Source: Nitrospina sp.
GTDB lineage: Bacteria; Nitrospinota; Nitrospinia; Nitrospinales; VA-1
Length of the DNA: 64,000 bases
Direction: 5' to 3'
Assembly (NCBI GenBank): GCA_018697205.1
Contig: JABHTG010000057.1
Location: 124,001 to 188,000 of the forward strand
Positions 1 to 64,000 of the stretch are shown here, piece by piece. How positions within the stretch are numbered: position 1 is the first letter of the stretch; each line of letters starts with the position of its first letter. The notes beneath the pieces were generated by a model, which saw nothing but the letters and a program-made list of their open reading frames with translations, was not told where the DNA came from and did not search any database. A program made the translations under genes and the position numbers.

Positions 1-2
1 GT

Positions 3-395
3 CCTTTAGAGGCTTTCCTGAAAAACGTTTCACAAGAAAACTCAAATATACTGTTTCATGGACAAATTCAAAACCATGAATTACCAGTTTATTATAATAG
101 CGCCGATGTATTCTGTATTCCCTCTCAATATAAAGAAGGACTGGGGCGAGTAGTGATGGAATCTGTATCCTGTGGTGTTCCTGTAGTTGGATCGAATCTT
201 GGAGGAATCTCAGAAGCTGTAAATAATACAGTATCTGTTCTCATGGAGCCTACATACGATAATTTAAAACGAACCCTACTAATGCTATACAAAGACAACG
301 GTCACCTGCAGTCATTAAAATCAAATTGTAGAGAATACGCTGTTATGAATTATTCTAAAAAAAGTCTAGACTTAATTACCAAACATTATGCTTAA
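3..395 (+). CDS. Glycosyltransferase family 4, C-terminal part (5' end outside window)
   Basis: Frame is open from base 3; PLEAFLKNVSQENSNILFHGQIQNHELPVYYNSADVFCIPSQYKEGLGRVVMESVSCGVPVVGSNLGGISEAV is a GT4 C-terminal EGLGxxxxEAxxxGxPVV-type motif. Confidence 0.85.
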   Translation, partial: PLEAFLKNVSQENSNILFHGQIQNHELPVYYNSADVFCIPSQYKEGLGRVVMESVSCGVPVVGSNLGGISEAVNNTVSVLMEPTYDNLKRTLLMLYKDNGHLQSLKSNCREYAVMNYSKKSLDLITKHYA

Positions 396-1506
396 TCGTT
401 TTTATTTTCTAATTATAATTTCCTTGCTGTGGGTTCAATCTTACGGTTGGACTTCCTTGGCCAGAGCACAGGATTCTCCATCAATGATGGAAACATTAGC
501 CCTTCTTTCAAGCCTGAGCGAATTTTCCATAGATTCAGGTGTTTATTTTGATAAACACAACCCAAAAAAAAATAAAATTTTATTGAGCATATTATCAAAG
601 TATGGCCTAACCGAAGCAATTTTTTGGAACCAGCCAGACCAAATTCGTATTAATTTACTTTCGACAAAAAATTCTATCTCTATTCCCAATATAGAAGTTA
701 GAAAAATTCATGCTGCTAAATATCGTATTAGAATACTTAACGCGAAAGGAGACTTTCCTCTAAACTTCAACGAATCCTTTCATCAAGGCTGGCGCTTATA
801 TTTAGTACCTTGGTCTTTAGATAGTGAATTACTTGACTCCTCTGAAACCCAAGAAACACTTTCTTCCTATGAAATTCTCAAAGGAAACGAAGAAACCCAA
901 GCTACCCTAAAAGATGTAAAAAGGTTTATACAAAAGGGATGGATAACAGATGTTGACAGCGACCTACCTTCTTTTACAAATCCTTATAATTTGATTAAAA
1001 AAATAGGGCAGCGCTCATCATATTCAAAAAAGTTAAAGACTGATTTCATTTCTAAAAATATTTTCAATACCATACAAAACGAAAATCTACCCACAGGATC
1101 ATTTTGGGAAACCTGGTTTTCAGGTAGCATTTTCATAAAATGCAAAGATAAACCTTCACAACAAACAATCTGCGAAGAAACGAACGCAAAAAATTGGCAA
1201 GTAACAAGTGGGCTTTCTAACACATTCGAATGGCCGGAGCAACTTCACTGGCGGATTAACGCACAAACTAATAGCTGGTGGATTAACACGGATTTCCTTC
1301 GTCATGCATCTTTATCAGTAGACAAAAAAAGCTTATTTTATCAGATCAATAAGGACAAAAGCTTTGATTTTGAGTTGGTAATGGAATTTTGGCCTCAACG
1401 CTTATTTTATATAGGAGGAATTATTAGTGCTATAGTTTTAGTGAGCAGCCTCGCGCTATTACTCCTTCGTCGCAATCGAAAGCAATCTAAACTTGTAATC
1501 CAATGA
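388..1506 (+). CDS. Hypothetical secreted/membrane-anchored protein (N-terminal signal, C-terminal TM)
   Basis: ORF of 372 aa; hydrophobic N-terminus FYFLIIISLLW and C-terminal TM followed by RRNRK; overlaps stop of upstream GT. Confidence 0.7.
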   Translation: MLNRFYFLIIISLLWVQSYGWTSLARAQDSPSMMETLALLSSLSEFSIDSGVYFDKHNPKKNKILLSILSKYGLTEAIFWNQPDQIRINLLSTKNSISIPNIEVRKIHAAKYRIRILNAKGDFPLNFNESFHQGWRLYLVPWSLDSELLDSSETQETLSSYEILKGNEETQATLKDVKRFIQKGWITDVDSDLPSFTNPYNLIKKIGQRSSYSKKLKTDFISKNIFNTIQNENLPTGSFWETWFSGSIFIKCKDKPSQQTICEETNAKNWQVTSGLSNTFEWPEQLHWRINAQTNSWWINTDFLRHASLSVDKKSLFYQINKDKSFDFELVMEFWPQRLFYIGGIISAIVLVSSLALLLLRRNRKQSKLVIQ

Positions 1507-1570
1507 TTTTTTCATCTATCTTTAAGGATGGATTAGAAAAATTTAGATTTAACTTCGAACTAACCACACG

Positions 1571-2749
1571 ATGAAAAAATTGTTTGTCATTGCCAATTGG
1601 ATGCAGGGAACTGGTTTGAGTGGGGGTGATCGTATTTTTATTGAGCTTGTGAAAAGGTGGCAACTAAAACTTAATATCACTCTGTTTTTGTCTAAAGAAG
1701 GCTCTATGATTTGTCAACATCAGGAGTTAGAAAATATCAATCAAAAAATTTGGGCCTCTGATCTTATGACTCGGTGGGGTTATTTTGCAGATATCCTTTA
1801 TCGAACCACTAACAGTATAACCAAGGCTTTTTCAGTCAAAACCTTGCCTGAAGATATAGTGTTTTCCTCATCCGACTTCTGGCCAGACTCATTTCCAGCA
1901 CTTATTCTTAAATGGAGAAATCCAAAAATCGTCTGGATTGCAGGATTTTACCTTTTCGCGCCAAAACCATGGAAAAAAAATTCTCCTTATCGAGGAAAAA
2001 ACTTTGTAACTGGACTATTTTATTGGTTAGGACAACAACCTAACTATCATCTTACAAGGAAATTTGCCGATATTGTATTTGTAACCAGTGAACCCGATGT
2101 AGATAAATTCACAACTCATATCAGATCGAAAGATAGAGTTATTGTAGTTCGCGGAGGAGTCGATACAATTTCAGCTAAAAAGTACCTAAACTCTCATGAT
2201 GTCATTCCTCCAGAAAAAAAAACATATGATGCTTGTTTTGTAGGCCGTTTTCATTATCAAAAAGGGGTTTTAGAACTTATTAAAATTTGGAAAACCGTTT
2301 GTCAAAAAATACCCCAAGCTCATTTAGTAATGATTGGAAGTGGCCCACTGGATGAAGAAGTGAAAAATTTAATCAAAAAGCTTGATCTTTTAAAAAATAT
2401 TAATATAAAAGGATTTTTGGACGGACCAGAAAAATTTGAAATATTCAAACAAAGTCGTGTAGTGGTTCACCCAGCAATTTTTGATAGTGGTGGAATGGCC
2501 GCAGCAGAGGCTATGGCTTGGGGTTTGCCAGGGGTTTCATTTGACCTTAAGGCGCTTAAAACTTATTACCCGAAAGGAATGCTTAAAACCAGTTGTTTTG
2601 ATACAGACGAATTTGCTAAAAATATCCTTAGACTTCTTTTAAGCCCTTCTCAATATAGAGATCTAAGCCTAGAAGCATTGCAATTAACTCATGAAGAATG
2701 GGAATGGGACCATCGTGCCAAGGAAATATATGCTCAAATCACTGCCTAA
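1571..2749 (+). CDS. Glycosyltransferase family 4
   Basis: CFVGRFHYQKGVLELIKIWK, GSGPLDEEVK, HPAIFDSGGMAAAEAMAWGLPGVSFD. Confidence 0.88.
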   Translation: MKKLFVIANWMQGTGLSGGDRIFIELVKRWQLKLNITLFLSKEGSMICQHQELENINQKIWASDLMTRWGYFADILYRTTNSITKAFSVKTLPEDIVFSSSDFWPDSFPALILKWRNPKIVWIAGFYLFAPKPWKKNSPYRGKNFVTGLFYWLGQQPNYHLTRKFADIVFVTSEPDVDKFTTHIRSKDRVIVVRGGVDTISAKKYLNSHDVIPPEKKTYDACFVGRFHYQKGVLELIKIWKTVCQKIPQAHLVMIGSGPLDEEVKNLIKKLDLLKNINIKGFLDGPEKFEIFKQSRVVVHPAIFDSGGMAAAEAMAWGLPGVSFDLKALKTYYPKGMLKTSCFDTDEFAKNILRLLLSPSQYRDLSLEALQLTHEEWEWDHRAKEIYAQITA

Positions 2750-2959
2750 ACCTTTTTGTTTTGATAGAGCGGACCACAATTAAATAATAGTTTTCAGCTA
2801 CAACTCCTTGCAAGTTAACTTGTTTGGAATAATATACTATCAATATAGTATTTTCGCTTTATTATGTTTAGGCTAGATTCAATTTTAGTTAGCAAAGCTA
2901 TTTTAAAGATTATTATTTTTTTTAAGTTAAAGTAAATAAAAAATATAGCTGACATTCAA

Positions 2960-4510
2960 ATGGTTAAAGTTAACTCTAAAATTCAAAAAAATAATAAAAC
3001 AGTAGTGTTGGTTTCTCCTCCATCACGAATGATGAATCATTATCGTCCTCCACTAGCGTTAATGTATATTTCAGGATATTTGAAGCAACAAGGAATACAA
3101 ACTCAAATCGTTGACTCAATAATGGAGAGTCAAACAGTCCGAGGAGAATCATTCTTTTCAAATAAAAAAGGTTTTTTTAAAATTATCGAAGATCAAACTA
3201 TTCAACAAATATCAAAAATAGATACAGATATCATTGGTATAACTTGCTACACCCCAGAAGTAGACGAAGTTGAGCAACTTGCCCACAGAATCAAATCAAT
3301 CAAACCGAATGCCAAAATTGTAGCCGGGGGCATCCATCCGACATTATACCCAGATGATTTATTGGGCCCAAATTCTGACATTGACTTTGTAATATTTGGA
3401 GAAGGCGAAATTTCATTACACGAATTAGTAGTCGCAATTCGTTTAGGAAAAGACATACATAAGCTTAAAGGTGTCGGGTTCTATGATCGTTCTACTAGCA
3501 AAAAAGTAATCACTGAAAGGCAACTACTTGATTATGAGTTAGATTCTATTTCTTGCCCAGATTATGAAGGCATTGATATGAGCTACTACACTAATGCCTC
3601 CCCCTACGCTATTCGAGGGGTCTTCACGCGAAGTATGTACCTATCAGCCTCTCGTGGATGTCCTTCATCTTGTACTTTCTGTGTAGCCCCTGAACTCAGG
3701 GACTTTAATTTTGCCAGTGGAATTAAAAAGAATGCTGGGGTTCGCTTAAGAACACCCAAACACCTATTTGAGGAAGTCGCATTTTTAAAAGAAAAATATA
3801 AAATCGACTCGTTTTATTTTATTGATGATCTATTCACCTTGGATGAAGAGATGGTATCTGGCTTTTGTGAACTAATGATTAAAAATAAAATGAACTTAGT
3901 TTGGGGTTGCTCTTCAAAGGTCAATACGGTTGACTATAATTCTCTTAAACACATGAAGGCTGCTGGCTGCATCCAACTTGATTTTGGAGTCGAAAAAGCA
4001 TCGGACGAACAAATGCATCTTTTAAAAAAAGGTACAAAAGTCCGTGAAGTAAAGGAAACTTTTAAAAACTGTCATGAATTGGGTATTCGTGCCTTTGCTA
4101 ATATGTTAATCAATACGCCTGGTGAAACGGAGCAAGATCTTAAAGATGCTGTAGGTTTGCTCGAAGAAATCAAACCTAATATTGTATCAATTAATATTTT
4201 TACTCCATACCCTGGGACAGAGATTTTTTCTGATACTCAGGGACTCACTCGAGAAGAATATCCCTTGTTGATGGAAAACCCAGCAAAGTTAGCTGCAGAG
4301 CGACCTGACAAGTTTCGCTTCGCCAAACATAATATAGATTTAGGAGCTTTTGCTTCACAAGAAATGAAAAGGCACAATAAAGTCTATCCAAATATATCTA
4401 TATTTTTTAATCCAAAATATATACGTAGCCTTTGGCATTCACAAAGAAAACTAAATTACACCAAACAAACAAATATTTTAGTACAAGAGTTTATAAATCA
4501 AAAATTCTAA
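2960..4510 (+). CDS. B12-binding-domain radical SAM protein
   Basis: SRGCPSSCTFC (CxxxCxxC); VAGGIHPTLYPDDLL typical of the B12-binding domain of this family. Confidence 0.9.
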   Translation: MVKVNSKIQKNNKTVVLVSPPSRMMNHYRPPLALMYISGYLKQQGIQTQIVDSIMESQTVRGESFFSNKKGFFKIIEDQTIQQISKIDTDIIGITCYTPEVDEVEQLAHRIKSIKPNAKIVAGGIHPTLYPDDLLGPNSDIDFVIFGEGEISLHELVVAIRLGKDIHKLKGVGFYDRSTSKKVITERQLLDYELDSISCPDYEGIDMSYYTNASPYAIRGVFTRSMYLSASRGCPSSCTFCVAPELRDFNFASGIKKNAGVRLRTPKHLFEEVAFLKEKYKIDSFYFIDDLFTLDEEMVSGFCELMIKNKMNLVWGCSSKVNTVDYNSLKHMKAAGCIQLDFGVEKASDEQMHLLKKGTKVREVKETFKNCHELGIRAFANMLINTPGETEQDLKDAVGLLEEIKPNIVSINIFTPYPGTEIFSDTQGLTREEYPLLMENPAKLAAERPDKFRFAKHNIDLGAFASQEMKRHNKVYPNISIFFNPKYIRSLWHSQRKLNYTKQTNILVQEFINQKF

Positions 4511-4528
4511 CTCGCTGAATCGAGAAAC

Positions 4529-5452
4529 ATGCCTACAAATTGTCGGCTTTGTTCGAGCTCAAATACCAAACTGCTGTTCATTTCAAAAAACATGCATGGT
4601 CAGCATCTTTTGAGTAATGAAGAATTTAATGTTCTCGAATGTAAAAACTGCAAGGTTACATTCACTGATGTTGATGCGAATAGCGATTTCTACAATCACT
4701 ATTACCCAGAAAACTATTATGATAAGTTTCAAGGGAATAAACTAATAGAAGGTCTTCTTGGTTTATTGGAAAAACTTAGTTTTAAAAGAAAACTAGGCCT
4801 TATTTTAAGGCATAAACCAGAGGGTAACCGAGTCTTGGAGATTGGCTGTGCTCAAGGTAAATTTTTAAACGACTTGCCTTCCACCTTTAAAAAATTTGGT
4901 GTCGAAATTAATGCTAATGGTCGTCGGTATATTCAAGAACATTATCCAGAAATAACGGTTTATCAAGATGGTATCGAGAGTGAAAACTTTAGTGGTTGCT
5001 CTGCAAAATACGACATTATTCTAATGTGGCATGTGCTGGAGCACATAAAGGACCCATCTGCATTTCTCCAACAGCTTTCTTCACTTTTAAATAAAAATGG
5101 GGTCTTTATTTTCGAGGTCCCTAATAGAAATAGCCTTGGTTTTAGATTAACTCGTGAGAAATGGTTTCATCTTGATACCCCTAGGCATCTTTTTCATTAC
5201 AACCAAATTAGTATAAAACAACTGTTAAACCACCAAGGACTTAAAATTATTGGATATTCTGGCAATGCCGTCGACTACTGGCATGACTTCGCGACAAGTA
5301 TTCGCAAATGTTTCAGCACAAAAATCCCGATAATAAATAAGGTATTATATTTTATACTTTTCCCAATTGGGTTTACAATTCGGAGTTTGGTCTCATTAAT
5401 CTCAGCTCAAACAGCTGAGATTAATACCTATGTGGTTAAACATTCGTCATAA
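4529..5452 (+). CDS. Class I SAM-dependent methyltransferase with N-terminal zinc-binding Cys motif
   Basis: CRLCSS...CKNCKVTF at N-terminus; VLEIGCAQGKFL motif I; MWHVLEHIKDP. Confidence 0.85.
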   Translation: MPTNCRLCSSSNTKLLFISKNMHGQHLLSNEEFNVLECKNCKVTFTDVDANSDFYNHYYPENYYDKFQGNKLIEGLLGLLEKLSFKRKLGLILRHKPEGNRVLEIGCAQGKFLNDLPSTFKKFGVEINANGRRYIQEHYPEITVYQDGIESENFSGCSAKYDIILMWHVLEHIKDPSAFLQQLSSLLNKNGVFIFEVPNRNSLGFRLTREKWFHLDTPRHLFHYNQISIKQLLNHQGLKIIGYSGNAVDYWHDFATSIRKCFSTKIPIINKVLYFILFPIGFTIRSLVSLISAQTAEINTYVVKHSS

Positions 5453-5487
5453 AACAGTTATAGAATTTCTAATTAAAAGTTACGACT

Positions 5488-7005
5488 ATGATAAAAGAAA
5501 CTATTCTTCTCTATAATCCAAGTCCTGAACCTAAACGAAAGACGACTGACGTCCCATTATCACTACTTTGCGCGTCAAAAGTTCTTGATAAAGAAGGATA
5601 CAAAATAAAAATTGTGGCTGACAATTTATACGACAACCACATGGATATTATCAGTAAAACTGCTAAAAATAGCCGAGTTTTAGGGATTTCGTCCTTGACA
5701 GGTCATCAAATATTGGGAGGACTCGAAGCTTGCCGTGTTGCCAAACAAGCAAATAAAGATATAAAAATTATTTGGGGAGGATACCACCCATCTATTTTCC
5801 CAGCCCAGACATTAGAAAACCCCTATGTAGATATTGTTGTAAAAGGAAAAGGTGAAAAGGCATTCTACGAAGTTATTAAAAAGCTTGACGAAGGTGAGAG
5901 TTTTAATGATATGCCTGGAATCCATTGGAAGGAAGATGGCCAAATATTTTCCAATCCAGACAGACCCTTAGAGAAAATGGAGGGCTCACCTCAAATACCC
6001 TATCATTTAGTTGATGTTGAAAAATGCCTTTATCCAAGCGAGTATGGACAAAGAACAATCAGCTATGTTTCAAGCTATGGATGCCCTTATAAGTGCGGTT
6101 TTTGCTGCGAAGTTTCCGTTTATGACCAAAGATGGGTAGGCTTAGATGCAAAATCTGTTGTAGATGATTTTGAACGACTTGAAAAAGAATACAAAGTAGA
6201 CGCCATAGGCTTTTACGATAGTCTGTTTTTCACTAATATGAAACGCTCTAAAGCAATTTTTCGAGAAATGTTGGATAGAGGAGTTAAGGTTAGGTTAGGA
6301 AACCTAGATGGCAGGTCTAAACAATTAGCCGATGCAGACGATGAGTTGTGGGAGCTCATGCGAGAAACACGGACTTACAGCATATTCTGCGGAGCGGAAT
6401 CTGGCGATGATGAAACACTTGAGGCCATGACCAAGGAAATAGTGGTCGAAGATAATTATCGGTTCGCCGATAAGTGTCATAAATATGGAATAAAAGTTGT
6501 CTTCGGCTCGTTGGTAGGCTTGCCTCTCCCAAATCATTCTATCAAGGAACTAACTAAAAAAACTGGTGACCAGATTGAATCAAATATACAAATGTTTGAT
6601 ACAATCTTGTCCAAAGATACTCGCCATAGAGCTCAGATTTTTATTTACTGCCCCTACCCAGGAACTTCAATGTATGAAGATTCCATTCGCCTTGGCTTTA
6701 ACGAGCCTAAAAATTTAGTAGAATGGGGTAAAATTACCTACTTTGAAAGACCCGTTCCTTGGGTTAATAAAAATCAAGGTCGTATGGTTCCCATGATTTC
6801 GAATTACATATTTATGTTTTTGGATGCAGATACGATCGTTTGGGCGAAGGAAAAAATAAAAAATAAAATTTTTCGGGCCATTTTTATTTGTGTTTTCCAA
6901 TCTGCATCTTTTATCGCTAGATTACGATGGAAATACAAGTTTTTTCAAATCCCAATTGACTATAAATTGTTTACTCTTGCTAAAAGTGTTAATCGATGGA
7001 TTTAA
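5488..7005 (+). CDS. B12-binding-domain radical SAM protein
   Basis: SSYGCPYKCGFCC; IWGGYHPSIFPAQTL. Confidence 0.9.
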   Translation: MIKETILLYNPSPEPKRKTTDVPLSLLCASKVLDKEGYKIKIVADNLYDNHMDIISKTAKNSRVLGISSLTGHQILGGLEACRVAKQANKDIKIIWGGYHPSIFPAQTLENPYVDIVVKGKGEKAFYEVIKKLDEGESFNDMPGIHWKEDGQIFSNPDRPLEKMEGSPQIPYHLVDVEKCLYPSEYGQRTISYVSSYGCPYKCGFCCEVSVYDQRWVGLDAKSVVDDFERLEKEYKVDAIGFYDSLFFTNMKRSKAIFREMLDRGVKVRLGNLDGRSKQLADADDELWELMRETRTYSIFCGAESGDDETLEAMTKEIVVEDNYRFADKCHKYGIKVVFGSLVGLPLPNHSIKELTKKTGDQIESNIQMFDTILSKDTRHRAQIFIYCPYPGTSMYEDSIRLGFNEPKNLVEWGKITYFERPVPWVNKNQGRMVPMISNYIFMFLDADTIVWAKEKIKNKIFRAIFICVFQSASFIARLRWKYKFFQIPIDYKLFTLAKSVNRWI

Positions 7006-7080
7006 TATTTAACTTTACTATCTAAGTCGGTTTATCTTACATGAATGAAAAAAAACTATTACATTTAAAAGGAGTTTAAA

Positions 7081-8724
7081 ATGAAGGTCCTGTTGGTCTT
7101 TCCTTCTACCACAGTTTACGGTGACGACCCATCTGTACCTCCCGTCGTTCAACCTCTTGGGTTAGCATATCTTGCGGCGTATTTAGAAAAGGAAGGGCAT
7201 ACCGTCAAAGTTATTGATGGCCGAGGAGGTAGAGAAGACAAGACTCAAACTCCAACTTATACTAGATTTGGAATACCCGATGAAGAGATTTTCAAGCAAG
7301 TTAAAGATTTCAATCCTGCTGTTTTGGGTATAAGCAATATGTTTACAGCTTATTCTGGAGATCCTCACAGGATAGCTAAGGGTATAAAAAAAAGACATCC
7401 TAGACTTCCAATAATTTTTGGAGGATCACATCCCTCAGAATTTCCAGAGTTGGTCATGAAAGACGAAAATGTTGATATGGTTGTTAAAGGTGAAGGTGAA
7501 ATTACATTTACCGAGGTTTTAAAAAAAATACAAGACAAAGAATCTTTTTCTAATGTCCTTGGGCTGACTTACAGAGAGCGGGGAAATATTATCCAAAACT
7601 CACCTCGAGAACGAATGGCTGATATCGATTCTCTCCCTCTGCCCGCTCGCCACCTACTTCCAATGGAACATTACATTAACGAAAGTATGCGACATGATTT
7701 TATTATGCGTAAGCCCGCTGGTGCCATGGTAACTAGCCGTGGATGCCCTCAAAAATGTGTTTTCTGCACTGTTCGCGCGGTATGGGGTAGAGATTGGACA
7801 GGGCGACATCCCTCTAAAGTAGTGGATGAAATTGAATTCTTACAAGAAAAATATAACCTGCGTGAAGTTAGTTTTTTAGATGATGACCTAGGGCGAGACA
7901 TTCCAAGGCTTGGTGCTATATGTGATGAAATCATTCGCCGTAAAGTGGATATCAGGTGGACTACCCCAAATGGAGTAGCTCACTGGCTACTTAATGAAAG
8001 TCTACTTGATAAAATGAAAGCTTCTGGATGTTATCGACTTACCTTTGGAATAGAATCAGGCAACAAGGAAACCCGAAAATTTATTAAGAAAAAAGTTCCT
8101 CTTGAACAAGCTACAAGAATGATTTCACATGCAAACAAAATTGGGTTATGGACTATTTGTACTTTTATTCTTGGATTTCCTTATGAAAAAAAGGAACATA
8201 TGAGGGACTCAATTCGTTACGCAGTTGAAAGTGGAACCGATATGGCTGTATTTTATTTATTGTTACCTCATCCTACATCAGATGTATATTCGGTTTTCAA
8301 AGAAGAAGGTCTTCTGGACTTGGATCCAATTATGGATCCTACTACATACAAAGAGGCTGCAGATTTTGCCGAGATCGGGGAGGTACTTTCACAAAGAGGT
8401 GCTCAAACCAAGTATTGTTCGCCAGAAGAACTACAGGAAATGCTAAATGAAGCATACAAAACTTTTTTTAAAGCTCGATTAAAGAAATGGGCTATAAATC
8501 CTCTCCATTTCTTAAAAAAAGTTAATTCTTACGAAGATCTAAAATACACTCTAAAGGTTGGTAACGCTCTTGCAGCCCCAATCAGAAAATTTGTTACCGC
8601 TAAACAGGCACACATAAATATGCTGTGGGACAAATTTAATGAAAAAGATGCATTCTCCAAAGCCCGTATTTATAAGTCCCCCGAAGAAATAGCAGAAAAT
8701 AAGTCTGCAGCACCTCTTATATAA
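7081..8724 (+). CDS. B12-binding-domain radical SAM protein
   Basis: TSRGCPQKCVFCTVR; IFGGSHPSEFPELVM; AAGG-type start AAAAGGAG upstream. Confidence 0.9.
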   Translation: MKVLLVFPSTTVYGDDPSVPPVVQPLGLAYLAAYLEKEGHTVKVIDGRGGREDKTQTPTYTRFGIPDEEIFKQVKDFNPAVLGISNMFTAYSGDPHRIAKGIKKRHPRLPIIFGGSHPSEFPELVMKDENVDMVVKGEGEITFTEVLKKIQDKESFSNVLGLTYRERGNIIQNSPRERMADIDSLPLPARHLLPMEHYINESMRHDFIMRKPAGAMVTSRGCPQKCVFCTVRAVWGRDWTGRHPSKVVDEIEFLQEKYNLREVSFLDDDLGRDIPRLGAICDEIIRRKVDIRWTTPNGVAHWLLNESLLDKMKASGCYRLTFGIESGNKETRKFIKKKVPLEQATRMISHANKIGLWTICTFILGFPYEKKEHMRDSIRYAVESGTDMAVFYLLLPHPTSDVYSVFKEEGLLDLDPIMDPTTYKEAADFAEIGEVLSQRGAQTKYCSPEELQEMLNEAYKTFFKARLKKWAINPLHFLKKVNSYEDLKYTLKVGNALAAPIRKFVTAKQAHINMLWDKFNEKDAFSKARIYKSPEEIAENKSAAPLI

Positions 8725-8757
8725 AGCTAACTTACTTTCTCATTAAAATTGAGATGG

Positions 8758-11700
8758 CTACGCTGTTTTTTTATGCAAACCACCTTGCTTTAAGAAAAAA
8801 CAAAATAACAAAAACCAGCCCGAAAGGGTTACCAAAAAACCAATAACAAGAGAAGGTGGGGCATATTCCAGCCACACCAATTGTTTACCCTTCTCCAACT
8901 TTAATCCGATGAACCCTAAGTTTGCCTTATTTACAGGGAGTTCTTCCGATCCGGAGTAGGCCTTCCATCCATTCAAAATAGTCGTATTATAAACAAACCA
9001 ACAATGCTCATCTTGGCAGTCCACTTCGAAAACAGCCTTCGAAGCGATTATTTTTTTTATATCCACACGATTGTCGCCCTCAAAAACCTGAGGAGATTCC
9101 TGTTTATCTTTTAAACTAGATGATTCTATGATTATGGAACGCCATATATCTTTAGGAATACTTGACATGTGTTTTTCAAAATTCTTCGTAAGAACCTTTG
9201 ACCGAGGCCAAAACTTACCAAATGACAGAATCCCTTGATTAGCAAGGTTATCCTCAGTACGAATCATCTTGACCCATTTTGCAACATATGCTCGACCGTA
9301 AGATTGAGGATTAGTGAAAACCCGCATTTGGCGAATCTTAGGAAACTTTGAAGATGCATGATAAGATTGCGGAAATTTAAACTCAATAAAGCCTTGAGAG
9401 CGAAGATCCTCCAAAACTTTAGCTTTTTCCTCTGCTTCCATCTGGGCACCAAGATATATTCGAGGTAATGTAACATGATCGGCACCTGAAACATCTAAGA
9501 GTTTTCTTATAAAAGGGTTTGGCCGAAAAAAGTTAAGGAGCTTACCCTGCAAAAACATTAGATTGAAATGCCCCCTCATATTAGGATGAATTTCTGAATT
9601 AATTTGAGCTAGTAGCTCCTCATTATCATAAGCATGAAGATAAAGAGACCTGAGGTAAAAATTAATATCTTTCGAAGGATACGACTCCCCTGCCCCCCAT
9701 AAAGAAGGCCCGTACAACTCATGATTCTTTCCAAGGGGAAGTACTAATATCTCTCCTTGAATCAAGTTTGATAATACAAAAAAACTATACTCATCCGGTA
9801 AATAATATTGATAACTACTATGAGCAAGGTGTTGGATCGGTGCCACTCGGTGAGGAGCTAATGCTATTGTTGCTATTGTAAATGTGTTGCCGTCTTGAAG
9901 GTAAAAATTATCTATCGTCGGTGCTGCAACTTCGAAAAAAGCCAGTTTTTGATCTCCAAGACTAAGATATTTAAAGGCCTGCTCATACGTGCCTTGCGAA
10001 ATTTTTTCTTTTCTCCTTTGGTCATTTAAATATTTTTTAAACTCTTTAACTGGCCCATGACGCTGACGTAAAAGTTTCAATATTGACTGCTCATTTTTTT
10101 TATATTCCCTAATAGCTTTTGTACCTAACTTTTTATCCTTTAAATTAGAAGGTGCGACCTCCCAGTAATGTGCATTTAAAAAATTCATCTTGTGATGTCT
10201 CTCAGACTCAAATAGTCTTTCGAAATCCTCTACTCGTTTATCCAAATAATTGTAGCTGGCCACATCGTGTCGGTTCCCACGCAGAACAACTACCGCACTA
10301 CGAAAAGAATAAAAATTTCTACTCTTATCTAAGAGAATGACTGTTCCCTTTGTGAGATAGTCTCTAGCTGAAGGATAAAGCGTGTAGCATGAAAGTGCTC
10401 CCAAGATTATGATCAGGCCTAAAACTAACTTTTCTGAATTTATTAAGGGAAAGAAAGGTGAACCCATGGCATAAGACTTATTTTTAATCCTACCAGTGCA
10501 CCAAAAAAGAAGACTAAACAAAGAAAGAGTAGCCACAAAAAAACCAACATCCATGAGTATTTTATCTGGAATACTTTTAGGAAATAAGGGCGAAAAATAA
10601 ACTCCTATCAAAAGTAGCAGATAGGCTCCCGTAACTATGAAAAGAGTTTTTATGCTTTTTAGTTTAAGAAGATAATGTAAGCCAAGCATGGCAGCTACCA
10701 AGGCAAAAAAGAAAAAATACATACTCACTCGTAGATAATTATGAACTCTGAGAACTCCGGTAAACTCCATAAACTTAGAAAACCACCCCTGATCCCCCAT
10801 GGGAAAAGTTATCAAACAAAAAATTAGTCCGGCCAGAAAGAACGACTCACTAGATCTTATTTTAGAACCCTCGCTCGACTCCTTCGATAAATATTTTTGA
10901 TACAAAAAAATAAGAGTGCGACACAATAAAAAGAAAATCATAAATAATGAGAACTGTCCTGTATAAAAACCGATAACTGGCCCACCTAACGGGCTATACA
11001 AACCAGGAGCAAAGCTATAAAGATTTGCATCTTCGAATCGAAAGAATATAGAAGCGTAATGCTCAAGTGCCCCGCCCCACCAGAAGCCCATTGTGGATGA
11101 ATTGTCTATAACCAGATATTCCATTGATGCTATAGCTTCAATAAAAGGCACAAAGTAATAAGCCATTCCTATAAAAACAGCGACTGGGAATGTAACTACC
11201 TCCAAAACGAGCCGCTTGATGTTTGACCAGTGAAACCCTTGGTAAAATAGTTTGCCTGTAGCCATCCAACAAATATAAATAACCAGAAAGGAGAGCAACA
11301 GCGCAGTACATTCGAGGTTTACAAGCCAGACATGTTGAGATAAACTAGCGACCAGTCCAGCCAAGAATATCCACTCTAGACGACCTTTGGCATAAGCCAG
11401 GCTGACACACAACATGGCCCAGGGCAAAAAAGTGAATGGCACAATGTTTATAGGGTACTCATTGCCAAGATATGAAAGAAACGCAGAGTTGGTTAAAATG
11501 TAAGCAAACCCACCAAGAACTGAAGGAACAAAAGATAGCCTGAGCCCAAAACGAAGAAACAGGTAACATCCGAAAGACGAGAAAAGATAAAGAAAAAATA
11601 AACACCATTTTACCAAGTCGTATTTGGCGTAAACATCTGTTATTGGCGTATCTAGAATCAGGGCGACCAGCGAAAGTAGAGGACTGACCATAAAGTTACC

Positions 11701-12312
11701 CTGACTGTAACCACCTAGACGATAACTCTGAGAAAAATTACCTAAAAAATCATAGGCCTTAGCATTCTCCCATTGGTGCTCCAAATTAGTGAACATGTCG
11801 AGTCTGCCAGGAAGACTCAAAAAACTACGGTCGTAAAAGGGAGAAACCGTTTCGTAAATCCACGAAAACAAGATGAAAAACAGTAATAGAACGAGAATTG
11901 GTTCCTTGGTTCTAAGCGAGAAAAGGAACCAATTTTCCTTAATCTTCAAAAGTAAATAGCACCCGACTCCCACCACAAATAAAATAAATTGATAGAATAA
12001 CCCCAAACCAAAAACTGAAAGCGAGAAGGCAAAAAAGGGTAGCGTACAATGGAAGAAGTTTTTGCTTGTCAATGTTTGATTGTAATCAACCCATGAACCA
12101 ACTAATGCCAAGCCCAAGGCTAACGTTGCAAATAGCACTAGCGTTTGAACTACGGAGAGAGCAAATCCTGACCAAGGATAGAAATTAAGCAACTCTGGAG
12201 AAGCTATTGATAATTGCTGCGTTTTAAACCACACTCCGAACACTATAGAGGTAGCCAAAATAATAAGAAATGCCGCAATCAGATGACGTTGATAAAAATC
12301 TTTGGTTGTCAT
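8758..12312 (-). CDS. Large multi-pass membrane protein, YfhO-like
   Basis: 1184 aa with many TM segments; C-terminus LNGWKAYSGSEELPVNKANLGFIGLKLEKGKQLVWLEYAPPSLVIG resembles YfhO C-terminal domain. Confidence 0.75.
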   Translation of the reverse strand: MTTKDFYQRHLIAAFLIILATSIVFGVWFKTQQLSIASPELLNFYPWSGFALSVVQTLVLFATLALGLALVGSWVDYNQTLTSKNFFHCTLPFFAFSLSVFGLGLFYQFILFVVGVGCYLLLKIKENWFLFSLRTKEPILVLLLFFILFSWIYETVSPFYDRSFLSLPGRLDMFTNLEHQWENAKAYDFLGNFSQSYRLGGYSQGNFMVSPLLSLVALILDTPITDVYAKYDLVKWCLFFLYLFSSFGCYLFLRFGLRLSFVPSVLGGFAYILTNSAFLSYLGNEYPINIVPFTFLPWAMLCVSLAYAKGRLEWIFLAGLVASLSQHVWLVNLECTALLLSFLVIYICWMATGKLFYQGFHWSNIKRLVLEVVTFPVAVFIGMAYYFVPFIEAIASMEYLVIDNSSTMGFWWGGALEHYASIFFRFEDANLYSFAPGLYSPLGGPVIGFYTGQFSLFMIFFLLCRTLIFLYQKYLSKESSEGSKIRSSESFFLAGLIFCLITFPMGDQGWFSKFMEFTGVLRVHNYLRVSMYFFFFALVAAMLGLHYLLKLKSIKTLFIVTGAYLLLLIGVYFSPLFPKSIPDKILMDVGFFVATLSLFSLLFWCTGRIKNKSYAMGSPFFPLINSEKLVLGLIIILGALSCYTLYPSARDYLTKGTVILLDKSRNFYSFRSAVVVLRGNRHDVASYNYLDKRVEDFERLFESERHHKMNFLNAHYWEVAPSNLKDKKLGTKAIREYKKNEQSILKLLRQRHGPVKEFKKYLNDQRRKEKISQGTYEQAFKYLSLGDQKLAFFEVAAPTIDNFYLQDGNTFTIATIALAPHRVAPIQHLAHSSYQYYLPDEYSFFVLSNLIQGEILVLPLGKNHELYGPSLWGAGESYPSKDINFYLRSLYLHAYDNEELLAQINSEIHPNMRGHFNLMFLQGKLLNFFRPNPFIRKLLDVSGADHVTLPRIYLGAQMEAEEKAKVLEDLRSQGFIEFKFPQSYHASSKFPKIRQMRVFTNPQSYGRAYVAKWVKMIRTEDNLANQGILSFGKFWPRSKVLTKNFEKHMSSIPKDIWRSIIIESSSLKDKQESPQVFEGDNRVDIKKIIASKAVFEVDCQDEHCWFVYNTTILNGWKAYSGSEELPVNKANLGFIGLKLEKGKQLVWLEYAPPSLVIGFLVTLSGWFLLFCFFLKQGGLHKKTA

Positions 12313-12476
12313 ATTTGTTGTTAGGAAAAAGCTCTACAATTTATGCAGCGCTTGATTTTAAAAACCAACTTAACTATTTGGTTCATTCCCATGCAGCCCC
12401 CCTATTTTTTTATCGGCGGATATTCTGAAGCACGCATTTATGGCATGAAAAAAATACAAGCCTTTAAGCTTTATGA

Positions 12477-13106
12477 CTATTGGACGCGTGATCTCTCACC
12501 TTTGAATAAAGGATGAAGTTCATCTACAAATGGTTTTAACCGTTGCACAATTACGCGCAGGCTCTTTATAGTTTTCTCTTGCCTCTCCAGTTCCATCGGT
12601 TTTTCCTCTGCCTTCTTGTATAGCGCTTTCTCTAAAACATCAACTTTTGCACGCCTCTCAAAGTAAGGAACTGCCCGATGTTCAACAATATCGAATGGTA
12701 AACGAATAATATCGCTAACTTCTCGTTTCGCTATCGAACTGAATTGGCTCAGACGTGTTTGTATTATTTTATCCAATTTAGGGGTAACAATCGCCGCAAC
12801 AACCACAAAGACAACAGCTAATATTACTATTTTTGCAAAAAACTCTAACAATTTTTCTGACTCAATTCTTACCCAATGCCTGAAAGAATCTTGCTTAGAT
12901 GGGTTTACAGGGATTTTGATGTTTAACTCTTCCATCATACCTACACGTTCTTTCTTTTTTTCTACCAATTCTTTATAAGCAGAACTCAAGTCATTACCTT
13001 TCACCAGCAAACCAAATTTTTGATGGCGCAAATAAAACTTTTCGTCCTTTAAGGTTAAAATGATATCTTCATTAGCATATTCTTGATTGTCTAAATTATT
13101 TTTCAT
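12477..13106 (-). CDS. Hypothetical protein with one TM segment
   Basis: 209 aa ORF; TM segment IVILAVVFVVVAAIVTP; no family recognised. Confidence 0.6.
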   Translation of the reverse strand: MKNNLDNQEYANEDIILTLKDEKFYLRHQKFGLLVKGNDLSSAYKELVEKKKERVGMMEELNIKIPVNPSKQDSFRHWVRIESEKLLEFFAKIVILAVVFVVVAAIVTPKLDKIIQTRLSQFSSIAKREVSDIIRLPFDIVEHRAVPYFERRAKVDVLEKALYKKAEEKPMELERQEKTIKSLRVIVQRLKPFVDELHPLFKGERSRVQ

Positions 13107-13468
13107 AAGCTCCCCCTTAAAAGTTGAAGTACGATTATTAGATATCTGGCTCGAGAGTAGTGGCTAATCAAAATAGGAGTTGGCGAAAAACTTAAACTCT
13201 TAGTCCAAATCCAAACCAAACTCTCAGTAAAGCGCGAATAAAAACAAGTCTGCTCAGGTCTCTTAACCTAGAAAGCATATGTACTTCAGGCTTTTTTTTC
13301 ACTAGAATTGCAGTTCGATTTCTATATGATTTGATCGATTAAAAACAAGGCAGCAAAGTTTCATAGCAGAGCTGCCGATATTATAAGCAAACGTAGTCTA
13401 TTAAAAATAATATCAAGAAAAAAAACAACATTAACATGACAATTTTTATACCAAAAAAACTGACTCAA

Positions 13469-13497
13469 AAGAGTAACTCTAAAATAAAATTACTCTT
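13469..13497 (+). other. Perfect 8-bp inverted repeat in leader of radical SAM gene
   Basis: AAGAGTAA-CTCTAAAATAAAA-TTACTCTT. Confidence 0.35.
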
Positions 13498-13564
13498 ATA
13501 CAGATTCCTCAGCAATAAAATAATTTATCCTCTTTCACTATTAAACCTTAACAGGTAGAAAGTT

Positions 13565-14611
13565 ATGCTCCACTGGCGGATATCATCTTACTTAATTGGA
13601 TTATGTGCAAAAGCATCGATCACAAAACCTTGGGTTTTTAAAGGTTTCTCATATGTGATAGAACTTCCCTTTCTCAAGCTAATATACGAATACATTTACT
13701 TAAAAAAAATTCGAAAAACTCTTGCTCTTTATGAGTCTTCACCTGGATTCCAAGTTGCCCTCGAACCTTTAAACGTGTGCAACTTAGAATGCACCATGTG
13801 CCCTTATCCCAGTATGGATCGTGAAAAAAGTCAAATGCCCATGGATCTTTACAAAAAAATAGTCGATGAGATTGTAGCATTTGGGCATACCCGACTAAAC
13901 TTAACTCACTACAATGAGCCTTTTCTAGATAAAAACCTTTTCGAAAGAGTTCGTTATGCAAAACAAAAGGGAATGTTCGTTGGCTTCTTTTCAAATGCTA
14001 CAGTAATGGATTCTGAAAAAGCTGAAAACACGCTTGATGCTGGAGTCGACTGGGTAAACTTTAGTATTGATGGTGCAACCAAAGAATCTTTTGAAAAAAT
14101 ACGTATTGGGGCAAATTTTGAAGAAACAATCAGCAATATTTCTCATTTAATCAAACTTCGAAGAGAACGTAATAGCACAATACCCTTGATTAATATCCAC
14201 ACTACAATTTTATCGAAGGAAAATCTAGAGTCTTCAAACCAACTTAAAGAATTACTTTGCGGAGCTGACTCGTACACAATGGGTCTTGCCGATTCGCGAG
14301 GGGACCAGAAAGACTACAACTTCATGAAAACCTTTACCTCTAACACCAATAAATCCCGTCTTTATCCTTGCTCCATCCCATGGACAACTTTAACAGTTAT
14401 GAGCAATGGGAAAGTATGCATATGCTGTAGAGATCATGATGGAGAAGTAATTCTCGGTGACTTAAACAAGCAAACAATTACTGAAGTTTTAAATTCAGAA
14501 GAAATGCTAAAAGTGAAAAAGCTTCATTTGGAAGGACAAGGAGACAAAATAGATCTTTGTAAAAATTGCGACTCTCTATACCGAGCTAACCTTAGTTGGT
14601 GGGCCAATTAG
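13565..14611 (+). CDS. Radical SAM/SPASM domain protein
   Basis: NVCNLECTMCPYP; C-terminal SPASM-like CSIPWTTLTVMSNGKVCICCRDHDGEVILGDL...CKNCDSL. Confidence 0.9.
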   Translation: MLHWRISSYLIGLCAKASITKPWVFKGFSYVIELPFLKLIYEYIYLKKIRKTLALYESSPGFQVALEPLNVCNLECTMCPYPSMDREKSQMPMDLYKKIVDEIVAFGHTRLNLTHYNEPFLDKNLFERVRYAKQKGMFVGFFSNATVMDSEKAENTLDAGVDWVNFSIDGATKESFEKIRIGANFEETISNISHLIKLRRERNSTIPLINIHTTILSKENLESSNQLKELLCGADSYTMGLADSRGDQKDYNFMKTFTSNTNKSRLYPCSIPWTTLTVMSNGKVCICCRDHDGEVILGDLNKQTITEVLNSEEMLKVKKLHLEGQGDKIDLCKNCDSLYRANLSWWAN

Positions 14612-14663
14612 TTAATATACTTTCCCTTAAGTCAAAACTCTCAATACATATACATTCTCTCGT

Positions 14664-16454
14664 ATGAATACTAATTTTAACTTAATCATAAAACGAATAA
14701 TAAATAATGATTTCTTTTATCCGCTGGTGATGATCCTAGCTCTCTCTCTAGCTCTTTCAAAATATTATTCTGATGGTTCGTTAATTCTTGGAGGTGAAGG
14801 AAATACTGTCCTGAACTTCACAGAACATTTAAAGCTAACATCATATCAATGGTTTTCTATCTATGGTCAAGGGATGATTAATTTAGCTCCCTCAGGGACC
14901 GGAGTCAATATTCTCCTGTTAGCATTATTTGAAAATCTTACTAAAAGTACAGTTGCCACTAATTTTATACTTATTCTTTCATTATACTACTTACCTTTTT
15001 TAGGTATGTTTCTCGCCGCCAGGGAAATCAATCTCAATAACTTTTCAGCTTTCCTAATTGCATTATTTTATCTCATCAATCCCTCAACTCTGCAATACCT
15101 CACTAACCTTAACCAATGGAATGCATCAGTAGTGGCTTTAATGCCTTTTCTTTTCTGGATTATCCTAAAGTTTTACAAAGATAATCTTAAACTTTTTTTA
15201 TTTTATGGCACTACCACAGCAATATTCTCTTGTGCCTACTCAAATCAACCCCTGAATGCTATTGCCAACATATCATCTCTTATTTCACTTTTTATCATCT
15301 CTTTTCACCTTAATGGCAAGCTGATTTACTCTGAAATTTTAAAAAAATACATGCTACTTTTACTAGCATTTGTTCTTTTCAATTCCTGGTGGCTATTAAA
15401 TCTTTTTTACTCAGCCGTAGACGCCATAAAATTTTATCCTGAAGCCCAAGCACAATCCTGGTTATCTCAAGTCTCAAATAACACCGCCACCCCTTTATTT
15501 AAATGTCTTACTTTTACAATGTTAACCTACGATTATGGATATGATTTTATTGGCAACTTACATAACTCATTTCCTGGTCATATCATAAAATTGATTCCTA
15601 TAACTCTAGTCGTTCTGGTTTGTTTTTTTTCTAAAAAAATACGGAAGGTAAAAATCATCATTCCTGTTTTTTTTCTAGTATTAGTCGCTATGTTCTTGAC
15701 GAAAGGAGTAAGTCCACCATTCGGAGAAATTTATTTGTTTCTTTTTAAAAATATTCCACTTTTCAATATGTTTAAAACACCAACAGAGAAATTTGGGCTA
15801 CTATATATTTTTCTATTTACTCTTCTTCTGCTTTTCATTTTCCTAAACATTAAAGCCTTAAAAGAAAAAAATATTTTCCAGTTGATTTTTAGTGGTTATT
15901 TAATATTTTGTTTTACTCCAATCGCTACTGGAAATATTATCCCTGACCACAACATTGGACATTATGGAAAATCTGTTAGGAAATATGTCGAAAAGTCAGA
16001 GGAAACAAGTTTTAAAGCCACAATTAATCGGGAAAAGCTAAACTATAAAATAATGAGTCTCCCTGGAATGGGAAACTACCAAATTCTTATGAAGACTGGC
16101 CGTAAAAGTTACTACACAGGCTGGGATCCATTACTATGGACCAACAAGGGTTCTGTGCAGCCTGCTTTTAGTTCTCATATTACCGAATTTTATTGGCTTT
16201 TAGACAAAGCTCCGGTTAAAAAGCTATTTGGAATGCTTAACATTGGAAAACTTGTGGTCAATCCTAATTTGATCCCATGGTTTGGAAACGTAGGGTCGGG
16301 AAATCCTGATACTATTCGCGATCGATTAGAATTGCTTCCAGAAAAAAGATATGGGAATATTTCTGTCTTTAACAATTATAAAAATTTTCTACCTGTAGTT
16401 TATTCTCCCAAAAATATTTTCATTGTTCGGGACACCGTCCAAACCATTGACTAA
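14664..16454 (+). CDS. Multi-pass membrane protein (GT-C/YfhO-like)
   Basis: 596 aa, many TM segments; GGEGNTVLNFTEHLKLTSYQWFSIYGQG N-terminal loop typical of these polysaccharide-locus membrane proteins. Confidence 0.65.
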   Translation: MNTNFNLIIKRIINNDFFYPLVMILALSLALSKYYSDGSLILGGEGNTVLNFTEHLKLTSYQWFSIYGQGMINLAPSGTGVNILLLALFENLTKSTVATNFILILSLYYLPFLGMFLAAREINLNNFSAFLIALFYLINPSTLQYLTNLNQWNASVVALMPFLFWIILKFYKDNLKLFLFYGTTTAIFSCAYSNQPLNAIANISSLISLFIISFHLNGKLIYSEILKKYMLLLLAFVLFNSWWLLNLFYSAVDAIKFYPEAQAQSWLSQVSNNTATPLFKCLTFTMLTYDYGYDFIGNLHNSFPGHIIKLIPITLVVLVCFFSKKIRKVKIIIPVFFLVLVAMFLTKGVSPPFGEIYLFLFKNIPLFNMFKTPTEKFGLLYIFLFTLLLLFIFLNIKALKEKNIFQLIFSGYLIFCFTPIATGNIIPDHNIGHYGKSVRKYVEKSEETSFKATINREKLNYKIMSLPGMGNYQILMKTGRKSYYTGWDPLLWTNKGSVQPAFSSHITEFYWLLDKAPVKKLFGMLNIGKLVVNPNLIPWFGNVGSGNPDTIRDRLELLPEKRYGNISVFNNYKNFLPVVYSPKNIFIVRDTVQTID

Positions 16455-16502
16455 ATCAAATTACCTCCACATTAAGTGGGCTAATTCCTTAGAGGATTTA
16501 AA

Positions 16503-17657
16503 TTGCAATTTAAGAGACTAGACTTAGTATCACTTAAAATGGATTCGTTTGACAGAACCTCTTTCACTCGCGATGCTCTTTTGTATAGCAAGAACTCCAT
16601 GCTCTTTTTTTATGACTTCAAGGGTATTCATCTAGTTCATCAACCCGATCATGTGAAGTGGTTCCCTAAAGTCATCAAATTTCCTTGGCTAAAAAACCGT
16701 ACAATATTAGACCTGCTACTACCCTTTCTATGGATTATTTTTTTCTCAACATTTCTACTTCTATCCGCAATTATTTGTATCGTATACCGCCCAAAGATTT
16801 GCTTAACTGAGAACACTTGGGTTGGTGCTGTTTTTGGAATAGCGCGGAAAATTGGTCTCTGCAAAATATTCATATATTGCTCTGGAGACTGGCTGGCTAA
16901 CCAAGGCAACAAAGGATATCTTAGCCGACTAGCCAACAACCATTTATTTGTCTATATGGATTATATTGCTTCTGTAACTAGTGATCTCACAAATAGTTAT
17001 TCAAAACGTTGTAATGAAGCCAGAGAACTTCATTGGGGGAAAAAAGTTTCAAAGAATATACACCATAGATACCCACCCCCCATAGAAATATTCTCTGACG
17101 CCGCATCAGCCAAAAGAATACATATTTGTTTTCTGGGTCAGGTATTATTAGATTCTGGTTTAGATTTAATCCTACCCTTATTACCTGAACTACATAGAGA
17201 AAATGGTACGAAACTAAAAATCATTGGCCCTGACTCAACAGCTAAACGAATTCAAATCGAAAAAACAATTAAAAATAAAAATTTAGAAAGCCTTACTGAG
17301 CTTTATGGTTATCTACCTGAAAATGAAATAAAAAAAGCCATGAGTGATTGCTTCTGCGGAATAAACCTAATCACAACAGCGGAAAGTTACTCTTCTTTCG
17401 CAGTCCCCGGTAAATTCATTTATTATCTTCAGATGCAGATTCCGGTACTCACAACTAAAAACAATGGCCTTGTTGAAGTAATTGAAGAAAACAAACTAGG
17501 CATTATAATTGAGCCAAACCCAAGATTGATCTTATCATCCATATACAAACTATATAATGATCAAGAAGTATACAAAATTAATATCTCAAAATATGCGAAA
17601 AAACACTCCTATCTCTCTATAAAAGACTATTTAAAAATTATCCAAGAATCTAAATAG
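16503..17657 (+). CDS. Glycosyltransferase family 4-like
   Basis: IHICFLGQVLLDSGLDLILPLLPEL, LKIIGPD, FAVPGKFIYYLQMQIPVLTTKNNGL; TTG start. Confidence 0.75.
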   Translation: MQFKRLDLVSLKMDSFDRTSFTRDALLYSKNSMLFFYDFKGIHLVHQPDHVKWFPKVIKFPWLKNRTILDLLLPFLWIIFFSTFLLLSAIICIVYRPKICLTENTWVGAVFGIARKIGLCKIFIYCSGDWLANQGNKGYLSRLANNHLFVYMDYIASVTSDLTNSYSKRCNEARELHWGKKVSKNIHHRYPPPIEIFSDAASAKRIHICFLGQVLLDSGLDLILPLLPELHRENGTKLKIIGPDSTAKRIQIEKTIKNKNLESLTELYGYLPENEIKKAMSDCFCGINLITTAESYSSFAVPGKFIYYLQMQIPVLTTKNNGLVEVIEENKLGIIIEPNPRLILSSIYKLYNDQEVYKINISKYAKKHSYLSIKDYLKIIQESK

Positions 17658-17997
17658 TTTTTTACCGGGAAGAATAGTGTAACTTGGCTATTTTTTTTAA
17701 AAGTACTTTGACAAAATTATTTCAGGTTTTCCTAAATATCTGAATTCACGGCCATAAAACATCCAAGAGAAGCAAAGAAACCTTTCCGGACAAATAAATA
17801 ACCACCATTTACTAAGGATATTTATTTTCTTGGCGATAAGATTATGAAAGCACCGAACTGGGGAACCTACTAAGCAAAATATGCTATGATGAACCAAGTT
17901 GACGATGTTAACCCCAAAAAGCTCTTTGGTTTTTCTTAATATTATTGTATTTACAAGTTTTAGGTAGACATGAAGCTTTTGTTAGGAGAGATTAAAT

Positions 17998-19425
17998 ATG
18001 TGGAGAAGTGATGCTAACCTTATTCCTAAAAACTTGGATCTGCTTCTAGTTCAACCTAGCCTCGATTTCACCAAAGATCTTAATGCTTTGATGGCCAGAA
18101 AAGTTGAACAGGATATAATAATATCTAATTGCCCTCCTCCAGGAATCGGTTATTTACTGGCAATAGCTAAAAAAAACGGTATTAAGGCAAAGTTTATTGA
18201 TATGGTGACTAGCAAAGTTCACGCCGAGGAACTTTATCATTTTATAAATATATCGAAGCCTACCTTAGTAGGTTTTGGAGCACTTACAATCCAAATCAAA
18301 CATGCAGGCGTCATAGCGAAAGAAATTAAAAATCGATTTCCTAAGACTTTAGTTTGCGCAGGAGGAATGCACCCCACTGCAATGCCAAAGGAAACTCTGG
18401 ATGAATTTTCTGCTTTAGACTTTATAATTAGTGGAGAAGGAGAGCTGGCTCTCTTAAAAATATTCGATCATCTAGATAAGAATCTTTCTCTCTCATCTAT
18501 TCCTGGAGTAGCTACGCGAGAAAACCCCGAACCTGGCGGCGAACAGATAAAAGATCTTGATAGCCTACCCTTTCCTGCATGGGACGAAATGGACCTTAGT
18601 TTATTCCATGGAATTTTTCCTCATAGGACCAAATTAGAACTCCCAATGTGGACAAGTAGAGGGTGCCCATTCCCCTGCACATTCTGCGCACGCCCACTGG
18701 GTAGAGACAGAGTAAATAGGTCTGTAGCATCGGTGATGAGTGAAATCGAGCGAAATATTGAAGAATTTGGATGTGAATCTATCGCTTTCATAGATGAAAC
18801 TTTTATTGTTAATAAAAAGTGGAGCTCAGAACTTTTTAAGGCAATGATAAAGAGAGGTTTAAACAAAAAAATTAATTGGTCATGCGAAACCCATGTAAAT
18901 ATTAGTTCACCTGAGCTTTTTGAACTTATGAAAGAGTCTGGCTGCTATTACGTTTTTTTCGGATTAGAAAATGCTGATGACTCAATGTTAAGAGATAGCG
19001 GTAAAATGTCAAAAACTGCAACCGTTAAAAATGCAGTAAAGTGGGCTAAAGATGCTGGTATTGTGGTAGCAGGAAGCTTCATTATTGGGCTACCTGGAGA
19101 AACTGACGAGACAGTTATGCATTCAATAAAACTAGCTCAAGAGCTTGGACTATATTCAGTAACCTTCCCTATAGCAATCCCCTTTCCTGGCACTCACCTT
19201 AGACAACAGGCTCTTAATGGCGAGCATGGTCTGCGCCTATTAACAGATGATTGGAATGACTACGACAAACAATACCCTGGTGTAATGGAGAGTGTTAGCA
19301 TGCCCATTGGAAGAAGATTAGAACTCCAAAAAATTGCTTATGAATTAAATCCAAAAAATAAAATTGAGGATTATATTAAAAATTTGTCAATGAGACAGCA
19401 GACTGAGACCGCAGGTTGCATTTGA
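17998..19425 (+). CDS. B12-binding-domain radical SAM protein
   Basis: TSRGCPFPCTFCARPLG; VCAGGMHPTAMPKETL. Confidence 0.9.
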   Translation: MWRSDANLIPKNLDLLLVQPSLDFTKDLNALMARKVEQDIIISNCPPPGIGYLLAIAKKNGIKAKFIDMVTSKVHAEELYHFINISKPTLVGFGALTIQIKHAGVIAKEIKNRFPKTLVCAGGMHPTAMPKETLDEFSALDFIISGEGELALLKIFDHLDKNLSLSSIPGVATRENPEPGGEQIKDLDSLPFPAWDEMDLSLFHGIFPHRTKLELPMWTSRGCPFPCTFCARPLGRDRVNRSVASVMSEIERNIEEFGCESIAFIDETFIVNKKWSSELFKAMIKRGLNKKINWSCETHVNISSPELFELMKESGCYYVFFGLENADDSMLRDSGKMSKTATVKNAVKWAKDAGIVVAGSFIIGLPGETDETVMHSIKLAQELGLYSVTFPIAIPFPGTHLRQQALNGEHGLRLLTDDWNDYDKQYPGVMESVSMPIGRRLELQKIAYELNPKNKIEDYIKNLSMRQQTETAGCI

Positions 19426-19749
19426 CTCAAAAATTTCACTTCTTTTAAAATTTAGATCAAACACACTTTTAAAAAAGAAGTACTTTGTGTTTTGTTCTAT
19501 ACTTAATTAATACTTTTCTTCATGTTTATATAGCTGGGTAGTTAATCACACATACTTAAAAGCTTGATTAAGTGATAATCTTTTTTGTTTACAAAGGTAT
19601 TTTATCGCCCCCCTGTAAATGGGTCTCTCGCCCATGTCAGTTCTCGCCTAATTGAGCGATTATTTGATTAGCGATTTGAAATATCGCATTTTCGAAATAC
19701 AAACAACTGCGCTTGGCCTTTTTCCCAGGTTTCAAAACAGGAGTAATTT

Positions 19750-21234
19750 ATGGCAAGAAATATTGACCTTTTGATAATCAGCCCTGGCAACAATAGAATT
19801 ATTTATCAGGGTTTGGCTAAAGAGTATTCTGCTATAGAACCTCCAGTATGGGCCGGCCTGTTAGCTAAGTTTGCTCGTAATCAAGGGTATGGCACCTATT
19901 TAATGGACCAAGAAGCTTTAGGCTTAAGTTCCGAAAAAATTGCTCAAAATACTCACGATTTAAATCCAAGACTTGTCGCCATAGTCGTTTATGGACAGCA
20001 ACCATCTGCATCTACTCAGAACATGACTATGGCTGAAGAAATTTGCTCGAAAATTCATTCTCAGTCTCCACTTATAAAAATCCTATTGGTCGGTGGACAC
20101 GTTTCGGCATTACCCGAAAAAACACTCAACGAATGTGATGCTGATTTCGTTTGCCAGGGTGAAGGCCCTCATACACTTCAGGCTCTACTTCAATTAGATG
20201 ATTTAAAAAACTCAAACCAATTAAATAAAGTTCCGGGACTTTGGTATCGGGAAAATGGGGAACCGGTTTTTAGCCAACCCTCACCCGTAATCCCTAAAGA
20301 GGAACTTTCTGTATCCTTAAATGGTGTTGCTTGGGACATGCTACCTATGGATGCTTATCGAGCCCACAATTGGCATTGTTTCGACCATATTAATGAAAGA
20401 AGCCCTTATGCCTCCATCTACACAAGTCTAGGATGCCCCTTTAAATGCTCTTTTTGTTGCATTAATGCTCCCTTTGGCAAACCCAGCATAAGATACTGGG
20501 ACCCAAATTTTGTTATAACAGAACTAGATATTCTCGCTAACAAATATGGCGTAAAAAATATTAAGATAGCTGATGAGATGTTTGTCTTACAAGAAGACCA
20601 TGTCATCCGATTATGTGATCTTATCATTGAAAGAGGATATAACTTTAATTTCTGGGCCTACGCACGAGTCGATACCGTCAAAGATAATTTTTTAAAAAAA
20701 TTAAAACAAGCCGGCTTTAACTGGCTATCTTTGGGGATTGAATCCAAAAGTAAGCACGTTCGAGACGGAACAGATAAAGGTCATTATGATGAAAAAGATA
20801 TTGTAGAAACTGTCCGCAAAGTTCAAGATGCCGGCATTTATATAATTGCTAATTATATATTTGGGTTACCTGATGATAATTATGAATCTATGAATGAAAC
20901 ATTGATCCTTTCGAAAGAATTAAATTGTGAATGGGCAAATTTTTATTCCGGAATGGCATATCCTGGATCAAAACTTTACGATATAGCACTGCAAAAGGGA
21001 TGGGACCTTCCAAAAAAATGGCACGACTTTTCCCAGCACTCATACGAGCAACTTCCCCTTGCCACAGATCACTTGACAGCAGGACAAGTTTTGAGCTTTC
21101 GCGATAATGCGTGGCAAGAATATTTTACCAACCCAACATATACTACTATGGTAAAAACAAAATTTGGGGAAGAAGTACTCGATCATATTAATAAGTTGTC
21201 CTTACATAAACTCAAGAGAAAATATTCCGCTTAA
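19750..21234 (+). CDS. B12-binding-domain radical SAM protein
   Basis: TSLGCPFKCSFCCINAP; LLVGGHVSALPEKTL; AGGAG ribosome-binding site upstream. Confidence 0.9.
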   Translation: MARNIDLLIISPGNNRIIYQGLAKEYSAIEPPVWAGLLAKFARNQGYGTYLMDQEALGLSSEKIAQNTHDLNPRLVAIVVYGQQPSASTQNMTMAEEICSKIHSQSPLIKILLVGGHVSALPEKTLNECDADFVCQGEGPHTLQALLQLDDLKNSNQLNKVPGLWYRENGEPVFSQPSPVIPKEELSVSLNGVAWDMLPMDAYRAHNWHCFDHINERSPYASIYTSLGCPFKCSFCCINAPFGKPSIRYWDPNFVITELDILANKYGVKNIKIADEMFVLQEDHVIRLCDLIIERGYNFNFWAYARVDTVKDNFLKKLKQAGFNWLSLGIESKSKHVRDGTDKGHYDEKDIVETVRKVQDAGIYIIANYIFGLPDDNYESMNETLILSKELNCEWANFYSGMAYPGSKLYDIALQKGWDLPKKWHDFSQHSYEQLPLATDHLTAGQVLSFRDNAWQEYFTNPTYTTMVKTKFGEEVLDHINKLSLHKLKRKYSA

Positions 21235-21385
21235 AAAAAAGTATAAACCACCGATGATACGATTCTTTAAAACTATAAATTATTTAGGATTTCAAGACCC
21301 CAATGTTGAGTTAAAGCGTTTGGTGGCCGAACCCGTTAAATAAATAGGTATATACTCTTCAACAAAAAATATTACTGGAGAACTT

Positions 21386-22384
21386 TTGATGGGTAAGGTA
21401 AGTATTGTTGTTGCGACTAGAAATAATGAAGCCATCATTAAAAAGTGTCTAGACCATATTTATGCTCAAAAATTCAAAGATTTTACTTGTTATGTTGTAG
21501 ATGATGGGTCGACTGACCAAACATTAAAAATTATTAAACAAGAATACCCAAAAACAAAGATCATTGAATGCAAAGAATCACTGGGGCCATCACACAACAG
21601 AAATCTAGCCCTTAAAGATTCTAGTGATGAGTTCTTTGCTTTTGTTGATAGTGATGCCTTTATTGATAAGTGCTGGTTAGAAAAAGCAATCACAAAAATG
21701 GAGACTGATAAAACCATTGGCCTTATTGGCGGAAAAGTTTATGACTATCATACAAAAAAAATTCAATCTATTGGAGGTCAAACCCATTTTGGAGGGACCG
21801 TCTGGCTTGAGGACTGCCCTCTTAATGATGAACGCGCTAAGATCAAAGAAAAGTTTTGCCACTGGCTTCCAAGCTCAACTTTCATGATAAGAGCTCATGT
21901 TGCTAAAGATATTGGCGGGTTTGACTCCGACTATGGTTACTTGTACGAGGATATTGATATTTCTTGGCGGGTTTGGTTGGCGGGACATACAGTTCTATAT
22001 TTTTCCGCTCTTGAATCGGTTCATATGATGTCCGTAACAGCTTCGTCATCATATTCCGACTCAAAAAGACAGTTTATGTCTAAGAGAAATAAAGCGGTAA
22101 CATTTTTAAAAAATTTGGAGTGGATAACCTTAATAAGGTTTTTCCCTGTTTTTTTTGCAGTTTTGTTGGTTGAACTCATTATATTAAAACCTAAAGGTGC
22201 CATCCTCATGGGAAACATTGACCCCTTTTTAAATTTAAAAAAAATTTTACAAAAACGCAAAGAGATAAAAAAATTTAGAAAGATTCGTGACAAAGAAATA
22301 CTTCCCTTTTTTGTTACAGATCATTGGAAAGTAATCAAACGGTGTATAGGGGATAACTATGCCTTCCTTCCGAGGAGAAACTGA
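21386..22384 (+). CDS. Glycosyltransferase family 2
   Basis: VSIVVATRNNEAIIKKCLDHIYAQ, VDDGSTDQTL, FVDSDAFI. Confidence 0.9.
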   Translation: MMGKVSIVVATRNNEAIIKKCLDHIYAQKFKDFTCYVVDDGSTDQTLKIIKQEYPKTKIIECKESLGPSHNRNLALKDSSDEFFAFVDSDAFIDKCWLEKAITKMETDKTIGLIGGKVYDYHTKKIQSIGGQTHFGGTVWLEDCPLNDERAKIKEKFCHWLPSSTFMIRAHVAKDIGGFDSDYGYLYEDIDISWRVWLAGHTVLYFSALESVHMMSVTASSSYSDSKRQFMSKRNKAVTFLKNLEWITLIRFFPVFFAVLLVELIILKPKGAILMGNIDPFLNLKKILQKRKEIKKFRKIRDKEILPFFVTDHWKVIKRCIGDNYAFLPRRN

Positions 22385-23490
22385 TGAATTTAAGTAACCT
22401 AGCGGTCCTCAAATCGGTTCTGGGAAATATGATTAAAAGAGATTATTTGGGCTTCACTCTATTTGTCACTACAATATGCAACCTCAGGTGCCAATACTGC
22501 TTCAATCTTGAAAACTTGGGCAAAGGAACAGACGATTTGACTTTTGAGGAAATTGAAAAACTTTCCAATTACCTACCCCCAATGAATGGAGTTTTATACT
22601 CTGGGGGAGAACCCTTGATTCGGCAGGATATTGTAGAAATATCGAATCTTTTCATACAAAAAAACCACTTCAAAGGCTTCATTATTCCCACTAATGCCGT
22701 GGATATGGAAAACACTCTTTTAAAGATAGAAGCTATTTCAAATTTAAACCCTACTCCAGAAATCGTTGCCTGCTGCGGGTTGGATGTGTTTGAGGATACC
22801 CATGACAGGCTAAGAGGTAAAGGTACCTACAAAAAAGTGACCGAAACGATCCAAGAGTTGGTCAAATTAAAGCAGTCAAAAAAAAATATTTCCATCCTAA
22901 TAAATAGCGTTCTTGGGAAAAGCTCAATCCCTCAACTAAATGATTTTATTCGCTTTGCAAGAACTTTGAATCCAGATTTGCATAGCCTAGAGGTTGTAAG
23001 GGATGAAAAAATTCAAATCTATGACGGAATTTTTCATGGTAATAATAAAGCCCTAAATACGGAAACTATATTTCAAACAATGAATTCTGATGATTTTGAT
23101 ATTGTAAAACAAGCTCGGCTTTTAATTGACGAACTTTATCGCAAGGAAGACATACTTTACGGGCTTTATAAGCTACGTAGTAATATGATGACTGATTTAC
23201 AAAGAGATACGCTACTATATAACAAAAAATGGCCTGCCGCATGCATGGCAGGCCGAACTGGATTTGTTGTTCAAAGCAATGGCGATATCTCGGTTTGCGA
23301 AAATCTTTCCCCTTTGGGAAATTTAAGAAAGGATGGTTTTGACCCGATAAAAATAATTAAAGACCGAGGTGGTGCTCAGTTCCAGGGCATCCAAAATCAT
23401 GCCTGTGACTGCGCACATTACGTTTATGTCAAAGACATGTTAGAGCATAATTTTCCAGGAGCGTTGGCGAAGTATCTAACACAAAAATAA
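22384..23490 (+). CDS. Radical SAM/SPASM-type protein
   Basis: TTICNLRCQYCFNLE; GVLYSGGEPLIR; C-terminal CMAGRTGFVVQSNGDISVCENLSPLGNL...CDC; start overlaps stop of GT2 (TGATG). Confidence 0.88.
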   Translation: MNLSNLAVLKSVLGNMIKRDYLGFTLFVTTICNLRCQYCFNLENLGKGTDDLTFEEIEKLSNYLPPMNGVLYSGGEPLIRQDIVEISNLFIQKNHFKGFIIPTNAVDMENTLLKIEAISNLNPTPEIVACCGLDVFEDTHDRLRGKGTYKKVTETIQELVKLKQSKKNISILINSVLGKSSIPQLNDFIRFARTLNPDLHSLEVVRDEKIQIYDGIFHGNNKALNTETIFQTMNSDDFDIVKQARLLIDELYRKEDILYGLYKLRSNMMTDLQRDTLLYNKKWPAACMAGRTGFVVQSNGDISVCENLSPLGNLRKDGFDPIKIIKDRGGAQFQGIQNHACDCAHYVYVKDMLEHNFPGALAKYLTQK

Positions 23491-23509
23491 CCTATTTAAT
23501 TGATAGGTT
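23489..23509 (+). terminator. Hairpin at 3' end of radical SAM gene
   Basis: AACCTAT-TTAATTG-ATAGGTT, overlapping the stop codon; only a weak T tract follows. Confidence 0.3.
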
Positions 23510-23604
23510 TAGTCCTAGTATATGTTTCCTTTATCTGAATGAGAGCCAAAAGTACTGTCAGAAAACTATTAATCAGTATAAGCCTAATATCCATAATTAA
23601 TTAA

Positions 23605-24603
23605 ATGATCATTAGCAAAACTCCATTTAGAATTTCTTTGTTCGGAGGAGGAACTGACTATCCAAGCTGGTACCGTCAGAATGGCGGTAGCGTATTAGCC
23701 GCAGCGATCGACAAATACTGTCACATCAGCTGCCGCCATCTACCACCATTTTTTGATCATAAACACCGCATAGTTTACTCTAAAGTTGAATCTGTAAAAA
23801 CAATTGAAGAAATTCAACACCCATCAGTTCGCGCAGTTTTATCTACACTTGGAATTAGTGCTGGGCTTGAAATCCACCACGATGGTGATCTCCCTGCTCG
23901 CTCTGGTATAGGTTCAAGCTCTTCGTTTACTGTGGGTTTAATAAATGTGGTTAATGCACTCAAAGGACAACAAACCTCTAAAGAGGATCTAGCTAAACAA
24001 GCGATCTTTATAGAGCAAGAAGTTTTAAAAGAATCTGTTGGAAGTCAAGATCAGATTCTAGCCGCATTTGGCGGTTTTAACAGAATTGACTTTAATCCCG
24101 ATGACTCATTTAATATCGCTCCAGTAATTATAAATAAAGACTTGATGAACCAACTACAAGATCACATGTTAATTTTTTTTACTGGATTATCTCGTTTTTC
24201 ATCTGATATTGCTAAGGATAAAATAAATAACTTTACAAGTCGTTTTAGAGAACTAACTCAGATCAAAGAAATAGTAGATGAAGCAATGTCTATTCTACAA
24301 AGCACATCAGTTCCAATTGAAAATTTAGGAAAATTATTACACGAGTCATGGAAACTCAAACGTAGTTTATCTGCCAAGATTTCTACCCCTTATATAGATG
24401 AAATCTATGAAGCAGGCATTAGTGCAGGTGCAATTGGTGGTAAAATTCTTGGTGCCGGAGGAGGGGGATTTATTCTTTTTTTTGCCAAGCCCGAAAACCA
24501 TAAAAATATTCGATTGCGACTCAAAGACTTAGTTCATGTTTCCTTTCGTTTCGATAATATGGGTAGTAAAATTGTGGTCTACGAACCTAACGGGTTTAAA
24601 TAA
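23605..24603 (+). CDS. GHMP kinase, D-glycero-D-manno-heptose 7-phosphate kinase-like (HddA-like)
   Basis: KTPFRISLFGGGTDYPSWYRQNGGSVLAAAIDKY; GDLPARSGIGSSSSFTVGLI; GAIGGKILGAGGGGFILFF. Confidence 0.85.
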   Translation: MIISKTPFRISLFGGGTDYPSWYRQNGGSVLAAAIDKYCHISCRHLPPFFDHKHRIVYSKVESVKTIEEIQHPSVRAVLSTLGISAGLEIHHDGDLPARSGIGSSSSFTVGLINVVNALKGQQTSKEDLAKQAIFIEQEVLKESVGSQDQILAAFGGFNRIDFNPDDSFNIAPVIINKDLMNQLQDHMLIFFTGLSRFSSDIAKDKINNFTSRFRELTQIKEIVDEAMSILQSTSVPIENLGKLLHESWKLKRSLSAKISTPYIDEIYEAGISAGAIGGKILGAGGGGFILFFAKPENHKNIRLRLKDLVHVSFRFDNMGSKIVVYEPNGFK

Positions 24604-24708
24604 AAAAACGATACAAAATCTACTTCCTAAAATCAATCTCTTTTAAGACGATGATGCAAAAATAAGTTTCTAAAAATACCGAAACTTTGAAACCCTTTTG
24701 GAATCCTA

Positions 24709-25698
24709 ATGAAAATATCAAAAGTACTCATCACGGGAATCGCTGGATCGGGTGGCAGTTATCTTGCCGAATATATAGCTAGCAACCATCCAGAGGTAGA
24801 AATTCATGGCCTTGCATATTCTAGAAGCACACGGATCAATTTGAAGCCACTCGGGACAAAAGTCACCCGACATGAATCCGACTTAATGGACTTTGGGTCT
24901 GTATTCTCAGTATTAGAAAAGCTTAAACCAGATGTTATATTTCATCTGGCATCTTTCGCAAATGTTCGTGCTTCGTTTCACACTCCCAATACTTTTTTAA
25001 GTAATAACATTCTCGGAACAAGCAATCTATTTGAAGCTGTTAGAGCAACCCACCTTGATCCTATTATTCAACTTTGTAGCACTTCTGAAGTTTATGGCCA
25101 AGTTGACCCAAAGGATGTCCCTATTAAAGAAACCGCTCCGCTAAAACCAGCTAGTCCCTATGCTGTTTCCAAAACAACTCAAGATCTTTTGGGTTGGAGC
25201 TATTTTACTAGCTATCAAATGCGCATTATCCGTACCCGCATGTTCACTTATTTAAATCCTAGACGCGTGGATCTTTTTGCAAGTTCATTTGCCAAACAAG
25301 TAGCATGGATTGAGCGAGGTCTCCAAAAAGAATTGACCCATGGAAACCTTGATTCTATTCGGTCAATCATTGATATGCGAGACGCTATGCGAGCCTATTG
25401 GCTTGCTATTCTTCATTGTCGCCCAGGAGAAGTTTATAATATTGGAGGTACCACTTCAGTAAAAGTGGGGGATTTTCTGGATAGGCTAATTGCCTTGAGT
25501 AGCGTTACTATTAATACGCGTTGCGATCCAAACTTACTAAGACCAGCTGACGTCACTTTGCAAATCCCATGTATAGATAAGTTTTATAAAGAAACAAAAT
25601 GGGAACCACAATATAGTTTTGAAGAAAGTGTATCGCACTTACTGGAATATTGGCGGAAAAAAGCTGAGGAAGAAGCCCAAAGCCGATCTCTAGTTTAA
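24709..25698 (+). CDS. GDP-mannose 4,6-dehydratase-like NAD-dependent sugar-nucleotide dehydratase
   Basis: SDR Rossmann motif GIAGSGGSYLAE; CSTSEVYG; SPYAVSKTTQD; RIIRTRMFTYLNPRR. Confidence 0.8.
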   Translation: MKISKVLITGIAGSGGSYLAEYIASNHPEVEIHGLAYSRSTRINLKPLGTKVTRHESDLMDFGSVFSVLEKLKPDVIFHLASFANVRASFHTPNTFLSNNILGTSNLFEAVRATHLDPIIQLCSTSEVYGQVDPKDVPIKETAPLKPASPYAVSKTTQDLLGWSYFTSYQMRIIRTRMFTYLNPRRVDLFASSFAKQVAWIERGLQKELTHGNLDSIRSIIDMRDAMRAYWLAILHCRPGEVYNIGGTTSVKVGDFLDRLIALSSVTINTRCDPNLLRPADVTLQIPCIDKFYKETKWEPQYSFEESVSHLLEYWRKKAEEEAQSRSLV

Positions 25699-25734
25699 TT
25701 TAAATATTCTAGCCCATACCATTTAGAGCTCTGC

Positions 25735-26691
25735 ATGAAAAATAGAGATATTGAATTATATCAAACTATGTATTTAATACGGACGTCCGAAGAAAAAATT
25801 CGGATTCACTACCCAAGTGACAAACTTAAAACCCCCGTCCATTTATGCATAGGTCAGGAAGCTATAGCCACAGGTGCTATTTACCCACTTAGACCAGAGG
25901 ATCAAGTTTTTGGCACTTACAGAAATCATGGCATATACCTTGCCAAATGTGGAAATACTGATCGTTTCTTTGGAGAACTATTTGGTAAAGAAACAGGGGA
26001 GTTTCGAGGCAAAGCTGGTTCTATGCACCTTTGCTCTCCTGAAAGTGGGTTCATGGGTTCCTCTGCAATTGTTGGGACAACCATTCCACTAGCTCTAGGC
26101 TGCGCTTTTGTTAATCAGCAAAAAAAAAACGACCGTATTACTGCCGTTTTTTTTGGGGACGGCGCTATTGATGAAGGTGTTTTCTGGGAAAGCCTAAATT
26201 TTGCCTGCCTAAAAAAAATCCCACTGCTTTTCATTTGTGAAGACAACCATCTTGCAATCCATTCTAAAAGTTCTGAAAGACAAGGATATAGGTCTATCAC
26301 AGATATTATTAATCGATTTGACTGTCATGTTATCCAAAGCGAATCAACTGATCCCGAAGTAATTGCCGAATTAACTACTCAGGGAATAACCCATATTTTA
26401 AAAAATGATGGTCCAGTTTTTTTTCATTTTAAATATTATCGTTACCTAGAGCACGTTGGAGTTAACGAAGATTTTCAGTTTGGCTATCGTTCACGGGATG
26501 AATTTAAACACTGGCAAGCGATTGACCCTGTCGATCTACAAAGAAAAAAATTATTAGACAATGGACATCAAGAAACCTCCATAAGAAAAATAGAAACCGA
26601 AATTCTGAAACGGATTGAAACAAGTATTCTCCAAGCAATCCAAGCACCCTTCCCTCCGGACGCTGATTTAAGCAAGGATGTCTTAGCATGA
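25735..26691 (+). CDS. TPP-dependent dehydrogenase E1 alpha subunit-like
   Basis: IGQEAIATGA; GSMHL; TPP-binding FFGDGAIDEGVFWESLNFACLKKIPLLFICEDN. Confidence 0.88.
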   Translation: MKNRDIELYQTMYLIRTSEEKIRIHYPSDKLKTPVHLCIGQEAIATGAIYPLRPEDQVFGTYRNHGIYLAKCGNTDRFFGELFGKETGEFRGKAGSMHLCSPESGFMGSSAIVGTTIPLALGCAFVNQQKKNDRITAVFFGDGAIDEGVFWESLNFACLKKIPLLFICEDNHLAIHSKSSERQGYRSITDIINRFDCHVIQSESTDPEVIAELTTQGITHILKNDGPVFFHFKYYRYLEHVGVNEDFQFGYRSRDEFKHWQAIDPVDLQRKKLLDNGHQETSIRKIETEILKRIETSILQAIQAPFPPDADLSKDVLA

Positions 26692-27737
26692 TTAAAAATC
26701 TAAGCTATCGAGATGCAATAAATCTAGCCATGATCCAAGAAATGGACCGAGACTCAAATATCTTTGTTTATGGATTGGATGTGTCTGACCACAAGCGAAT
26801 CTTTGGAAGCACCATAGGCTTGGTCGAAAAGTTTGGCTCTGAACGCTGCTTTGGAACGCCTTTAGCAGAGGATGCTATGACTGGCTTTGCACTTGGTTCT
26901 GCAATTAATGGAATGCGCCCAATTCACATCCACATACGGGCCGATTTTCTTATGTTAGCTATGAACCAGATTATTAATATGATTTCCAACTTTCGGTACA
27001 TGACCGGAGGTAAATTGCAAATACCACTTGTAATTCGTGCCATCATTGGACGAGGGTGGGGACAGTCTGCACAACACAGCAAAAGCCTCCATTCTTTTTT
27101 TGCTCATGTACCAGGGCTAAAAGTAGTTATGCCAACAACGCCTGCAGATGCTAAAGGGCTGCTCGCATCATCTATCCGCGACGACAATCCTGTTATCTTT
27201 CTGGAACATCGATGGCTGTATGATATTGTCGATGAAGTAAACACTGATCCGGAAGCTTTACTTCCATTAGGCGAACCTAATTTATTAAGAAATGGAAATG
27301 ACATAACGGTCGTAGCAACTTCATGGATGAATGTAGAAGCTATGAAAGCTGCCGAAGTATTAAAAAAATATTACGGAATAAATGTAGAGATCATTGATCC
27401 ACGCACAATAGCTCCGCTCGACTTTAGTATGATGTACGACTCAGTGAATAAAACGAAGTACTGCATCGTCGCCGATTATGATTGGCTTTACTGTGGCTTT
27501 AGCGCCGAAGTAGCTGCAAGAATTTCAGAACACTGCTTTAATAAACTTCAAGCTCCTGTTGCGCGATTAGGATTCAGTCCAACACCATGCCCAACCTCAA
27601 GACCTCTTGAAAATAAGTTTTACTCAAATGCTATTGATATTATTCGACTAGTAGAAAAAATATTAAATTTAAAATCTGTAGAGTTGACTAAAGAAGAGTT
27701 TTACAACTATGAAAATAAGTTCAAAGGTCCATTTTAA
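26688..27737 (+). CDS. TPP-dependent dehydrogenase E1 beta subunit-like
   Basis: YRDAINLAMIQEMDRD; GTPLAEDAMTGFALGSA; IIGRGWGQSAQHSKSLHSFFAHVPGLKVVMP; ATGA overlap with E1 alpha. Confidence 0.88.
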   Translation: MIKNLSYRDAINLAMIQEMDRDSNIFVYGLDVSDHKRIFGSTIGLVEKFGSERCFGTPLAEDAMTGFALGSAINGMRPIHIHIRADFLMLAMNQIINMISNFRYMTGGKLQIPLVIRAIIGRGWGQSAQHSKSLHSFFAHVPGLKVVMPTTPADAKGLLASSIRDDNPVIFLEHRWLYDIVDEVNTDPEALLPLGEPNLLRNGNDITVVATSWMNVEAMKAAEVLKKYYGINVEIIDPRTIAPLDFSMMYDSVNKTKYCIVADYDWLYCGFSAEVAARISEHCFNKLQAPVARLGFSPTPCPTSRPLENKFYSNAIDIIRLVEKILNLKSVELTKEEFYNYENKFKGPF

Positions 27738-27780
27738 TCAAATCTAATAAAATTTTTACCGAACATCTTTGAGAGAAATA

Positions 27781-28950
27781 ATGTTTTATCCGTTAAGTTC
27801 AAATACCTGGGGCGAAGAAGAAGTAGCAGTTTTTCAAGAGGTGCTGGGAAAAGGTCGCTTTACTATGGGAGAAAGTGTAAAAAAGTTTGAGTCGGCTTTT
27901 GCAGATAAAATAGGCATTAAAAATGCACTCATGGTCAGTTCTGGTTCCATGGCAAACCTGGTAGGCCTTGCAGCATTATTTTATAAAAAAAATAACCCAC
28001 TAAAGCGCGGAGATGAAGTTATTGTACCTTCTATTTCTTGGGCTACGACCTACTACCCTTTGCAACAATACGGCCTAAAATTAAAGTTTCTCGACGTTGA
28101 GATAGATACATTAAATATAGATGTATCTCGACTCGAAGAGGCACTAACTTCAAAAACTCGTATGGTTGTCGCGGTCAGCATTCTTGGCAATCCCTGCGCT
28201 CTAAATATTTTACGCAAATTTTGTGATAGGAATGGATTATACCTTTTTGAAGATAATTGCGAATCTATGGGAGCAACTCTTGATGATAAGCCTTGCGGCA
28301 CTTTTGGAGATATCGCTACATTCAGCACCTTTTTTTCTCACCACATCTCAACTATGGAGGGTGGAATAATTGTTACTAAAGATGAAGAAATCTATCATCT
28401 CGCTAAATCATTGAGAGCTCATGGTTGGACTAGAGACATACCCTCAGGCACATCAATTTATGAGAAAGGTGACGATGATTTTTACGAGGCCTACCGCTTT
28501 ATTCTTCCAGGCTACAACGCACGGCCATTAGAGTTAAGTGGGGCCCTAGGAATAGAGCAACTTAAAAAACTTGACTCTCTGTTAGATATTAGGCGGCAAA
28601 ATGCCCGCCTTTTCGTTGACTTGTTCGCTGACGATGAGCGCTTTATAATTCAAAAAGAGAACGGTTCAAGCAGTTGGTTTTCCTTCACTATTGTTCTCAA
28701 TCCTAAAATTTCCATAAAAAGATCAAAAGTGATTCATGCATTGAGAGATGCTAAAATTGAATTTCGTATCATCACTGGAGGTTGCTTTCTTCGCCATGAC
28801 GTAATTCGTTACTTCGACTATGAAACAGTAGGCAATATTGTCAATGCCAATATTATTCATGACCGTGGTTTTTTTGTTGGCAATCACCCCATGAATCTCG
28901 AGCCTCAAATCAAGAAACTTAAAGATGTTCTTGATAGCGCCACTTGTTAA
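27781..28950 (+). CDS. DegT/DnrJ/EryC1/StrS-fold PLP enzyme of the His-type sugar 3-dehydratase subgroup (ColD/RfbH-like)
   Basis: GRFTMGESVKKFE; FEDNCESMGATLDDKPCGTFGDIATFSTFFSHHISTMEGG with His-His where aminotransferases have Lys; track start 27769 is TTG, ATG at 27781 is likely. Confidence 0.82.
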   Translation: MFYPLSSNTWGEEEVAVFQEVLGKGRFTMGESVKKFESAFADKIGIKNALMVSSGSMANLVGLAALFYKKNNPLKRGDEVIVPSISWATTYYPLQQYGLKLKFLDVEIDTLNIDVSRLEEALTSKTRMVVAVSILGNPCALNILRKFCDRNGLYLFEDNCESMGATLDDKPCGTFGDIATFSTFFSHHISTMEGGIIVTKDEEIYHLAKSLRAHGWTRDIPSGTSIYEKGDDDFYEAYRFILPGYNARPLELSGALGIEQLKKLDSLLDIRRQNARLFVDLFADDERFIIQKENGSSSWFSFTIVLNPKISIKRSKVIHALRDAKIEFRIITGGCFLRHDVIRYFDYETVGNIVNANIIHDRGFFVGNHPMNLEPQIKKLKDVLDSATC

Positions 28951-28996
28951 GTTGATAATATTTTCCGATTTCACAATGAAAGGTTAAATTAAAAAA

Positions 28997-29698
28997 GTGG
29001 AAGCAATTATTCTTGCAGGTGGCCTTGGCACTCGATTAAGGTCAGCTGTCCCCAATTTACCAAAACCAATGGCGCCAATTAATGGAAAGCCTTTTTTAGA
29101 ATATCTTTTCGATTACTGGCTACAGCAGGGAATCAAACGTTTTATTTTATCAGTAGGATATAAAGGGGAAGTGATCCGCGAACAATTTGGGACAAAATAT
29201 AAAGATGTAGATTTAAATTATGCAATCGAAAAGGAACCGCTTGGGACCGGAGGAGGTCTTCTTCTTTCAATTAAGCAACTTAAATCACAAAAACCATTTT
29301 TACTCCTTAATGGAGATACGTTTTTTGCTGTGAACCTTAAAAATCTTTTTAAACACCATAATGATTGTAATTCAGATATAACCTTATCACTAGTTAAGAT
29401 TCCCAACAATAAAAGGTATAGTGCTATTTTATTAAACAAATATGGATTGATTAATTCGATTGAACGACGCATAGAATCTTCCAAAGAAGATTTATCCAAT
29501 GGCGGTGTCTATGTAATGAAAAAAAATCTTTTTGAAGAATGCAAATTAACATCAAAAAAAAAATGCTCCCTGGAAAACAACCTTATACCAGACCTATTAA
29601 GCCAAAAGAGACGTGTGTCAGGATTTGTCAGTTCTGCTAAGTTTATCGACATAGGAGTTCCAAGTGATTATAACCGTGCAGAAAAAATTCTTACTTAA
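28997..29698 (+). CDS. Sugar nucleotidyltransferase, HddC-like
   Basis: EAIILAGGLGTRLRSAVPNLPKPMAPINGKPFLEYL; LLNGDTFF; GTG start. Confidence 0.88.
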   Translation: MEAIILAGGLGTRLRSAVPNLPKPMAPINGKPFLEYLFDYWLQQGIKRFILSVGYKGEVIREQFGTKYKDVDLNYAIEKEPLGTGGGLLLSIKQLKSQKPFLLLNGDTFFAVNLKNLFKHHNDCNSDITLSLVKIPNNKRYSAILLNKYGLINSIERRIESSKEDLSNGGVYVMKKNLFEECKLTSKKKCSLENNLIPDLLSQKRRVSGFVSSAKFIDIGVPSDYNRAEKILT

Positions 29699-29727
29699 GG
29701 TAATAAGAAACTTTAAAAGAGGAATCA

Positions 29728-30669
29728 TTGATGGGTAATAATATTCTGGTGACAGGAGGAGCGGGATACATAGGTTCAATAATGATTCCGGAGCTTTTGC
29801 ACGCAGGGCACAAAGTAACAGTCCTTGATAATCTCATGTATGGTCAGAATAGTCTTGCACATGTTTGCCACAATCCAAACTTTAATGTAGTTCGCGGAGA
29901 TGTCCGACTCAAAGATACGATTGCACCTCTCCTTAAAAAAGCAGAGATTATAATCCCTCTAGCAGCTCTCGTTGGAGCGCCACTTTGTGACTCTGATCCT
30001 ATAGGAGCTAGATCCGTCAATCACGACTCAACGTTAGCTTTACTAAAAATGATTGGAAATGATCAGTGTGTTTTAATGCCCACTACAAACAGCGCATATG
30101 GCACTGGCGACCAAAACAACCATTGTACCGAAGAATCCGAATTACGTCCCATTTCAAGATATGCAAAAGAAAAGGTTGCAGTCGAAAAGGCTCTTATGAG
30201 GCGAAAAAACTCTATAAGTTTTCGTCTAGCCACCGTTTTTGGCATGTCACCACGAATGCGAATTGATCTCCTAGTTAACGACTTTATGTACCGTGCCACA
30301 CATGACGGGTTTATTGTCCTATTCGAGAGCCATTTTAAAAGAAATTTTATCCATATACGCGACGTATCTCGAGTATTTTTACATGCGATTAATAATTATG
30401 AAAAAATGCAGGGAGAAATTTATAATGTCGGCCTTCCTGATACCAACCTATCAAAAAAAGAACTTTGCGAATTAATCCAAAAGTATGTACCAAATTTTGT
30501 GTTTCATGAAGCCCCTATAGGGAAGGATCCTGATCAACGAAACTATATTGTTGCAAATAAAAAAATAAAGGCCTCAAACTTCTCCCCTATTCATTCCCTA
30601 AATTCTGGAATACAAGAACTAGCTAAAGGGTACACTATGATCAAAAACTCCAACTACAGGAACATATAA
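29728..30669 (+). CDS. NAD-dependent epimerase/dehydratase/reductase (SDR)
   Basis: ILVTGGAGYIGSIMIPELLHAGHKVTVLDNL; SRYAKEK (YxxxK). Confidence 0.85.
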   Translation: MMGNNILVTGGAGYIGSIMIPELLHAGHKVTVLDNLMYGQNSLAHVCHNPNFNVVRGDVRLKDTIAPLLKKAEIIIPLAALVGAPLCDSDPIGARSVNHDSTLALLKMIGNDQCVLMPTTNSAYGTGDQNNHCTEESELRPISRYAKEKVAVEKALMRRKNSISFRLATVFGMSPRMRIDLLVNDFMYRATHDGFIVLFESHFKRNFIHIRDVSRVFLHAINNYEKMQGEIYNVGLPDTNLSKKELCELIQKYVPNFVFHEAPIGKDPDQRNYIVANKKIKASNFSPIHSLNSGIQELAKGYTMIKNSNYRNI

Positions 30670-30818
30670 TCAGGCTAAACGCTAAAGCTGGGGTAAATGC
30701 TAAATATCTACTCCTGAGCTTTTACCTAAACTTATTTTCTTTAATTCGAAAAAGTGTCTTACTGGGTAAAGTCTACATCAGTAATAAAATTCCTAAATCA
30801 AGAGAAGAAATCAGACAT

Positions 30819-32393
30819 ATGATTCAAGTTTTTAAAAATAAAGAATGGTTATTGTTTTTTTGCATGTTTATAACCATAGCAATAATGTCTTCGCTTAAGT
30901 ACCACAATCTAAACACCACATTTTTCGATTTAGGCTTATTTCTAAATAATTTTTCAATGATTGCCTCAGGCCAGTGGCAATCTTTATTTTTAAGCCACAT
31001 ACAACCATTAGGACTATTTTGGGCTATCCCATTTTATTTTTTTTCTACAGATTTGGCTGCAACAATTATCTTAACTTTTCAGGCGGCATTTTTAGTTTTA
31101 CCAGTAGTCGGTTTATATCGCCACTTCGGGTTAGTTTCTGCTCTCGCCTTCTCATTCTATTTTCCTCTTTGGTACAATGCATTATTCGATTTTCATATGG
31201 ATCATCTTGCTATTCCCATACTATTTGGATTCTTTTTTTATGAACGAAAAGGAAAGTTGTATCAAGCCATTTCCCTAGCAGTGCTTTTATCCTTAGTTAA
31301 AGAACCATTCGCCTTGCAAACGGCATTTTGTGGACTCTATCTGTTAGCCAGAAAAAATTACCTATCCGGTTTTTTCTTAACTCTATTTGGGGTAGCTTAT
31401 TTCACTCTGGCTACTCAATATATGCAGCAATACTTTAATTCGCCTTTCATTAGCATAGTGGGTGGGTGGGATTTAGTCTCGGAAAACACAGCATTTGGCT
31501 GGTTAGGTAATAGCAAGCAAGAAATTATTCTATCTCTTATCACCCAACCTTATTTTGTTCTTTTGGAAATTTTAAATAATGAAGACAAAGTTAAATACTT
31601 TATGTATGTTTTTGGAGCGTTAGGATTTATTCCTCTTTTACGGCCAATTATATTGTTACCTGCAATTCCTATACTTCTAATTTCTCTATTATCAAATATT
31701 CCTGTGCACCACGCTTATAATAATCATTATACAGCAGGGTTAGTTGCACCTATGATCATAGCATTTTCTGAAGGCTTGCCCTCTGCCAAAAATTTATGGC
31801 AAAAAATAAACTTCCCCAAATATCTATTTACCCCAATTTTAATTGGTGGTCTTTTGCTATGCCATATTTTAGCTTCCCCTTCACCTATAAGTAGAATCTT
31901 TTTTATAGAAAAGTCATGGTTTTATCATTACACAGTTTATTTACCGTCTAAACGTACCCAGATGATTAAATCAGCATTAACCAAATATATACCGACAAAC
32001 TCTGAGATTGTAGTCACTACGCAAAATACATTAAACTCAGGTTATCTAAGCAAACATAAAACTATTTTTGTGTTTCCTGATGGCGCTATCGAAAAAGGGT
32101 CTATTCCTAGAATTAATCAGTTAAACTTGGATGGATTTTGGAAATTTATAAAGAACCAAAAGTTAGAAAAAAGTACTACCTCTTCGGCTTGGGCAGACTA
32201 TGTAGTTTTAGACATAAAAAAACCTTGGTTTATTATTAGTCTAGGTTGCTATTGGGTGCAAGGTACATGCCTTAAAGGTCAACAAGAATTCGCAAATAGA
32301 TTTTCTAGTTTAGTTGCAAAAACTAAAGAACATTTTGAAATGGTCTATGAAAATGATGGGTTTATAATTTTAAAATACCGAGGAAGCCTTTAA
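30819..32393 (+). CDS. DUF2079-like multi-pass membrane protein
   Basis: TTFFDLGLFLNNFSMIASGQW...SHIQPLGLFWAIPFYFF and LSLVKEPFAL resemble DUF2079 proteins. Confidence 0.7.
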   Translation: MIQVFKNKEWLLFFCMFITIAIMSSLKYHNLNTTFFDLGLFLNNFSMIASGQWQSLFLSHIQPLGLFWAIPFYFFSTDLAATIILTFQAAFLVLPVVGLYRHFGLVSALAFSFYFPLWYNALFDFHMDHLAIPILFGFFFYERKGKLYQAISLAVLLSLVKEPFALQTAFCGLYLLARKNYLSGFFLTLFGVAYFTLATQYMQQYFNSPFISIVGGWDLVSENTAFGWLGNSKQEIILSLITQPYFVLLEILNNEDKVKYFMYVFGALGFIPLLRPIILLPAIPILLISLLSNIPVHHAYNNHYTAGLVAPMIIAFSEGLPSAKNLWQKINFPKYLFTPILIGGLLLCHILASPSPISRIFFIEKSWFYHYTVYLPSKRTQMIKSALTKYIPTNSEIVVTTQNTLNSGYLSKHKTIFVFPDGAIEKGSIPRINQLNLDGFWKFIKNQKLEKSTTSSAWADYVVLDIKKPWFIISLGCYWVQGTCLKGQQEFANRFSSLVAKTKEHFEMVYENDGFIILKYRGSL

Positions 32394-32438
32394 AAAAACT
32401 AGCTCCTGACATCCAATCATACTTAACCTTAGATCAAA

Positions 32439-35400
32439 ATGAATTTCAAAAAAAAATATTTTCTTTTTTTTTATTTAATAACATTTTTTATTTTTTTACC
32501 AAGTTTTGGACTAACAGAAAATTTAACACTCGGAAAAACAAAACTCATAAAAAAAGAAGACGAGGTTAAAAAGTATAATTTATCCGCAAAGGTTATTCCT
32601 ATACAACCTTTATTTAGACTCGAGAAAACCTCATCTCTAAATTGGTCAAAAGATATCCAATCACCTTCATCAAATTGGAAGGGAAAACACAGTGAATATA
32701 ATTGGAAGCCTGATGACCATATGGCATTTATAAATATCCCATTGCACAATAATTTCACTAAAGAAGATAAAACACCCAAAAGCTTAGATGGAATTCAAAT
32801 TGAATATCATGACCTTTTCCCTGAAAACCCATCCCAATTTTCTCTTGAAATGGACGTATTGGATAAAGAAACTACTGGAACAGAAGTAAATAAGTCTATA
32901 TGGAAAAACAAAAGTGTCATCGCGACTTCGAAACAACTTTCATCAAATATTGATAAAGCGCGGACAGTAAGAGATCTCTCTTTGGAAAGCCTATCAAGTT
33001 TCTGGCGACCTGGTTTTATGACTGCAAAAGAAGATCTATTTTCCGCCCCGATGAAAAAAAAGAACAGTATTTACTTATTTAAAAGATCATTAGGCCTTCC
33101 CTTCAAACCAACCTGGAGATACATTCAAGATGATATGATTGCAGAAAACTATGGGGACCACACCGTTGTCCAAAGACGATTTCACATGGATCTCAGGTTT
33201 ATTGAGTTTATTGACATAGTTTTTCGAGATGATGCGACCGAAATAGATTTGCAAAATTTTCGCTGTAATTTTCGAATCGCTTATGCCAAATCACCTAAAA
33301 CGTTGAAAGTTGTTCCGCATTACAAGTTAGCACATGGATTTAACTATGCGGAGTCAACAAACCAAATTCTAAGTATTGGAGGAAAAAAAACTATCCGATT
33401 CAACATTGGTAGTTTCGTTCGCAATGCTTATAAGAATAAAAATGTAGTATTTTTGAAAGAAATGATTATTTTTCTTCCCGGACTTACTGACCAAGTTTTG
33501 TTTAAGCGACCAATTCAATCAATCAAATTTTTTCAAAATGACCAAACAAAGCAACGCATACCCGAAACATTTTTGGATATTTCTTCAACTCAATGGGTTA
33601 AAAAGGATATTGTTTATCTGTTAAAACACGAAATGGGTTTTCCCACTCCTCCAAACTGGCGTTACTCCCAAGATAAAAAGTTTTCTGTATTTGAACGGGC
33701 TTTACATAAAGACTTACATGAAATAAAAAGTATGGACTTTATTTTAAATAAGGGAGTTACGATACCTGATAAAATATTCTGTCAGCTTCAGGTCGGATTT
33801 TCTAATCGCCCTTTTCCTTCTAAAACTATTAATTGCAATAACCTTTCAAAGGAAATTAAAACGATTGATGGGCAACGTTTACTACGAATTCAAATTCATG
33901 ACCTAGTTCACCAGTTTTATGCACAAGGCAAAAAAAGAGTATTTCTTGAAGGGCTAACCTTCTATCTAGCCGGATCCATAAATTACTATATAGAAAACCC
34001 GCCTTTAAAAACCATTCAGTTTTTTAAATTACCCGATCATGAAAGTCGTAAAATATGTTTTAACTCTTCAAAAACCTGTTCACAAACCGAATTTCTATCG
34101 CGGACACATAAACGTTATATAGTAAACATGGCCATGATGAGCGAGTTAATTGGTCCAAGTGCAAAATTGACTGGACTTACTCTTAAAATAAAACCACAAA
34201 TCGCAAAAGCTCCTAGCGGTTTTAAGCTTATAAAAGCTAGAGCAACCCTTCGAACAAAAAATAACAAACTACATTTAAATGACGGTAAAGACTTAGTCCG
34301 GAGGTGGGGAGGACCTTTTTATGATCTTTCAAAACACAGAGATCTTATTGAAAAAGTTCGAGTCAATACATTTTATTCGTTTCAAAGTATCGACAAAAAT
34401 ATCTCCTATGAATCTGGCATAAGTCGGAATTCAGACATTACGATCTTTTCTTCAAAGAATACCCTACACCGCCTGAGGAATAGTAGAGAAGGAATAAACT
34501 GCGATTTTATATTTTTTTCAAAGGATGCCACTCTATTTTTGGAGTTACCATCAATAGGGCCATTTCTGGAAAGCCGTCTGGTCCAATTAGATATAAAGAC
34601 TGACGGTCCATTTAACTTAGTGCCGACAGATCCTTTAATGTCTTGGTCACAAAGTGATGGCAGGATACGGTTCCAGCTAAAAAAGGGAACCACTCCAAAG
34701 TTTAAAATCAATGTATCCTCTGACTTCAGCAATACTTCTCTACGAGATAACCTGCTCTTGAATTTCAAACAGGCTTCTAGCAAATCAATAGCTTCTTTTG
34801 AGACCCGAGGCTTGATAAATATCAAGAAAGTCAAAGTACACGGTATGTCCCCCTTTAGTCAGGACCTTACTGTGTCTTTTTCTAAGCCTAATTCTAGTTC
34901 CTCCAATAAGCCAACCAAAGTAGTTCAGAGTGGTGGCATGAAAATAAGCACACAAAAATATTTTGACAAGTGGAACCTTACAAATAAAGGATTACTATTG
35001 GAAGGGAACGGAAAATGGATTGAGATTGACTGGAAACTTAACTCAAGGTTACATAAAAACTCAAGATTTTTCTTAAAAACTTCTAAAAATACAGACTCTG
35101 TCCTTTCCTCTAAAATCACCCCTTTTTCCGGGGGACAACCACTTCCGCCAATAAAGGCACTCTTAAACCAGCCAATTCAGCTCGGAAGTTCAATTCCGGG
35201 AAATATCGATTCGCTTAAAATTCATTTAAAACTTAATGAAAAGCCATTTAAACTAATTCTCAAAGAGATGGCCATATTTGAACCAATATCTGCGTCAACT
35301 GACCAAATCATTGACCTCTCATCTTTTTTTCATACCTCTTTGCCATTAACCCCTTCAAAAGTTAAAAACGTTCTACCTTCCGAAGTGTCCGTCAAGAAAG

Positions 35401-36575
35401 GTCAATTAAAGGCAACTCTTTTGACAAACCGTGGTATTTCTCAAGTTCTCGACTGGTCGACAGAGGTAAACCAAAAGCTTAGCCAAATCAAGTGGGTCAA
35501 AATTAAATATTTAGTTTCGCCATCGATACACGCAAACAACTCCTGCTGGCTTAAATTATTTTTTTTAAGCTCAAATCAAAAATTCGAAAAAACTATCTGT
35601 ACCAAAAGTTACGATGGTGAAATTTGGATACCTGTCACCAATTACTTTACAAACAAAACTCTTAAGTCCATTCATTGGACAGCCCAGGTAGACAACCAAA
35701 AAAAACCTCTTCCACTTTTTGTGACTCTTGATCTAACTATGTCTATACACGGTTTAAGCATTGACACTATCCGCAATAACACCGTAATAACTCCAATAGT
35801 GGAAGTGGAAGGTAAAAGAATTCTACCTGTGTTCTTAAAAAATCTTCCGGCCAATAAGGCGGCTAATCTTGATAGCTGGTGGGACTTGGGTGTTATATCC
35901 ACAAATCCAAAATTCGACTTTAATACAAACCTTCGTTTGCTGACTTCCCCTTATTTGTCGACACAAAATCTTTTTCTGGAAAGAGTCACAGCTGCTACTA
36001 GTTTAAGAAAACTTACATTTAAAGAAAAAAATTCCCCAACCCCAAACTCACCGGCTATTCAAATTAGCATCTGGGAAAGACTCTTTATTATTTTTATTTC
36101 AATTTTTGTTTTTGCATGGGCTGCGAATACCAGAAAAGTAAAAGAACATTCATATAAGTTTTTTTCGGTTATGTTAACCGTTATTCGATTATCAAAAATT
36201 GAAAAATATCCTCACCTATACCTTCTAATAGCAGCGACAGTATATTTTCTTGGGCTACTCACAACACTAAGACCATACCAAAGTCAGCTTTATACTTTGG
36301 GAGCAATTATTTCCTCTTTGGCATCATATAATTTTGCGAAGCTTAATTACTACAAAGTTGCTAATTCCTTACCACCGTCTTTGGAGAAAATTTTCACTCA
36401 AAAAGAAATGTTACTAACCAGTCTGTTTTTATTTTTTCTGACTACGGCTTCCTTTTTAAAAATAATAACTTTAGATCAAGTGGCAGAACAAGCTACAATC
36501 ATAGGGTTTATTATGCTATGTAGCGTAATTTACCTACGAATGTTTAAGCCCTTCAAAGAAACCCATAACCTATAG
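32439..36575 (+). CDS. Large hypothetical exported protein with C-terminal TM segments and internal domain duplication
   Basis: 1378 aa ORF; N-terminal signal; C-terminal TM block; two similar ~145-160-aa units. Confidence 0.75.
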   Translation: MNFKKKYFLFFYLITFFIFLPSFGLTENLTLGKTKLIKKEDEVKKYNLSAKVIPIQPLFRLEKTSSLNWSKDIQSPSSNWKGKHSEYNWKPDDHMAFINIPLHNNFTKEDKTPKSLDGIQIEYHDLFPENPSQFSLEMDVLDKETTGTEVNKSIWKNKSVIATSKQLSSNIDKARTVRDLSLESLSSFWRPGFMTAKEDLFSAPMKKKNSIYLFKRSLGLPFKPTWRYIQDDMIAENYGDHTVVQRRFHMDLRFIEFIDIVFRDDATEIDLQNFRCNFRIAYAKSPKTLKVVPHYKLAHGFNYAESTNQILSIGGKKTIRFNIGSFVRNAYKNKNVVFLKEMIIFLPGLTDQVLFKRPIQSIKFFQNDQTKQRIPETFLDISSTQWVKKDIVYLLKHEMGFPTPPNWRYSQDKKFSVFERALHKDLHEIKSMDFILNKGVTIPDKIFCQLQVGFSNRPFPSKTINCNNLSKEIKTIDGQRLLRIQIHDLVHQFYAQGKKRVFLEGLTFYLAGSINYYIENPPLKTIQFFKLPDHESRKICFNSSKTCSQTEFLSRTHKRYIVNMAMMSELIGPSAKLTGLTLKIKPQIAKAPSGFKLIKARATLRTKNNKLHLNDGKDLVRRWGGPFYDLSKHRDLIEKVRVNTFYSFQSIDKNISYESGISRNSDITIFSSKNTLHRLRNSREGINCDFIFFSKDATLFLELPSIGPFLESRLVQLDIKTDGPFNLVPTDPLMSWSQSDGRIRFQLKKGTTPKFKINVSSDFSNTSLRDNLLLNFKQASSKSIASFETRGLINIKKVKVHGMSPFSQDLTVSFSKPNSSSSNKPTKVVQSGGMKISTQKYFDKWNLTNKGLLLEGNGKWIEIDWKLNSRLHKNSRFFLKTSKNTDSVLSSKITPFSGGQPLPPIKALLNQPIQLGSSIPGNIDSLKIHLKLNEKPFKLILKEMAIFEPISASTDQIIDLSSFFHTSLPLTPSKVKNVLPSEVSVKKGQLKATLLTNRGISQVLDWSTEVNQKLSQIKWVKIKYLVSPSIHANNSCWLKLFFLSSNQKFEKTICTKSYDGEIWIPVTNYFTNKTLKSIHWTAQVDNQKKPLPLFVTLDLTMSIHGLSIDTIRNNTVITPIVEVEGKRILPVFLKNLPANKAANLDSWWDLGVISTNPKFDFNTNLRLLTSPYLSTQNLFLERVTAATSLRKLTFKEKNSPTPNSPAIQISIWERLFIIFISIFVFAWAANTRKVKEHSYKFFSVMLTVIRLSKIEKYPHLYLLIAATVYFLGLLTTLRPYQSQLYTLGAIISSLASYNFAKLNYYKVANSLPPSLEKIFTQKEMLLTSLFLFFLTTASFLKIITLDQVAEQATIIGFIMLCSVIYLRMFKPFKETHNL

Positions 36576-36617
36576 CTCTCTCAAGTGATAATAAATATCT
36601 AGAAAACAAAACCTCCA

Positions 36618-37874
36618 ATGCGTAGATTTATTCGTAACAATATTATCATTCTAGCTTTCTTTAATTCCGCTAGTGTATTTAATTATCTTTTTCAAGTGGT
36701 TGTGGGAAGATCAATATCAACTATTGATTATGGTATTTTTAATTCTCTTTTTGCAATGGTTAGTATTTTCTCAGCTCCTGTATCCATTCTGCATATCGTT
36801 TTTTCTAGATTCATAGTCAACCTATCTCTATCCGGAATGGGAAAAGTCAAAACCCTACTCGTTAAAAGTTTTAAAATTATGCTCGTATTTTCGGGAGTGA
36901 TCCTTTTAAGTGGAATTGTAGCAATTCCTTTGATAAAAGATTTTTTCCACATAGAAGAGGCAACCCCCATACTTTTGCTTCTTGCTACAATTTGCTTCTC
37001 GTTATTATTCCCTATCCCGTTTGCAATACTTGAAGGTTTGCATAGGTTTACACGGTTGGGCATAGGCTCAGGTTGTTCTCCATTAACTAGATTTTTAGGT
37101 GCCCTCCTTTTTGTGACAGTATTAGGGTGGGGAGTCAATGGAGCTTTATTAACTGCATCGGTTGCCAGCGCTTTTACCCTTGCATTTGGCATATGGAGCC
37201 TAAAAGATATTCTCAAAAGTTCTTCCGAATCGTTGCCCGACGGGATGTTTCGCGATATGGCAAGGTATTCTGGACCAGTTCTAATCGCCACAACTATGAC
37301 TATGGTTTTAGGAAATATCGATATCTCTTTAGTAAGACACTATTGCACACCGGAAGAAGCAGGCCTCTATGCTACTGCAGCAATTTTAGGAAGAATTGCC
37401 TTATTTCTTCCAAGTACCCTGCTCACAGTACTTTTTCCTTCTATAGCTAAGGCACGAGAATTAGGAGAAAAAGATAAATATCTACTTTGGACAAGTTTAT
37501 CCTTAACTGCCTTTTTAGCATTAGCGGTAGTTCTTTTATTTAACCTCTGGCCTGAACAGTTAATATCTCTTTTTTTAGGGGATAAACACCGAGAAGCTGC
37601 ATCGCTTCTTAAAATTATTTCAATAGCTATGGGTATTCTTTCACTAGCTAATGTCATAGTTTCATATAGCCTAGCTAGGTCTAACTACGATTTCCTCTTC
37701 CCTCTTGTTGCAGGCGTTATACTAATGATTATTCTTATACTAAACTACCATGATACAGCGACAACCATTGCTTACATTATGCTCTTATCTGTTAGCTCTA
37801 TATTCATAATAATTTTTGTACAACTTTTTTTTAAAACAATTAACGCATCAACTGCAACTCAAAAAAGAATATAA
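36618..37874 (+). CDS. Polysaccharide flippase/oligosaccharide exporter family (Wzx/MATE-like)
   Basis: 12-14 TM pattern; N-terminal VFNYLFQVVVGRSISTIDYGIFNSLFAMVSI. Confidence 0.82.
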   Translation: MRRFIRNNIIILAFFNSASVFNYLFQVVVGRSISTIDYGIFNSLFAMVSIFSAPVSILHIVFSRFIVNLSLSGMGKVKTLLVKSFKIMLVFSGVILLSGIVAIPLIKDFFHIEEATPILLLLATICFSLLFPIPFAILEGLHRFTRLGIGSGCSPLTRFLGALLFVTVLGWGVNGALLTASVASAFTLAFGIWSLKDILKSSSESLPDGMFRDMARYSGPVLIATTMTMVLGNIDISLVRHYCTPEEAGLYATAAILGRIALFLPSTLLTVLFPSIAKARELGEKDKYLLWTSLSLTAFLALAVVLLFNLWPEQLISLFLGDKHREAASLLKIISIAMGILSLANVIVSYSLARSNYDFLFPLVAGVILMIILILNYHDTATTIAYIMLLSVSSIFIIIFVQLFFKTINASTATQKRI

Positions 37875-37959
37875 CAAAACATCAAAACTTTTTCGGAGTT
37901 TCAAAATAAATAAAAATTTTATTTAACAAAAATATCTAGCTCTTTGTAATGGCTACTTT

Positions 37960-38763
37960 TTAAGGGCCGGGAAGAAGCGTTAATGTAGCTCCAATCGCTC
38001 TATAAACGAACAATCCCAACCATTCTCGGATTCCTAGGGAAAGTCTCCCAATTTCTCTAAAATCAAACTTCAAACTAAAGTGCTTAGTTGTTTGAAAATC
38101 TACAGGATAAGGAATAATATTCCAACCAGCCTTTCTAAAAAGTCCAACTGCTCGCGGCATATGAAATGCAGAAGTAACTAGTATCCAGCGTTGACCAGGG
38201 ATTGGCTTAATTAACGCATATGAATTCAAAGCATTCTCCTCTGTATTTTTTGAATCCGATTCAAACGTTACTCTCCCTGAGTCCAGACCAATTTGATTGA
38301 AAATCTTGCGAGCCGTATCTGCAGGCTTATATTTCTGTTCAGTTAAAGATCCAGACCCTCCTGAAAACAACAAAACTGCATCTGGATAAGTATGCGCCAA
38401 CCAGGCAAAGGTGGTCAAACGTTCTCCCCCATCATAAACTGATGGTTGACCTCGTGCTGCTGTAACAGAAACATTCTCTGCTCCTGCAAGAACAATTATT
38501 CCGTCTACTACGCTTGGTAATTCTTTAGGAATAGGAAAACGATCCTCTAGAGGACGTAAAATCCAGGATGAAAAAGGAAGAATAGAAACCAGAGTAATAA
38601 TAAAAACAGTTGCCCCAATCAAAATACGGCCTTGTTTATTATACCGAGTCCATAATAAACCAGTGCTCAAGATCAACAAAAAGAGTAATAATGTTTCCGG
38701 AGCAATAAAAGCCCACATAATTTTTGACATAACCCAAAAAAGACTTTCCATTTCACTGATCAA
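37960..38763 (-). CDS. YdcF/ElyC-like (DUF218) membrane protein
   Basis: DGIIVLAGAENVSVTAARGQPSVYDGGERLTTFAWLAH; FSGGSGSL; WILVTSAFHMPRAVGLFRKAGWNIIPYPVD. Confidence 0.88.
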   Translation of the reverse strand: MISEMESLFWVMSKIMWAFIAPETLLLFLLILSTGLLWTRYNKQGRILIGATVFIITLVSILPFSSWILRPLEDRFPIPKELPSVVDGIIVLAGAENVSVTAARGQPSVYDGGERLTTFAWLAHTYPDAVLLFSGGSGSLTEQKYKPADTARKIFNQIGLDSGRVTFESDSKNTEENALNSYALIKPIPGQRWILVTSAFHMPRAVGLFRKAGWNIIPYPVDFQTTKHFSLKFDFREIGRLSLGIREWLGLFVYRAIGATLTLLPGP

Positions 38764-38791
38764 TTTTCATTGATTAAAGAATAGGTTAAAA

Positions 38792-38816
38792 ATATTCTTG
38801 CGTACCACAAGAATAT
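38792..38816 (-). terminator. Terminator-like hairpin downstream of tRNA-Lys/tRNA-Glu unit
   Basis: ATATTCTTG-7 nt loop-CAAGAATAT (9-bp perfect stem) followed on the minus strand by TTTTT. Confidence 0.4.
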
Positions 38817-38952
38817 AGTCAGTTTTTATCAAAAGTATTTTTTAAAATACACAAAAGAATGTTTTAGAAGGCCTAAAAATATTATCTTTTTCTAAAAAAT
38901 TAAGCCAAAAAAAACATCACAGGCCTTTTAGATTTTTTTAGAAACCAAAAAG

Positions 38953-39030
38953 TGGCGTCCCCAGGGGGATTCGAACCCCCGTCGCCGCCGTGAAAGGGCG
39001 GTGTCCTGGGCCAGGCTAGACGATGGGGAC
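38953..39030 (-). tRNA. tRNA-Glu (UUC)
   Basis: Reverse complement GTCCCCATCGTCTAGCCTGGCCCAGGACACCGCCCTTTCACGGCGGCGACGGGGGTTCGAATCCCCCTGGGGACGCCA; anticodon TTC, encoded CCA. Confidence 0.96.
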
Positions 39031-39061
39031 TTTTTCGGGAAATACCATAAAATAAGAAAAG

Positions 39062-39134
39062 TGAGCCGCGAAGGGATCGAACCTTCGACCACTTGATTAA
39101 AAGTCAAGTGCTCTACCAACTGAGCTAGCGGCCC
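39062..39134 (-). tRNA. tRNA-Lys (UUU), CCA not encoded
   Basis: Reverse complement GGGCCGCTAGCTCAGTTGGTAGAGCACTTGACTTTTAATCAAGTGGTCGAAGGTTCGATCCCTTCGCGGCTCA; anticodon TTT. Confidence 0.96.
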
Positions 39135-39261
39135 ATAGTAAGCAAACGGAGAAACTAGCAAACCCATTGTAACATGTCAATTATTTATTATCTTGATTTT
39201 AATAGAAACGACTAATATCATTAACTTTCACACGAACTAACCTATATCGAAAGGTCTTTAG

Positions 39262-40179
39262 TTGGAAAAAACAGAAAAAATTTGGCTCGATGGGAAGCTT
39301 GTACCATGGGGTGAAGCTAATGTGCATATCCTTACCCACACACTTCACTATGGATTAGGCGTTTTTGAAGGTATTCGTTGCTACCAAACAAAAAAGAAAA
39401 AACCTGCTATTTTTCGTTTACACGAACATGTAGATCGTTTATTTAACTCCGCTGTAGTATTGGGAATCGATATCCCATTTTCACCGGAAGAAATTTTTAC
39501 GGCTATCCAGCTTGTTGTACGAAAAAACAAATTAAAGGAATGTTATATTCGCCCGATAGTTTTTCTAGGGCATAACCAAATGGGCCTTAACCCAAGCGGC
39601 GTTGATGTTCGTGTTGCTATTGCTGCCTGGCCATGGGGGACCTACCTAGGCGATGAAGGAATCAGCAATGGCATTCGCTCTCGGATTTCATCATTTACAA
39701 GACATCACGTTAATATAACTATGACTCGAGCTAAAGCCTGTGGACATTACGTTAACTCAATCCTTGCTAAAACTGAAGCTGTTCGTGATGGATACGATGA
39801 GGCAATATTGCTAGACCCTCAAGGATACGTATCAGAAGGCTCTGGCGAGAATATATTTCTTTTATCCAAAGGTCGCCTTAAAACTCCAGCATTGTCATGT
39901 TCCAATCTGGAAGGAATCACTCGTGATTCTGTCTTTGATATCGCAAAACATTTAAAAATTGAAGTAGAAGAAGGCCTTATTACCAGGGATGAGCTTTATC
40001 TAGCCAATGAAGTTTTTCTAACTGGGACTGCAGCTGAAATTACACCTGTTCGAGAAATTGATAATCGTAAAATTGGTATTGGGAAAAGAGGAAAAACCAC
40101 AGCCCGTATTCAAAAAATGTTTTTCGAAATCGTTCAAGGTAATCATACTAAGTTTAACAAATGGCTATCTGAAGCATAA
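39262..40179 (+). CDS. ilvE: Branched-chain amino acid aminotransferase
   Basis: [68 protein letters not shown] start. Confidence 0.92.
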
Positions 40180-40259
40180 TTTTCACCCTAAATAATTTTA
40201 ATAAAATTGGCTTCTAAACAAGCGAGAAAAAATTTATTTAATTAAGGAGCCATCACTCG

Positions 40260-40646
40260 ATGCCTATTTATGAATATGAATGTGAAAAATGCAAGACTGT
40301 GTTTGAGGCTATGCAATCGGTTTCAGCTAAACCATTAAAAATATGCAATAAATCTAGTTGTAAAGGAAAAGTGCATCGTTTAGTTTCCGCCTCTGGATTT
40401 ATCTTCAAAGGGTCTGGTTGGTTCACTTCAGAGTATCCGTCAGATGCCAGAAAAAAAGGATGGGAATCTGAAGGCAAGGGTTCCGCAGCTCCCAACAGTA
40501 AAGAAGCTGAATCTAGTGAAAAAAAACCTGCGCCTAAAACAACTGTCTCTGATGAAAAAACAACCGCTAAACCAGCTCCAAAAAAATCTACCCAAAAAAA
40601 CCCGTATTCAAAGGGTAAAAAACCCAGTACAAAAACCTCCACCTAA
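40260..40646 (+). CDS. FmdB-type zinc ribbon protein with basic C-terminal tail
   Basis: MPIYEYECEKCKTVFE...; FKGSGWFTSEYPSD. Confidence 0.88.
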   Translation: MPIYEYECEKCKTVFEAMQSVSAKPLKICNKSSCKGKVHRLVSASGFIFKGSGWFTSEYPSDARKKGWESEGKGSAAPNSKEAESSEKKPAPKTTVSDEKTTAKPAPKKSTQKNPYSKGKKPSTKTST

Positions 40647-40662
40647 CATCCACGGAGGCTAG

Positions 40663-41748
40663 ATGACAGAGCCTGAAAGTTTTTACAAAAATATTTTTGC
40701 CTCTCTTGCGGATGGTATTCTTATTTTTTCATCCGATCTTAAGGTAACCAAAGTTAACCAATCTGCGGAAGAAATTTTTCAGCGCTCAAAAAATTCCTTT
40801 GAAGGAGAGCACCTTTCCAAACTATTCCCCAACCAACCAAATATAATTGAAAAAGCAAACTATTCTATTGTTTCTCAAATCTCATACCATCATGTCGAAG
40901 GTATTGGGTATCGAAAATCTATTAAAAAATCCTTCCCAGTCAATCTTACCTTTTCACCATTGGTAAAAAATAGCCCCAACATCACAGCGGGAATCATCCT
41001 AATACAGGACACAAGCCTACACCAAGAGCTTCAAGAAAATTCTCAGCAAACAGATCATTTATCCGCTCTAAGTTCCCTTACCTCTGGCATGGCGCATGAA
41101 ATTAGAAATCCTCTCAGTGGCATCAGAGGTTCAGCACAGCTACTTTTAAAAGATTTGAAAAATTCCGACCAACGTGAGTATATGGAAATCGTAATCGAAG
41201 AAGTAGATCGAATAGCTCGTCTAGTAAAAAAAATGATGGATCTAACCCGCCCAACTCTCCAAGATTTTAAACAGACTAATATCCATCAGGTACTGAAGGA
41301 AATTCTTATTCTTGAACAGGAAACTCTTGAAAGAAAAGAGGGTGTATTCATTCAAAGCTATGACCCTAGCCTCCCAACTATCAAAGCAAATAAAGATGAA
41401 CTAAAACAGGTATTTTTAAATTTAATTAAAAATGCTGTAGAAGCCTCACCCAAAGGGGGGCAAGTTCATATTTCCACTCTATATAATACTGACTACTCCT
41501 TTCGGAAAAAACAGGACTCCTTATCTCCACATAGCATAATTGTAAAGATTGTTGATTCTGGTCCAGGAATGACCGATGCTACCATGAAAAAAATATTCAC
41601 ACCTTTTTTTACAACAAAAAAAAGAGGCACTGGCTTGGGGATGGCAATCTCACTTAAGATTATAGAAAATCATAAAGGAAAAATAAAAATCACTTCAAAT
41701 GAAAGTATTGGAACAATAATCCAGGTATTTTTCCCAGTAAATAAATAA
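40663..41748 (+). CDS. PAS-containing sensor histidine kinase, NtrB-like
   Basis: H-box GMAHEIRNPLSGIRGSAQLL; N-box NLIKNAVEASP; G-boxes DSGPGMTD, GTGLGMAIS. Confidence 0.9.
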   Translation: MTEPESFYKNIFASLADGILIFSSDLKVTKVNQSAEEIFQRSKNSFEGEHLSKLFPNQPNIIEKANYSIVSQISYHHVEGIGYRKSIKKSFPVNLTFSPLVKNSPNITAGIILIQDTSLHQELQENSQQTDHLSALSSLTSGMAHEIRNPLSGIRGSAQLLLKDLKNSDQREYMEIVIEEVDRIARLVKKMMDLTRPTLQDFKQTNIHQVLKEILILEQETLERKEGVFIQSYDPSLPTIKANKDELKQVFLNLIKNAVEASPKGGQVHISTLYNTDYSFRKKQDSLSPHSIIVKIVDSGPGMTDATMKKIFTPFFTTKKRGTGLGMAISLKIIENHKGKIKITSNESIGTIIQVFFPVNK

Positions 41749-41764
41749 ATGGTAGGATAGTCTA

Positions 41765-43222
41765 ATGAATAATACGAAAAAAATCCTTATTGTCGATGAT
41801 GAAGAAAATATTCGTCGGATATTTAAAAAAGCGCTTGAAAAAAGAAATTATATTGCCCATACCGCCCCAAATGCCGAAGACGCTATTCAAAAAATAAAAA
41901 GTCATGAATATCTTCTCATTTTTTCAGATATATTCATGGATGAGATGAGTGGACTTACCCTGATTAAAGAAGTTAAAAAAATTAACCCACAAATTGAAGT
42001 CGTTATTATGACTGCTCAAGATACTATGAATAACACTATCGAAGCCATGCGAATAGGTGCTTACGACTATATAAGCAAACCATTTGACTTTGAAGTTGTC
42101 TACTCGTTAATTACGAGAATTGAGTCAAATAGAGAAAACCAAGCTCCATCAAAACCAGAAATAATCGAAAAATTAGATGGCGGTCCTGTTGAATCAATTG
42201 TAGGCAAAAGTAAGGTAATGCACGATATTTTCAAAACTATCGGTAAGTCCGCCACATCTGACCTTTCGGTTCTAATTACAGGAGAAAGCGGCACTGGAAA
42301 AGAAATGATAGCTGAGGCAATGCATTATTACTCCAAGCGCAAAGAGTTGCCATTTGTTTGCATTAACTGTGCCGCTATCTCAAAGGAACTTCTTGAATCA
42401 GAGCTATTTGGGCATGAAAAGGGGTCTTTCACCGGAGCAATAGATCTCAAAAAAGGGAAATTCGAAATAGCTAAAGGAGGTACCCTTTTTTTAGATGAAA
42501 TTGGTGATATGGAACTCGCTCTTCAAGCAAAAATACTGCGCGTCCTTCAAAATAAAGATTTTTACCGTATTGGAGGAAAAGAAGTTCTTGAAGCAGATGT
42601 AAGAATCATTGCTGCTACCAATCAAAACCTAGAAGAACAGATGAAACAAAAACAATTCCGCGAGGACTTATTCCACAGGCTCAACGTTATTAATATTTCG
42701 ATACCACCACTTCGTGACCGAATGGAGGATGTGACACTTTTAGCAAACCATTTTTTAGATAAACACGCAACTGACTTATCGCAAGGAGAGATATACCTGG
42801 CTTTAGAAACTATAAAAATTCTTAATGATTATTCTTGGAGGGGAAATATTCGTGAGCTTGAAAACGTCATTAAGCGCGCTGTTGTTTTAGCTAGAACGGG
42901 ACCTATTCTTTCTGAACATCTTCCAGAGCATATAATATCAGAAAGTCTTAAAAGTACAGAAACAGATGGGATCATGGAAAATCACTTTAAACAATTAATT
43001 CATAAATATCTCCTAAAAAATCAAGATGCTCAGGATGGACATATATACGAGAGTATTATTCAACTGGTTGAAAGACAACTCATTGAAATCACTCTCGAAA
43101 AATACTCTGGGAAACAAGTCTCTGTAGCACAAGCACTTGGAATTAATCGTAACACTCTGAAACGAAAAATAGACGCGATGAAAATTGAGATAAAAAAAAT
43201 CAACCCAAATAACCTCGTATAA
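41765..43222 (+). CDS. Sigma-54-dependent response regulator, NtrC-like
   Basis: Receiver ILIVDDEENIRR; AAA+ GESGTGKE; GSFTGA loop; GTLFLDEIGDM; Fis-type HTH VAQALGINRNTLKRKI. Confidence 0.93.
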   Translation: MNNTKKILIVDDEENIRRIFKKALEKRNYIAHTAPNAEDAIQKIKSHEYLLIFSDIFMDEMSGLTLIKEVKKINPQIEVVIMTAQDTMNNTIEAMRIGAYDYISKPFDFEVVYSLITRIESNRENQAPSKPEIIEKLDGGPVESIVGKSKVMHDIFKTIGKSATSDLSVLITGESGTGKEMIAEAMHYYSKRKELPFVCINCAAISKELLESELFGHEKGSFTGAIDLKKGKFEIAKGGTLFLDEIGDMELALQAKILRVLQNKDFYRIGGKEVLEADVRIIAATNQNLEEQMKQKQFREDLFHRLNVINISIPPLRDRMEDVTLLANHFLDKHATDLSQGEIYLALETIKILNDYSWRGNIRELENVIKRAVVLARTGPILSEHLPEHIISESLKSTETDGIMENHFKQLIHKYLLKNQDAQDGHIYESIIQLVERQLIEITLEKYSGKQVSVAQALGINRNTLKRKIDAMKIEIKKINPNNLV

Positions 43223-43232
43223 GGAAAATCTT

Positions 43233-44192
43233 TTGCACGACCAAACAATCTTTTCTTACCAAACACCATCAGGACAAAGAGTAGAAATTCTCAAACAATC
43301 ATTTCCGTCATCTCGAAAACGACCGGTCAAAAAAATTGCTTTTGTTTCAGGAATTCATGGAAATGAATTAGAAGGTATTTACATTTGTCACCTTATCAAC
43401 AAATTCTTAAAAGAATTAAAGAAAGGTAACCCTGAAGCTTTTCTTGGCGAAGTTCATATTTATCCAACAGTTAATCCACAAGCAACTGCTAGCGGAACTC
43501 GCTTGTGGCCCTTTCTTTCAATTGACTTCAATCGCCAGTTTGGAAATTCGACGGGAGATTCCCCAGCAGCTAAATGCGCTGAAGCATTAATAAAAGACCT
43601 AAAGCTCTCTGCTGATATTGTGGTTGATTTTCATGCTAGTAATCTACACCTCAAAGAAACGCCTCAAATTAGAATCACTGAAGGTTTTCATAAAAAACTT
43701 ATTCCTCTTAGTGTTCATTGCAATGTTGATCTTGTATGGGTTCATCCTCTATCCCCTATGTTTAAATCCACATTAGGTTACAACATGAATCAATGCAAAG
43801 TTCCCACGTTGGTCATTGAAACTGGGATCGCCTTACGTATAAATCAAAAATTTGCAAATCGTATTTTTTTAGGCATGGTAAACCTTCTTCATCACTTAGG
43901 AGTCATTGCGACTAACGACCCTCCACCACAAGTTAATCATCCAATAATTGCTCACCCTTCTCAAGTTGTTTCAATTCATTCTGAACATGCAGGGCTATTT
44001 ATTGGACATACTGATATAAAAAAAAATACTACTAAGGGAGAAACACTTGGGGAGATAGTGGACGCAAAAAATGGAAAAACTTTACAGGAAGTAACAGCAA
44101 CTGAAAATGGATTTCTTTTCACTATAAGAGAGCATCCCTTAGTTTACCCAAACTCACTTCTATACAGAATTGCTAAAGATATATTGACATGA
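43233..44192 (+). CDS. Succinylglutamate desuccinylase/aspartoacylase (AstE/AspA) family protein
   Basis: GIHGNELEG, IDFNRQF, VVDFHAS, VIETG; TTG start. Confidence 0.88.
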   Translation: MHDQTIFSYQTPSGQRVEILKQSFPSSRKRPVKKIAFVSGIHGNELEGIYICHLINKFLKELKKGNPEAFLGEVHIYPTVNPQATASGTRLWPFLSIDFNRQFGNSTGDSPAAKCAEALIKDLKLSADIVVDFHASNLHLKETPQIRITEGFHKKLIPLSVHCNVDLVWVHPLSPMFKSTLGYNMNQCKVPTLVIETGIALRINQKFANRIFLGMVNLLHHLGVIATNDPPPQVNHPIIAHPSQVVSIHSEHAGLFIGHTDIKKNTTKGETLGEIVDAKNGKTLQEVTATENGFLFTIREHPLVYPNSLLYRIAKDILT

Positions 44193-45157
44193 AAAAAAAT
44201 ATTCTTTCAATTCGCTCGCCCTTTGGACCTCCTATCGAATTATCACAATTCACTTGGGAAGGAACTGGAATTAAAAATAATATTTCTATTGTTTCTGGAA
44301 TTCAAGGCCATCATATCAACGGAATTTACATTTGCTCACGGCTCATTCGTTTTCTCAACTTAGTAGAGTCTAGAAAAGAATTAGGTTATTATTTAAAAGG
44401 TATAGTAAAAATCATACCTACCGTTAATATTCCCGCTATTGAAGAAGATAAGAGTCTGTGGTCACTCCACGATATGGATATGAATCTTGCTTTCCCGGGA
44501 AATAACCAAGGTGAAGTCATTGAACAAATTGCCGCCTTTGCTTATCAGCATACAAAAAATTCTAAATTTGGACTCATTCTTCAAAGTGCCAATATTCATT
44601 ATGATGATGCACCACAAATTTTTTGCTTAAAACCGGATGGGATTACTAAAGATTTTGCAAGAAGCTTAGGGCCTAAAAATGCACGTGAACCCACTGTTTT
44701 ATCTACCTTTGGACTTTCCCTTTATAGTCAGTGGATAGATCAAATGATGACTTCTGCTATTTTATCTGCAGGAAAACCAAATCACCTAGACATAGCACTT
44801 TGCGAAACTCTACTTAATGGAATAATCAACTGCCTTTTATGGACAGACGTGCTAGGCAATGACTACAAAAAGCCAATAAAATATCACTTAAAGTTCAACA
44901 AACCTAATAAAGAGCAGTTTATAACATCTCATGCAGGTGGTTTTTTTTTACCCACAGTAAAGCTAGGTACAGAAATTAAAAAAGGGGAAAAGATAGGAGC
45001 TATTGTTGACATACACTCGAACAGTACACTCGAAACAGTTTTAGCTGATTCGGATGGGTATTTAGCCACCTTACGCAATCACCCTATAGTTTATCAAAAA
45101 GAAATATTAGCTATTTTGTTAAGGAAATCAGGACTTTCTTTTTGGCCCACGAAGTAA
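44189..45157 (+). CDS. Paralogous AstE/AspA-family protein, predicted catalytically inactive
   Basis: Co-linear with preceding protein but GIHGNE is GIQGHH, FNRQF is MNLAF, DFHAS is ILQSA. Confidence 0.82.
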   Translation: MKKNILSIRSPFGPPIELSQFTWEGTGIKNNISIVSGIQGHHINGIYICSRLIRFLNLVESRKELGYYLKGIVKIIPTVNIPAIEEDKSLWSLHDMDMNLAFPGNNQGEVIEQIAAFAYQHTKNSKFGLILQSANIHYDDAPQIFCLKPDGITKDFARSLGPKNAREPTVLSTFGLSLYSQWIDQMMTSAILSAGKPNHLDIALCETLLNGIINCLLWTDVLGNDYKKPIKYHLKFNKPNKEQFITSHAGGFFLPTVKLGTEIKKGEKIGAIVDIHSNSTLETVLADSDGYLATLRNHPIVYQKEILAILLRKSGLSFWPTK

Positions 45158-45255
45158 ATGAACTATCTTTTAAATGATAGAGAAAGTCATATAATAAATG
45201 AATTTAGAAAATTTTATTTTTCTTAAATAGATATCACGTTTAATTTAAAAGCACT

Positions 45256-46005
45256 ATGCACACATTTAACTTATCAAGTCAGCTCATGATAGAACAATCA
45301 ACTGATGGCTACCGTTACTCTATTGAACCGTTTTTATTAGTTCACTTTTCAAAATTATTAACCGGCACCCGCCTTTTAGATGTTGGGGCGGGATGCGGTA
45401 TTATCCCTCTTCTCGTAGCAATGCAAACAAGTATAAAAGAAATCGTAGGAATAGAAATTCAAAAAAGTCTTTATGACATCGCCGTTAACAATATATCAAG
45501 AAACGATTCCTCTGATAGAATAAGACTAATTCATGGTAACTTTATCAATGCAGGCTTAATTTCTACGCTTAACTTATTTGATACAATAATTTCAAATCCA
45601 CCATACCGAAAATTGAATACAGGGCGTATTAACCCTAATCATGAAAAAGCGATAGCGAGGCACGAGATATCCATAGACTTAAATTCACTTCTTTCCAAAA
45701 CAAGCAGTTTGTTAAAATACAAGGGGAAATTTATTATGGCTTATCCACCATTAAGGCTTAGAGAAGTGCAGGAAAGACTCTATTTTTACAAATTATTTCC
45801 CTCAAGACTTCGTTTTATACATAGTTCAAGTGAGGCTGATTCTCGGATATTTCTAATTGAAGCAGTAAAAAACCAGCAAGTAGAATGTATAATCGAACCT
45901 CCTCTATTTGTTTATAATAAAGATGGCTCTTTTACAAAAGAAATGGAAAAAATTTATGCTTCCTTTAATTATTTTAGCCGGTCCCACCACATCAAAGAAA
46001 AGTGA
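45256..46005 (+). CDS. TrmN6-like SAM-dependent methyltransferase
   Basis: LLDVGAGCGIIPLLVAMQ; IISNPPYRKLNTGRINPNHEKAIARHE. Confidence 0.85.
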   Translation: MHTFNLSSQLMIEQSTDGYRYSIEPFLLVHFSKLLTGTRLLDVGAGCGIIPLLVAMQTSIKEIVGIEIQKSLYDIAVNNISRNDSSDRIRLIHGNFINAGLISTLNLFDTIISNPPYRKLNTGRINPNHEKAIARHEISIDLNSLLSKTSSLLKYKGKFIMAYPPLRLREVQERLYFYKLFPSRLRFIHSSSEADSRIFLIEAVKNQQVECIIEPPLFVYNKDGSFTKEMEKIYASFNYFSRSHHIKEK

Positions 46006-49000
46006 TACGGCAATCGAGTTAGCCGAAAAAATTAATTCAGAAATTATTAGTGCTGACTCTATGCAAGTTTATAAATATTTTAATATAGGAACAGCAAAAG
46101 TAACACCTGCGGATAGAGCTAGAGTCCCTCACCACCTAATTGACATTCTAGAACCTGACCAAAGTTTTTCTGCCTTTGACTTTAAATCTAAGGCTTTAAG
46201 GCAAATAAGAAAAATACATAAACAAGGTAAAGTCCCGATAATAACTGGAGGCACTGGACTCTACATTAAAGTCTTATGCGAAAACTATGATTGCGCAGTC
46301 CAAATAAATCCAGAAATAAAAAAACAAGTCAAAGCTGATATCCAATCAAAAGGACTTCCCGAAGTACACAAGGAACTCCAACAAATTGATCCCAATTCTG
46401 CAAAGCGGATTTCCTCTTTAGACACACAACGTATTGAACGTGCCATCTCTGTGTACCGCCAAACAGGTATACCTTTTTCAGATTTCAGCAAAACGCAACC
46501 AAATCCAAATTATGAATTCCCCATTTATACTTTTCTCATAGAACGAGACCGAGAAGAACTTTATACAAGCATCAACCAGCGAGTCGAGAAAATGATAAAT
46601 ATAGGATGGATTGAAGAAGTAAAAGCTATTTTAGCCCAGGGTTTCTCTGAAAAGCTAAAACCTTTTCAAAGTATTGGATACGCACAAATCATAAGGTTTC
46701 TACATGAGAAACAGTCCCTAGAGAAAACCACTGACTTAATCAAGCAAGACACTCGGAATTATGCGAAACGACAGATTACCTGGTTTAAAAAACTTTGCAA
46801 TACCAAAATAATTAAAGCAACTATATCCGATAACCCAGCTTCCATCAGAGACCGATTACTACCTCTGCTTCCAAAGTCATTAATCATAATTGCCTTTTTT
46901 CTTATACTCTCTCTTATTAATCCAGGGAAAACAATTGGAAGTGAGAATAAGGGATATTCTTTTGCTTTGTTACAGTTTCAAAATAAAAATTTTCACCAGG
47001 CCGCCCTTTTATTTCGTTCTATTTATTCTTCAACCCCCAATTCCATAGAGAAAAAAAGAGCCTATTACCTTCTCGCTCATAGTTTAGTTCATACAGGTAA
47101 GTTAAATGAACCAATTGAAATCTTCTTAGCCTCTATCAAAAATTATCCAGAAATAGAAGACTACATTCGATTTCACTTATCAGAGGTATTTTTTCGTTCT
47201 GGGAAAACTAAAGAAGCCTTGGAACAAGTTCACATAATACAACAAAAATTTCCAAAAACTCTATTACTAACTAAAACTAACATTCTATTAGCAAAAATTT
47301 TAGAAAGAAAAAACGAAATCAAAACTGCTCTTAAATTACTTGCCAAAACAGAAAAAAAAATATCAAAGCTTTCCAAATCCTCTGAAGAAAGATTACACCT
47401 GCCGCAAATTATATATCACCAAGGAATTCTAAACAAAAAATCTGGAGAATTTACTAAATCTTATAACCGCTATCGATTTCTCCATATTGCCTTCCCAACA
47501 AACCGATTAACAAAACTTGCAAAAAAAGAAATGAAAAAACTCGCTAACGAATTTTCATTTAATATAGAACCTTTAACACTCGATGAATATGAACAACGAA
47601 TTAAAGCACTCCTCCAAGATGTGCAATACCAACAAGTAGTTAATGAAGTTTCTGAGTTGCTTAAAGAAAAAATTTCGCTTCCAGCTAATTTCTATTTCTA
47701 TTTAGCTAAAGCACAAAAAGGCCTTCGCAATAGAGATCTCTCTATTTTTTCGCTTAGAAAATTTCTACAGCACTATCCAAACCATAAACGAACTCAAGAG
47801 GCTTTATTCAATATTGGGCGAAATCTTTGGAACACTGGATATTATAGTGACGGACTAAAAAACTTTAAAGACTCAATCAATATAAATACTAACCCTGGTC
47901 TAACTAACCAAGCGATTTTTTTTGTTGGGAAAATGCATGAAGAGAAAAAACGCTATACCCAAGCAACTAAATATTACTCAATTTTATCTGATAAATTTAA
48001 TGGAGAATATGCCGAACGTGCTATATGGCAGCTTGGATGGATGAACTATACAACAGGAAATTTCCAAAAATCTTTTGACTACTTTGGTGACAGTATCAAA
48101 AAATATCCAACTGGCCTTTTTGCCGAAAGCAGCATGTTCTGGAGCGCAAAATCAGCTGAAAAATTAAAACACAAGGATCTTTCCCAAAAAATTTTCACAG
48201 ACGTTAATATATTATTTCCTTACACCTACTATGGAATTAGGGCGGAAAACATCATAGCCGACAAGAAGATTTTTCCAACTGCAATCAAAAGTCAAGCGTC
48301 GCCTGATATGACACATAATCTATCAAGTGCTGTGCGCTTTCACTATTATCGAGGAGTTGAGTTATCAGCAACTGGTTTTTTTGAAGAAGCAAGACTTGAA
48401 ATCAAAAAGGTAGAAATTGCCACACGAAAAAACCTGTCCGGAGTAATTTGGCTAACCAAACTTTATAATGATGCTAACGCTTATTCTGACACTCAAAGGA
48501 TTATGCAACTATATAAAAACTATAAAACCAAAATCAGAGAAAAAGAACTTTCTGATAATTTTTGGAAAAACTTTTATCCACTAGCCTATGCAAAAGCTAT
48601 TCACGACAGTTCAAAATTTTTTAATGTGGATCCATACTTCGTGAAAGGGCTTATTCGACAAGAAAGTTTATTTAATGCACAAGTCCAATCTCGTGCTGGA
48701 GCGATTGGATTAATGCAAATTATGCCAGCAACTGGGCGGAACCTATACGCTAATTCAAAAAACAAAGAACCATTCACTACCGAAATATTATTTAACCCTG
48801 AAAAAAATATTCAATTGGGGGTCCAATACATTCACCAACTAAATAAACGTTTTAATAAAAATAAAGCACATATTTTAATTTCATATAACGCCGGCCCTCA
48901 TAATTTAAAAAAATGGTTAAAAAGGTTTAAACATATTAATGACCCTGACGTGTTTATAGAATCTATTCCATATCCCGAAACCAGAAAATACGTTAAAAAA

Positions 49001-49060
49001 GTGCTCAGAAACTACGGGATTTACCAATCTTTATATCCAAAAAATTCTTTAGCTAATTAA
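45956..49060 (+). CDS. miaA: MiaA (tRNA dimethylallyltransferase)-TM-TPR-lytic transglycosylase (SLT) fusion ORF
   Basis: N-terminal half DSMQVYKYFNIGTAKVTPADRARVPHHLIDI, GGTGLYIK (MiaA); hydrophobic SLIIIAFFLILSLI; C-terminal IRQESLFN...GAIGLMQIMPATG...ISYNAGPHNLKKW (SLT); single uninterrupted frame. Track start 45908, ATG at 45956 preferred. Confidence 0.85.
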   Translation: MLPLIILAGPTTSKKSDTAIELAEKINSEIISADSMQVYKYFNIGTAKVTPADRARVPHHLIDILEPDQSFSAFDFKSKALRQIRKIHKQGKVPIITGGTGLYIKVLCENYDCAVQINPEIKKQVKADIQSKGLPEVHKELQQIDPNSAKRISSLDTQRIERAISVYRQTGIPFSDFSKTQPNPNYEFPIYTFLIERDREELYTSINQRVEKMINIGWIEEVKAILAQGFSEKLKPFQSIGYAQIIRFLHEKQSLEKTTDLIKQDTRNYAKRQITWFKKLCNTKIIKATISDNPASIRDRLLPLLPKSLIIIAFFLILSLINPGKTIGSENKGYSFALLQFQNKNFHQAALLFRSIYSSTPNSIEKKRAYYLLAHSLVHTGKLNEPIEIFLASIKNYPEIEDYIRFHLSEVFFRSGKTKEALEQVHIIQQKFPKTLLLTKTNILLAKILERKNEIKTALKLLAKTEKKISKLSKSSEERLHLPQIIYHQGILNKKSGEFTKSYNRYRFLHIAFPTNRLTKLAKKEMKKLANEFSFNIEPLTLDEYEQRIKALLQDVQYQQVVNEVSELLKEKISLPANFYFYLAKAQKGLRNRDLSIFSLRKFLQHYPNHKRTQEALFNIGRNLWNTGYYSDGLKNFKDSININTNPGLTNQAIFFVGKMHEEKKRYTQATKYYSILSDKFNGEYAERAIWQLGWMNYTTGNFQKSFDYFGDSIKKYPTGLFAESSMFWSAKSAEKLKHKDLSQKIFTDVNILFPYTYYGIRAENIIADKKIFPTAIKSQASPDMTHNLSSAVRFHYYRGVELSATGFFEEARLEIKKVEIATRKNLSGVIWLTKLYNDANAYSDTQRIMQLYKNYKTKIREKELSDNFWKNFYPLAYAKAIHDSSKFFNVDPYFVKGLIRQESLFNAQVQSRAGAIGLMQIMPATGRNLYANSKNKEPFTTEILFNPEKNIQLGVQYIHQLNKRFNKNKAHILISYNAGPHNLKKWLKRFKHINDPDVFIESIPYPETRKYVKKVLRNYGIYQSLYPKNSLAN

Positions 49061-49378
49061 TCTGACCAAAATTTACAGTAATCTCACTAAAATTTTATCA
49101 AATATTATAACAGTAGTTTTTATTACAAAATTTCAATTATTATTTGGATTTTATTCAAAGTTTAAAAAAATGTATAATAACTACTCAACCTTAATCAATC
49201 ATTAAACAATTATTAATAAAGGTTATCCTGATAAGTTTTATTTTTTAATTAAACATATTAATTATATTTTTTTAAAGCATAAAACATCAATCATTCAACG
49301 TAAAACCAACATATAACAACATGTCAGATTTAAGGTAAATAATATTTTGGCTGGTCGTTTAATTAATCATACAAAGGA

Positions 49379-50380
49379 ATGAAAGGAAAAAAAATGAATG
49401 ACATAGAGCCGTGCTGTGACAACGATTCAGACAAAGAAGACGTATCTAGAAAAGATGTTCAAAATTTTTACTCAAATGCTGCGGTTACTACTCAGGAAAG
49501 TTTATGCTGCCCTACAGACTATAATATGAATGATGTTTCACATATACCTAATGAAGTTTTGAAAGTCTCATATGGTTGTGGAAGTCCTGTTGGTAGAGCT
49601 GGTCTTCAAGAAGGTCAGACAATGGTCGACCTTGGCTCTGGTGGAGGTATAGATTGCTTTATAGCCGCTAAGCTCGTAGGAAAGACAGGTCATGTTTATG
49701 GCATAGACATGACTGAAGAAATGCTGAACATAGCTAGAAAAAATGCGAAGCAGGTAGTTAATAACCTTGGTTATAATAATTTAGAGTTTATGCAAGGTTT
49801 TCTTGAAAACATTCCTATTGCAGATATGTCTGTTGATCTTGTCACATCAAATTGTGTCATCAATCTTTCTACAAAAAAAAATGATGTCTTTAAAGAAGTT
49901 TATAGAATTTTAAAACCAGGGGGTCACTTTCTAATTGCTGATATTATTTCAGAGGTTGAAGTCCCAGAAAAAATGAGGAATAACAAAGCTCTTTGGGGGG
50001 AATGTATCTCAGGAGCACTTACGCTTAAAGATTTCCTTAATTATGCATATAATAATCAGTTCCAAGGATTACATATCCAAAAAGACTACTTATGGAAGGA
50101 GGTAGAAGGGATTAAATTCTATTCTTATACGATAGAGGGTTATAAATTTTCTTCCAAAGAAAAATCATCTGAAGATAATTCTATTTTTGCTACCTACGCA
50201 GGACCTTTTGAGAGTGTAGTTTTTCAAGGAACTAAATTTCTACTTGGTGACGCCGTTAAAATTGATCATAAGATAGCAAAAATAATGTCTTCACACTCCT
50301 ATTCTGGGCAATTTATAATAACTGACTCGAATATTGAAAAACCAGCTGGAGTTAACACTGAGATTACCTGTTGTAATTAA
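49379..50380 (+). CDS. arsM: ArsM-like arsenite methyltransferase family protein
   Basis: SYGCGSPVGRAGLQEGQTMVDLGSGGGIDCFIAAKLVG; TSNCVINLSTKK; GECISGALT; C-terminal TCCN. Confidence 0.75.
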   Translation: MKGKKMNDIEPCCDNDSDKEDVSRKDVQNFYSNAAVTTQESLCCPTDYNMNDVSHIPNEVLKVSYGCGSPVGRAGLQEGQTMVDLGSGGGIDCFIAAKLVGKTGHVYGIDMTEEMLNIARKNAKQVVNNLGYNNLEFMQGFLENIPIADMSVDLVTSNCVINLSTKKNDVFKEVYRILKPGGHFLIADIISEVEVPEKMRNNKALWGECISGALTLKDFLNYAYNNQFQGLHIQKDYLWKEVEGIKFYSYTIEGYKFSSKEKSSEDNSIFATYAGPFESVVFQGTKFLLGDAVKIDHKIAKIMSSHSYSGQFIITDSNIEKPAGVNTEITCCN

Positions 50381-50490
50381 GAAGGTCTATTATTTTAGGC
50401 AGCATGAATTAGGTAATCCGGGTTTACTGTGTCTAATTTTAGTCGCTTAATAAAAATCGAAGCAACTCTGAGAATTTAAACTTTTTAAAA

Positions 50491-51156
50491 TCACTTTTTC
50501 ACGAATCGGTAAAGAGCTGGAATCAAGCTAAAAATACCTAATAAAACTAAAGCTCCAAATACTTTTGGAGACGTAATGTCAGAGACACTATTTATGCGAG
50601 CCAAGTTACTGCCAGCATTAGCGTAAATAAACGAACCTGGAATAATTCCTAGCATTGTTACAAAAAAATAAATCGAGATTCTAACCTGCGTTAACCCTAA
50701 AATAAGATTAATTAGAAAAAATGGGAATAAAGGGACTAATCTTAAAAAAAGCATATAGCTAACAGCACTTTCTGATATCCCCTTATTAATAGGCTCTAAT
50801 TTATCACCAAATTTGCCCGTGACCCAATCACGAAAAATAAAACGTGCACTTAAAAAAGAAGCTGTCGCCCCCAACGTAGCCCCAATATTCACAACAAATG
50901 TCCCCGGGAGTGCCCCAAAGATTGCACCAGCAGCCAGAGTTAGCACCGTTGCTCCGGGCAACGAAAGGGCAACTGTTAAAAAGTAAACCCCAATAAACCA
51001 GGATATAAAAACTATTGAATTTTCCTGATATACAACATTCAATTTATCTCGATTGATTTTCAAACTTTCGAATGACAAATAATGTTCAATATCAAAGTAA
51101 TAAAATGAAGCAACCCCTAATCCAATGAGTATAAGCAAGAATATTTTTTTATTCAT
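50491..51156 (-). CDS. TVP38/TMEM64 (DedA-like) membrane protein
   Basis: LSLPGATVLTLAAGAIFGALPGTFVVNIGATLGATASFLSAR; FLRLVPLFPFFLINLILGL. Confidence 0.88.
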   Translation of the reverse strand: MNKKIFLLILIGLGVASFYYFDIEHYLSFESLKINRDKLNVVYQENSIVFISWFIGVYFLTVALSLPGATVLTLAAGAIFGALPGTFVVNIGATLGATASFLSARFIFRDWVTGKFGDKLEPINKGISESAVSYMLFLRLVPLFPFFLINLILGLTQVRISIYFFVTMLGIIPGSFIYANAGSNLARINSVSDITSPKVFGALVLLGIFSLIPALYRFVKK

Positions 51157-51294
51157 TTTTTTAATTAAAATATTTTTTATACACTAGACATAATTAAATC
51201 CGATTAATTGATGCCGCATGTTAAAAATAGTTACGTTGAATTTAATGTTTTTATAAAGAGCATATATTTTGGTTGAAAATAAAATACTTTTTTT

Positions 51295-52869
51295 TTATTT
51301 TACGCGCATTGCTCTAACCCTCTCGAGTCGATCAAAGTCTTCTAACTTAATATAAAGTTTCTCTGCCTTATTAAGGTGATAGGTTCCTTTTTCTATATCG
51401 GAGAGATTTTCTAAGTATGTATAACCTAACATGAAGTGACCTTCGGCGAAATCTGGCTTAATACGAACTGCTTCATTAAAAGCATCGCATGCGCTCTGAA
51501 AATTTTTACAATCAATTAAAACAAGGCCTAAAAAATATTGTATCTGCAATGAATCAGGTTTTAATAAGACTGATGTAGATAGGGAGACTGCTGCTTTTTC
51601 AAATTCCTTTGTTGCCCGGCAGGCTACTCCGATATAATAATGTGCGTTTGGATTTTTTGCGTCAATTAATATTGCTTGTCTCAAAACATCTAAGGCACTT
51701 TTAAAGTCTTCCTTCCTAATATAAGCTGCACCAAGTGCAATATACCCATGAATGAAAGTAGAGTTTAAACGAATAGATTGTTTTAATGCCCCTACTGCAT
51801 TATCAAGAACATCACCCCCCCCCTCTTCCAATGTTCCGTATGCAATTCCCATATTGTAATAAGCATCAAGATAGTCACGTTTAAACGATATAGCTATTTT
51901 GTATGCATCTACGGCCCCCTGATTTAGACTTAACTGTTGAAGCCGCAATCCTTCTTTTAACCAATCTTCTGCAGCCTTATCTTGATCTACTGGAAGCTCG
52001 GATGTATTAAAAATTAGCTGTATCAGCTTTGCCCTTTGAAATTCTTTATTCTCTTGTAGTAAATATTCTGCGGTTTGTAAATACTTCTCTGCTCGCTTTG
52101 AGTTTCTCAATTTTTTTATATGCACAAAGCCTAATTGACAATATGCTTCTGCGAATTCTGGGAGAAGTTGAGTAGCTTTTTTGAAGGCTTGGCGTGCATC
52201 TGAGTTATGGCCATACTCTATTAACTCTAAGCCGATCATGTAATATAATTTAGATAGAACACGTTTTTTTTCGATTGTATTTTTATCTCCTGTACCATTG
52301 TTTTGCGCCGGATAACGATTGAGTTTTTCAAATGTCAGCGTGAACCAAAATTCCGGAACATTAAACTCCGGGGTCATTGGAACAGCAACATGGAATGCTG
52401 CCATTGCTTTTTTTTCACGCCCTGCTAATAAGTAACTCATTCCAAGGCTATAATAGAGATGAGGGTAGTAATTCCTTAATTTTATAATTTTTCGATAACA
52501 ATCTATTTCTTCTTTATAATTCCCCATACAACCGTACACATGCCCTAAAAGATGATAAGCTGGATAAGCATCTGGACTCATTTCTATAGCCCCTCTTAAA
52601 GATTCAACCGCTTCCTCAAATTCGCATGCAAAAATATTGATAATAGCTTCACCTAGCAACTCGGTATCTTTCCAAGCATAAGGAAATAAATCGAAAATTA
52701 CTTCCATTACCCACTCAGCAGGCGACTCAATACCTTGAAGAGCTTTGAATCTAATAGCCATGTCTGGAGAGAGCTCCCGCAAAGCATCTCCAATAGTTGA
52801 CAAACCTTCTTCTAAAATAGGTTTCTCACTAATTATTCGCTTTTTATTCTTATTTTTTTTATTTGACAA
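51295..52869 (-). CDS. Tetratricopeptide repeat protein
   Basis: Repeated TPR consensus, e.g. AYHLLGHVYGCMGNYKEEIDCYRKIIKL, AHYYIGVACRATKEFEKAAVSLSTSVLLKPD. Confidence 0.9.
   Translation of the reverse strand: MSNKKNKNKKRIISEKPILEEGLSTIGDALRELSPDMAIRFKALQGIESPAEWVMEVIFDLFPYAWKDTELLGEAIINIFACEFEEAVESLRGAIEMSPDAYPAYHLLGHVYGCMGNYKEEIDCYRKIIKLRNYYPHLYYSLGMSYLLAGREKKAMAAFHVAVPMTPEFNVPEFWFTLTFEKLNRYPAQNNGTGDKNTIEKKRVLSKLYYMIGLELIEYGHNSDARQAFKKATQLLPEFAEAYCQLGFVHIKKLRNSKRAEKYLQTAEYLLQENKEFQRAKLIQLIFNTSELPVDQDKAAEDWLKEGLRLQQLSLNQGAVDAYKIAISFKRDYLDAYYNMGIAYGTLEEGGGDVLDNAVGALKQSIRLNSTFIHGYIALGAAYIRKEDFKSALDVLRQAILIDAKNPNAHYYIGVACRATKEFEKAAVSLSTSVLLKPDSLQIQYFLGLVLIDCKNFQSACDAFNEAVRIKPDFAEGHFMLGYTYLENLSDIEKGTYHLNKAEKLYIKLEDFDRLERVRAMRVK
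51815..51823 (-). repeat. Poly-G9 tract (C9 on + strand) inside TPR gene
   Basis: ATCACCCCCCCCCTCTTCC on + strand; encodes E-G-G-G-D. Confidence 0.95.
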
Positions 52870-53074
52870 AATATTCTATTATCCTTTTTTTCTCGTATTA
52901 TAGTGCTTTGAAGAATTTTTAAAAGTGCTGTTAAATGCTATACTTCTAATGTCAATAAACACGGAATCATTTTATTCCCTCCGTTCTTAGCCTTTTCTTA
53001 TTTTTTTATTATGACTTAGATCATCTCCTAAATTTTTGTTTGATTATTTATAATACCTTCATTTTAAATCAGTC

Positions 53075-53899
53075 ATGAAAAATTTTATTCCCCCAAATTC
53101 GCCGTTTTTAAAAGCTGACACACGTACTAAACGCTGGGCTATCCCCTATCATTCTGAATGCATCAACGGTCGTATCGATATTTTGTTGAATAACAACCGC
53201 CAATCCCTTCAAAATAAATCTATTCTTGATGTTGGATCTCATACTGGAATTTTTTCTTGGTCGGCGTTACAGCTCGGAGCTAAGTTTGTCCATGGCATTG
53301 ATGTCGAAAAACGTACAGTTAAGCGCTGCATGGATTTATTTTTGAAAGAAAAAATAAGCCCTTCAAAGTATAAATTTGGAACTGACAATATTATTAATTT
53401 TTTAGAAAAGGTAGATAAAAAGTCATTCAATACTGTCTTTTGTTTCGGTGTTCTTTATTACATAACTGAACCTCTTCGTTTAATTAAACTCATGGCTCGT
53501 GCAGCAAAAGAAACTATTCTCATTGACACGTTTACAGCTTCTTATTCGGCAATACAGGGAAAGGACGCCTCCAAAATTCATCCTTATCTATCAGATAAAA
53601 TTCTAGAATTACCTCTAATGATAACGTCTCCTACTCAAACAGAAAAAAAGGACTACCATCTTCCCGAATCCTTTATCCGCAAAGGGCGTAATCTAAGTTT
53701 AACCTCTTTACCTACACAAGCAATGCTTGAATTGTGGTTTGAATCCTTAGATTTAACTTGGGAAAAGCTTGACTGGTCTAAACACACTACTAAACCTTGC
53801 TCCTTTCGAGACTTACTAACACCTGAGCAAAAACTGGCTTCTCATTGGGCGGATATTTACGCGAGTGGAATTCGTGTGTCTTATATGCTGCACATCTAA
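53075..53899 (+). CDS. SAM-dependent methyltransferase
   Basis: KSILDVGSHTGIFSWSALQLGAKFVHGIDVEKRTVKRC; FNTVFCFGVLYYITEPL. Confidence 0.8.
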   Translation: MKNFIPPNSPFLKADTRTKRWAIPYHSECINGRIDILLNNNRQSLQNKSILDVGSHTGIFSWSALQLGAKFVHGIDVEKRTVKRCMDLFLKEKISPSKYKFGTDNIINFLEKVDKKSFNTVFCFGVLYYITEPLRLIKLMARAAKETILIDTFTASYSAIQGKDASKIHPYLSDKILELPLMITSPTQTEKKDYHLPESFIRKGRNLSLTSLPTQAMLELWFESLDLTWEKLDWSKHTTKPCSFRDLLTPEQKLASHWADIYASGIRVSYMLHI

Positions 53900-54012
53900 A
53901 TTAACTAAACATAACTTTAATCATTTTTTTAATTTCCCTTATTTATAAAGAGCGTTTAAAATAGGCTAACTTTATTTCTATTTAACTCAAACCCTTCGAG
54001 AGAATATAGAAT

Positions 54013-54510
54013 ATGAAAACCCCCCTGTTTGATAAGTTTAGTAGTAACTTAGATTTGGAATCAATTAAATTTTCTCTTACTCAGCGAAACGATGGCCCAA
54101 ATTGGACGCTGGATAAAACTGAACTTGTGGAGGTCTGGTATCGTAGATTTCTGTATATGTCGTATATTTATGATGATAAAGTAATTGTTCCTAGTAAAGA
54201 CATCGACACTTTCTGGCACGCCCACATTCTCGACACCCAAAAATACATGTCTGACTGTGACAATCTTTTCGGTAGATACATTCATCATTTTCCATACTTT
54301 GGCATGCGCGGTGAAAACGATCGAATTGAGCTTGCAAAGTCATTTCGTGAGACCGAGGAATTATTCTTGCTTCATTTTAACGAATCACCTGTAAGTGTTG
54401 GAATTGCCGATTGTGGATCACTATGCAATGAACCAACACCGAAGTTTAACCAAAGTGAGTTTTCTTCTAGCGAACGCCCAACTTTAAATAGCTCTGTGGT
54501 GACACACTAA
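54013..54510 (+). CDS. Glycine-rich-domain-containing-protein (GRDP)-like protein
   Basis: KVIVPSKDIDTFWHAHILDTQKYMSDCDNLFGRYIHHFPYFG, the FWHxHIxDT-type motif of the family. Confidence 0.65.
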   Translation: MKTPLFDKFSSNLDLESIKFSLTQRNDGPNWTLDKTELVEVWYRRFLYMSYIYDDKVIVPSKDIDTFWHAHILDTQKYMSDCDNLFGRYIHHFPYFGMRGENDRIELAKSFRETEELFLLHFNESPVSVGIADCGSLCNEPTPKFNQSEFSSSERPTLNSSVVTH

Positions 54511-54638
54511 ACTTGAAAAAATTTTTGTTTTTATATTTTTAATAGAACTATTAAAATTTTCTATTCAATCTATTTATATAAATCGCTATACCCTATAGAT
54601 AAGACATCAACGTTATATGTTCCCCATTTTTTCAATAT

Positions 54639-55049
54639 ATGAACTCTTCTAATCGCATTTTTTATCTTTCTATAATCATCTTTATTTTTTTAATTATAGG
54701 CCAATGCTCATCCGAGAATAGTGCCGAATTAGTTAAGGAAGGAGAAATGTATAGTCAAAAAGGAAATTACGGCAAATCATTTGATGCTTTTTTTAAAGCA
54801 GCGGAGTTGGACCCAAAAAATGTGACTGCCCTTTATGGACTTGGTGGAATTTATAATTACCGAAACGAGCATGAAAAAGCAGCCCAAGCTTTTAAAACAG
54901 TAATCAAATTGGACCCCACTCATTTTAATGCTCGATATAGTTTGGGGTTTACCTATGAGAAGCTCGGGAAACCTGGGTTAGCAAAAATAGAATTCGATCG
55001 CTACCAGAGTTTGAAGAAAAGATTTGAATCTATGATTACGAAGGAATAG
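54639..55049 (+). CDS. TPR lipoprotein
   Basis: Lipobox IGQC; TPR repeats ALYGLGGIYNYRNEHEKAAQAFKTVIKLDPTHFNARYSLGFTYEKLGKPGLAK. Confidence 0.8.
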   Translation: MNSSNRIFYLSIIIFIFLIIGQCSSENSAELVKEGEMYSQKGNYGKSFDAFFKAAELDPKNVTALYGLGGIYNYRNEHEKAAQAFKTVIKLDPTHFNARYSLGFTYEKLGKPGLAKIEFDRYQSLKKRFESMITKE

Positions 55050-55054
55050 TTGCC

Positions 55055-56020
55055 TTGAAAACCCTACTTGCCTTTATACTACTCACTTTAATTTTTATTT
55101 CAGCATGTAGTTCAGGCATAAGCAAACATCAGAAGCGCTCTAAAAAATACTCCTCACAAGTTAAAGAAAACAGCTTACAACTTCAGCCCCATACTAAATT
55201 AGATAAAAGAAAGCCAAAAAAATATAGAAAGCATAAAAAACGAACTAAAAAACATAAAAGGCAATTTAAAAAATATAAGAGACAATCTAAAAAATATAAG
55301 GAACAAAGCAAAAAATTTCCTTTATTTTCTAGCTCTGGTCCGATGCTATTACCAACTGTAATTCATAAAGTTGATAGCACCCTAATGGTTTTAATTAATC
55401 CATTAGTGGACAAAACCTACCAATCAAAATCGCAACAACGTAATTTGGAATCTCCTATTGATTTATCAATTAACCAAAAGAAGATGCATATTTTTTATAT
55501 TGACCACACTGAAGTTACGACTGACCAATACAAAAAAACACACCCATCTCACAATCCAATCTCCATTAATGGGGAAATTTGTCTACTCTGCCCTGCGATG
55601 AGCGTTGATTGGATTAGCGCAAAAAAACATTGCCAAACCGTAGGGAAGCGTTTGCCAACAGAAGCTGAGTGGGAATTGGCGGCGTTAGGCTCACCTTGGA
55701 ATAAGGGTATCAAGAAATTTGCCAATCTTATTGGAGATAATGACGGATTTTCCGCAGTCGCTCCGGTAGGGTCTTTTCCTGCAGGGGCCGGATCGTATGG
55801 GGTACTAGATATGATTGGCAACGTATGGGAATGGGTAGATACCCCCCATTCTCCTCTTCCGAAAAAATCAAAACTTCATGAAAACAAAAATTATAAAATT
55901 GTCAAAGGAGGTGGTTGGACAAGCCCATCTAGTTTTGCATCTATCGACTATCGAAATATTGTAGCTCGCGACATTAAAAATCCAACCTTTGGCTTTCGTT
56001 GCGCCAAGTCGCCAAGCTAG
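55055..56020 (+). CDS. Lipoprotein with formylglycine-generating-enzyme/sulfatase-modifying (SUMF1-like) domain
   Basis: Lipobox ISAC; EVTTDQYKK...CPAMSVDWISAKKHCQTVGKRLPTEAEWELAALG...VLDMIGNVWEWVDTP...KGGGW...FGFRCAK. Confidence 0.85.
   Translation: MKTLLAFILLTLIFISACSSGISKHQKRSKKYSSQVKENSLQLQPHTKLDKRKPKKYRKHKKRTKKHKRQFKKYKRQSKKYKEQSKKFPLFSSSGPMLLPTVIHKVDSTLMVLINPLVDKTYQSKSQQRNLESPIDLSINQKKMHIFYIDHTEVTTDQYKKTHPSHNPISINGEICLLCPAMSVDWISAKKHCQTVGKRLPTEAEWELAALGSPWNKGIKKFANLIGDNDGFSAVAPVGSFPAGAGSYGVLDMIGNVWEWVDTPHSPLPKKSKLHENKNYKIVKGGGWTSPSSFASIDYRNIVARDIKNPTFGFRCAKSPS
55241..55318 (+). repeat. Tandem 21-bp repeat encoding a 7-aa Lys-rich unit
   Basis: RTKKHKR/QFKKYKR/QSKKYKE/QSKKF. Confidence 0.85.
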
Positions 56021-56047
56021 CTTAGTGCCATACGCTAAGGATTAAGA

Positions 56048-59000
56048 TTATGAGCAGCCAGAAGTGGCCCCACAAGTTTGACATTTGAGGCAGGTGCCGT
56101 TTCGAACAAGAGTAAGTTGCCCACAATCTGCACAGGGATCTCCCTCATAACCCTTTAGTTTAGCTATTGCTGCCGTGGAAACCAGTTTTCGAGCAGCGAC
56201 AGCCTGCCCTCCTCCATTTCCATTACCTCGGACCGGAATTACCTCGACAGGCTTAGTAGAGTGCCCTTTGTTTCCACTTACTTTGACATTTAAGCCCGGA
56301 GTAGCTCTAGGCTCATTCTTCTCTTGTTTTACTTTGGTTATCTCCGACAGCTCCTTAAAGTTTTGATTAGCTGTTTCATCAGGCTCTGACTCATCGTTCT
56401 TACCAATGGCATCTGCCCGAAGGTCATCCGGAGTCACCTGAGCCAGGTCAGTTCGATCAAGGTAATGAATAGCCAAGTCTCTAAATATGTAGTCGATGGT
56501 GGATGTAGCCATAGTGATACGTTCGTTACCCGTGACTATCCCATTTGGCTCAAATCTAGTGAACACGAAGGCATCAACAAACTCTTCAAGAGGAACACCA
56601 TGTTGTAATCCTAGGGAAATGGCAATAGCAAAACAGTTCATTAGGCTGCGATAGGCAGCGCCTTCTTTATGCATATCAATAAATATTTCGCCCAGCGTCC
56701 CATCCGAGTACTGACCTGTTCGCAGATAAACTTTATGTCCACCAATAACTGCTTTCTGGGTATAGCCCGCTCGTCGATGAGGCAGTGTTTTACGTTTTTT
56801 CTCACGCACGATTTCAATTATTTTCTTAGCAATTTTAAGAGGCTGCTTTTCCTCAACATCCTCAACTTTAAGCATCTTAAAATCATCACTAACAGTATTA
56901 TTAAGTGGTTGACTTAGTTTTGATCCATCTCTGTATACTGCAGTGCCTTTCAACATAAGTTTCCAGCAAAGCGTATGAGCTTTTTCCATATCTTCAAGAG
57001 TTGCTTCGTTGGGCATATTGATTGTCTTTGAAATAGCACCTGAGAGAAATGGTTGTGCTGCAGCCATCATATGAATATGAGCTTCTGACTTAATAAAACG
57101 CTTCCCATACTTACCGCAAGTATTAGCACAATCAAAAATTGAGTAATGCTCACCTTTAAGATGAGGTGAGTTCTCTAATGTCATGGTACCGCAAATAATA
57201 TTGTTTGCCTCTTCAATATTTTGATCTGAAAAACCAAGATGGTTTAGCATATTAAAGTCGAAGGAATCGAGTTCTTCGTTACAAATACCTAAAGTCTCCT
57301 TACAAAAAGACTCACCCAAAACAAATTTATTGAAGGCAAAAGTAATATCGAATACTTTAGGCAGCTCATCTTCAATTTTAGCTAGAACATCTTCTGTAAA
57401 ACCCTTAGCCTTTAGAGTATCAAGATTAATGTGTGGCGCTCCATTCAAACTGGCTGTCCCAACGCAATAATCTATTATCGATCGTATTTCGTCAGACTCG
57501 TAGCCTAGTCGCCGAAGGGCCGAGGGTACTGACTGATTAATGATTTTAAAATACCCCCCACCTGCAAGTTTTTTATATTTAACTAAAGCGTAGTCTGGCT
57601 CAATACCCGTAGTATCACAGTCCATCAACAAACCAATAGTTCCAGTAGGGGCAATACAAGTAGTTTGCGCATTACGAAAACCAAATCTTTCACCCAGAGT
57701 TAAGGCGTCACCCCATGCCTTTTTAGCTGCCACCACAAGACTATTAGGGCAGTGTTCCGCAGAAACTCCTTGAGGGAAAATAGATAACCCTTCGTACTCA
57801 GTTTGGTCAGAATTTAATAAAGCTCTTTGATGATTACGCATAACACGCATCATATGTTTCTTGTTTTTTTCATACTGGGAGAAAGGCCCATGTTCTGAAG
57901 CCATTTCGGCTGACGCTGCATAGGATGAACCAGTTAACAGCGCTGTGAGCGCACCAGTTATGGCTCGACTTTGCTCCGAGTCATAAGGAATCCCCATTAT
58001 CATCAATAGCGCACCCAGATTGGCATACCCTAATCCTAACGTGCGATACTCATAGCTTTTACGTGCAATCTCAGAGTTAGGGAATTGTGCCATGGCCACT
58101 GAGATCTCGAGTGTTAGTGTCCACACACGGCAAGCATGCCGAAAGCTGTCCACATCAAAAACTCCCGTCTTAGCATCATAAAATTTCATCAAATTAATGG
58201 ATGCGAGATTACAAGCCGTGTCATTCAGAAACATATATTCTGAACAAGGATTAGACGCATGAATACGATCCTCTTCAGGGCAGGTATGCCACTCGTTAAT
58301 AGTTGTATCGAACTGTAACCCTGGATCAGCACTGGCCCAAGCGGCTGTATTTATAGACTGCCAAAGTTCACGGGCTTTTAAACGACGAATGGCTTTCCCA
58401 TTGGTACGTTGACGAAGCTCCCAATCACCATCACCTTCCACAGCACGCAAGAAATCATTAGTCAAGCGAATAGAATTATTGCTATTTTGACCAGAAACGG
58501 TGCCATAAGCTTCAGAGTTCCAATTAGTGTCATACTCTTCAAACTCAAATTCCTTAATCCCCTGCTGAGCCAGTTGAATTACTCGATAAATATAGTTTTC
58601 AGGAATAAAATCTTCTATAGCCTTTCTCACCGCTTTCTTAAGTTTGATATTTTCCTTAACATCAAAACGAACATCTTTTTTCTCCCCCTCATCCCAACAT
58701 GCAAGAAAAACTTCCTTCAGACGCCGCTTTAGGATGCGACTACCTGTTACTATTGAAGCTACTTTACGTTCTTCCTTAGCTTTCCAATTAATAAATTCTT
58801 CAATATCAGGGTGGTCAATATCAAGGGTTACCATCTTAGCAGCACGCCTTGTTGTTCCTCCAGATTTTATCGCTCCTGCTGCGCGATCGCCAATTTTAAG
58901 AAAACTCATAAGGCCTGATGACTTGCCACCGCCAGAGAGGGATTCTCCTTCACCACGAAGCTTAGAAAAATTGGTTCCGGTACCCGAACCAAATTTAAAC

Positions 59001-59680
59001 AGCCGTGCCTCCTGTTGCCAAAGATCCATAATGCCACCACTACCGACCAAGTCATCCTTGACAGAAAGGATGAAGCAAGCATGAGGTTGAGGTCGTTCGT
59101 AGGCATTTTTTGATTTTTCAACCTGACCAGTTTCATCGTTGAAAAAATAATGGCCCTGGGCTGGTCCTTCGATACCATATGCCCAATTGAGACCTGTATT
59201 AAACCATTGAGGGGAGTTTGGAGCGGCCATCTGGCTTGATAGCATGTAACACATTTCTTGATAATAGTTGCGCGCCTGATCTTCGTTTGCGAAGCTTTGG
59301 TTCTTCCAACCCCAATAGGTCCAACAACCCGCTAATCTATGAAATACTTGACGTGAATCTTCTTCGCCTCTCATTCGTTCTGACTCTGGAAGTTTGGATA
59401 ATGCTTCCGCATCTCCTTCGGATGGGCAAAGCCACTCGGGAACTCCCTCTTCTATTTTTTTCTTGAGCCTAGCGGGAACACCTGCTTTTCTAAAATACTT
59501 TTGGGATATAATATCTACAGCCACTTGTGACCAGGAGGATGGCACTAACACTCGCTCTGCTTGGGAAACAACAGAACCATCAGCATTAGTGATTTTTGAA
59601 GCTCTTTCTACAAACTCTATTTCGCTATAGGGATCGTCCTGATCTTCCGCAAACTTAGTAAACACTCGATCTATATGCAC
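56048..59680 (-). CDS. nrdJ: Adenosylcobalamin-dependent (class II) ribonucleotide reductase
   Basis: [75 protein letters not shown]-terminal zinc ribbon [22 protein letters not shown]. Confidence 0.96.
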
Positions 59681-59765
59681 ACAAACCTCCGCTACAATTC
59701 AAAAACTTAAAAAAATTCAGGACACACTGGATACAGGTTTTTGTGATGTCGATTAGGGCTCTCAA

Positions 59766-59812
59766 CATCTATATCTAGTGTCAGGTAACAAAATATATAC
59801 AATATATTGGGT
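59766..59812 (-). promoter_or_regulatory. Tandem NrdR-box-like sites upstream of nrdJ
   Basis: CATCTATATCTAGTGT (59766-59781) and ATACAATATATTGGGT (59797-59812) match ACACWATATATWGTGT at 12/16 and 14/16; starts exactly 31 bp apart. Confidence 0.7.
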
Positions 59813-59973
59813 TGTCAAACAAAAACCGACCCCATCCTCTACTTTTTTTAATTTATTGATATTTAATGACTTAAACTGTTTTTTTTAGGTCATTTTTAAG
59901 CATATAATCTAACATTCTCAACCCCCAGTGATTATAGGCTTCCAGAGACTTATTCATGAAATAAAGCCTTTAA

Positions 59974-60138
59974 TTGAGGGTGTTCGTGCCTACCCAAATC
60001 GCTCATTTTATGTTGGATAATCAAAATTTGATGAATCTGAGGAAGTTTTTCGCAATCATATATGATAAGCGTTGGTACATTTTCTGGGTTAAAAAAGATG
60101 AATTATTCAAAAAAAACCATTTAAAAAAAATCAAATAG
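59974..60138 (+). CDS. Candidate small basic protein (54 aa from TTG)
   Basis: Open frame ...HFMLDNQNLMNLRKFFAIIYDKRWYIFWVKKDELFKKNHLKKIK*, below the ORF-track cutoff; no clear SD. Confidence 0.2.
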   Translation: MRVFVPTQIAHFMLDNQNLMNLRKFFAIIYDKRWYIFWVKKDELFKKNHLKKIK

Positions 60139-60208
60139 ACTAATTCAAAGGCTTAAATTTGTTAAACATGAGAATTGAGACTCTGGAAATACATCACCTG
60201 GAGGGAAA

Positions 60209-61354
60209 ATGAAAAATTATTATATTAATATTTTTAGTATATTGACCGTTTTGGCAGGTGTACTTTTTGTAACAATCAACGGGTCTAGCGAGTCTGGGAA
60301 TAAAAATAAATCTTCTTCACCACACCCAGAATTGAAAAAAGCAACCTTCGCAGGTGGGTGCTTCTGGTGTATGGAACCGCCATTTGAAAAACTTCCGGGT
60401 GTCTCAAAGGTCATCTCTGGATACACCGGAGGTAAAAAAGAAAACCCCAGTTATAAAGAAGTTGCAACCGGCTCAACAAACCATGCAGAAGCCATAGAGA
60501 TCCATTATGACTCTTCAATCATTTCCTATAATAATTTACTGGAAGTATTGTGGAGGAATATTGATCCTACTGATGGAGGCGGGCAATTCGTGGATCGGGG
60601 AAAGCAATATAGACCCGCCATCTTCTATCATAATAAGGATCAAAAAAAACGAGCAGAAAAATCTAGAGACAAGCTTGAAAAAAGCAAGCGCTTTAAAAAT
60701 AAGATAGCGGCAACGATTATTAAGGCAACCACATTTTATGCCGCCGAAGAATATCATCAAGATTTCTACAAAAAGAGCACAGTTCGTTACAAAATATACC
60801 GAATGGGATCGGGAAGAGACCAATTTTTGAAAAAATATTGGGGCGAAAGTCTTGAGTATAAGGTGACAACAGCCTCAAAAAAAGAAAATGCTGGCAACAA
60901 GCAATCTCTTGATACTAAGTTTATAAAACCACCTAAAAATGAATTGAAAAAACGACTGACCTCTCTTCAATATCGAGTCACGCAGGAAAATGGGACTGAG
61001 CCCCATTATATAAACGATTACTGGAACAATAAAAAACAAGGCATTTATGTGGATATTGTTTCCGGAGAACCACTTTTCAGTTCTCAGGACAAATTTAAAT
61101 CTGGTACTGGTTGGCCGTCTTTCACCAAGCCTCTTGTATCTAATAATATTACTACCAAAAAAGATAATACCTTAGGTATGGGCCGTACAGAAGTTAAATC
61201 AAGAAATGCCGATTCCCACTTAGGTCACTTATTTAAAGATGGGCCCAAACCAACAGGGCTTAGGTATTGCATCAATTCTGCTTCACTAAGGTTTATACCT
61301 AAAGAAAGTCTTGCCGATGAGGGCTATGGAAGGTTTGCGTCAGTATTTAAATAA
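60209..61354 (+). CDS. msrAB: Peptide methionine sulfoxide reductase MsrA/MsrB fusion with N-terminal signal/anchor
   Basis: Msr[18 protein letters not shown]; Msr[12 protein letters not shown]...[13 protein letters not shown]; hydrophobic N-terminus; GGAGG upstream. Confidence 0.95.
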
Positions 61355-61471
61355 GTTCAAATAAATGAACCCCTTTTGTACTTATATAATGTAATATCAT
61401 AGGCAATTAAGGCTCAGTTCTATGCATTCGTTTAAGTTAACCAGAATTTAAAAAATAAGAAGGTATTTCTT

Positions 61472-62080
61472 ATGGCTAATCATGGGTCAGAAGGTGAACA
61501 CACTTTGCAGGAAAGATTTGGAACCAAGCAAAGTGCTTCCGCCTTTTACGATAAACAAATGTTAAACCACTTAAATTCTTCTATGCGTGATTTTATCTCT
61601 AAGCAGGAAATGGTTTTCATTGCGACTGCGGACTCTAAAGGCGAGTGCGATTGCTCTTTTCGTGCAGGTAAGTCAGGCTTTGTAAGAGTACTTAGTGACA
61701 AAACTCTTGCCTGCCCTGAATATAGAGGTAATGGCGTCATGGCCAGTTTAGGCAATATACTTGAAAATCAAAATATCGGGATGACCTTTATAGATTTTTT
61801 TGAAAACACCATAGGATTGCACGTAAATGGGACGGCTCAAGTCATTGAACATGAAGAATTCCTTAAAACTATAAAACAAGAGAAAGAAATAGGGCATGCA
61901 GTTCAAGAGAACGAGGAGAAAATTCCTGAGCGTTGGATTTTTATCACCGTAAAGGAAGCCTACATTCACTGTTCAAAACATATTCCTCTTCTTAAAAAAC
62001 TTGATAAAGAAATACACTGGGGGACAGACAAGGAAGTCTATAAAGGGGGGGACTTTTTTAAAGCAAAAAAAACCGACTGA
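61472..62080 (+). CDS. Pyridoxamine 5'-phosphate oxidase-family (FMN-binding split barrel) protein
   Basis: FISKQEMVFIATADSKGECDCSFRAGKSGFVRVLSDKTLACPEYRGNGVMASLGNILENQNIGMTFIDF. Confidence 0.85.
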   Translation: MANHGSEGEHTLQERFGTKQSASAFYDKQMLNHLNSSMRDFISKQEMVFIATADSKGECDCSFRAGKSGFVRVLSDKTLACPEYRGNGVMASLGNILENQNIGMTFIDFFENTIGLHVNGTAQVIEHEEFLKTIKQEKEIGHAVQENEEKIPERWIFITVKEAYIHCSKHIPLLKKLDKEIHWGTDKEVYKGGDFFKAKKTD

Positions 62081-62189
62081 CATTAACTTCTCATTAAAAA
62101 ACTACCCAATGCAGTTTTATGCAAAGTCTTTTTCAAAACCTCCAAAACTTTTAAACAAAAAAAGGTGCACAAGAAAATATAAAGCGCGT

Positions 62190-62927
62190 CTAGTCAAAAG
62201 GTGGCTCGGATTTCCTTTTTATATCTTTCTTTGTTAGGTTCATCCTTCCCTCAATAAACCTGAATTTGTTTTCCGCGATTTTCATAGTTTGCTGATTATT
62301 AGTTTTTTGCGACAGTTTTTTAACAATCGCAATTTCCTCAATAGCCTTTTCCCAATTTTTCATTCGTTCATATACACTAATTAAATTTAAATGTGCCTGC
62401 AAATGTTCTGGGTTAAATTCTATCACCTTAATGTAATGTTCCGCTGTTTTTGGGATATCTTGAAGGTACCAGTATTCCAATGCAATTTTAAAATGGATTG
62501 TCGGGTCATTAATTCTTGTTTCTGCAACTTTAAGATATTGCTCCAAAGCAAGTTCATTGAGCACTGATTTATCGTAAAGCGATGCAAGGCCAAGTCGAGC
62601 CTCATCATAGGTTGGATTTATTTCAACTGCCTTGTTGTATGATGCTAGAGCTTCTTCCCTTCTATCCCATTCTTCATAAATCAAGCCTTTTTGATAATGG
62701 GCTGGCGCATAAAAAGCGTTAACTTCTAAGGCTTTGTCAAGAATATCTATTGCCTCATCATAAGCACCTGTCTCTTGTTTACTGACAGCAAGCTTTATTG
62801 ACTCAGCAGGATCCTTTATTTGCTCAGAGCCTGACATTCCCACCACATTTTTTTTCTGTTCATTGCATCCAAAAAGCAATAAAAGTAGGCACAGGAAAAA
62901 AATCTTAATTTGAAATACCTTAACCAT
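62190..62927 (-). CDS. TPR lipoprotein
   Basis: Lipobox LFGC; TPR repeats APAHYQKGLIYEEWDRREEALASYNKAVEINPTY. Confidence 0.85.
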   Translation of the reverse strand: MVKVFQIKIFFLCLLLLLFGCNEQKKNVVGMSGSEQIKDPAESIKLAVSKQETGAYDEAIDILDKALEVNAFYAPAHYQKGLIYEEWDRREEALASYNKAVEINPTYDEARLGLASLYDKSVLNELALEQYLKVAETRINDPTIHFKIALEYWYLQDIPKTAEHYIKVIEFNPEHLQAHLNLISVYERMKNWEKAIEEIAIVKKLSQKTNNQQTMKIAENKFRFIEGRMNLTKKDIKRKSEPPFD

Positions 62928-62990
62928 TTTAAACTCTACAACAGATTGTTTTCCCGACTATAAAAAAAAAGTCTAGAAGGGCCGCTCTTA

Positions 62991-64000
62991 TTATTTTGAT
63001 TTCGCTTGTTCCTTTTCCCAGTTTTTGGTTGCTTCCTCAGCATTCATAATCTGAAAACACTGCCGATTGAGCACCGGATGTAAGGAAAATATCGGTGTAT
63101 TGAATGGTACGATAGCTCGTTCTTCCCCAGGAAGGAGCTGAAGGTGCATGTTGACAAAATTAAAACTAAGACCTTCCTGCCAAGGTTCCTTTGACAACTC
63201 AGCATAGGCAGGTATTTTGTCTGATGCATGTGTTCTAGTCATTAATCCGGACCCTCCCTGCAGACCATATTCATGGAGGTCAGGGGCCCCTTGAATTAAA
63301 ACGGAAACACGAGAGGAGTCAAACCATACCTTGAAGTTATTAACAACCTGCAAAAATGGACCTAGGCTCCCCATTCGTTCTAGAACAGCACGAGGATAAC
63401 TTAATTCAAGAGGATTTTCAGGTGAAGGAGCACCAACCTGATATTTACATTCTCGTTCTTTAACTTGAGATGCAGAAACAAATAAAAGGTTTGGATCTTC
63501 TAAATCTATTGGGAGCACTTGTGCATCATTGTAGCTCACGAGTTTATCCATATCATAAGCTAAGGGAAATGAGTATCCCTCCTTAGAATAAAACACACGC
63601 ACTCCGGCCTCCAAAGGGTCTTCAGGTTTGCGTGTTATTTTTAGATCAAAAGGAAGCATTAAATGAAAGGCGTTGGTCCGCGAATTCATAAAGGGGGCAC
63701 AAGCTCCCGGGAATTCACGGTGCACATCTTTGTTGTCCGGTTCGAACTTTCTTGGCCCACCGGTAAAATGCTGTCCTGCCTTTGCCTCTTTTGTCAGGTG
63801 ATATTTCCCCTGATAGTAAGCTCCTGCTCGTTTTTGTGCGATATCTAAAATATAATCAGGCACATCGGACTGCACGATAATTAATTGCTTTTCCAGAGGC
63901 GAACCTGCTGGCCGCATAGCGTCATTATAGATATCTAATTCCGCCTGAGTTTTTCGAATATCATAATCCAACTGACGTGCAAGATCTGGGTTCGAATAAC
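62991..64000 (-). CDS. Hypothetical protein, 5' end probably outside window
   Basis: ORF track starts at a TTG (63971) but the frame stays open to the window edge (YSNPDLARQ upstream). Confidence 0.65.
   Translation of the reverse strand, partial: YSNPDLARQLDYDIRKTQAELDIYNDAMRPAGSPLEKQLIIVQSDVPDYILDIAQKRAGAYYQGKYHLTKEAKAGQHFTGGPRKFEPDNKDVHREFPGACAPFMNSRTNAFHLMLPFDLKITRKPEDPLEAGVRVFYSKEGYSFPLAYDMDKLVSYNDAQVLPIDLEDPNLLFVSASQVKERECKYQVGAPSPENPLELSYPRAVLERMGSLGPFLQVVNNFKVWFDSSRVSVLIQGAPDLHEYGLQGGSGLMTRTHASDKIPAYAELSKEPWQEGLSFNFVNMHLQLLPGEERAIVPFNTPIFSLHPVLNRQCFQIMNAEEATKNWEKEQAKSK

Follow-up and report, generated by a model that had tools for sequence, protein, structure and literature searches.

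A probable surface-polysaccharide locus with five divergent B12-binding radical-SAM genes in an uncultured Nitrospinaceae bacterium

In a genome bin of an uncultured Nitrospinota bacterium (Nitrospinaceae; Nitrospina is a marine nitrite-oxidiser relative), five B12-binding radical-SAM genes and two further radical-SAM genes lie among glycosyltransferase genes. We consider it moderately likely that this is a variable surface-polysaccharide locus in which a whole array of B12-dependent radical-SAM enzymes elaborates unusual sugars. The locus itself is very probably a variable surface-polysaccharide island (O-antigen- or capsule-like), and the radical enzymes are likely to use the glycan, or precursors of it, as substrates. 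The window analysed comprises 64,000 nt of Nitrospina sp. (GCA_018697205.1, contig JABHTG010000057.1, positions 124,001–188,000, forward strand) and is part of the 225-kb contig C56 of the source bin G000; G001 denotes a sister bin. ORFs are named by their left end in the window (Table 1).

Class of the radical-SAM proteins

A scan of all window ORFs with a length of 120 aa or more detected CxxxCxxC in exactly the seven ORFs named in the original prediction (2960, 5488, 7081, 13565, 17998, 19750 and 22384) and in none of the others. Five of them, proposed to be of the B12-binding type (2960, 5488, 7081, 17998 and 19750), are full-length proteins of this class and pass both Pfam gathering scores: the N-terminal B12-binding domain (PF02310) scores 56–78 bits (cut-off 32.1) and the Radical_SAM domain (PF04055), with CxxxCxxC, 45–88 bits (cut-off 29.5). 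A GGxHxT/S motif, expected in all five, is found in the exact form GGxHP[T/S] in four, whereas ORF 19750 deviates with VGGHVS. SPASM-like C-termini had been proposed for the other two proteins; ORF 13565 passes the SPASM cut-off of 21.5 bits (48.9 bits), and ORF 22384 falls just short of it (20.4 bits). Pairwise identity among the five B12-binding proteins is only 24–30%, so they are separate recruits and not tandem copies; a recent tandem duplication is ruled out by this low identity together with their separate places in the tree.

Assignment to named families was judged by curated NCBIfam equivalog cut-offs. None of these was reached by any of the proteins, be it for hopanoid, bacteriochlorophyll, P-methylase or RiPP families or for any other named one. 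This bears on the possibility that the enzymes merely adjoin the glycan genes and work in the metabolism of lipids (hopanoid/ladderane-like) or tetrapyrroles. HpnJ, BchE and rSAM_ladder_B12 are indeed among the best-scoring models, but with 78–163 bits against cut-offs of 360–578, as would be expected of any superfamily member. The HpnJ, BchE and HpnR models give 57–163 bits against equivalog cut-offs of 481–650, and a hopanoid or bacteriochlorophyll assignment is rejected on these cut-offs. Since, moreover, none of the corresponding biosynthesis genes was seen in the cluster and a module is co-inherited with glycosyltransferases (see below), this explanation is highly improbable. Another explanation is a RiPP or small-molecule secondary-metabolite cluster with incidental glycosyltransferases, the two SPASM proteins acting as peptide maturases. 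Peptide maturation is known for many SPASM and some B12-dependent radical-SAM proteins, and weak scores to RiPP maturase models were obtained; however, these lie well under the cut-offs, and an NRPS/PKS domain, a RiPP recognition element and a peptidase are absent among the annotated genes. Instead, the genes include a flippase and a set for sugar nucleotides and are located at a glycan hot spot, which renders such a cluster improbable.

The best solved-structure sequence match of ORFs 17998 (E 5e-21) and 19750 (E 1e-15) is AprD4. For ORF 7081, an AF2 model was obtained (pTM 0.76), and the 17 best PDB matches of the predicted fold are all B12-domain radical-SAM enzymes, with MgmA, TsrM, AprD4, CysS and TokK matching about equally (AprD4: TM 0.72 by target length). 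Together with the deoxysugars which the pathway of the locus is predicted to make, these matches would fit enzymes that are mainly AprD4-type radical dehydratases or epimerases making deoxysugars rather than C-methylases. We regard this as unlikely, as the B12-binding domain exceeds its Pfam cut-off in each of the five, the GGxHP[ST] loop is present in four, and none reaches the cut-off of the AprD4 model NF033070 (47–91 of 500 bits). Because homology to characterised enzymes is remote, methylation and dehydration or rearrangement are indistinguishable for these proteins.

Glycan context and a predicted branched sugar

The gene cluster begins left of the window, at about 80 kb on C56, and ends near 37.9 kb of the window. 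It comprises genes for glycosyltransferases, sugar-nucleotide synthesis and a flippase, lies next to a boundary that is conserved on the chromosome (tRNA-Lys/tRNA-Glu/DUF218), and differs in content among relatives. In congeners, the same boundary is followed by different sugar or glycosyltransferase genes, namely, as far as visible to the contig end, rmlB/A/D-like and DegT genes in G006 and a GT2 gene in G004. As predicted, GT4 and GT2 enzymes and a methyltransferase occur among the radical-SAM genes (Pfam matches to PF00534, PF00535 and Methyltransf_23); methyltransferase genes also adjoin B12-radical-SAM genes in loci L017, L024, L038 and L039. The description of ORFs 8758 and 14664 as YfhO-like found no backing, since no relevant Pfam match appeared even at E ≤ 5, and judged by sequence they are best described as polytopic membrane proteins, nothing more specific being supported. 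A profile of ORF 14664 had no match in PDB, and its AF2 model from a two-sequence alignment (pLDDT 32) is too low in confidence for fold reading. No cobalamin riboswitch was found near the locus at Rfam gathering scores.

Table 1. Features of the locus, with positions in the window.
Feature	Position	Strand	Evidence
Exported/membrane protein, no Pfam match	388..1506	+	42% ortholog in G001:C318, also beside 1571
GT4 glycosyltransferase	1571..2749	+	PF00534 92.6 bits; 60% ortholog in G001:C318
B12-binding radical-SAM enzyme 1	2960..4510	+	GGIHPT, CPSSCTFC
SAM methyltransferase	4529..5452	+	Methyltransf_23
B12-binding radical-SAM enzyme 2	5488..7005	+	GGYHPS, CPYKCGFC
B12-binding radical-SAM enzyme 3, conserved-module core	7081..8724	+	GGSHPS, CPQKCVFC
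Large polytopic membrane protein, extracytoplasmic C-terminal part	8758..12312	-	GT-C-like by eye only
Membrane protein, no family match	12477..13106	-	Pfam
Radical-SAM/SPASM enzyme	13565..14611	+	PF04055 67 bits, PF13186 49 bits
Polytopic membrane protein, conserved module	14664..16454	+	No Pfam/PDB match
GT4 glycosyltransferase, conserved module	16503..17657	+	Pfam; 64% at G000:C75, 39% at G001:C318
B12-binding radical-SAM enzyme 4	17998..19425	+	GGMHPT, CPFPCTFC
B12-binding radical-SAM enzyme 5	19750..21234	+	VGGHVS, CPFKCSFC
GT2 glycosyltransferase	21386..22384	+	PF00535 91 bits
Radical-SAM enzyme, SPASM-like C-terminus	22384..23490	+	PF04055 55 bits; SPASM 20.4 (cut-off 21.5)
GHMP sugar kinase, HddA-like	23605..24603	+	NF049969 145 bits (cut-off 600)
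GDP-mannose/NDP-sugar 4,6-dehydratase-like SDR	24709..25698	+	PF16363 205 bits; under NCBIfam cut-offs
PDH E1-alpha-like ThDP enzyme subunit	25735..26691	+	PF00676; TIGR03182 246 bits (cut-off 394)
PDH E1-beta-like ThDP enzyme subunit	26688..27737	+	PF02779/PF02780; NF006667 303/321 bits; PDH E1-beta structures
ColD, GDP-4-keto-6-deoxy-D-mannose 3-dehydratase	27769..28950	+	438 bits to E. coli ColD/WbdK
Sugar-1-phosphate guanylyltransferase, HddC-like	28997..29698	+	NF049965 206 bits (cut-off 300)
NDP-sugar epimerase/reductase (SDR)	29728..30669	+	PF01370
DUF2079 membrane protein	30819..32393	+	Pfam
Large exported protein, C-terminal membrane segments, no family match	32439..36575	+	Pfam
Wzx-type polysaccharide flippase	36618..37874	+	PF13440/PF01943
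tRNA-Glu and tRNA-Lys, conserved backbone bounding the variable glycan locus	38953..39134	-	

ORF 27769 is ColD: the match to E. coli ColD/WbdK (438 bits) has an E-value of 3e-130, and in the alignment to solved ColD it shows SHHI, with the active-site His replacing the PLP Lys. The E1-alpha/beta pair (25735, 26688) lies inside the deoxysugar gene set with ColD, in what is predicted to be a GDP-sugar pathway. PDH-E1-like pairs attach branches of two carbons to sugars of avilamycin and, according to a proposal, of paulomycin (PMC4425429). ColD and the PDH-E1-like subunits are predicted, on sequence grounds, to form a set for a two-carbon-branched 3,6-dideoxy sugar. The original prediction of a non-standard surface product is thereby strengthened by genes independent of the radical enzymes, and these enzymes are indeed located in a surface-glycan locus and inherited together with it; for the lipid or polyketide-like product which it also considered, no support was found.

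Recurrence, co-inheritance and abundance

A module consisting of the B12-radical-SAM gene 7081, the membrane protein gene 14664 and the GT4 gene 16503 is found at four loci, in differing arrangements, in two species of Nitrospinaceae, all from the two draft bins G000 and G001. G001:C318 carries 388-1571-[SPASM]-7081-14664-16503 in the same order, counterparts of all three module genes are present in G000:C75, and G001:C108 has counterparts of which 7081 and 16503 are partial. In a search of 60 genomes, ORF 14664 was found only in G000 and G001, and homologs of 7081 with >36% identity were likewise restricted to these two bins; the other 58 relatives have neither 14664 nor a close ortholog of 7081. 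Since both orthologs are confined to the same two genomes and form a module with GT4, radical enzymes and glycosyltransferases are co-inherited, as had been suggested. Thus, the proteins reach no housekeeping equivalog cut-off, and the module does not point to inheritance separate from the glycosyltransferases. A contig scan for the 7081 family with two peptide patterns returned only the sister bin and remote relatives at 22–29% identity; judged by these patterns, the family is apparently restricted to this lineage. Copies of ORF 2960 (86%) are located at G000:C75 and G001:C12; among the sequences compared, only 2960 and 7081 have close copies, and no close relative of 5488, 17998 or 19750 was found. 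A second, independent operon found phylum-wide joins B12-radical-SAM with radical-SAM/SPASM proteins (in G000: RmlB-like, WbqC, radical-SAM/SPASM, B12-radical-SAM, ArnC/PgfS-like GT2, radical-SAM/SPASM).

The source bin has 55 B12-binding matches, a count partly uncertain because of bin contamination, and the sister bin has 34. C56 carries 12 of the matches in the source bin, and 70 kb of it hold ten where 1.6 are expected from its own unusually rich genome; the clustering is thus not due to chance. Within 5 kb of glycosyltransferase genes lie 20 of the 55 matches (at most 8.3 expected), although this proximity is modest outside C56 (12 of 43). The genome-wide excess could largely be a binning artefact caused by several mixed strains: contamination of the bin is 5.8%, C75 and G001:C12 are 97.3% identical even though the core is only 77%, and C15 duplicates C56:101.6–108.3 kb at 77%. 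Nevertheless, the window is on a single contig which alone has 12 matches, the sister bin is also rich in them, and C15 has no counterpart in G001, making an artefact of this kind unlikely. CobS was not found in the genus; consequently, B12 supply apparently depends on salvage.

Proposed chemistry and comparison with known systems

In the proposed surface-polysaccharide pathway, the GT4 and GT2 enzymes would build the glycan on a membrane lipid carrier, and the polytopic membrane proteins and the flippase would modify and export it. For the B12-radical-SAM enzymes we infer the substrate, the order of action and each reaction: a 5'-deoxyadenosyl radical would activate C-H bonds of sugar intermediates bound to a nucleotide or a lipid, and methyl transfer from methylcobalamin would be the most likely outcome, while the AprD4-like pair 17998/19750 may instead perform dehydration or rearrangement. 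The two radical-SAM/SPASM enzymes might add further radical oxidation or epimerisation. That C-methylation is the main chemistry has a little less than an even chance. Tentatively, and with less confidence, the surface polysaccharide may be diversified by different B12-dependent radical enzymes that form a modular, exchangeable set. There would be about ten of them in this locus and perhaps as many as 50 genome-wide; they would introduce C-C branches into sugars at unactivated positions, in a genus whose B12 is apparently scavenged.

The radical enzymes in the locus suggest sugars with carbon branches or rearrangements beyond ordinary sugar chemistry. If this is true, standard glycan prediction misses branched-chain sugars on the surface of abundant uncultured bacteria, and scarce vitamin B12 is tied to cell-surface identity; under the more tentative reading, radical chemistry would take the role in antigen variation that O-acetylation and glycosylation have elsewhere. 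Cobalamin-dependent radical-SAM enzymes have been described as a largely untapped reservoir, in which uncharacterised members far outnumber characterised ones (PMC8992657). A literature search for B12-radical-SAM enzymes in O-antigen or polysaccharide loci, or with WbqC or Nitrospina, returned nothing on point, most subscription journals lying outside the search. The sugar-active members cited here (GenK, GenD1 and AprD4; PMC5461906) all come from antibiotics, and a surface-glycan locus with five divergent enzymes offers a concrete substrate class to test.

GenK and GenD1, which methylate C6' and C4'' of the gentamicin pseudotrisaccharide (PMC5461906), resemble the enzymes described here as B12-dependent radical-SAM proteins in a glycoside pathway; however, their product is an antibiotic small molecule and not a surface polymer, and no close homology was seen. 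AprD4, the apramycin radical-SAM 1,2-diol dehydratase (PDB 6fd2), is the nearest solved-structure sequence match of two proteins, acts on a sugar substrate and shares its overall fold with the 7081 prediction, but the proteins of the locus are far under its NCBIfam cut-off. MgmA (the MCR glutamine C-methylase, 9ccb), TsrM, CysS and TokK have the B12-binding plus radical-SAM architecture and fold in common with 7081, at 15–20% identity in fold alignments, and act on protein or small-molecule substrates. TIGR04295 (B12_rSAM_oligo) is a hypothetical family whose name links it to oligosaccharide loci; the proteins score 41–85 bits against its cut-off of 400. Colitose O-antigen pathways share ColD with the locus, in which, however, ColD comes with E1-alpha/beta genes and a simple colitose pathway is not evident. 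Finally, avilamycin AviB1/AviB2 (an E1-alpha/beta pair in the same arrangement), paulomycin Pau11/12 and yersiniose YerE likewise rely on ThDP to attach a two-carbon branch to a 4-keto sugar, as is predicted here, whereas the E1 pair of the locus goes with ColD, a predicted GDP-sugar and a surface-glycan locus.

Radical-SAM genes of the surface-glycan locus

The locus of the window is a surface-glycan locus (see the table). An ORF scan of the window (ORFs ≥120 aa) confined the CxxxCxxC motif to exactly the seven ORFs named in the original prediction, which had also assigned a GGxHxT/S-type motif to five of them and SPASM-like C-termini to the other two. The exact form GGxHP[T/S] was found in four of the five, but 19750 carries VGGHVS instead; SPASM was recognized by Pfam in 13565, whereas its score in 22384 is sub-threshold. 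The neighboring genes are as predicted, apart from the "YfhO-like" proteins, for which Pfam gives no family.

Positions of features in the surface-glycan locus (window start coordinates or ranges) and of the duplicated cassette
Feature	Position	Remarks
B12-radical-SAM	2960, 5488, 7081, 17998, 19750	Pfam B12-binding + Radical_SAM
Radical-SAM/SPASM	13565	Pfam Radical_SAM + SPASM
Radical-SAM	22384	Pfam Radical_SAM
GT4	1571, 16503	
GT2	21386	
Methyltransferase	4529-5452	
GHMP kinase	23605	
4,6-dehydratase-like	24709	
PDH-E1-alpha/beta-like	25735, 26688	
ColD	27769	
Guanylyltransferase	28997	
SDR	29728	
DUF2079	30819	
Flippase	36618	
tRNA-Glu/tRNA-Lys pair	38953-39134	with DUF218, right edge of glycan locus
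Duplicated cassette	C56:101655-108353 and C15	three B12-type radical-SAM genes and one radical-SAM gene of SPASM size

In same-genus bins, by family names read off the sequence, rmlB/A/D-like and DegT-type genes come after the tRNA pair in G006 and a GT2 gene after the DUF218 gene in G004. Since different glycan genes lie behind a shared boundary, this boundary appears to be a hot spot with exchangeable glycan genes. Elsewhere on contig C56, a radical-SAM protein with CMFGKCTFC (CX4CX2C-type spacing) adjoins glycosyltransferases (L007:8806-10329, i.e., G000:C56:120806-122329; Pfam Radical_SAM 48.5 bits, B12-binding match absent).

Co-inheritance and recurrence

The proposed co-inheritance of radical-SAM and glycosyltransferase genes held, within the limit of two genomes, the source bin G000 and its congener G001. 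The order 388-1571-[radical-SAM/SPASM]-7081-14664-16503 is kept in G001:C318 (42, 60, [20], 72, 44 and 39% identity, respectively). Contig C75 of G000 carries 2960 and 7081 (86%), 14664 (70%) and 16503 (64%) in a different arrangement, and G001:C108 carries 14664 plus the ends of 7081 and 16503. Among 60 genomes searched, the membrane protein 14664 is restricted to G000 and G001, the sole genomes with 7081 homologs above 36% identity.

A second operon on G000:C25 (L060:7053-14078) has the order RmlB-like (337 bits), WbqC, radical-SAM/SPASM, B12-radical-SAM, ArnC/PgfS-like GT2, radical-SAM/SPASM and methyltransferase. The radical core of this operon, made up of a B12-radical-SAM, then an ORF (the GT2 in G000) and then a 13565-like radical-SAM/SPASM, also occurs in G001, G026, G027 and G033; the last two of these genomes share the extra radical-SAM/SPASM upstream as well. 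An Acidobacteria MAG has a 13565-like SPASM protein encoded after a B12-radical-SAM gene. B12-radical-SAM, SPASM and glycosyltransferase are thus a recurrent combination, making an accidental arrangement in the window less likely. Equivalents of the C25 operon lie at L040, L061, L062 and L065, and the operon is phylum-wide. As in the window, SAM methyltransferases related to 4529 adjoin B12-radical-SAM genes at a number of unrelated loci (L017, L024, L038, L039).

Predicted chemistry

The five B12-radical-SAM enzymes were recruited separately, because they share 24-30% pairwise identity and are scattered to separate places in a 76-row tree. None reached an NCBIfam cut-off; HpnJ, BchE, HpnR, P-methylase, ApyD, AprD4, B12_rSAM_oligo and others scored far below. 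The closest sequences with solved structures are AprD4, MgmA (9ccb), TokK, CysS and TsrM, and the 17 best PDB matches of an AF2 model of 7081 (pLDDT 73.5, pTM 0.76) are these same proteins and OxsB. Therefore, the enzyme class is certain, the reaction not. Sugar-acting precedents are GenK, GenD1 and AprD4 (PMC5461906). The chemistry is most likely methylation of unactivated carbons in the sugars of the glycan; alternatively, dehydration or rearrangement may occur, particularly with 17998 and 19750.

Carbon-branched sugars in the polymer are independently supported by gene content. 27769 is ColD (438 bits against the E. coli ColD/WbdK protein, with SHHI at the active site). Two-carbon branches are put on sugars by PDH-E1-like pairs in the avilamycin pathway (AviB1/B2) and, it has been proposed, in that of paulomycin (Pau11/12); for yersiniose, the corresponding enzyme is YerE (PMC4425429). 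Given these precedents, 4,6-dehydratase, 3-dehydratase (ColD), ThDP-dependent C2 transfer by the PDH-E1-like pair and reduction by the SDR would yield a 4-C-branched 3,6-dideoxy sugar, probably GDP-linked in view of ColD and the HddA/HddC-like genes.

Abundance, B12 supply and comparison with known systems

Bin G000 (2.48 Mb, 148 contigs, 85% complete, 5.8% contaminated) has 93 radical-SAM and 55 B12-binding matches, compared with 6-34 B12-binding matches in same-genus bins and 4-23 in other relatives. Ranked by first-look B12-binding candidates per Mb, it comes first among 77 Nitrospinota genomes (62 in 2.5 Mb); in absolute terms G059, of a different family, has the most (85 in 5.6 Mb), possibly an independent expansion. 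The window spans 124,001-188,000 of the 225-kb contig C56, and this contig alone holds ten B12-binding matches within 70 kb (1.6 expected). Twenty of the 55 lie ≤5 kb from glycosyltransferase genes against at most 8.3 expected (p ~1e-4, assuming independence of matches), an excess that is modest outside C56 (12/43). Part of the 55 may be foreign to G000, since 7 kb of C75 (L009) is 97.3% identical to G001:C12 (L033) at a backbone DNA identity of 77% between the two species, and C15 (L010:2583-9309) repeats the C56 cassette (L006:1655-8353) at 77% identity, with no counterpart in seven congeners searched. The L009/L033 likeness reflects either recent transfer of a glycan/radical-SAM module or cross-binning.

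CobS (PF02654) is absent from all eight bins of the genus (G000-G007), one of them 95% complete, although half of the genomes in the family have it; hence, de novo B12 synthesis was probably lost in the genus and the window's enzymes probably run on salvaged B12. Members of this genus hold up to 55 B12-binding proteins.

Our literature search, of incomplete coverage, turned up no account of surface-polysaccharide loci with batteries of B12-radical-SAM enzymes. The enzymes represent new subfamilies within an established superfamily; the system as a whole is a variable locus for surface glycans, with probable radical tailoring.

Follow-up and report, generated by a model that had tools for sequence, protein, structure and literature searches.

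Throughout the order Nitrospinales, the tRNA-modifying enzyme MiaA is encoded in one uninterrupted frame with a TPR-containing lytic transglycosylase of the Slt70 type (SLT), and this MiaA-SLT fusion is a fixed trait of the whole order. We analyzed a 64,000-nucleotide stretch of the Nitrospina sp. contig JABHTG010000057.1 (the window), in which an open frame on the + strand (45908-49060) holds a MiaA start at ATG 45956 and closes with a stop codon ending at 49060. The initial annotation had described this frame as passing without a stop from MiaA through a hydrophobic stretch to TPR repeats and an SLT domain with ESxxN, GLMQ and SYNAGP motifs, and domain searches bear this out. The 1034-residue product (45956-49060) comprises a full MiaA, a hydrophobic segment, TPRs and an Slt70-type SLT domain (Table 1). 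Pfam places IPPT at residues 37-279 (2.7e-83) and SLT at residues 885-993 (2.3e-28; PF01464, 98.5 bits against 21.3), with the TPRs in between, and the NCBIfam model TIGR00174 (miaA) scores 290.3 bits over residues 4-286, against a cut-off of 148.65. In an AlphaFold2 model built from five close sequences (mean pLDDT 54), the usable part is the TPR region alone, where residues 331-650 are helical with pLDDT mostly 64-93.

Table 1. Features of the fusion gene and of the gene upstream, in window coordinates.
Feature	Position	Strand	Basis or remark
Small-domain (MTS) methyltransferase gene, upstream	45256..46005	+	Overlaps fusion start by 50 bases, in another frame
MiaA domain, residues 1-306	45956..46873	+	TIGR00174 match 4-286 plus native C-terminal helix
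MiaA C-terminal helix, residues about 293-306, NPASIRDRLLPLLP	inside 45956..46873	+	
Hydrophobic core, 13 residues 309-321, LIIIAFFLILSLI; putative internal signal-peptide h-region	46880..46918	+	
c-region, residues 322-329, NPGKTIGS; weak signal-peptidase-I-like candidate site (TIG|S or IGS|E)	46919..46942	+	
TPR/helical-solenoid region of lytic transglycosylase, residues 330-880	46943..48595	+	Pfam, NCBIfam, AlphaFold2
SLT catalytic domain, residues 885-993; IRQES, GLMQ, SYNAGP	48608..48934	+	Pfam

The upstream methyltransferase gene probably shares an operon with the fusion. Farther upstream lie two tandem genes of about 320 codons each (43233-44192 and 44189-45157). The first encodes a protein matching the AstE/aspartoacylase catalytic domain; the product of the second has a similar layout and no Pfam match, and its GIQGHHING in place of GIHGNELEG suggests that it has lost the zinc ligands.

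A protein search of the window's genome and 59 relatives recovered full-length fusions across the genus, family and order, with identities from 73 down to 38%. We also searched for miaA in 77 genomes of the phylum, 64 from the order and 13 from other families. All 58 order genomes with sequence across the junction carry MiaA-SLT in one frame; in the remaining six of the 64, either MiaA was not detected or the locus stops at a contig edge. The 58 fusions cover four families and include three single-contig genomes (G008, G009 and G037), of which G037 has 3,921,641 bases; a closed genome exceeding 3.9 Mbp is reported for cultured strain EB (Ca. Nitronauta litoralis; PMC8026999). The initial annotation had proposed looking for the same fusion in relatives, and had named, among the outcomes that would overturn it, a junction broken by a frameshift or stop codon and relatives with two separate genes; within the order, both of these are excluded (58/58 fused). 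Retention of the same open junction by 58 members is more than chance, and the likelihood that the fusion is a sequencing or assembly artefact is vanishingly small, given its recurrence across four families and in single-contig genomes. The MiaA-SLT fusion was not found outside Nitrospinales among the sister-family genomes of the same phylum that we examined.

The fused MiaA is the sole MiaA of these order genomes, with the exception of G029, which has two differing MiaA-SLT copies (G029:C12:69159-72287 and G029:C39:32686-35811), a case of duplication or contamination in a metagenome-assembled genome. At another locus (L051, G035:C6), the MiaA part is split into two overlapping frames near query residues 123-134, distant from the junction, probably by an assembly error. 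The miaA search found no MiaA of any kind in G023, an order member in 40 contigs that is 92% complete, reflecting either a loss or an assembly gap.

Comparison with the sister families points to the origin of the fusion. Ten of their genomes have a complete MiaA, in each case as a separate ORF of 310-362 aa. In one family (f9, L078-L081), the slt frame directly follows miaA and overlaps its end in another frame; in a second (f7, L056), the miaA stop and the slt start, which are in different frames, overlap in the sequence TAATG; in a third (f8) the two genes are near each other, and in two more (f5 and f6) slt lies elsewhere. The unfused SLTs of the sister families have hydrophobic N-termini resembling ordinary signal peptides. 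On trees of the MiaA part (67 sequences) and the SLT part (60 sequences), both quick trees with long branches flagged, separate and fused forms are divided by a single change each (SH-aLRT 100). Because each tree needs only one change, the fusion arose once, from neighboring genes, and miaA was probably joined with the adjacent slt at the base of Nitrospinales. The ancestor would have had miaA followed by a neighboring gene for a TPR/Slt70-type lytic transglycosylase, and at the join the C-terminal helix of MiaA would have taken the place of the start codon and n-region in the SLT signal peptide.

The anatomy of the junction is consistent with such an exchange. The native MiaA C-terminal helix (consensus like DTPETLRDKILSLLP) is recognizable in most of the 58 fused sequences, and in all 58 the chain continues straight into the hydrophobic core; the former start codon and basic n-region of the SLT are absent, and in most of them the net charge ahead of the core is no more than about +1. 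A candidate signal peptidase site of the form [AVSTGILC]-x-A follows the core in 55/58 sequences (42.3 +/- 2.8 in shuffles of the same residues) and AxA in 24/58 (14.3 +/- 2.6 shuffled); because the 58 sequences are related, the shuffle test overstates their independence, which weakens these statistics. In other members of the order, the c-region shows clearer xxA or AxA sites than it does in the window. A gene for signal peptidase I is found in the window's genome.

We infer from these features that the SLT is exported to the periplasm by way of the internal signal-peptide-like segment. The fusion would be translated as one chain, with MiaA folding in the cytoplasm, and the hydrophobic core behind it would be taken up by SRP/Sec in an N-in/C-out orientation. 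Signal peptidase I would most likely cut past the core and free the SLT in the periplasm, leaving MiaA with a short hydrophobic tail that either holds it on the inner membrane or is trimmed off. We consider it probable that the fusion is such a polyprotein, cut into a cytoplasmic, membrane-tailed MiaA and a periplasmic SLT. The initial annotation had offered either a permanently anchored inner-membrane protein or cleavage by signal peptidase after translation; we favor the second over the first, because the core is short and a candidate site is retained in nearly all members.

The permanently anchored form would be a bitopic protein left uncut, with MiaA inside and a tethered lytic transglycosylase outside. 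A single frame with a single hydrophobic segment fits it, as does the weak candidate site of the window (TIGS, with small residues and no alanine) and of several other members of its genus, which have G or S at −1 in place of A. However, the median length of the hydrophobic stretch across the fused sequences is 13-14 residues, typical of signal-peptide cores and short for a stable membrane anchor, and the small residues kept at −3 and −1 in 55/58 would be needless for an anchor. We regard the uncut form as rather unlikely. A separate SLT made by internal initiation in the end of miaA, with the long chain as a by-product or a MiaA carrier, seems more doubtful still. Some in-frame ATG, GTG or TTG lies between the TWF motif and the core in 49/58 sequences, and in many family members an ATG stands just after TWFRK, 28 codons ahead of the core. 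Against this, the other 9/58 have no such codon ahead of the core, the window among them: as the initial annotation had stated, there is no in-frame ATG, GTG or TTG in the window from TWF (residue 277) to the core, and the scanned junction has its first one, a TTG, about 67 codons past residue 271, beyond the core. In-frame CTG, ATA, ATT and ATC codons are present in the window junction, and an SLT start at a non-canonical codon (CTG, ATA or ATT) may be compatible with its sequence. With the same detector, a Shine-Dalgarno-like site was found at internal candidate starts in just 2/58 sequences, against 18/54 at MiaA starts, and we rejected an internal start with a Shine-Dalgarno site. Since the MiaA part ends without a stop codon, the fused product would be made anyway, unless translation is interrupted.

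Substitution patterns bear on the same alternative. In 88 close pairs, dN/dS is lowest in the SLT domain (0.07) and MiaA (0.11), followed by the TPRs (0.13-0.17), the c-region (0.21), the linker (0.26) and the core (0.28); the junction evolves as coding sequence. Synonymous divergence at the junction (0.49 and 0.45) is within the range of the other regions (0.43-0.54) and thus does not point to a ribosome site embedded there; a hidden site, sought as synonymous-site constraint, was rejected. We also observed an A6 run from the Lys-Lys codons after TWF (window 46784-46795, tttaaaaaactt after TW), which is widespread in the order. At residue 279 AAA is over-used (z 2.97), and likewise at Lys columns 151 (z 3.66) and 300 (z 2.71). 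Slippage or frameshifting that would free MiaA alone was rejected, as the AAA enrichment is equalled elsewhere and the alternate-frame stops are not at conserved positions. That the MiaA part is degenerate and merely a leader for the SLT is very improbable. The window MiaA has intact DSMQVY, GGTGLY and KRQITWF motifs; D34, S35, Q37, R272, Q273, T275, W276 and F277 are invariant across 45 MiaA sequences, and GGTGLY is kept in the fused MiaAs with a few substitutions at its T and second G. In favor of degeneration, the window P-loop (45980-46003, residues 9-16) reads GPTTSKKS, with lysine for the second glycine, and departs from GxxxxGK[ST]; this glycine is kept in 41/54 fused MiaAs, while K, N or E stands in its place in the other 13/54, from several lineages that include the window's genus, so that MiaA activity is not certain. 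Sister-family MiaAs, in the N-termini inspected, retain it. Yet the dN/dS of MiaA is near that of the SLT core, its other motifs are kept, and it is the genomes' only MiaA while MiaB is retained, with a MiaB gene found in the window's genome; this lends only indirect support to the formation of i6A37 in tRNA. The catalytic E903 of the SLT, a family-1 lytic transglycosylase domain, is invariant in the 52/52 sequences that reach that position, and both fused enzymes are presumably active.

The initial annotation raised a link of tRNA modification with cell-wall remodelling; as a functional coupling it is unsupported so far. The genes were no more than neighbors before they fused. Physical or stoichiometric coupling of export or wall growth to A37 tRNA modification, in which MiaA would stay at the membrane or be freed only upon SLT export, is unlikely; the 1:1 synthesis of MiaA and SLT may have no regulatory meaning. 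Nitrospinales are the ocean's main nitrite oxidizers, and across this order a cytosolic tRNA enzyme with a housekeeping role is produced solely as the N-terminal portion of a putative exported wall hydrolase. The fusion would be one of the rare examples in nature of an internal signal peptide, probably cleavable, that follows a large folded domain in the cytoplasm. It offers a way to test how a chain of this kind is dealt with by SRP/Sec and signal peptidase, and whether these bacteria tie A37 tRNA modification to the membrane or to the growth of the wall. Automatic annotation will label the gene as either MiaA or a transglycosylase.

We found no description of a MiaA fusion with a lytic transglycosylase in the papers searched; our genome comparison covers one phylum. 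A gene fusion in the same class is the fused cbb3 oxidase of Nitrospina gracilis (PMC3578206; PMC10839748), which differs from MiaA-SLT in joining subunits of one complex, without a soluble enzyme. Relative to stand-alone MiaA (PDB 3d3q, 2zm5, 3crm), the fused MiaA is full-length and shares the motifs except for the P-loop glycine, but it lacks a stop and its C-terminal helix runs into the hydrophobic core. The SLT part resembles Slt70-type enzymes (PDB 1qsa, 5ohu, 6fbt) and the NCBIfam family BB0259_flg_lyt in having an SLT domain (ESxxN, GLMQ, YNAG) behind a helical solenoid, but it scores under the cut-off of every named lytic transglycosylase equivalog. Unlike Slt70, its N-terminal helices are TPR-like and unmatched by Slt70 sequence, and its putative signal peptide lies inside a fusion. 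FbcH of Bradyrhizobium japonicum is a polyprotein of cytochrome b and cytochrome c1 with an internal signal sequence, separated by signal peptidase. As proposed for MiaA-SLT, one bacterial frame holds two proteins, the second exported through an internal signal sequence; the products of FbcH share one complex, whereas MiaA-SLT joins a cytosolic tRNA enzyme to a wall enzyme.
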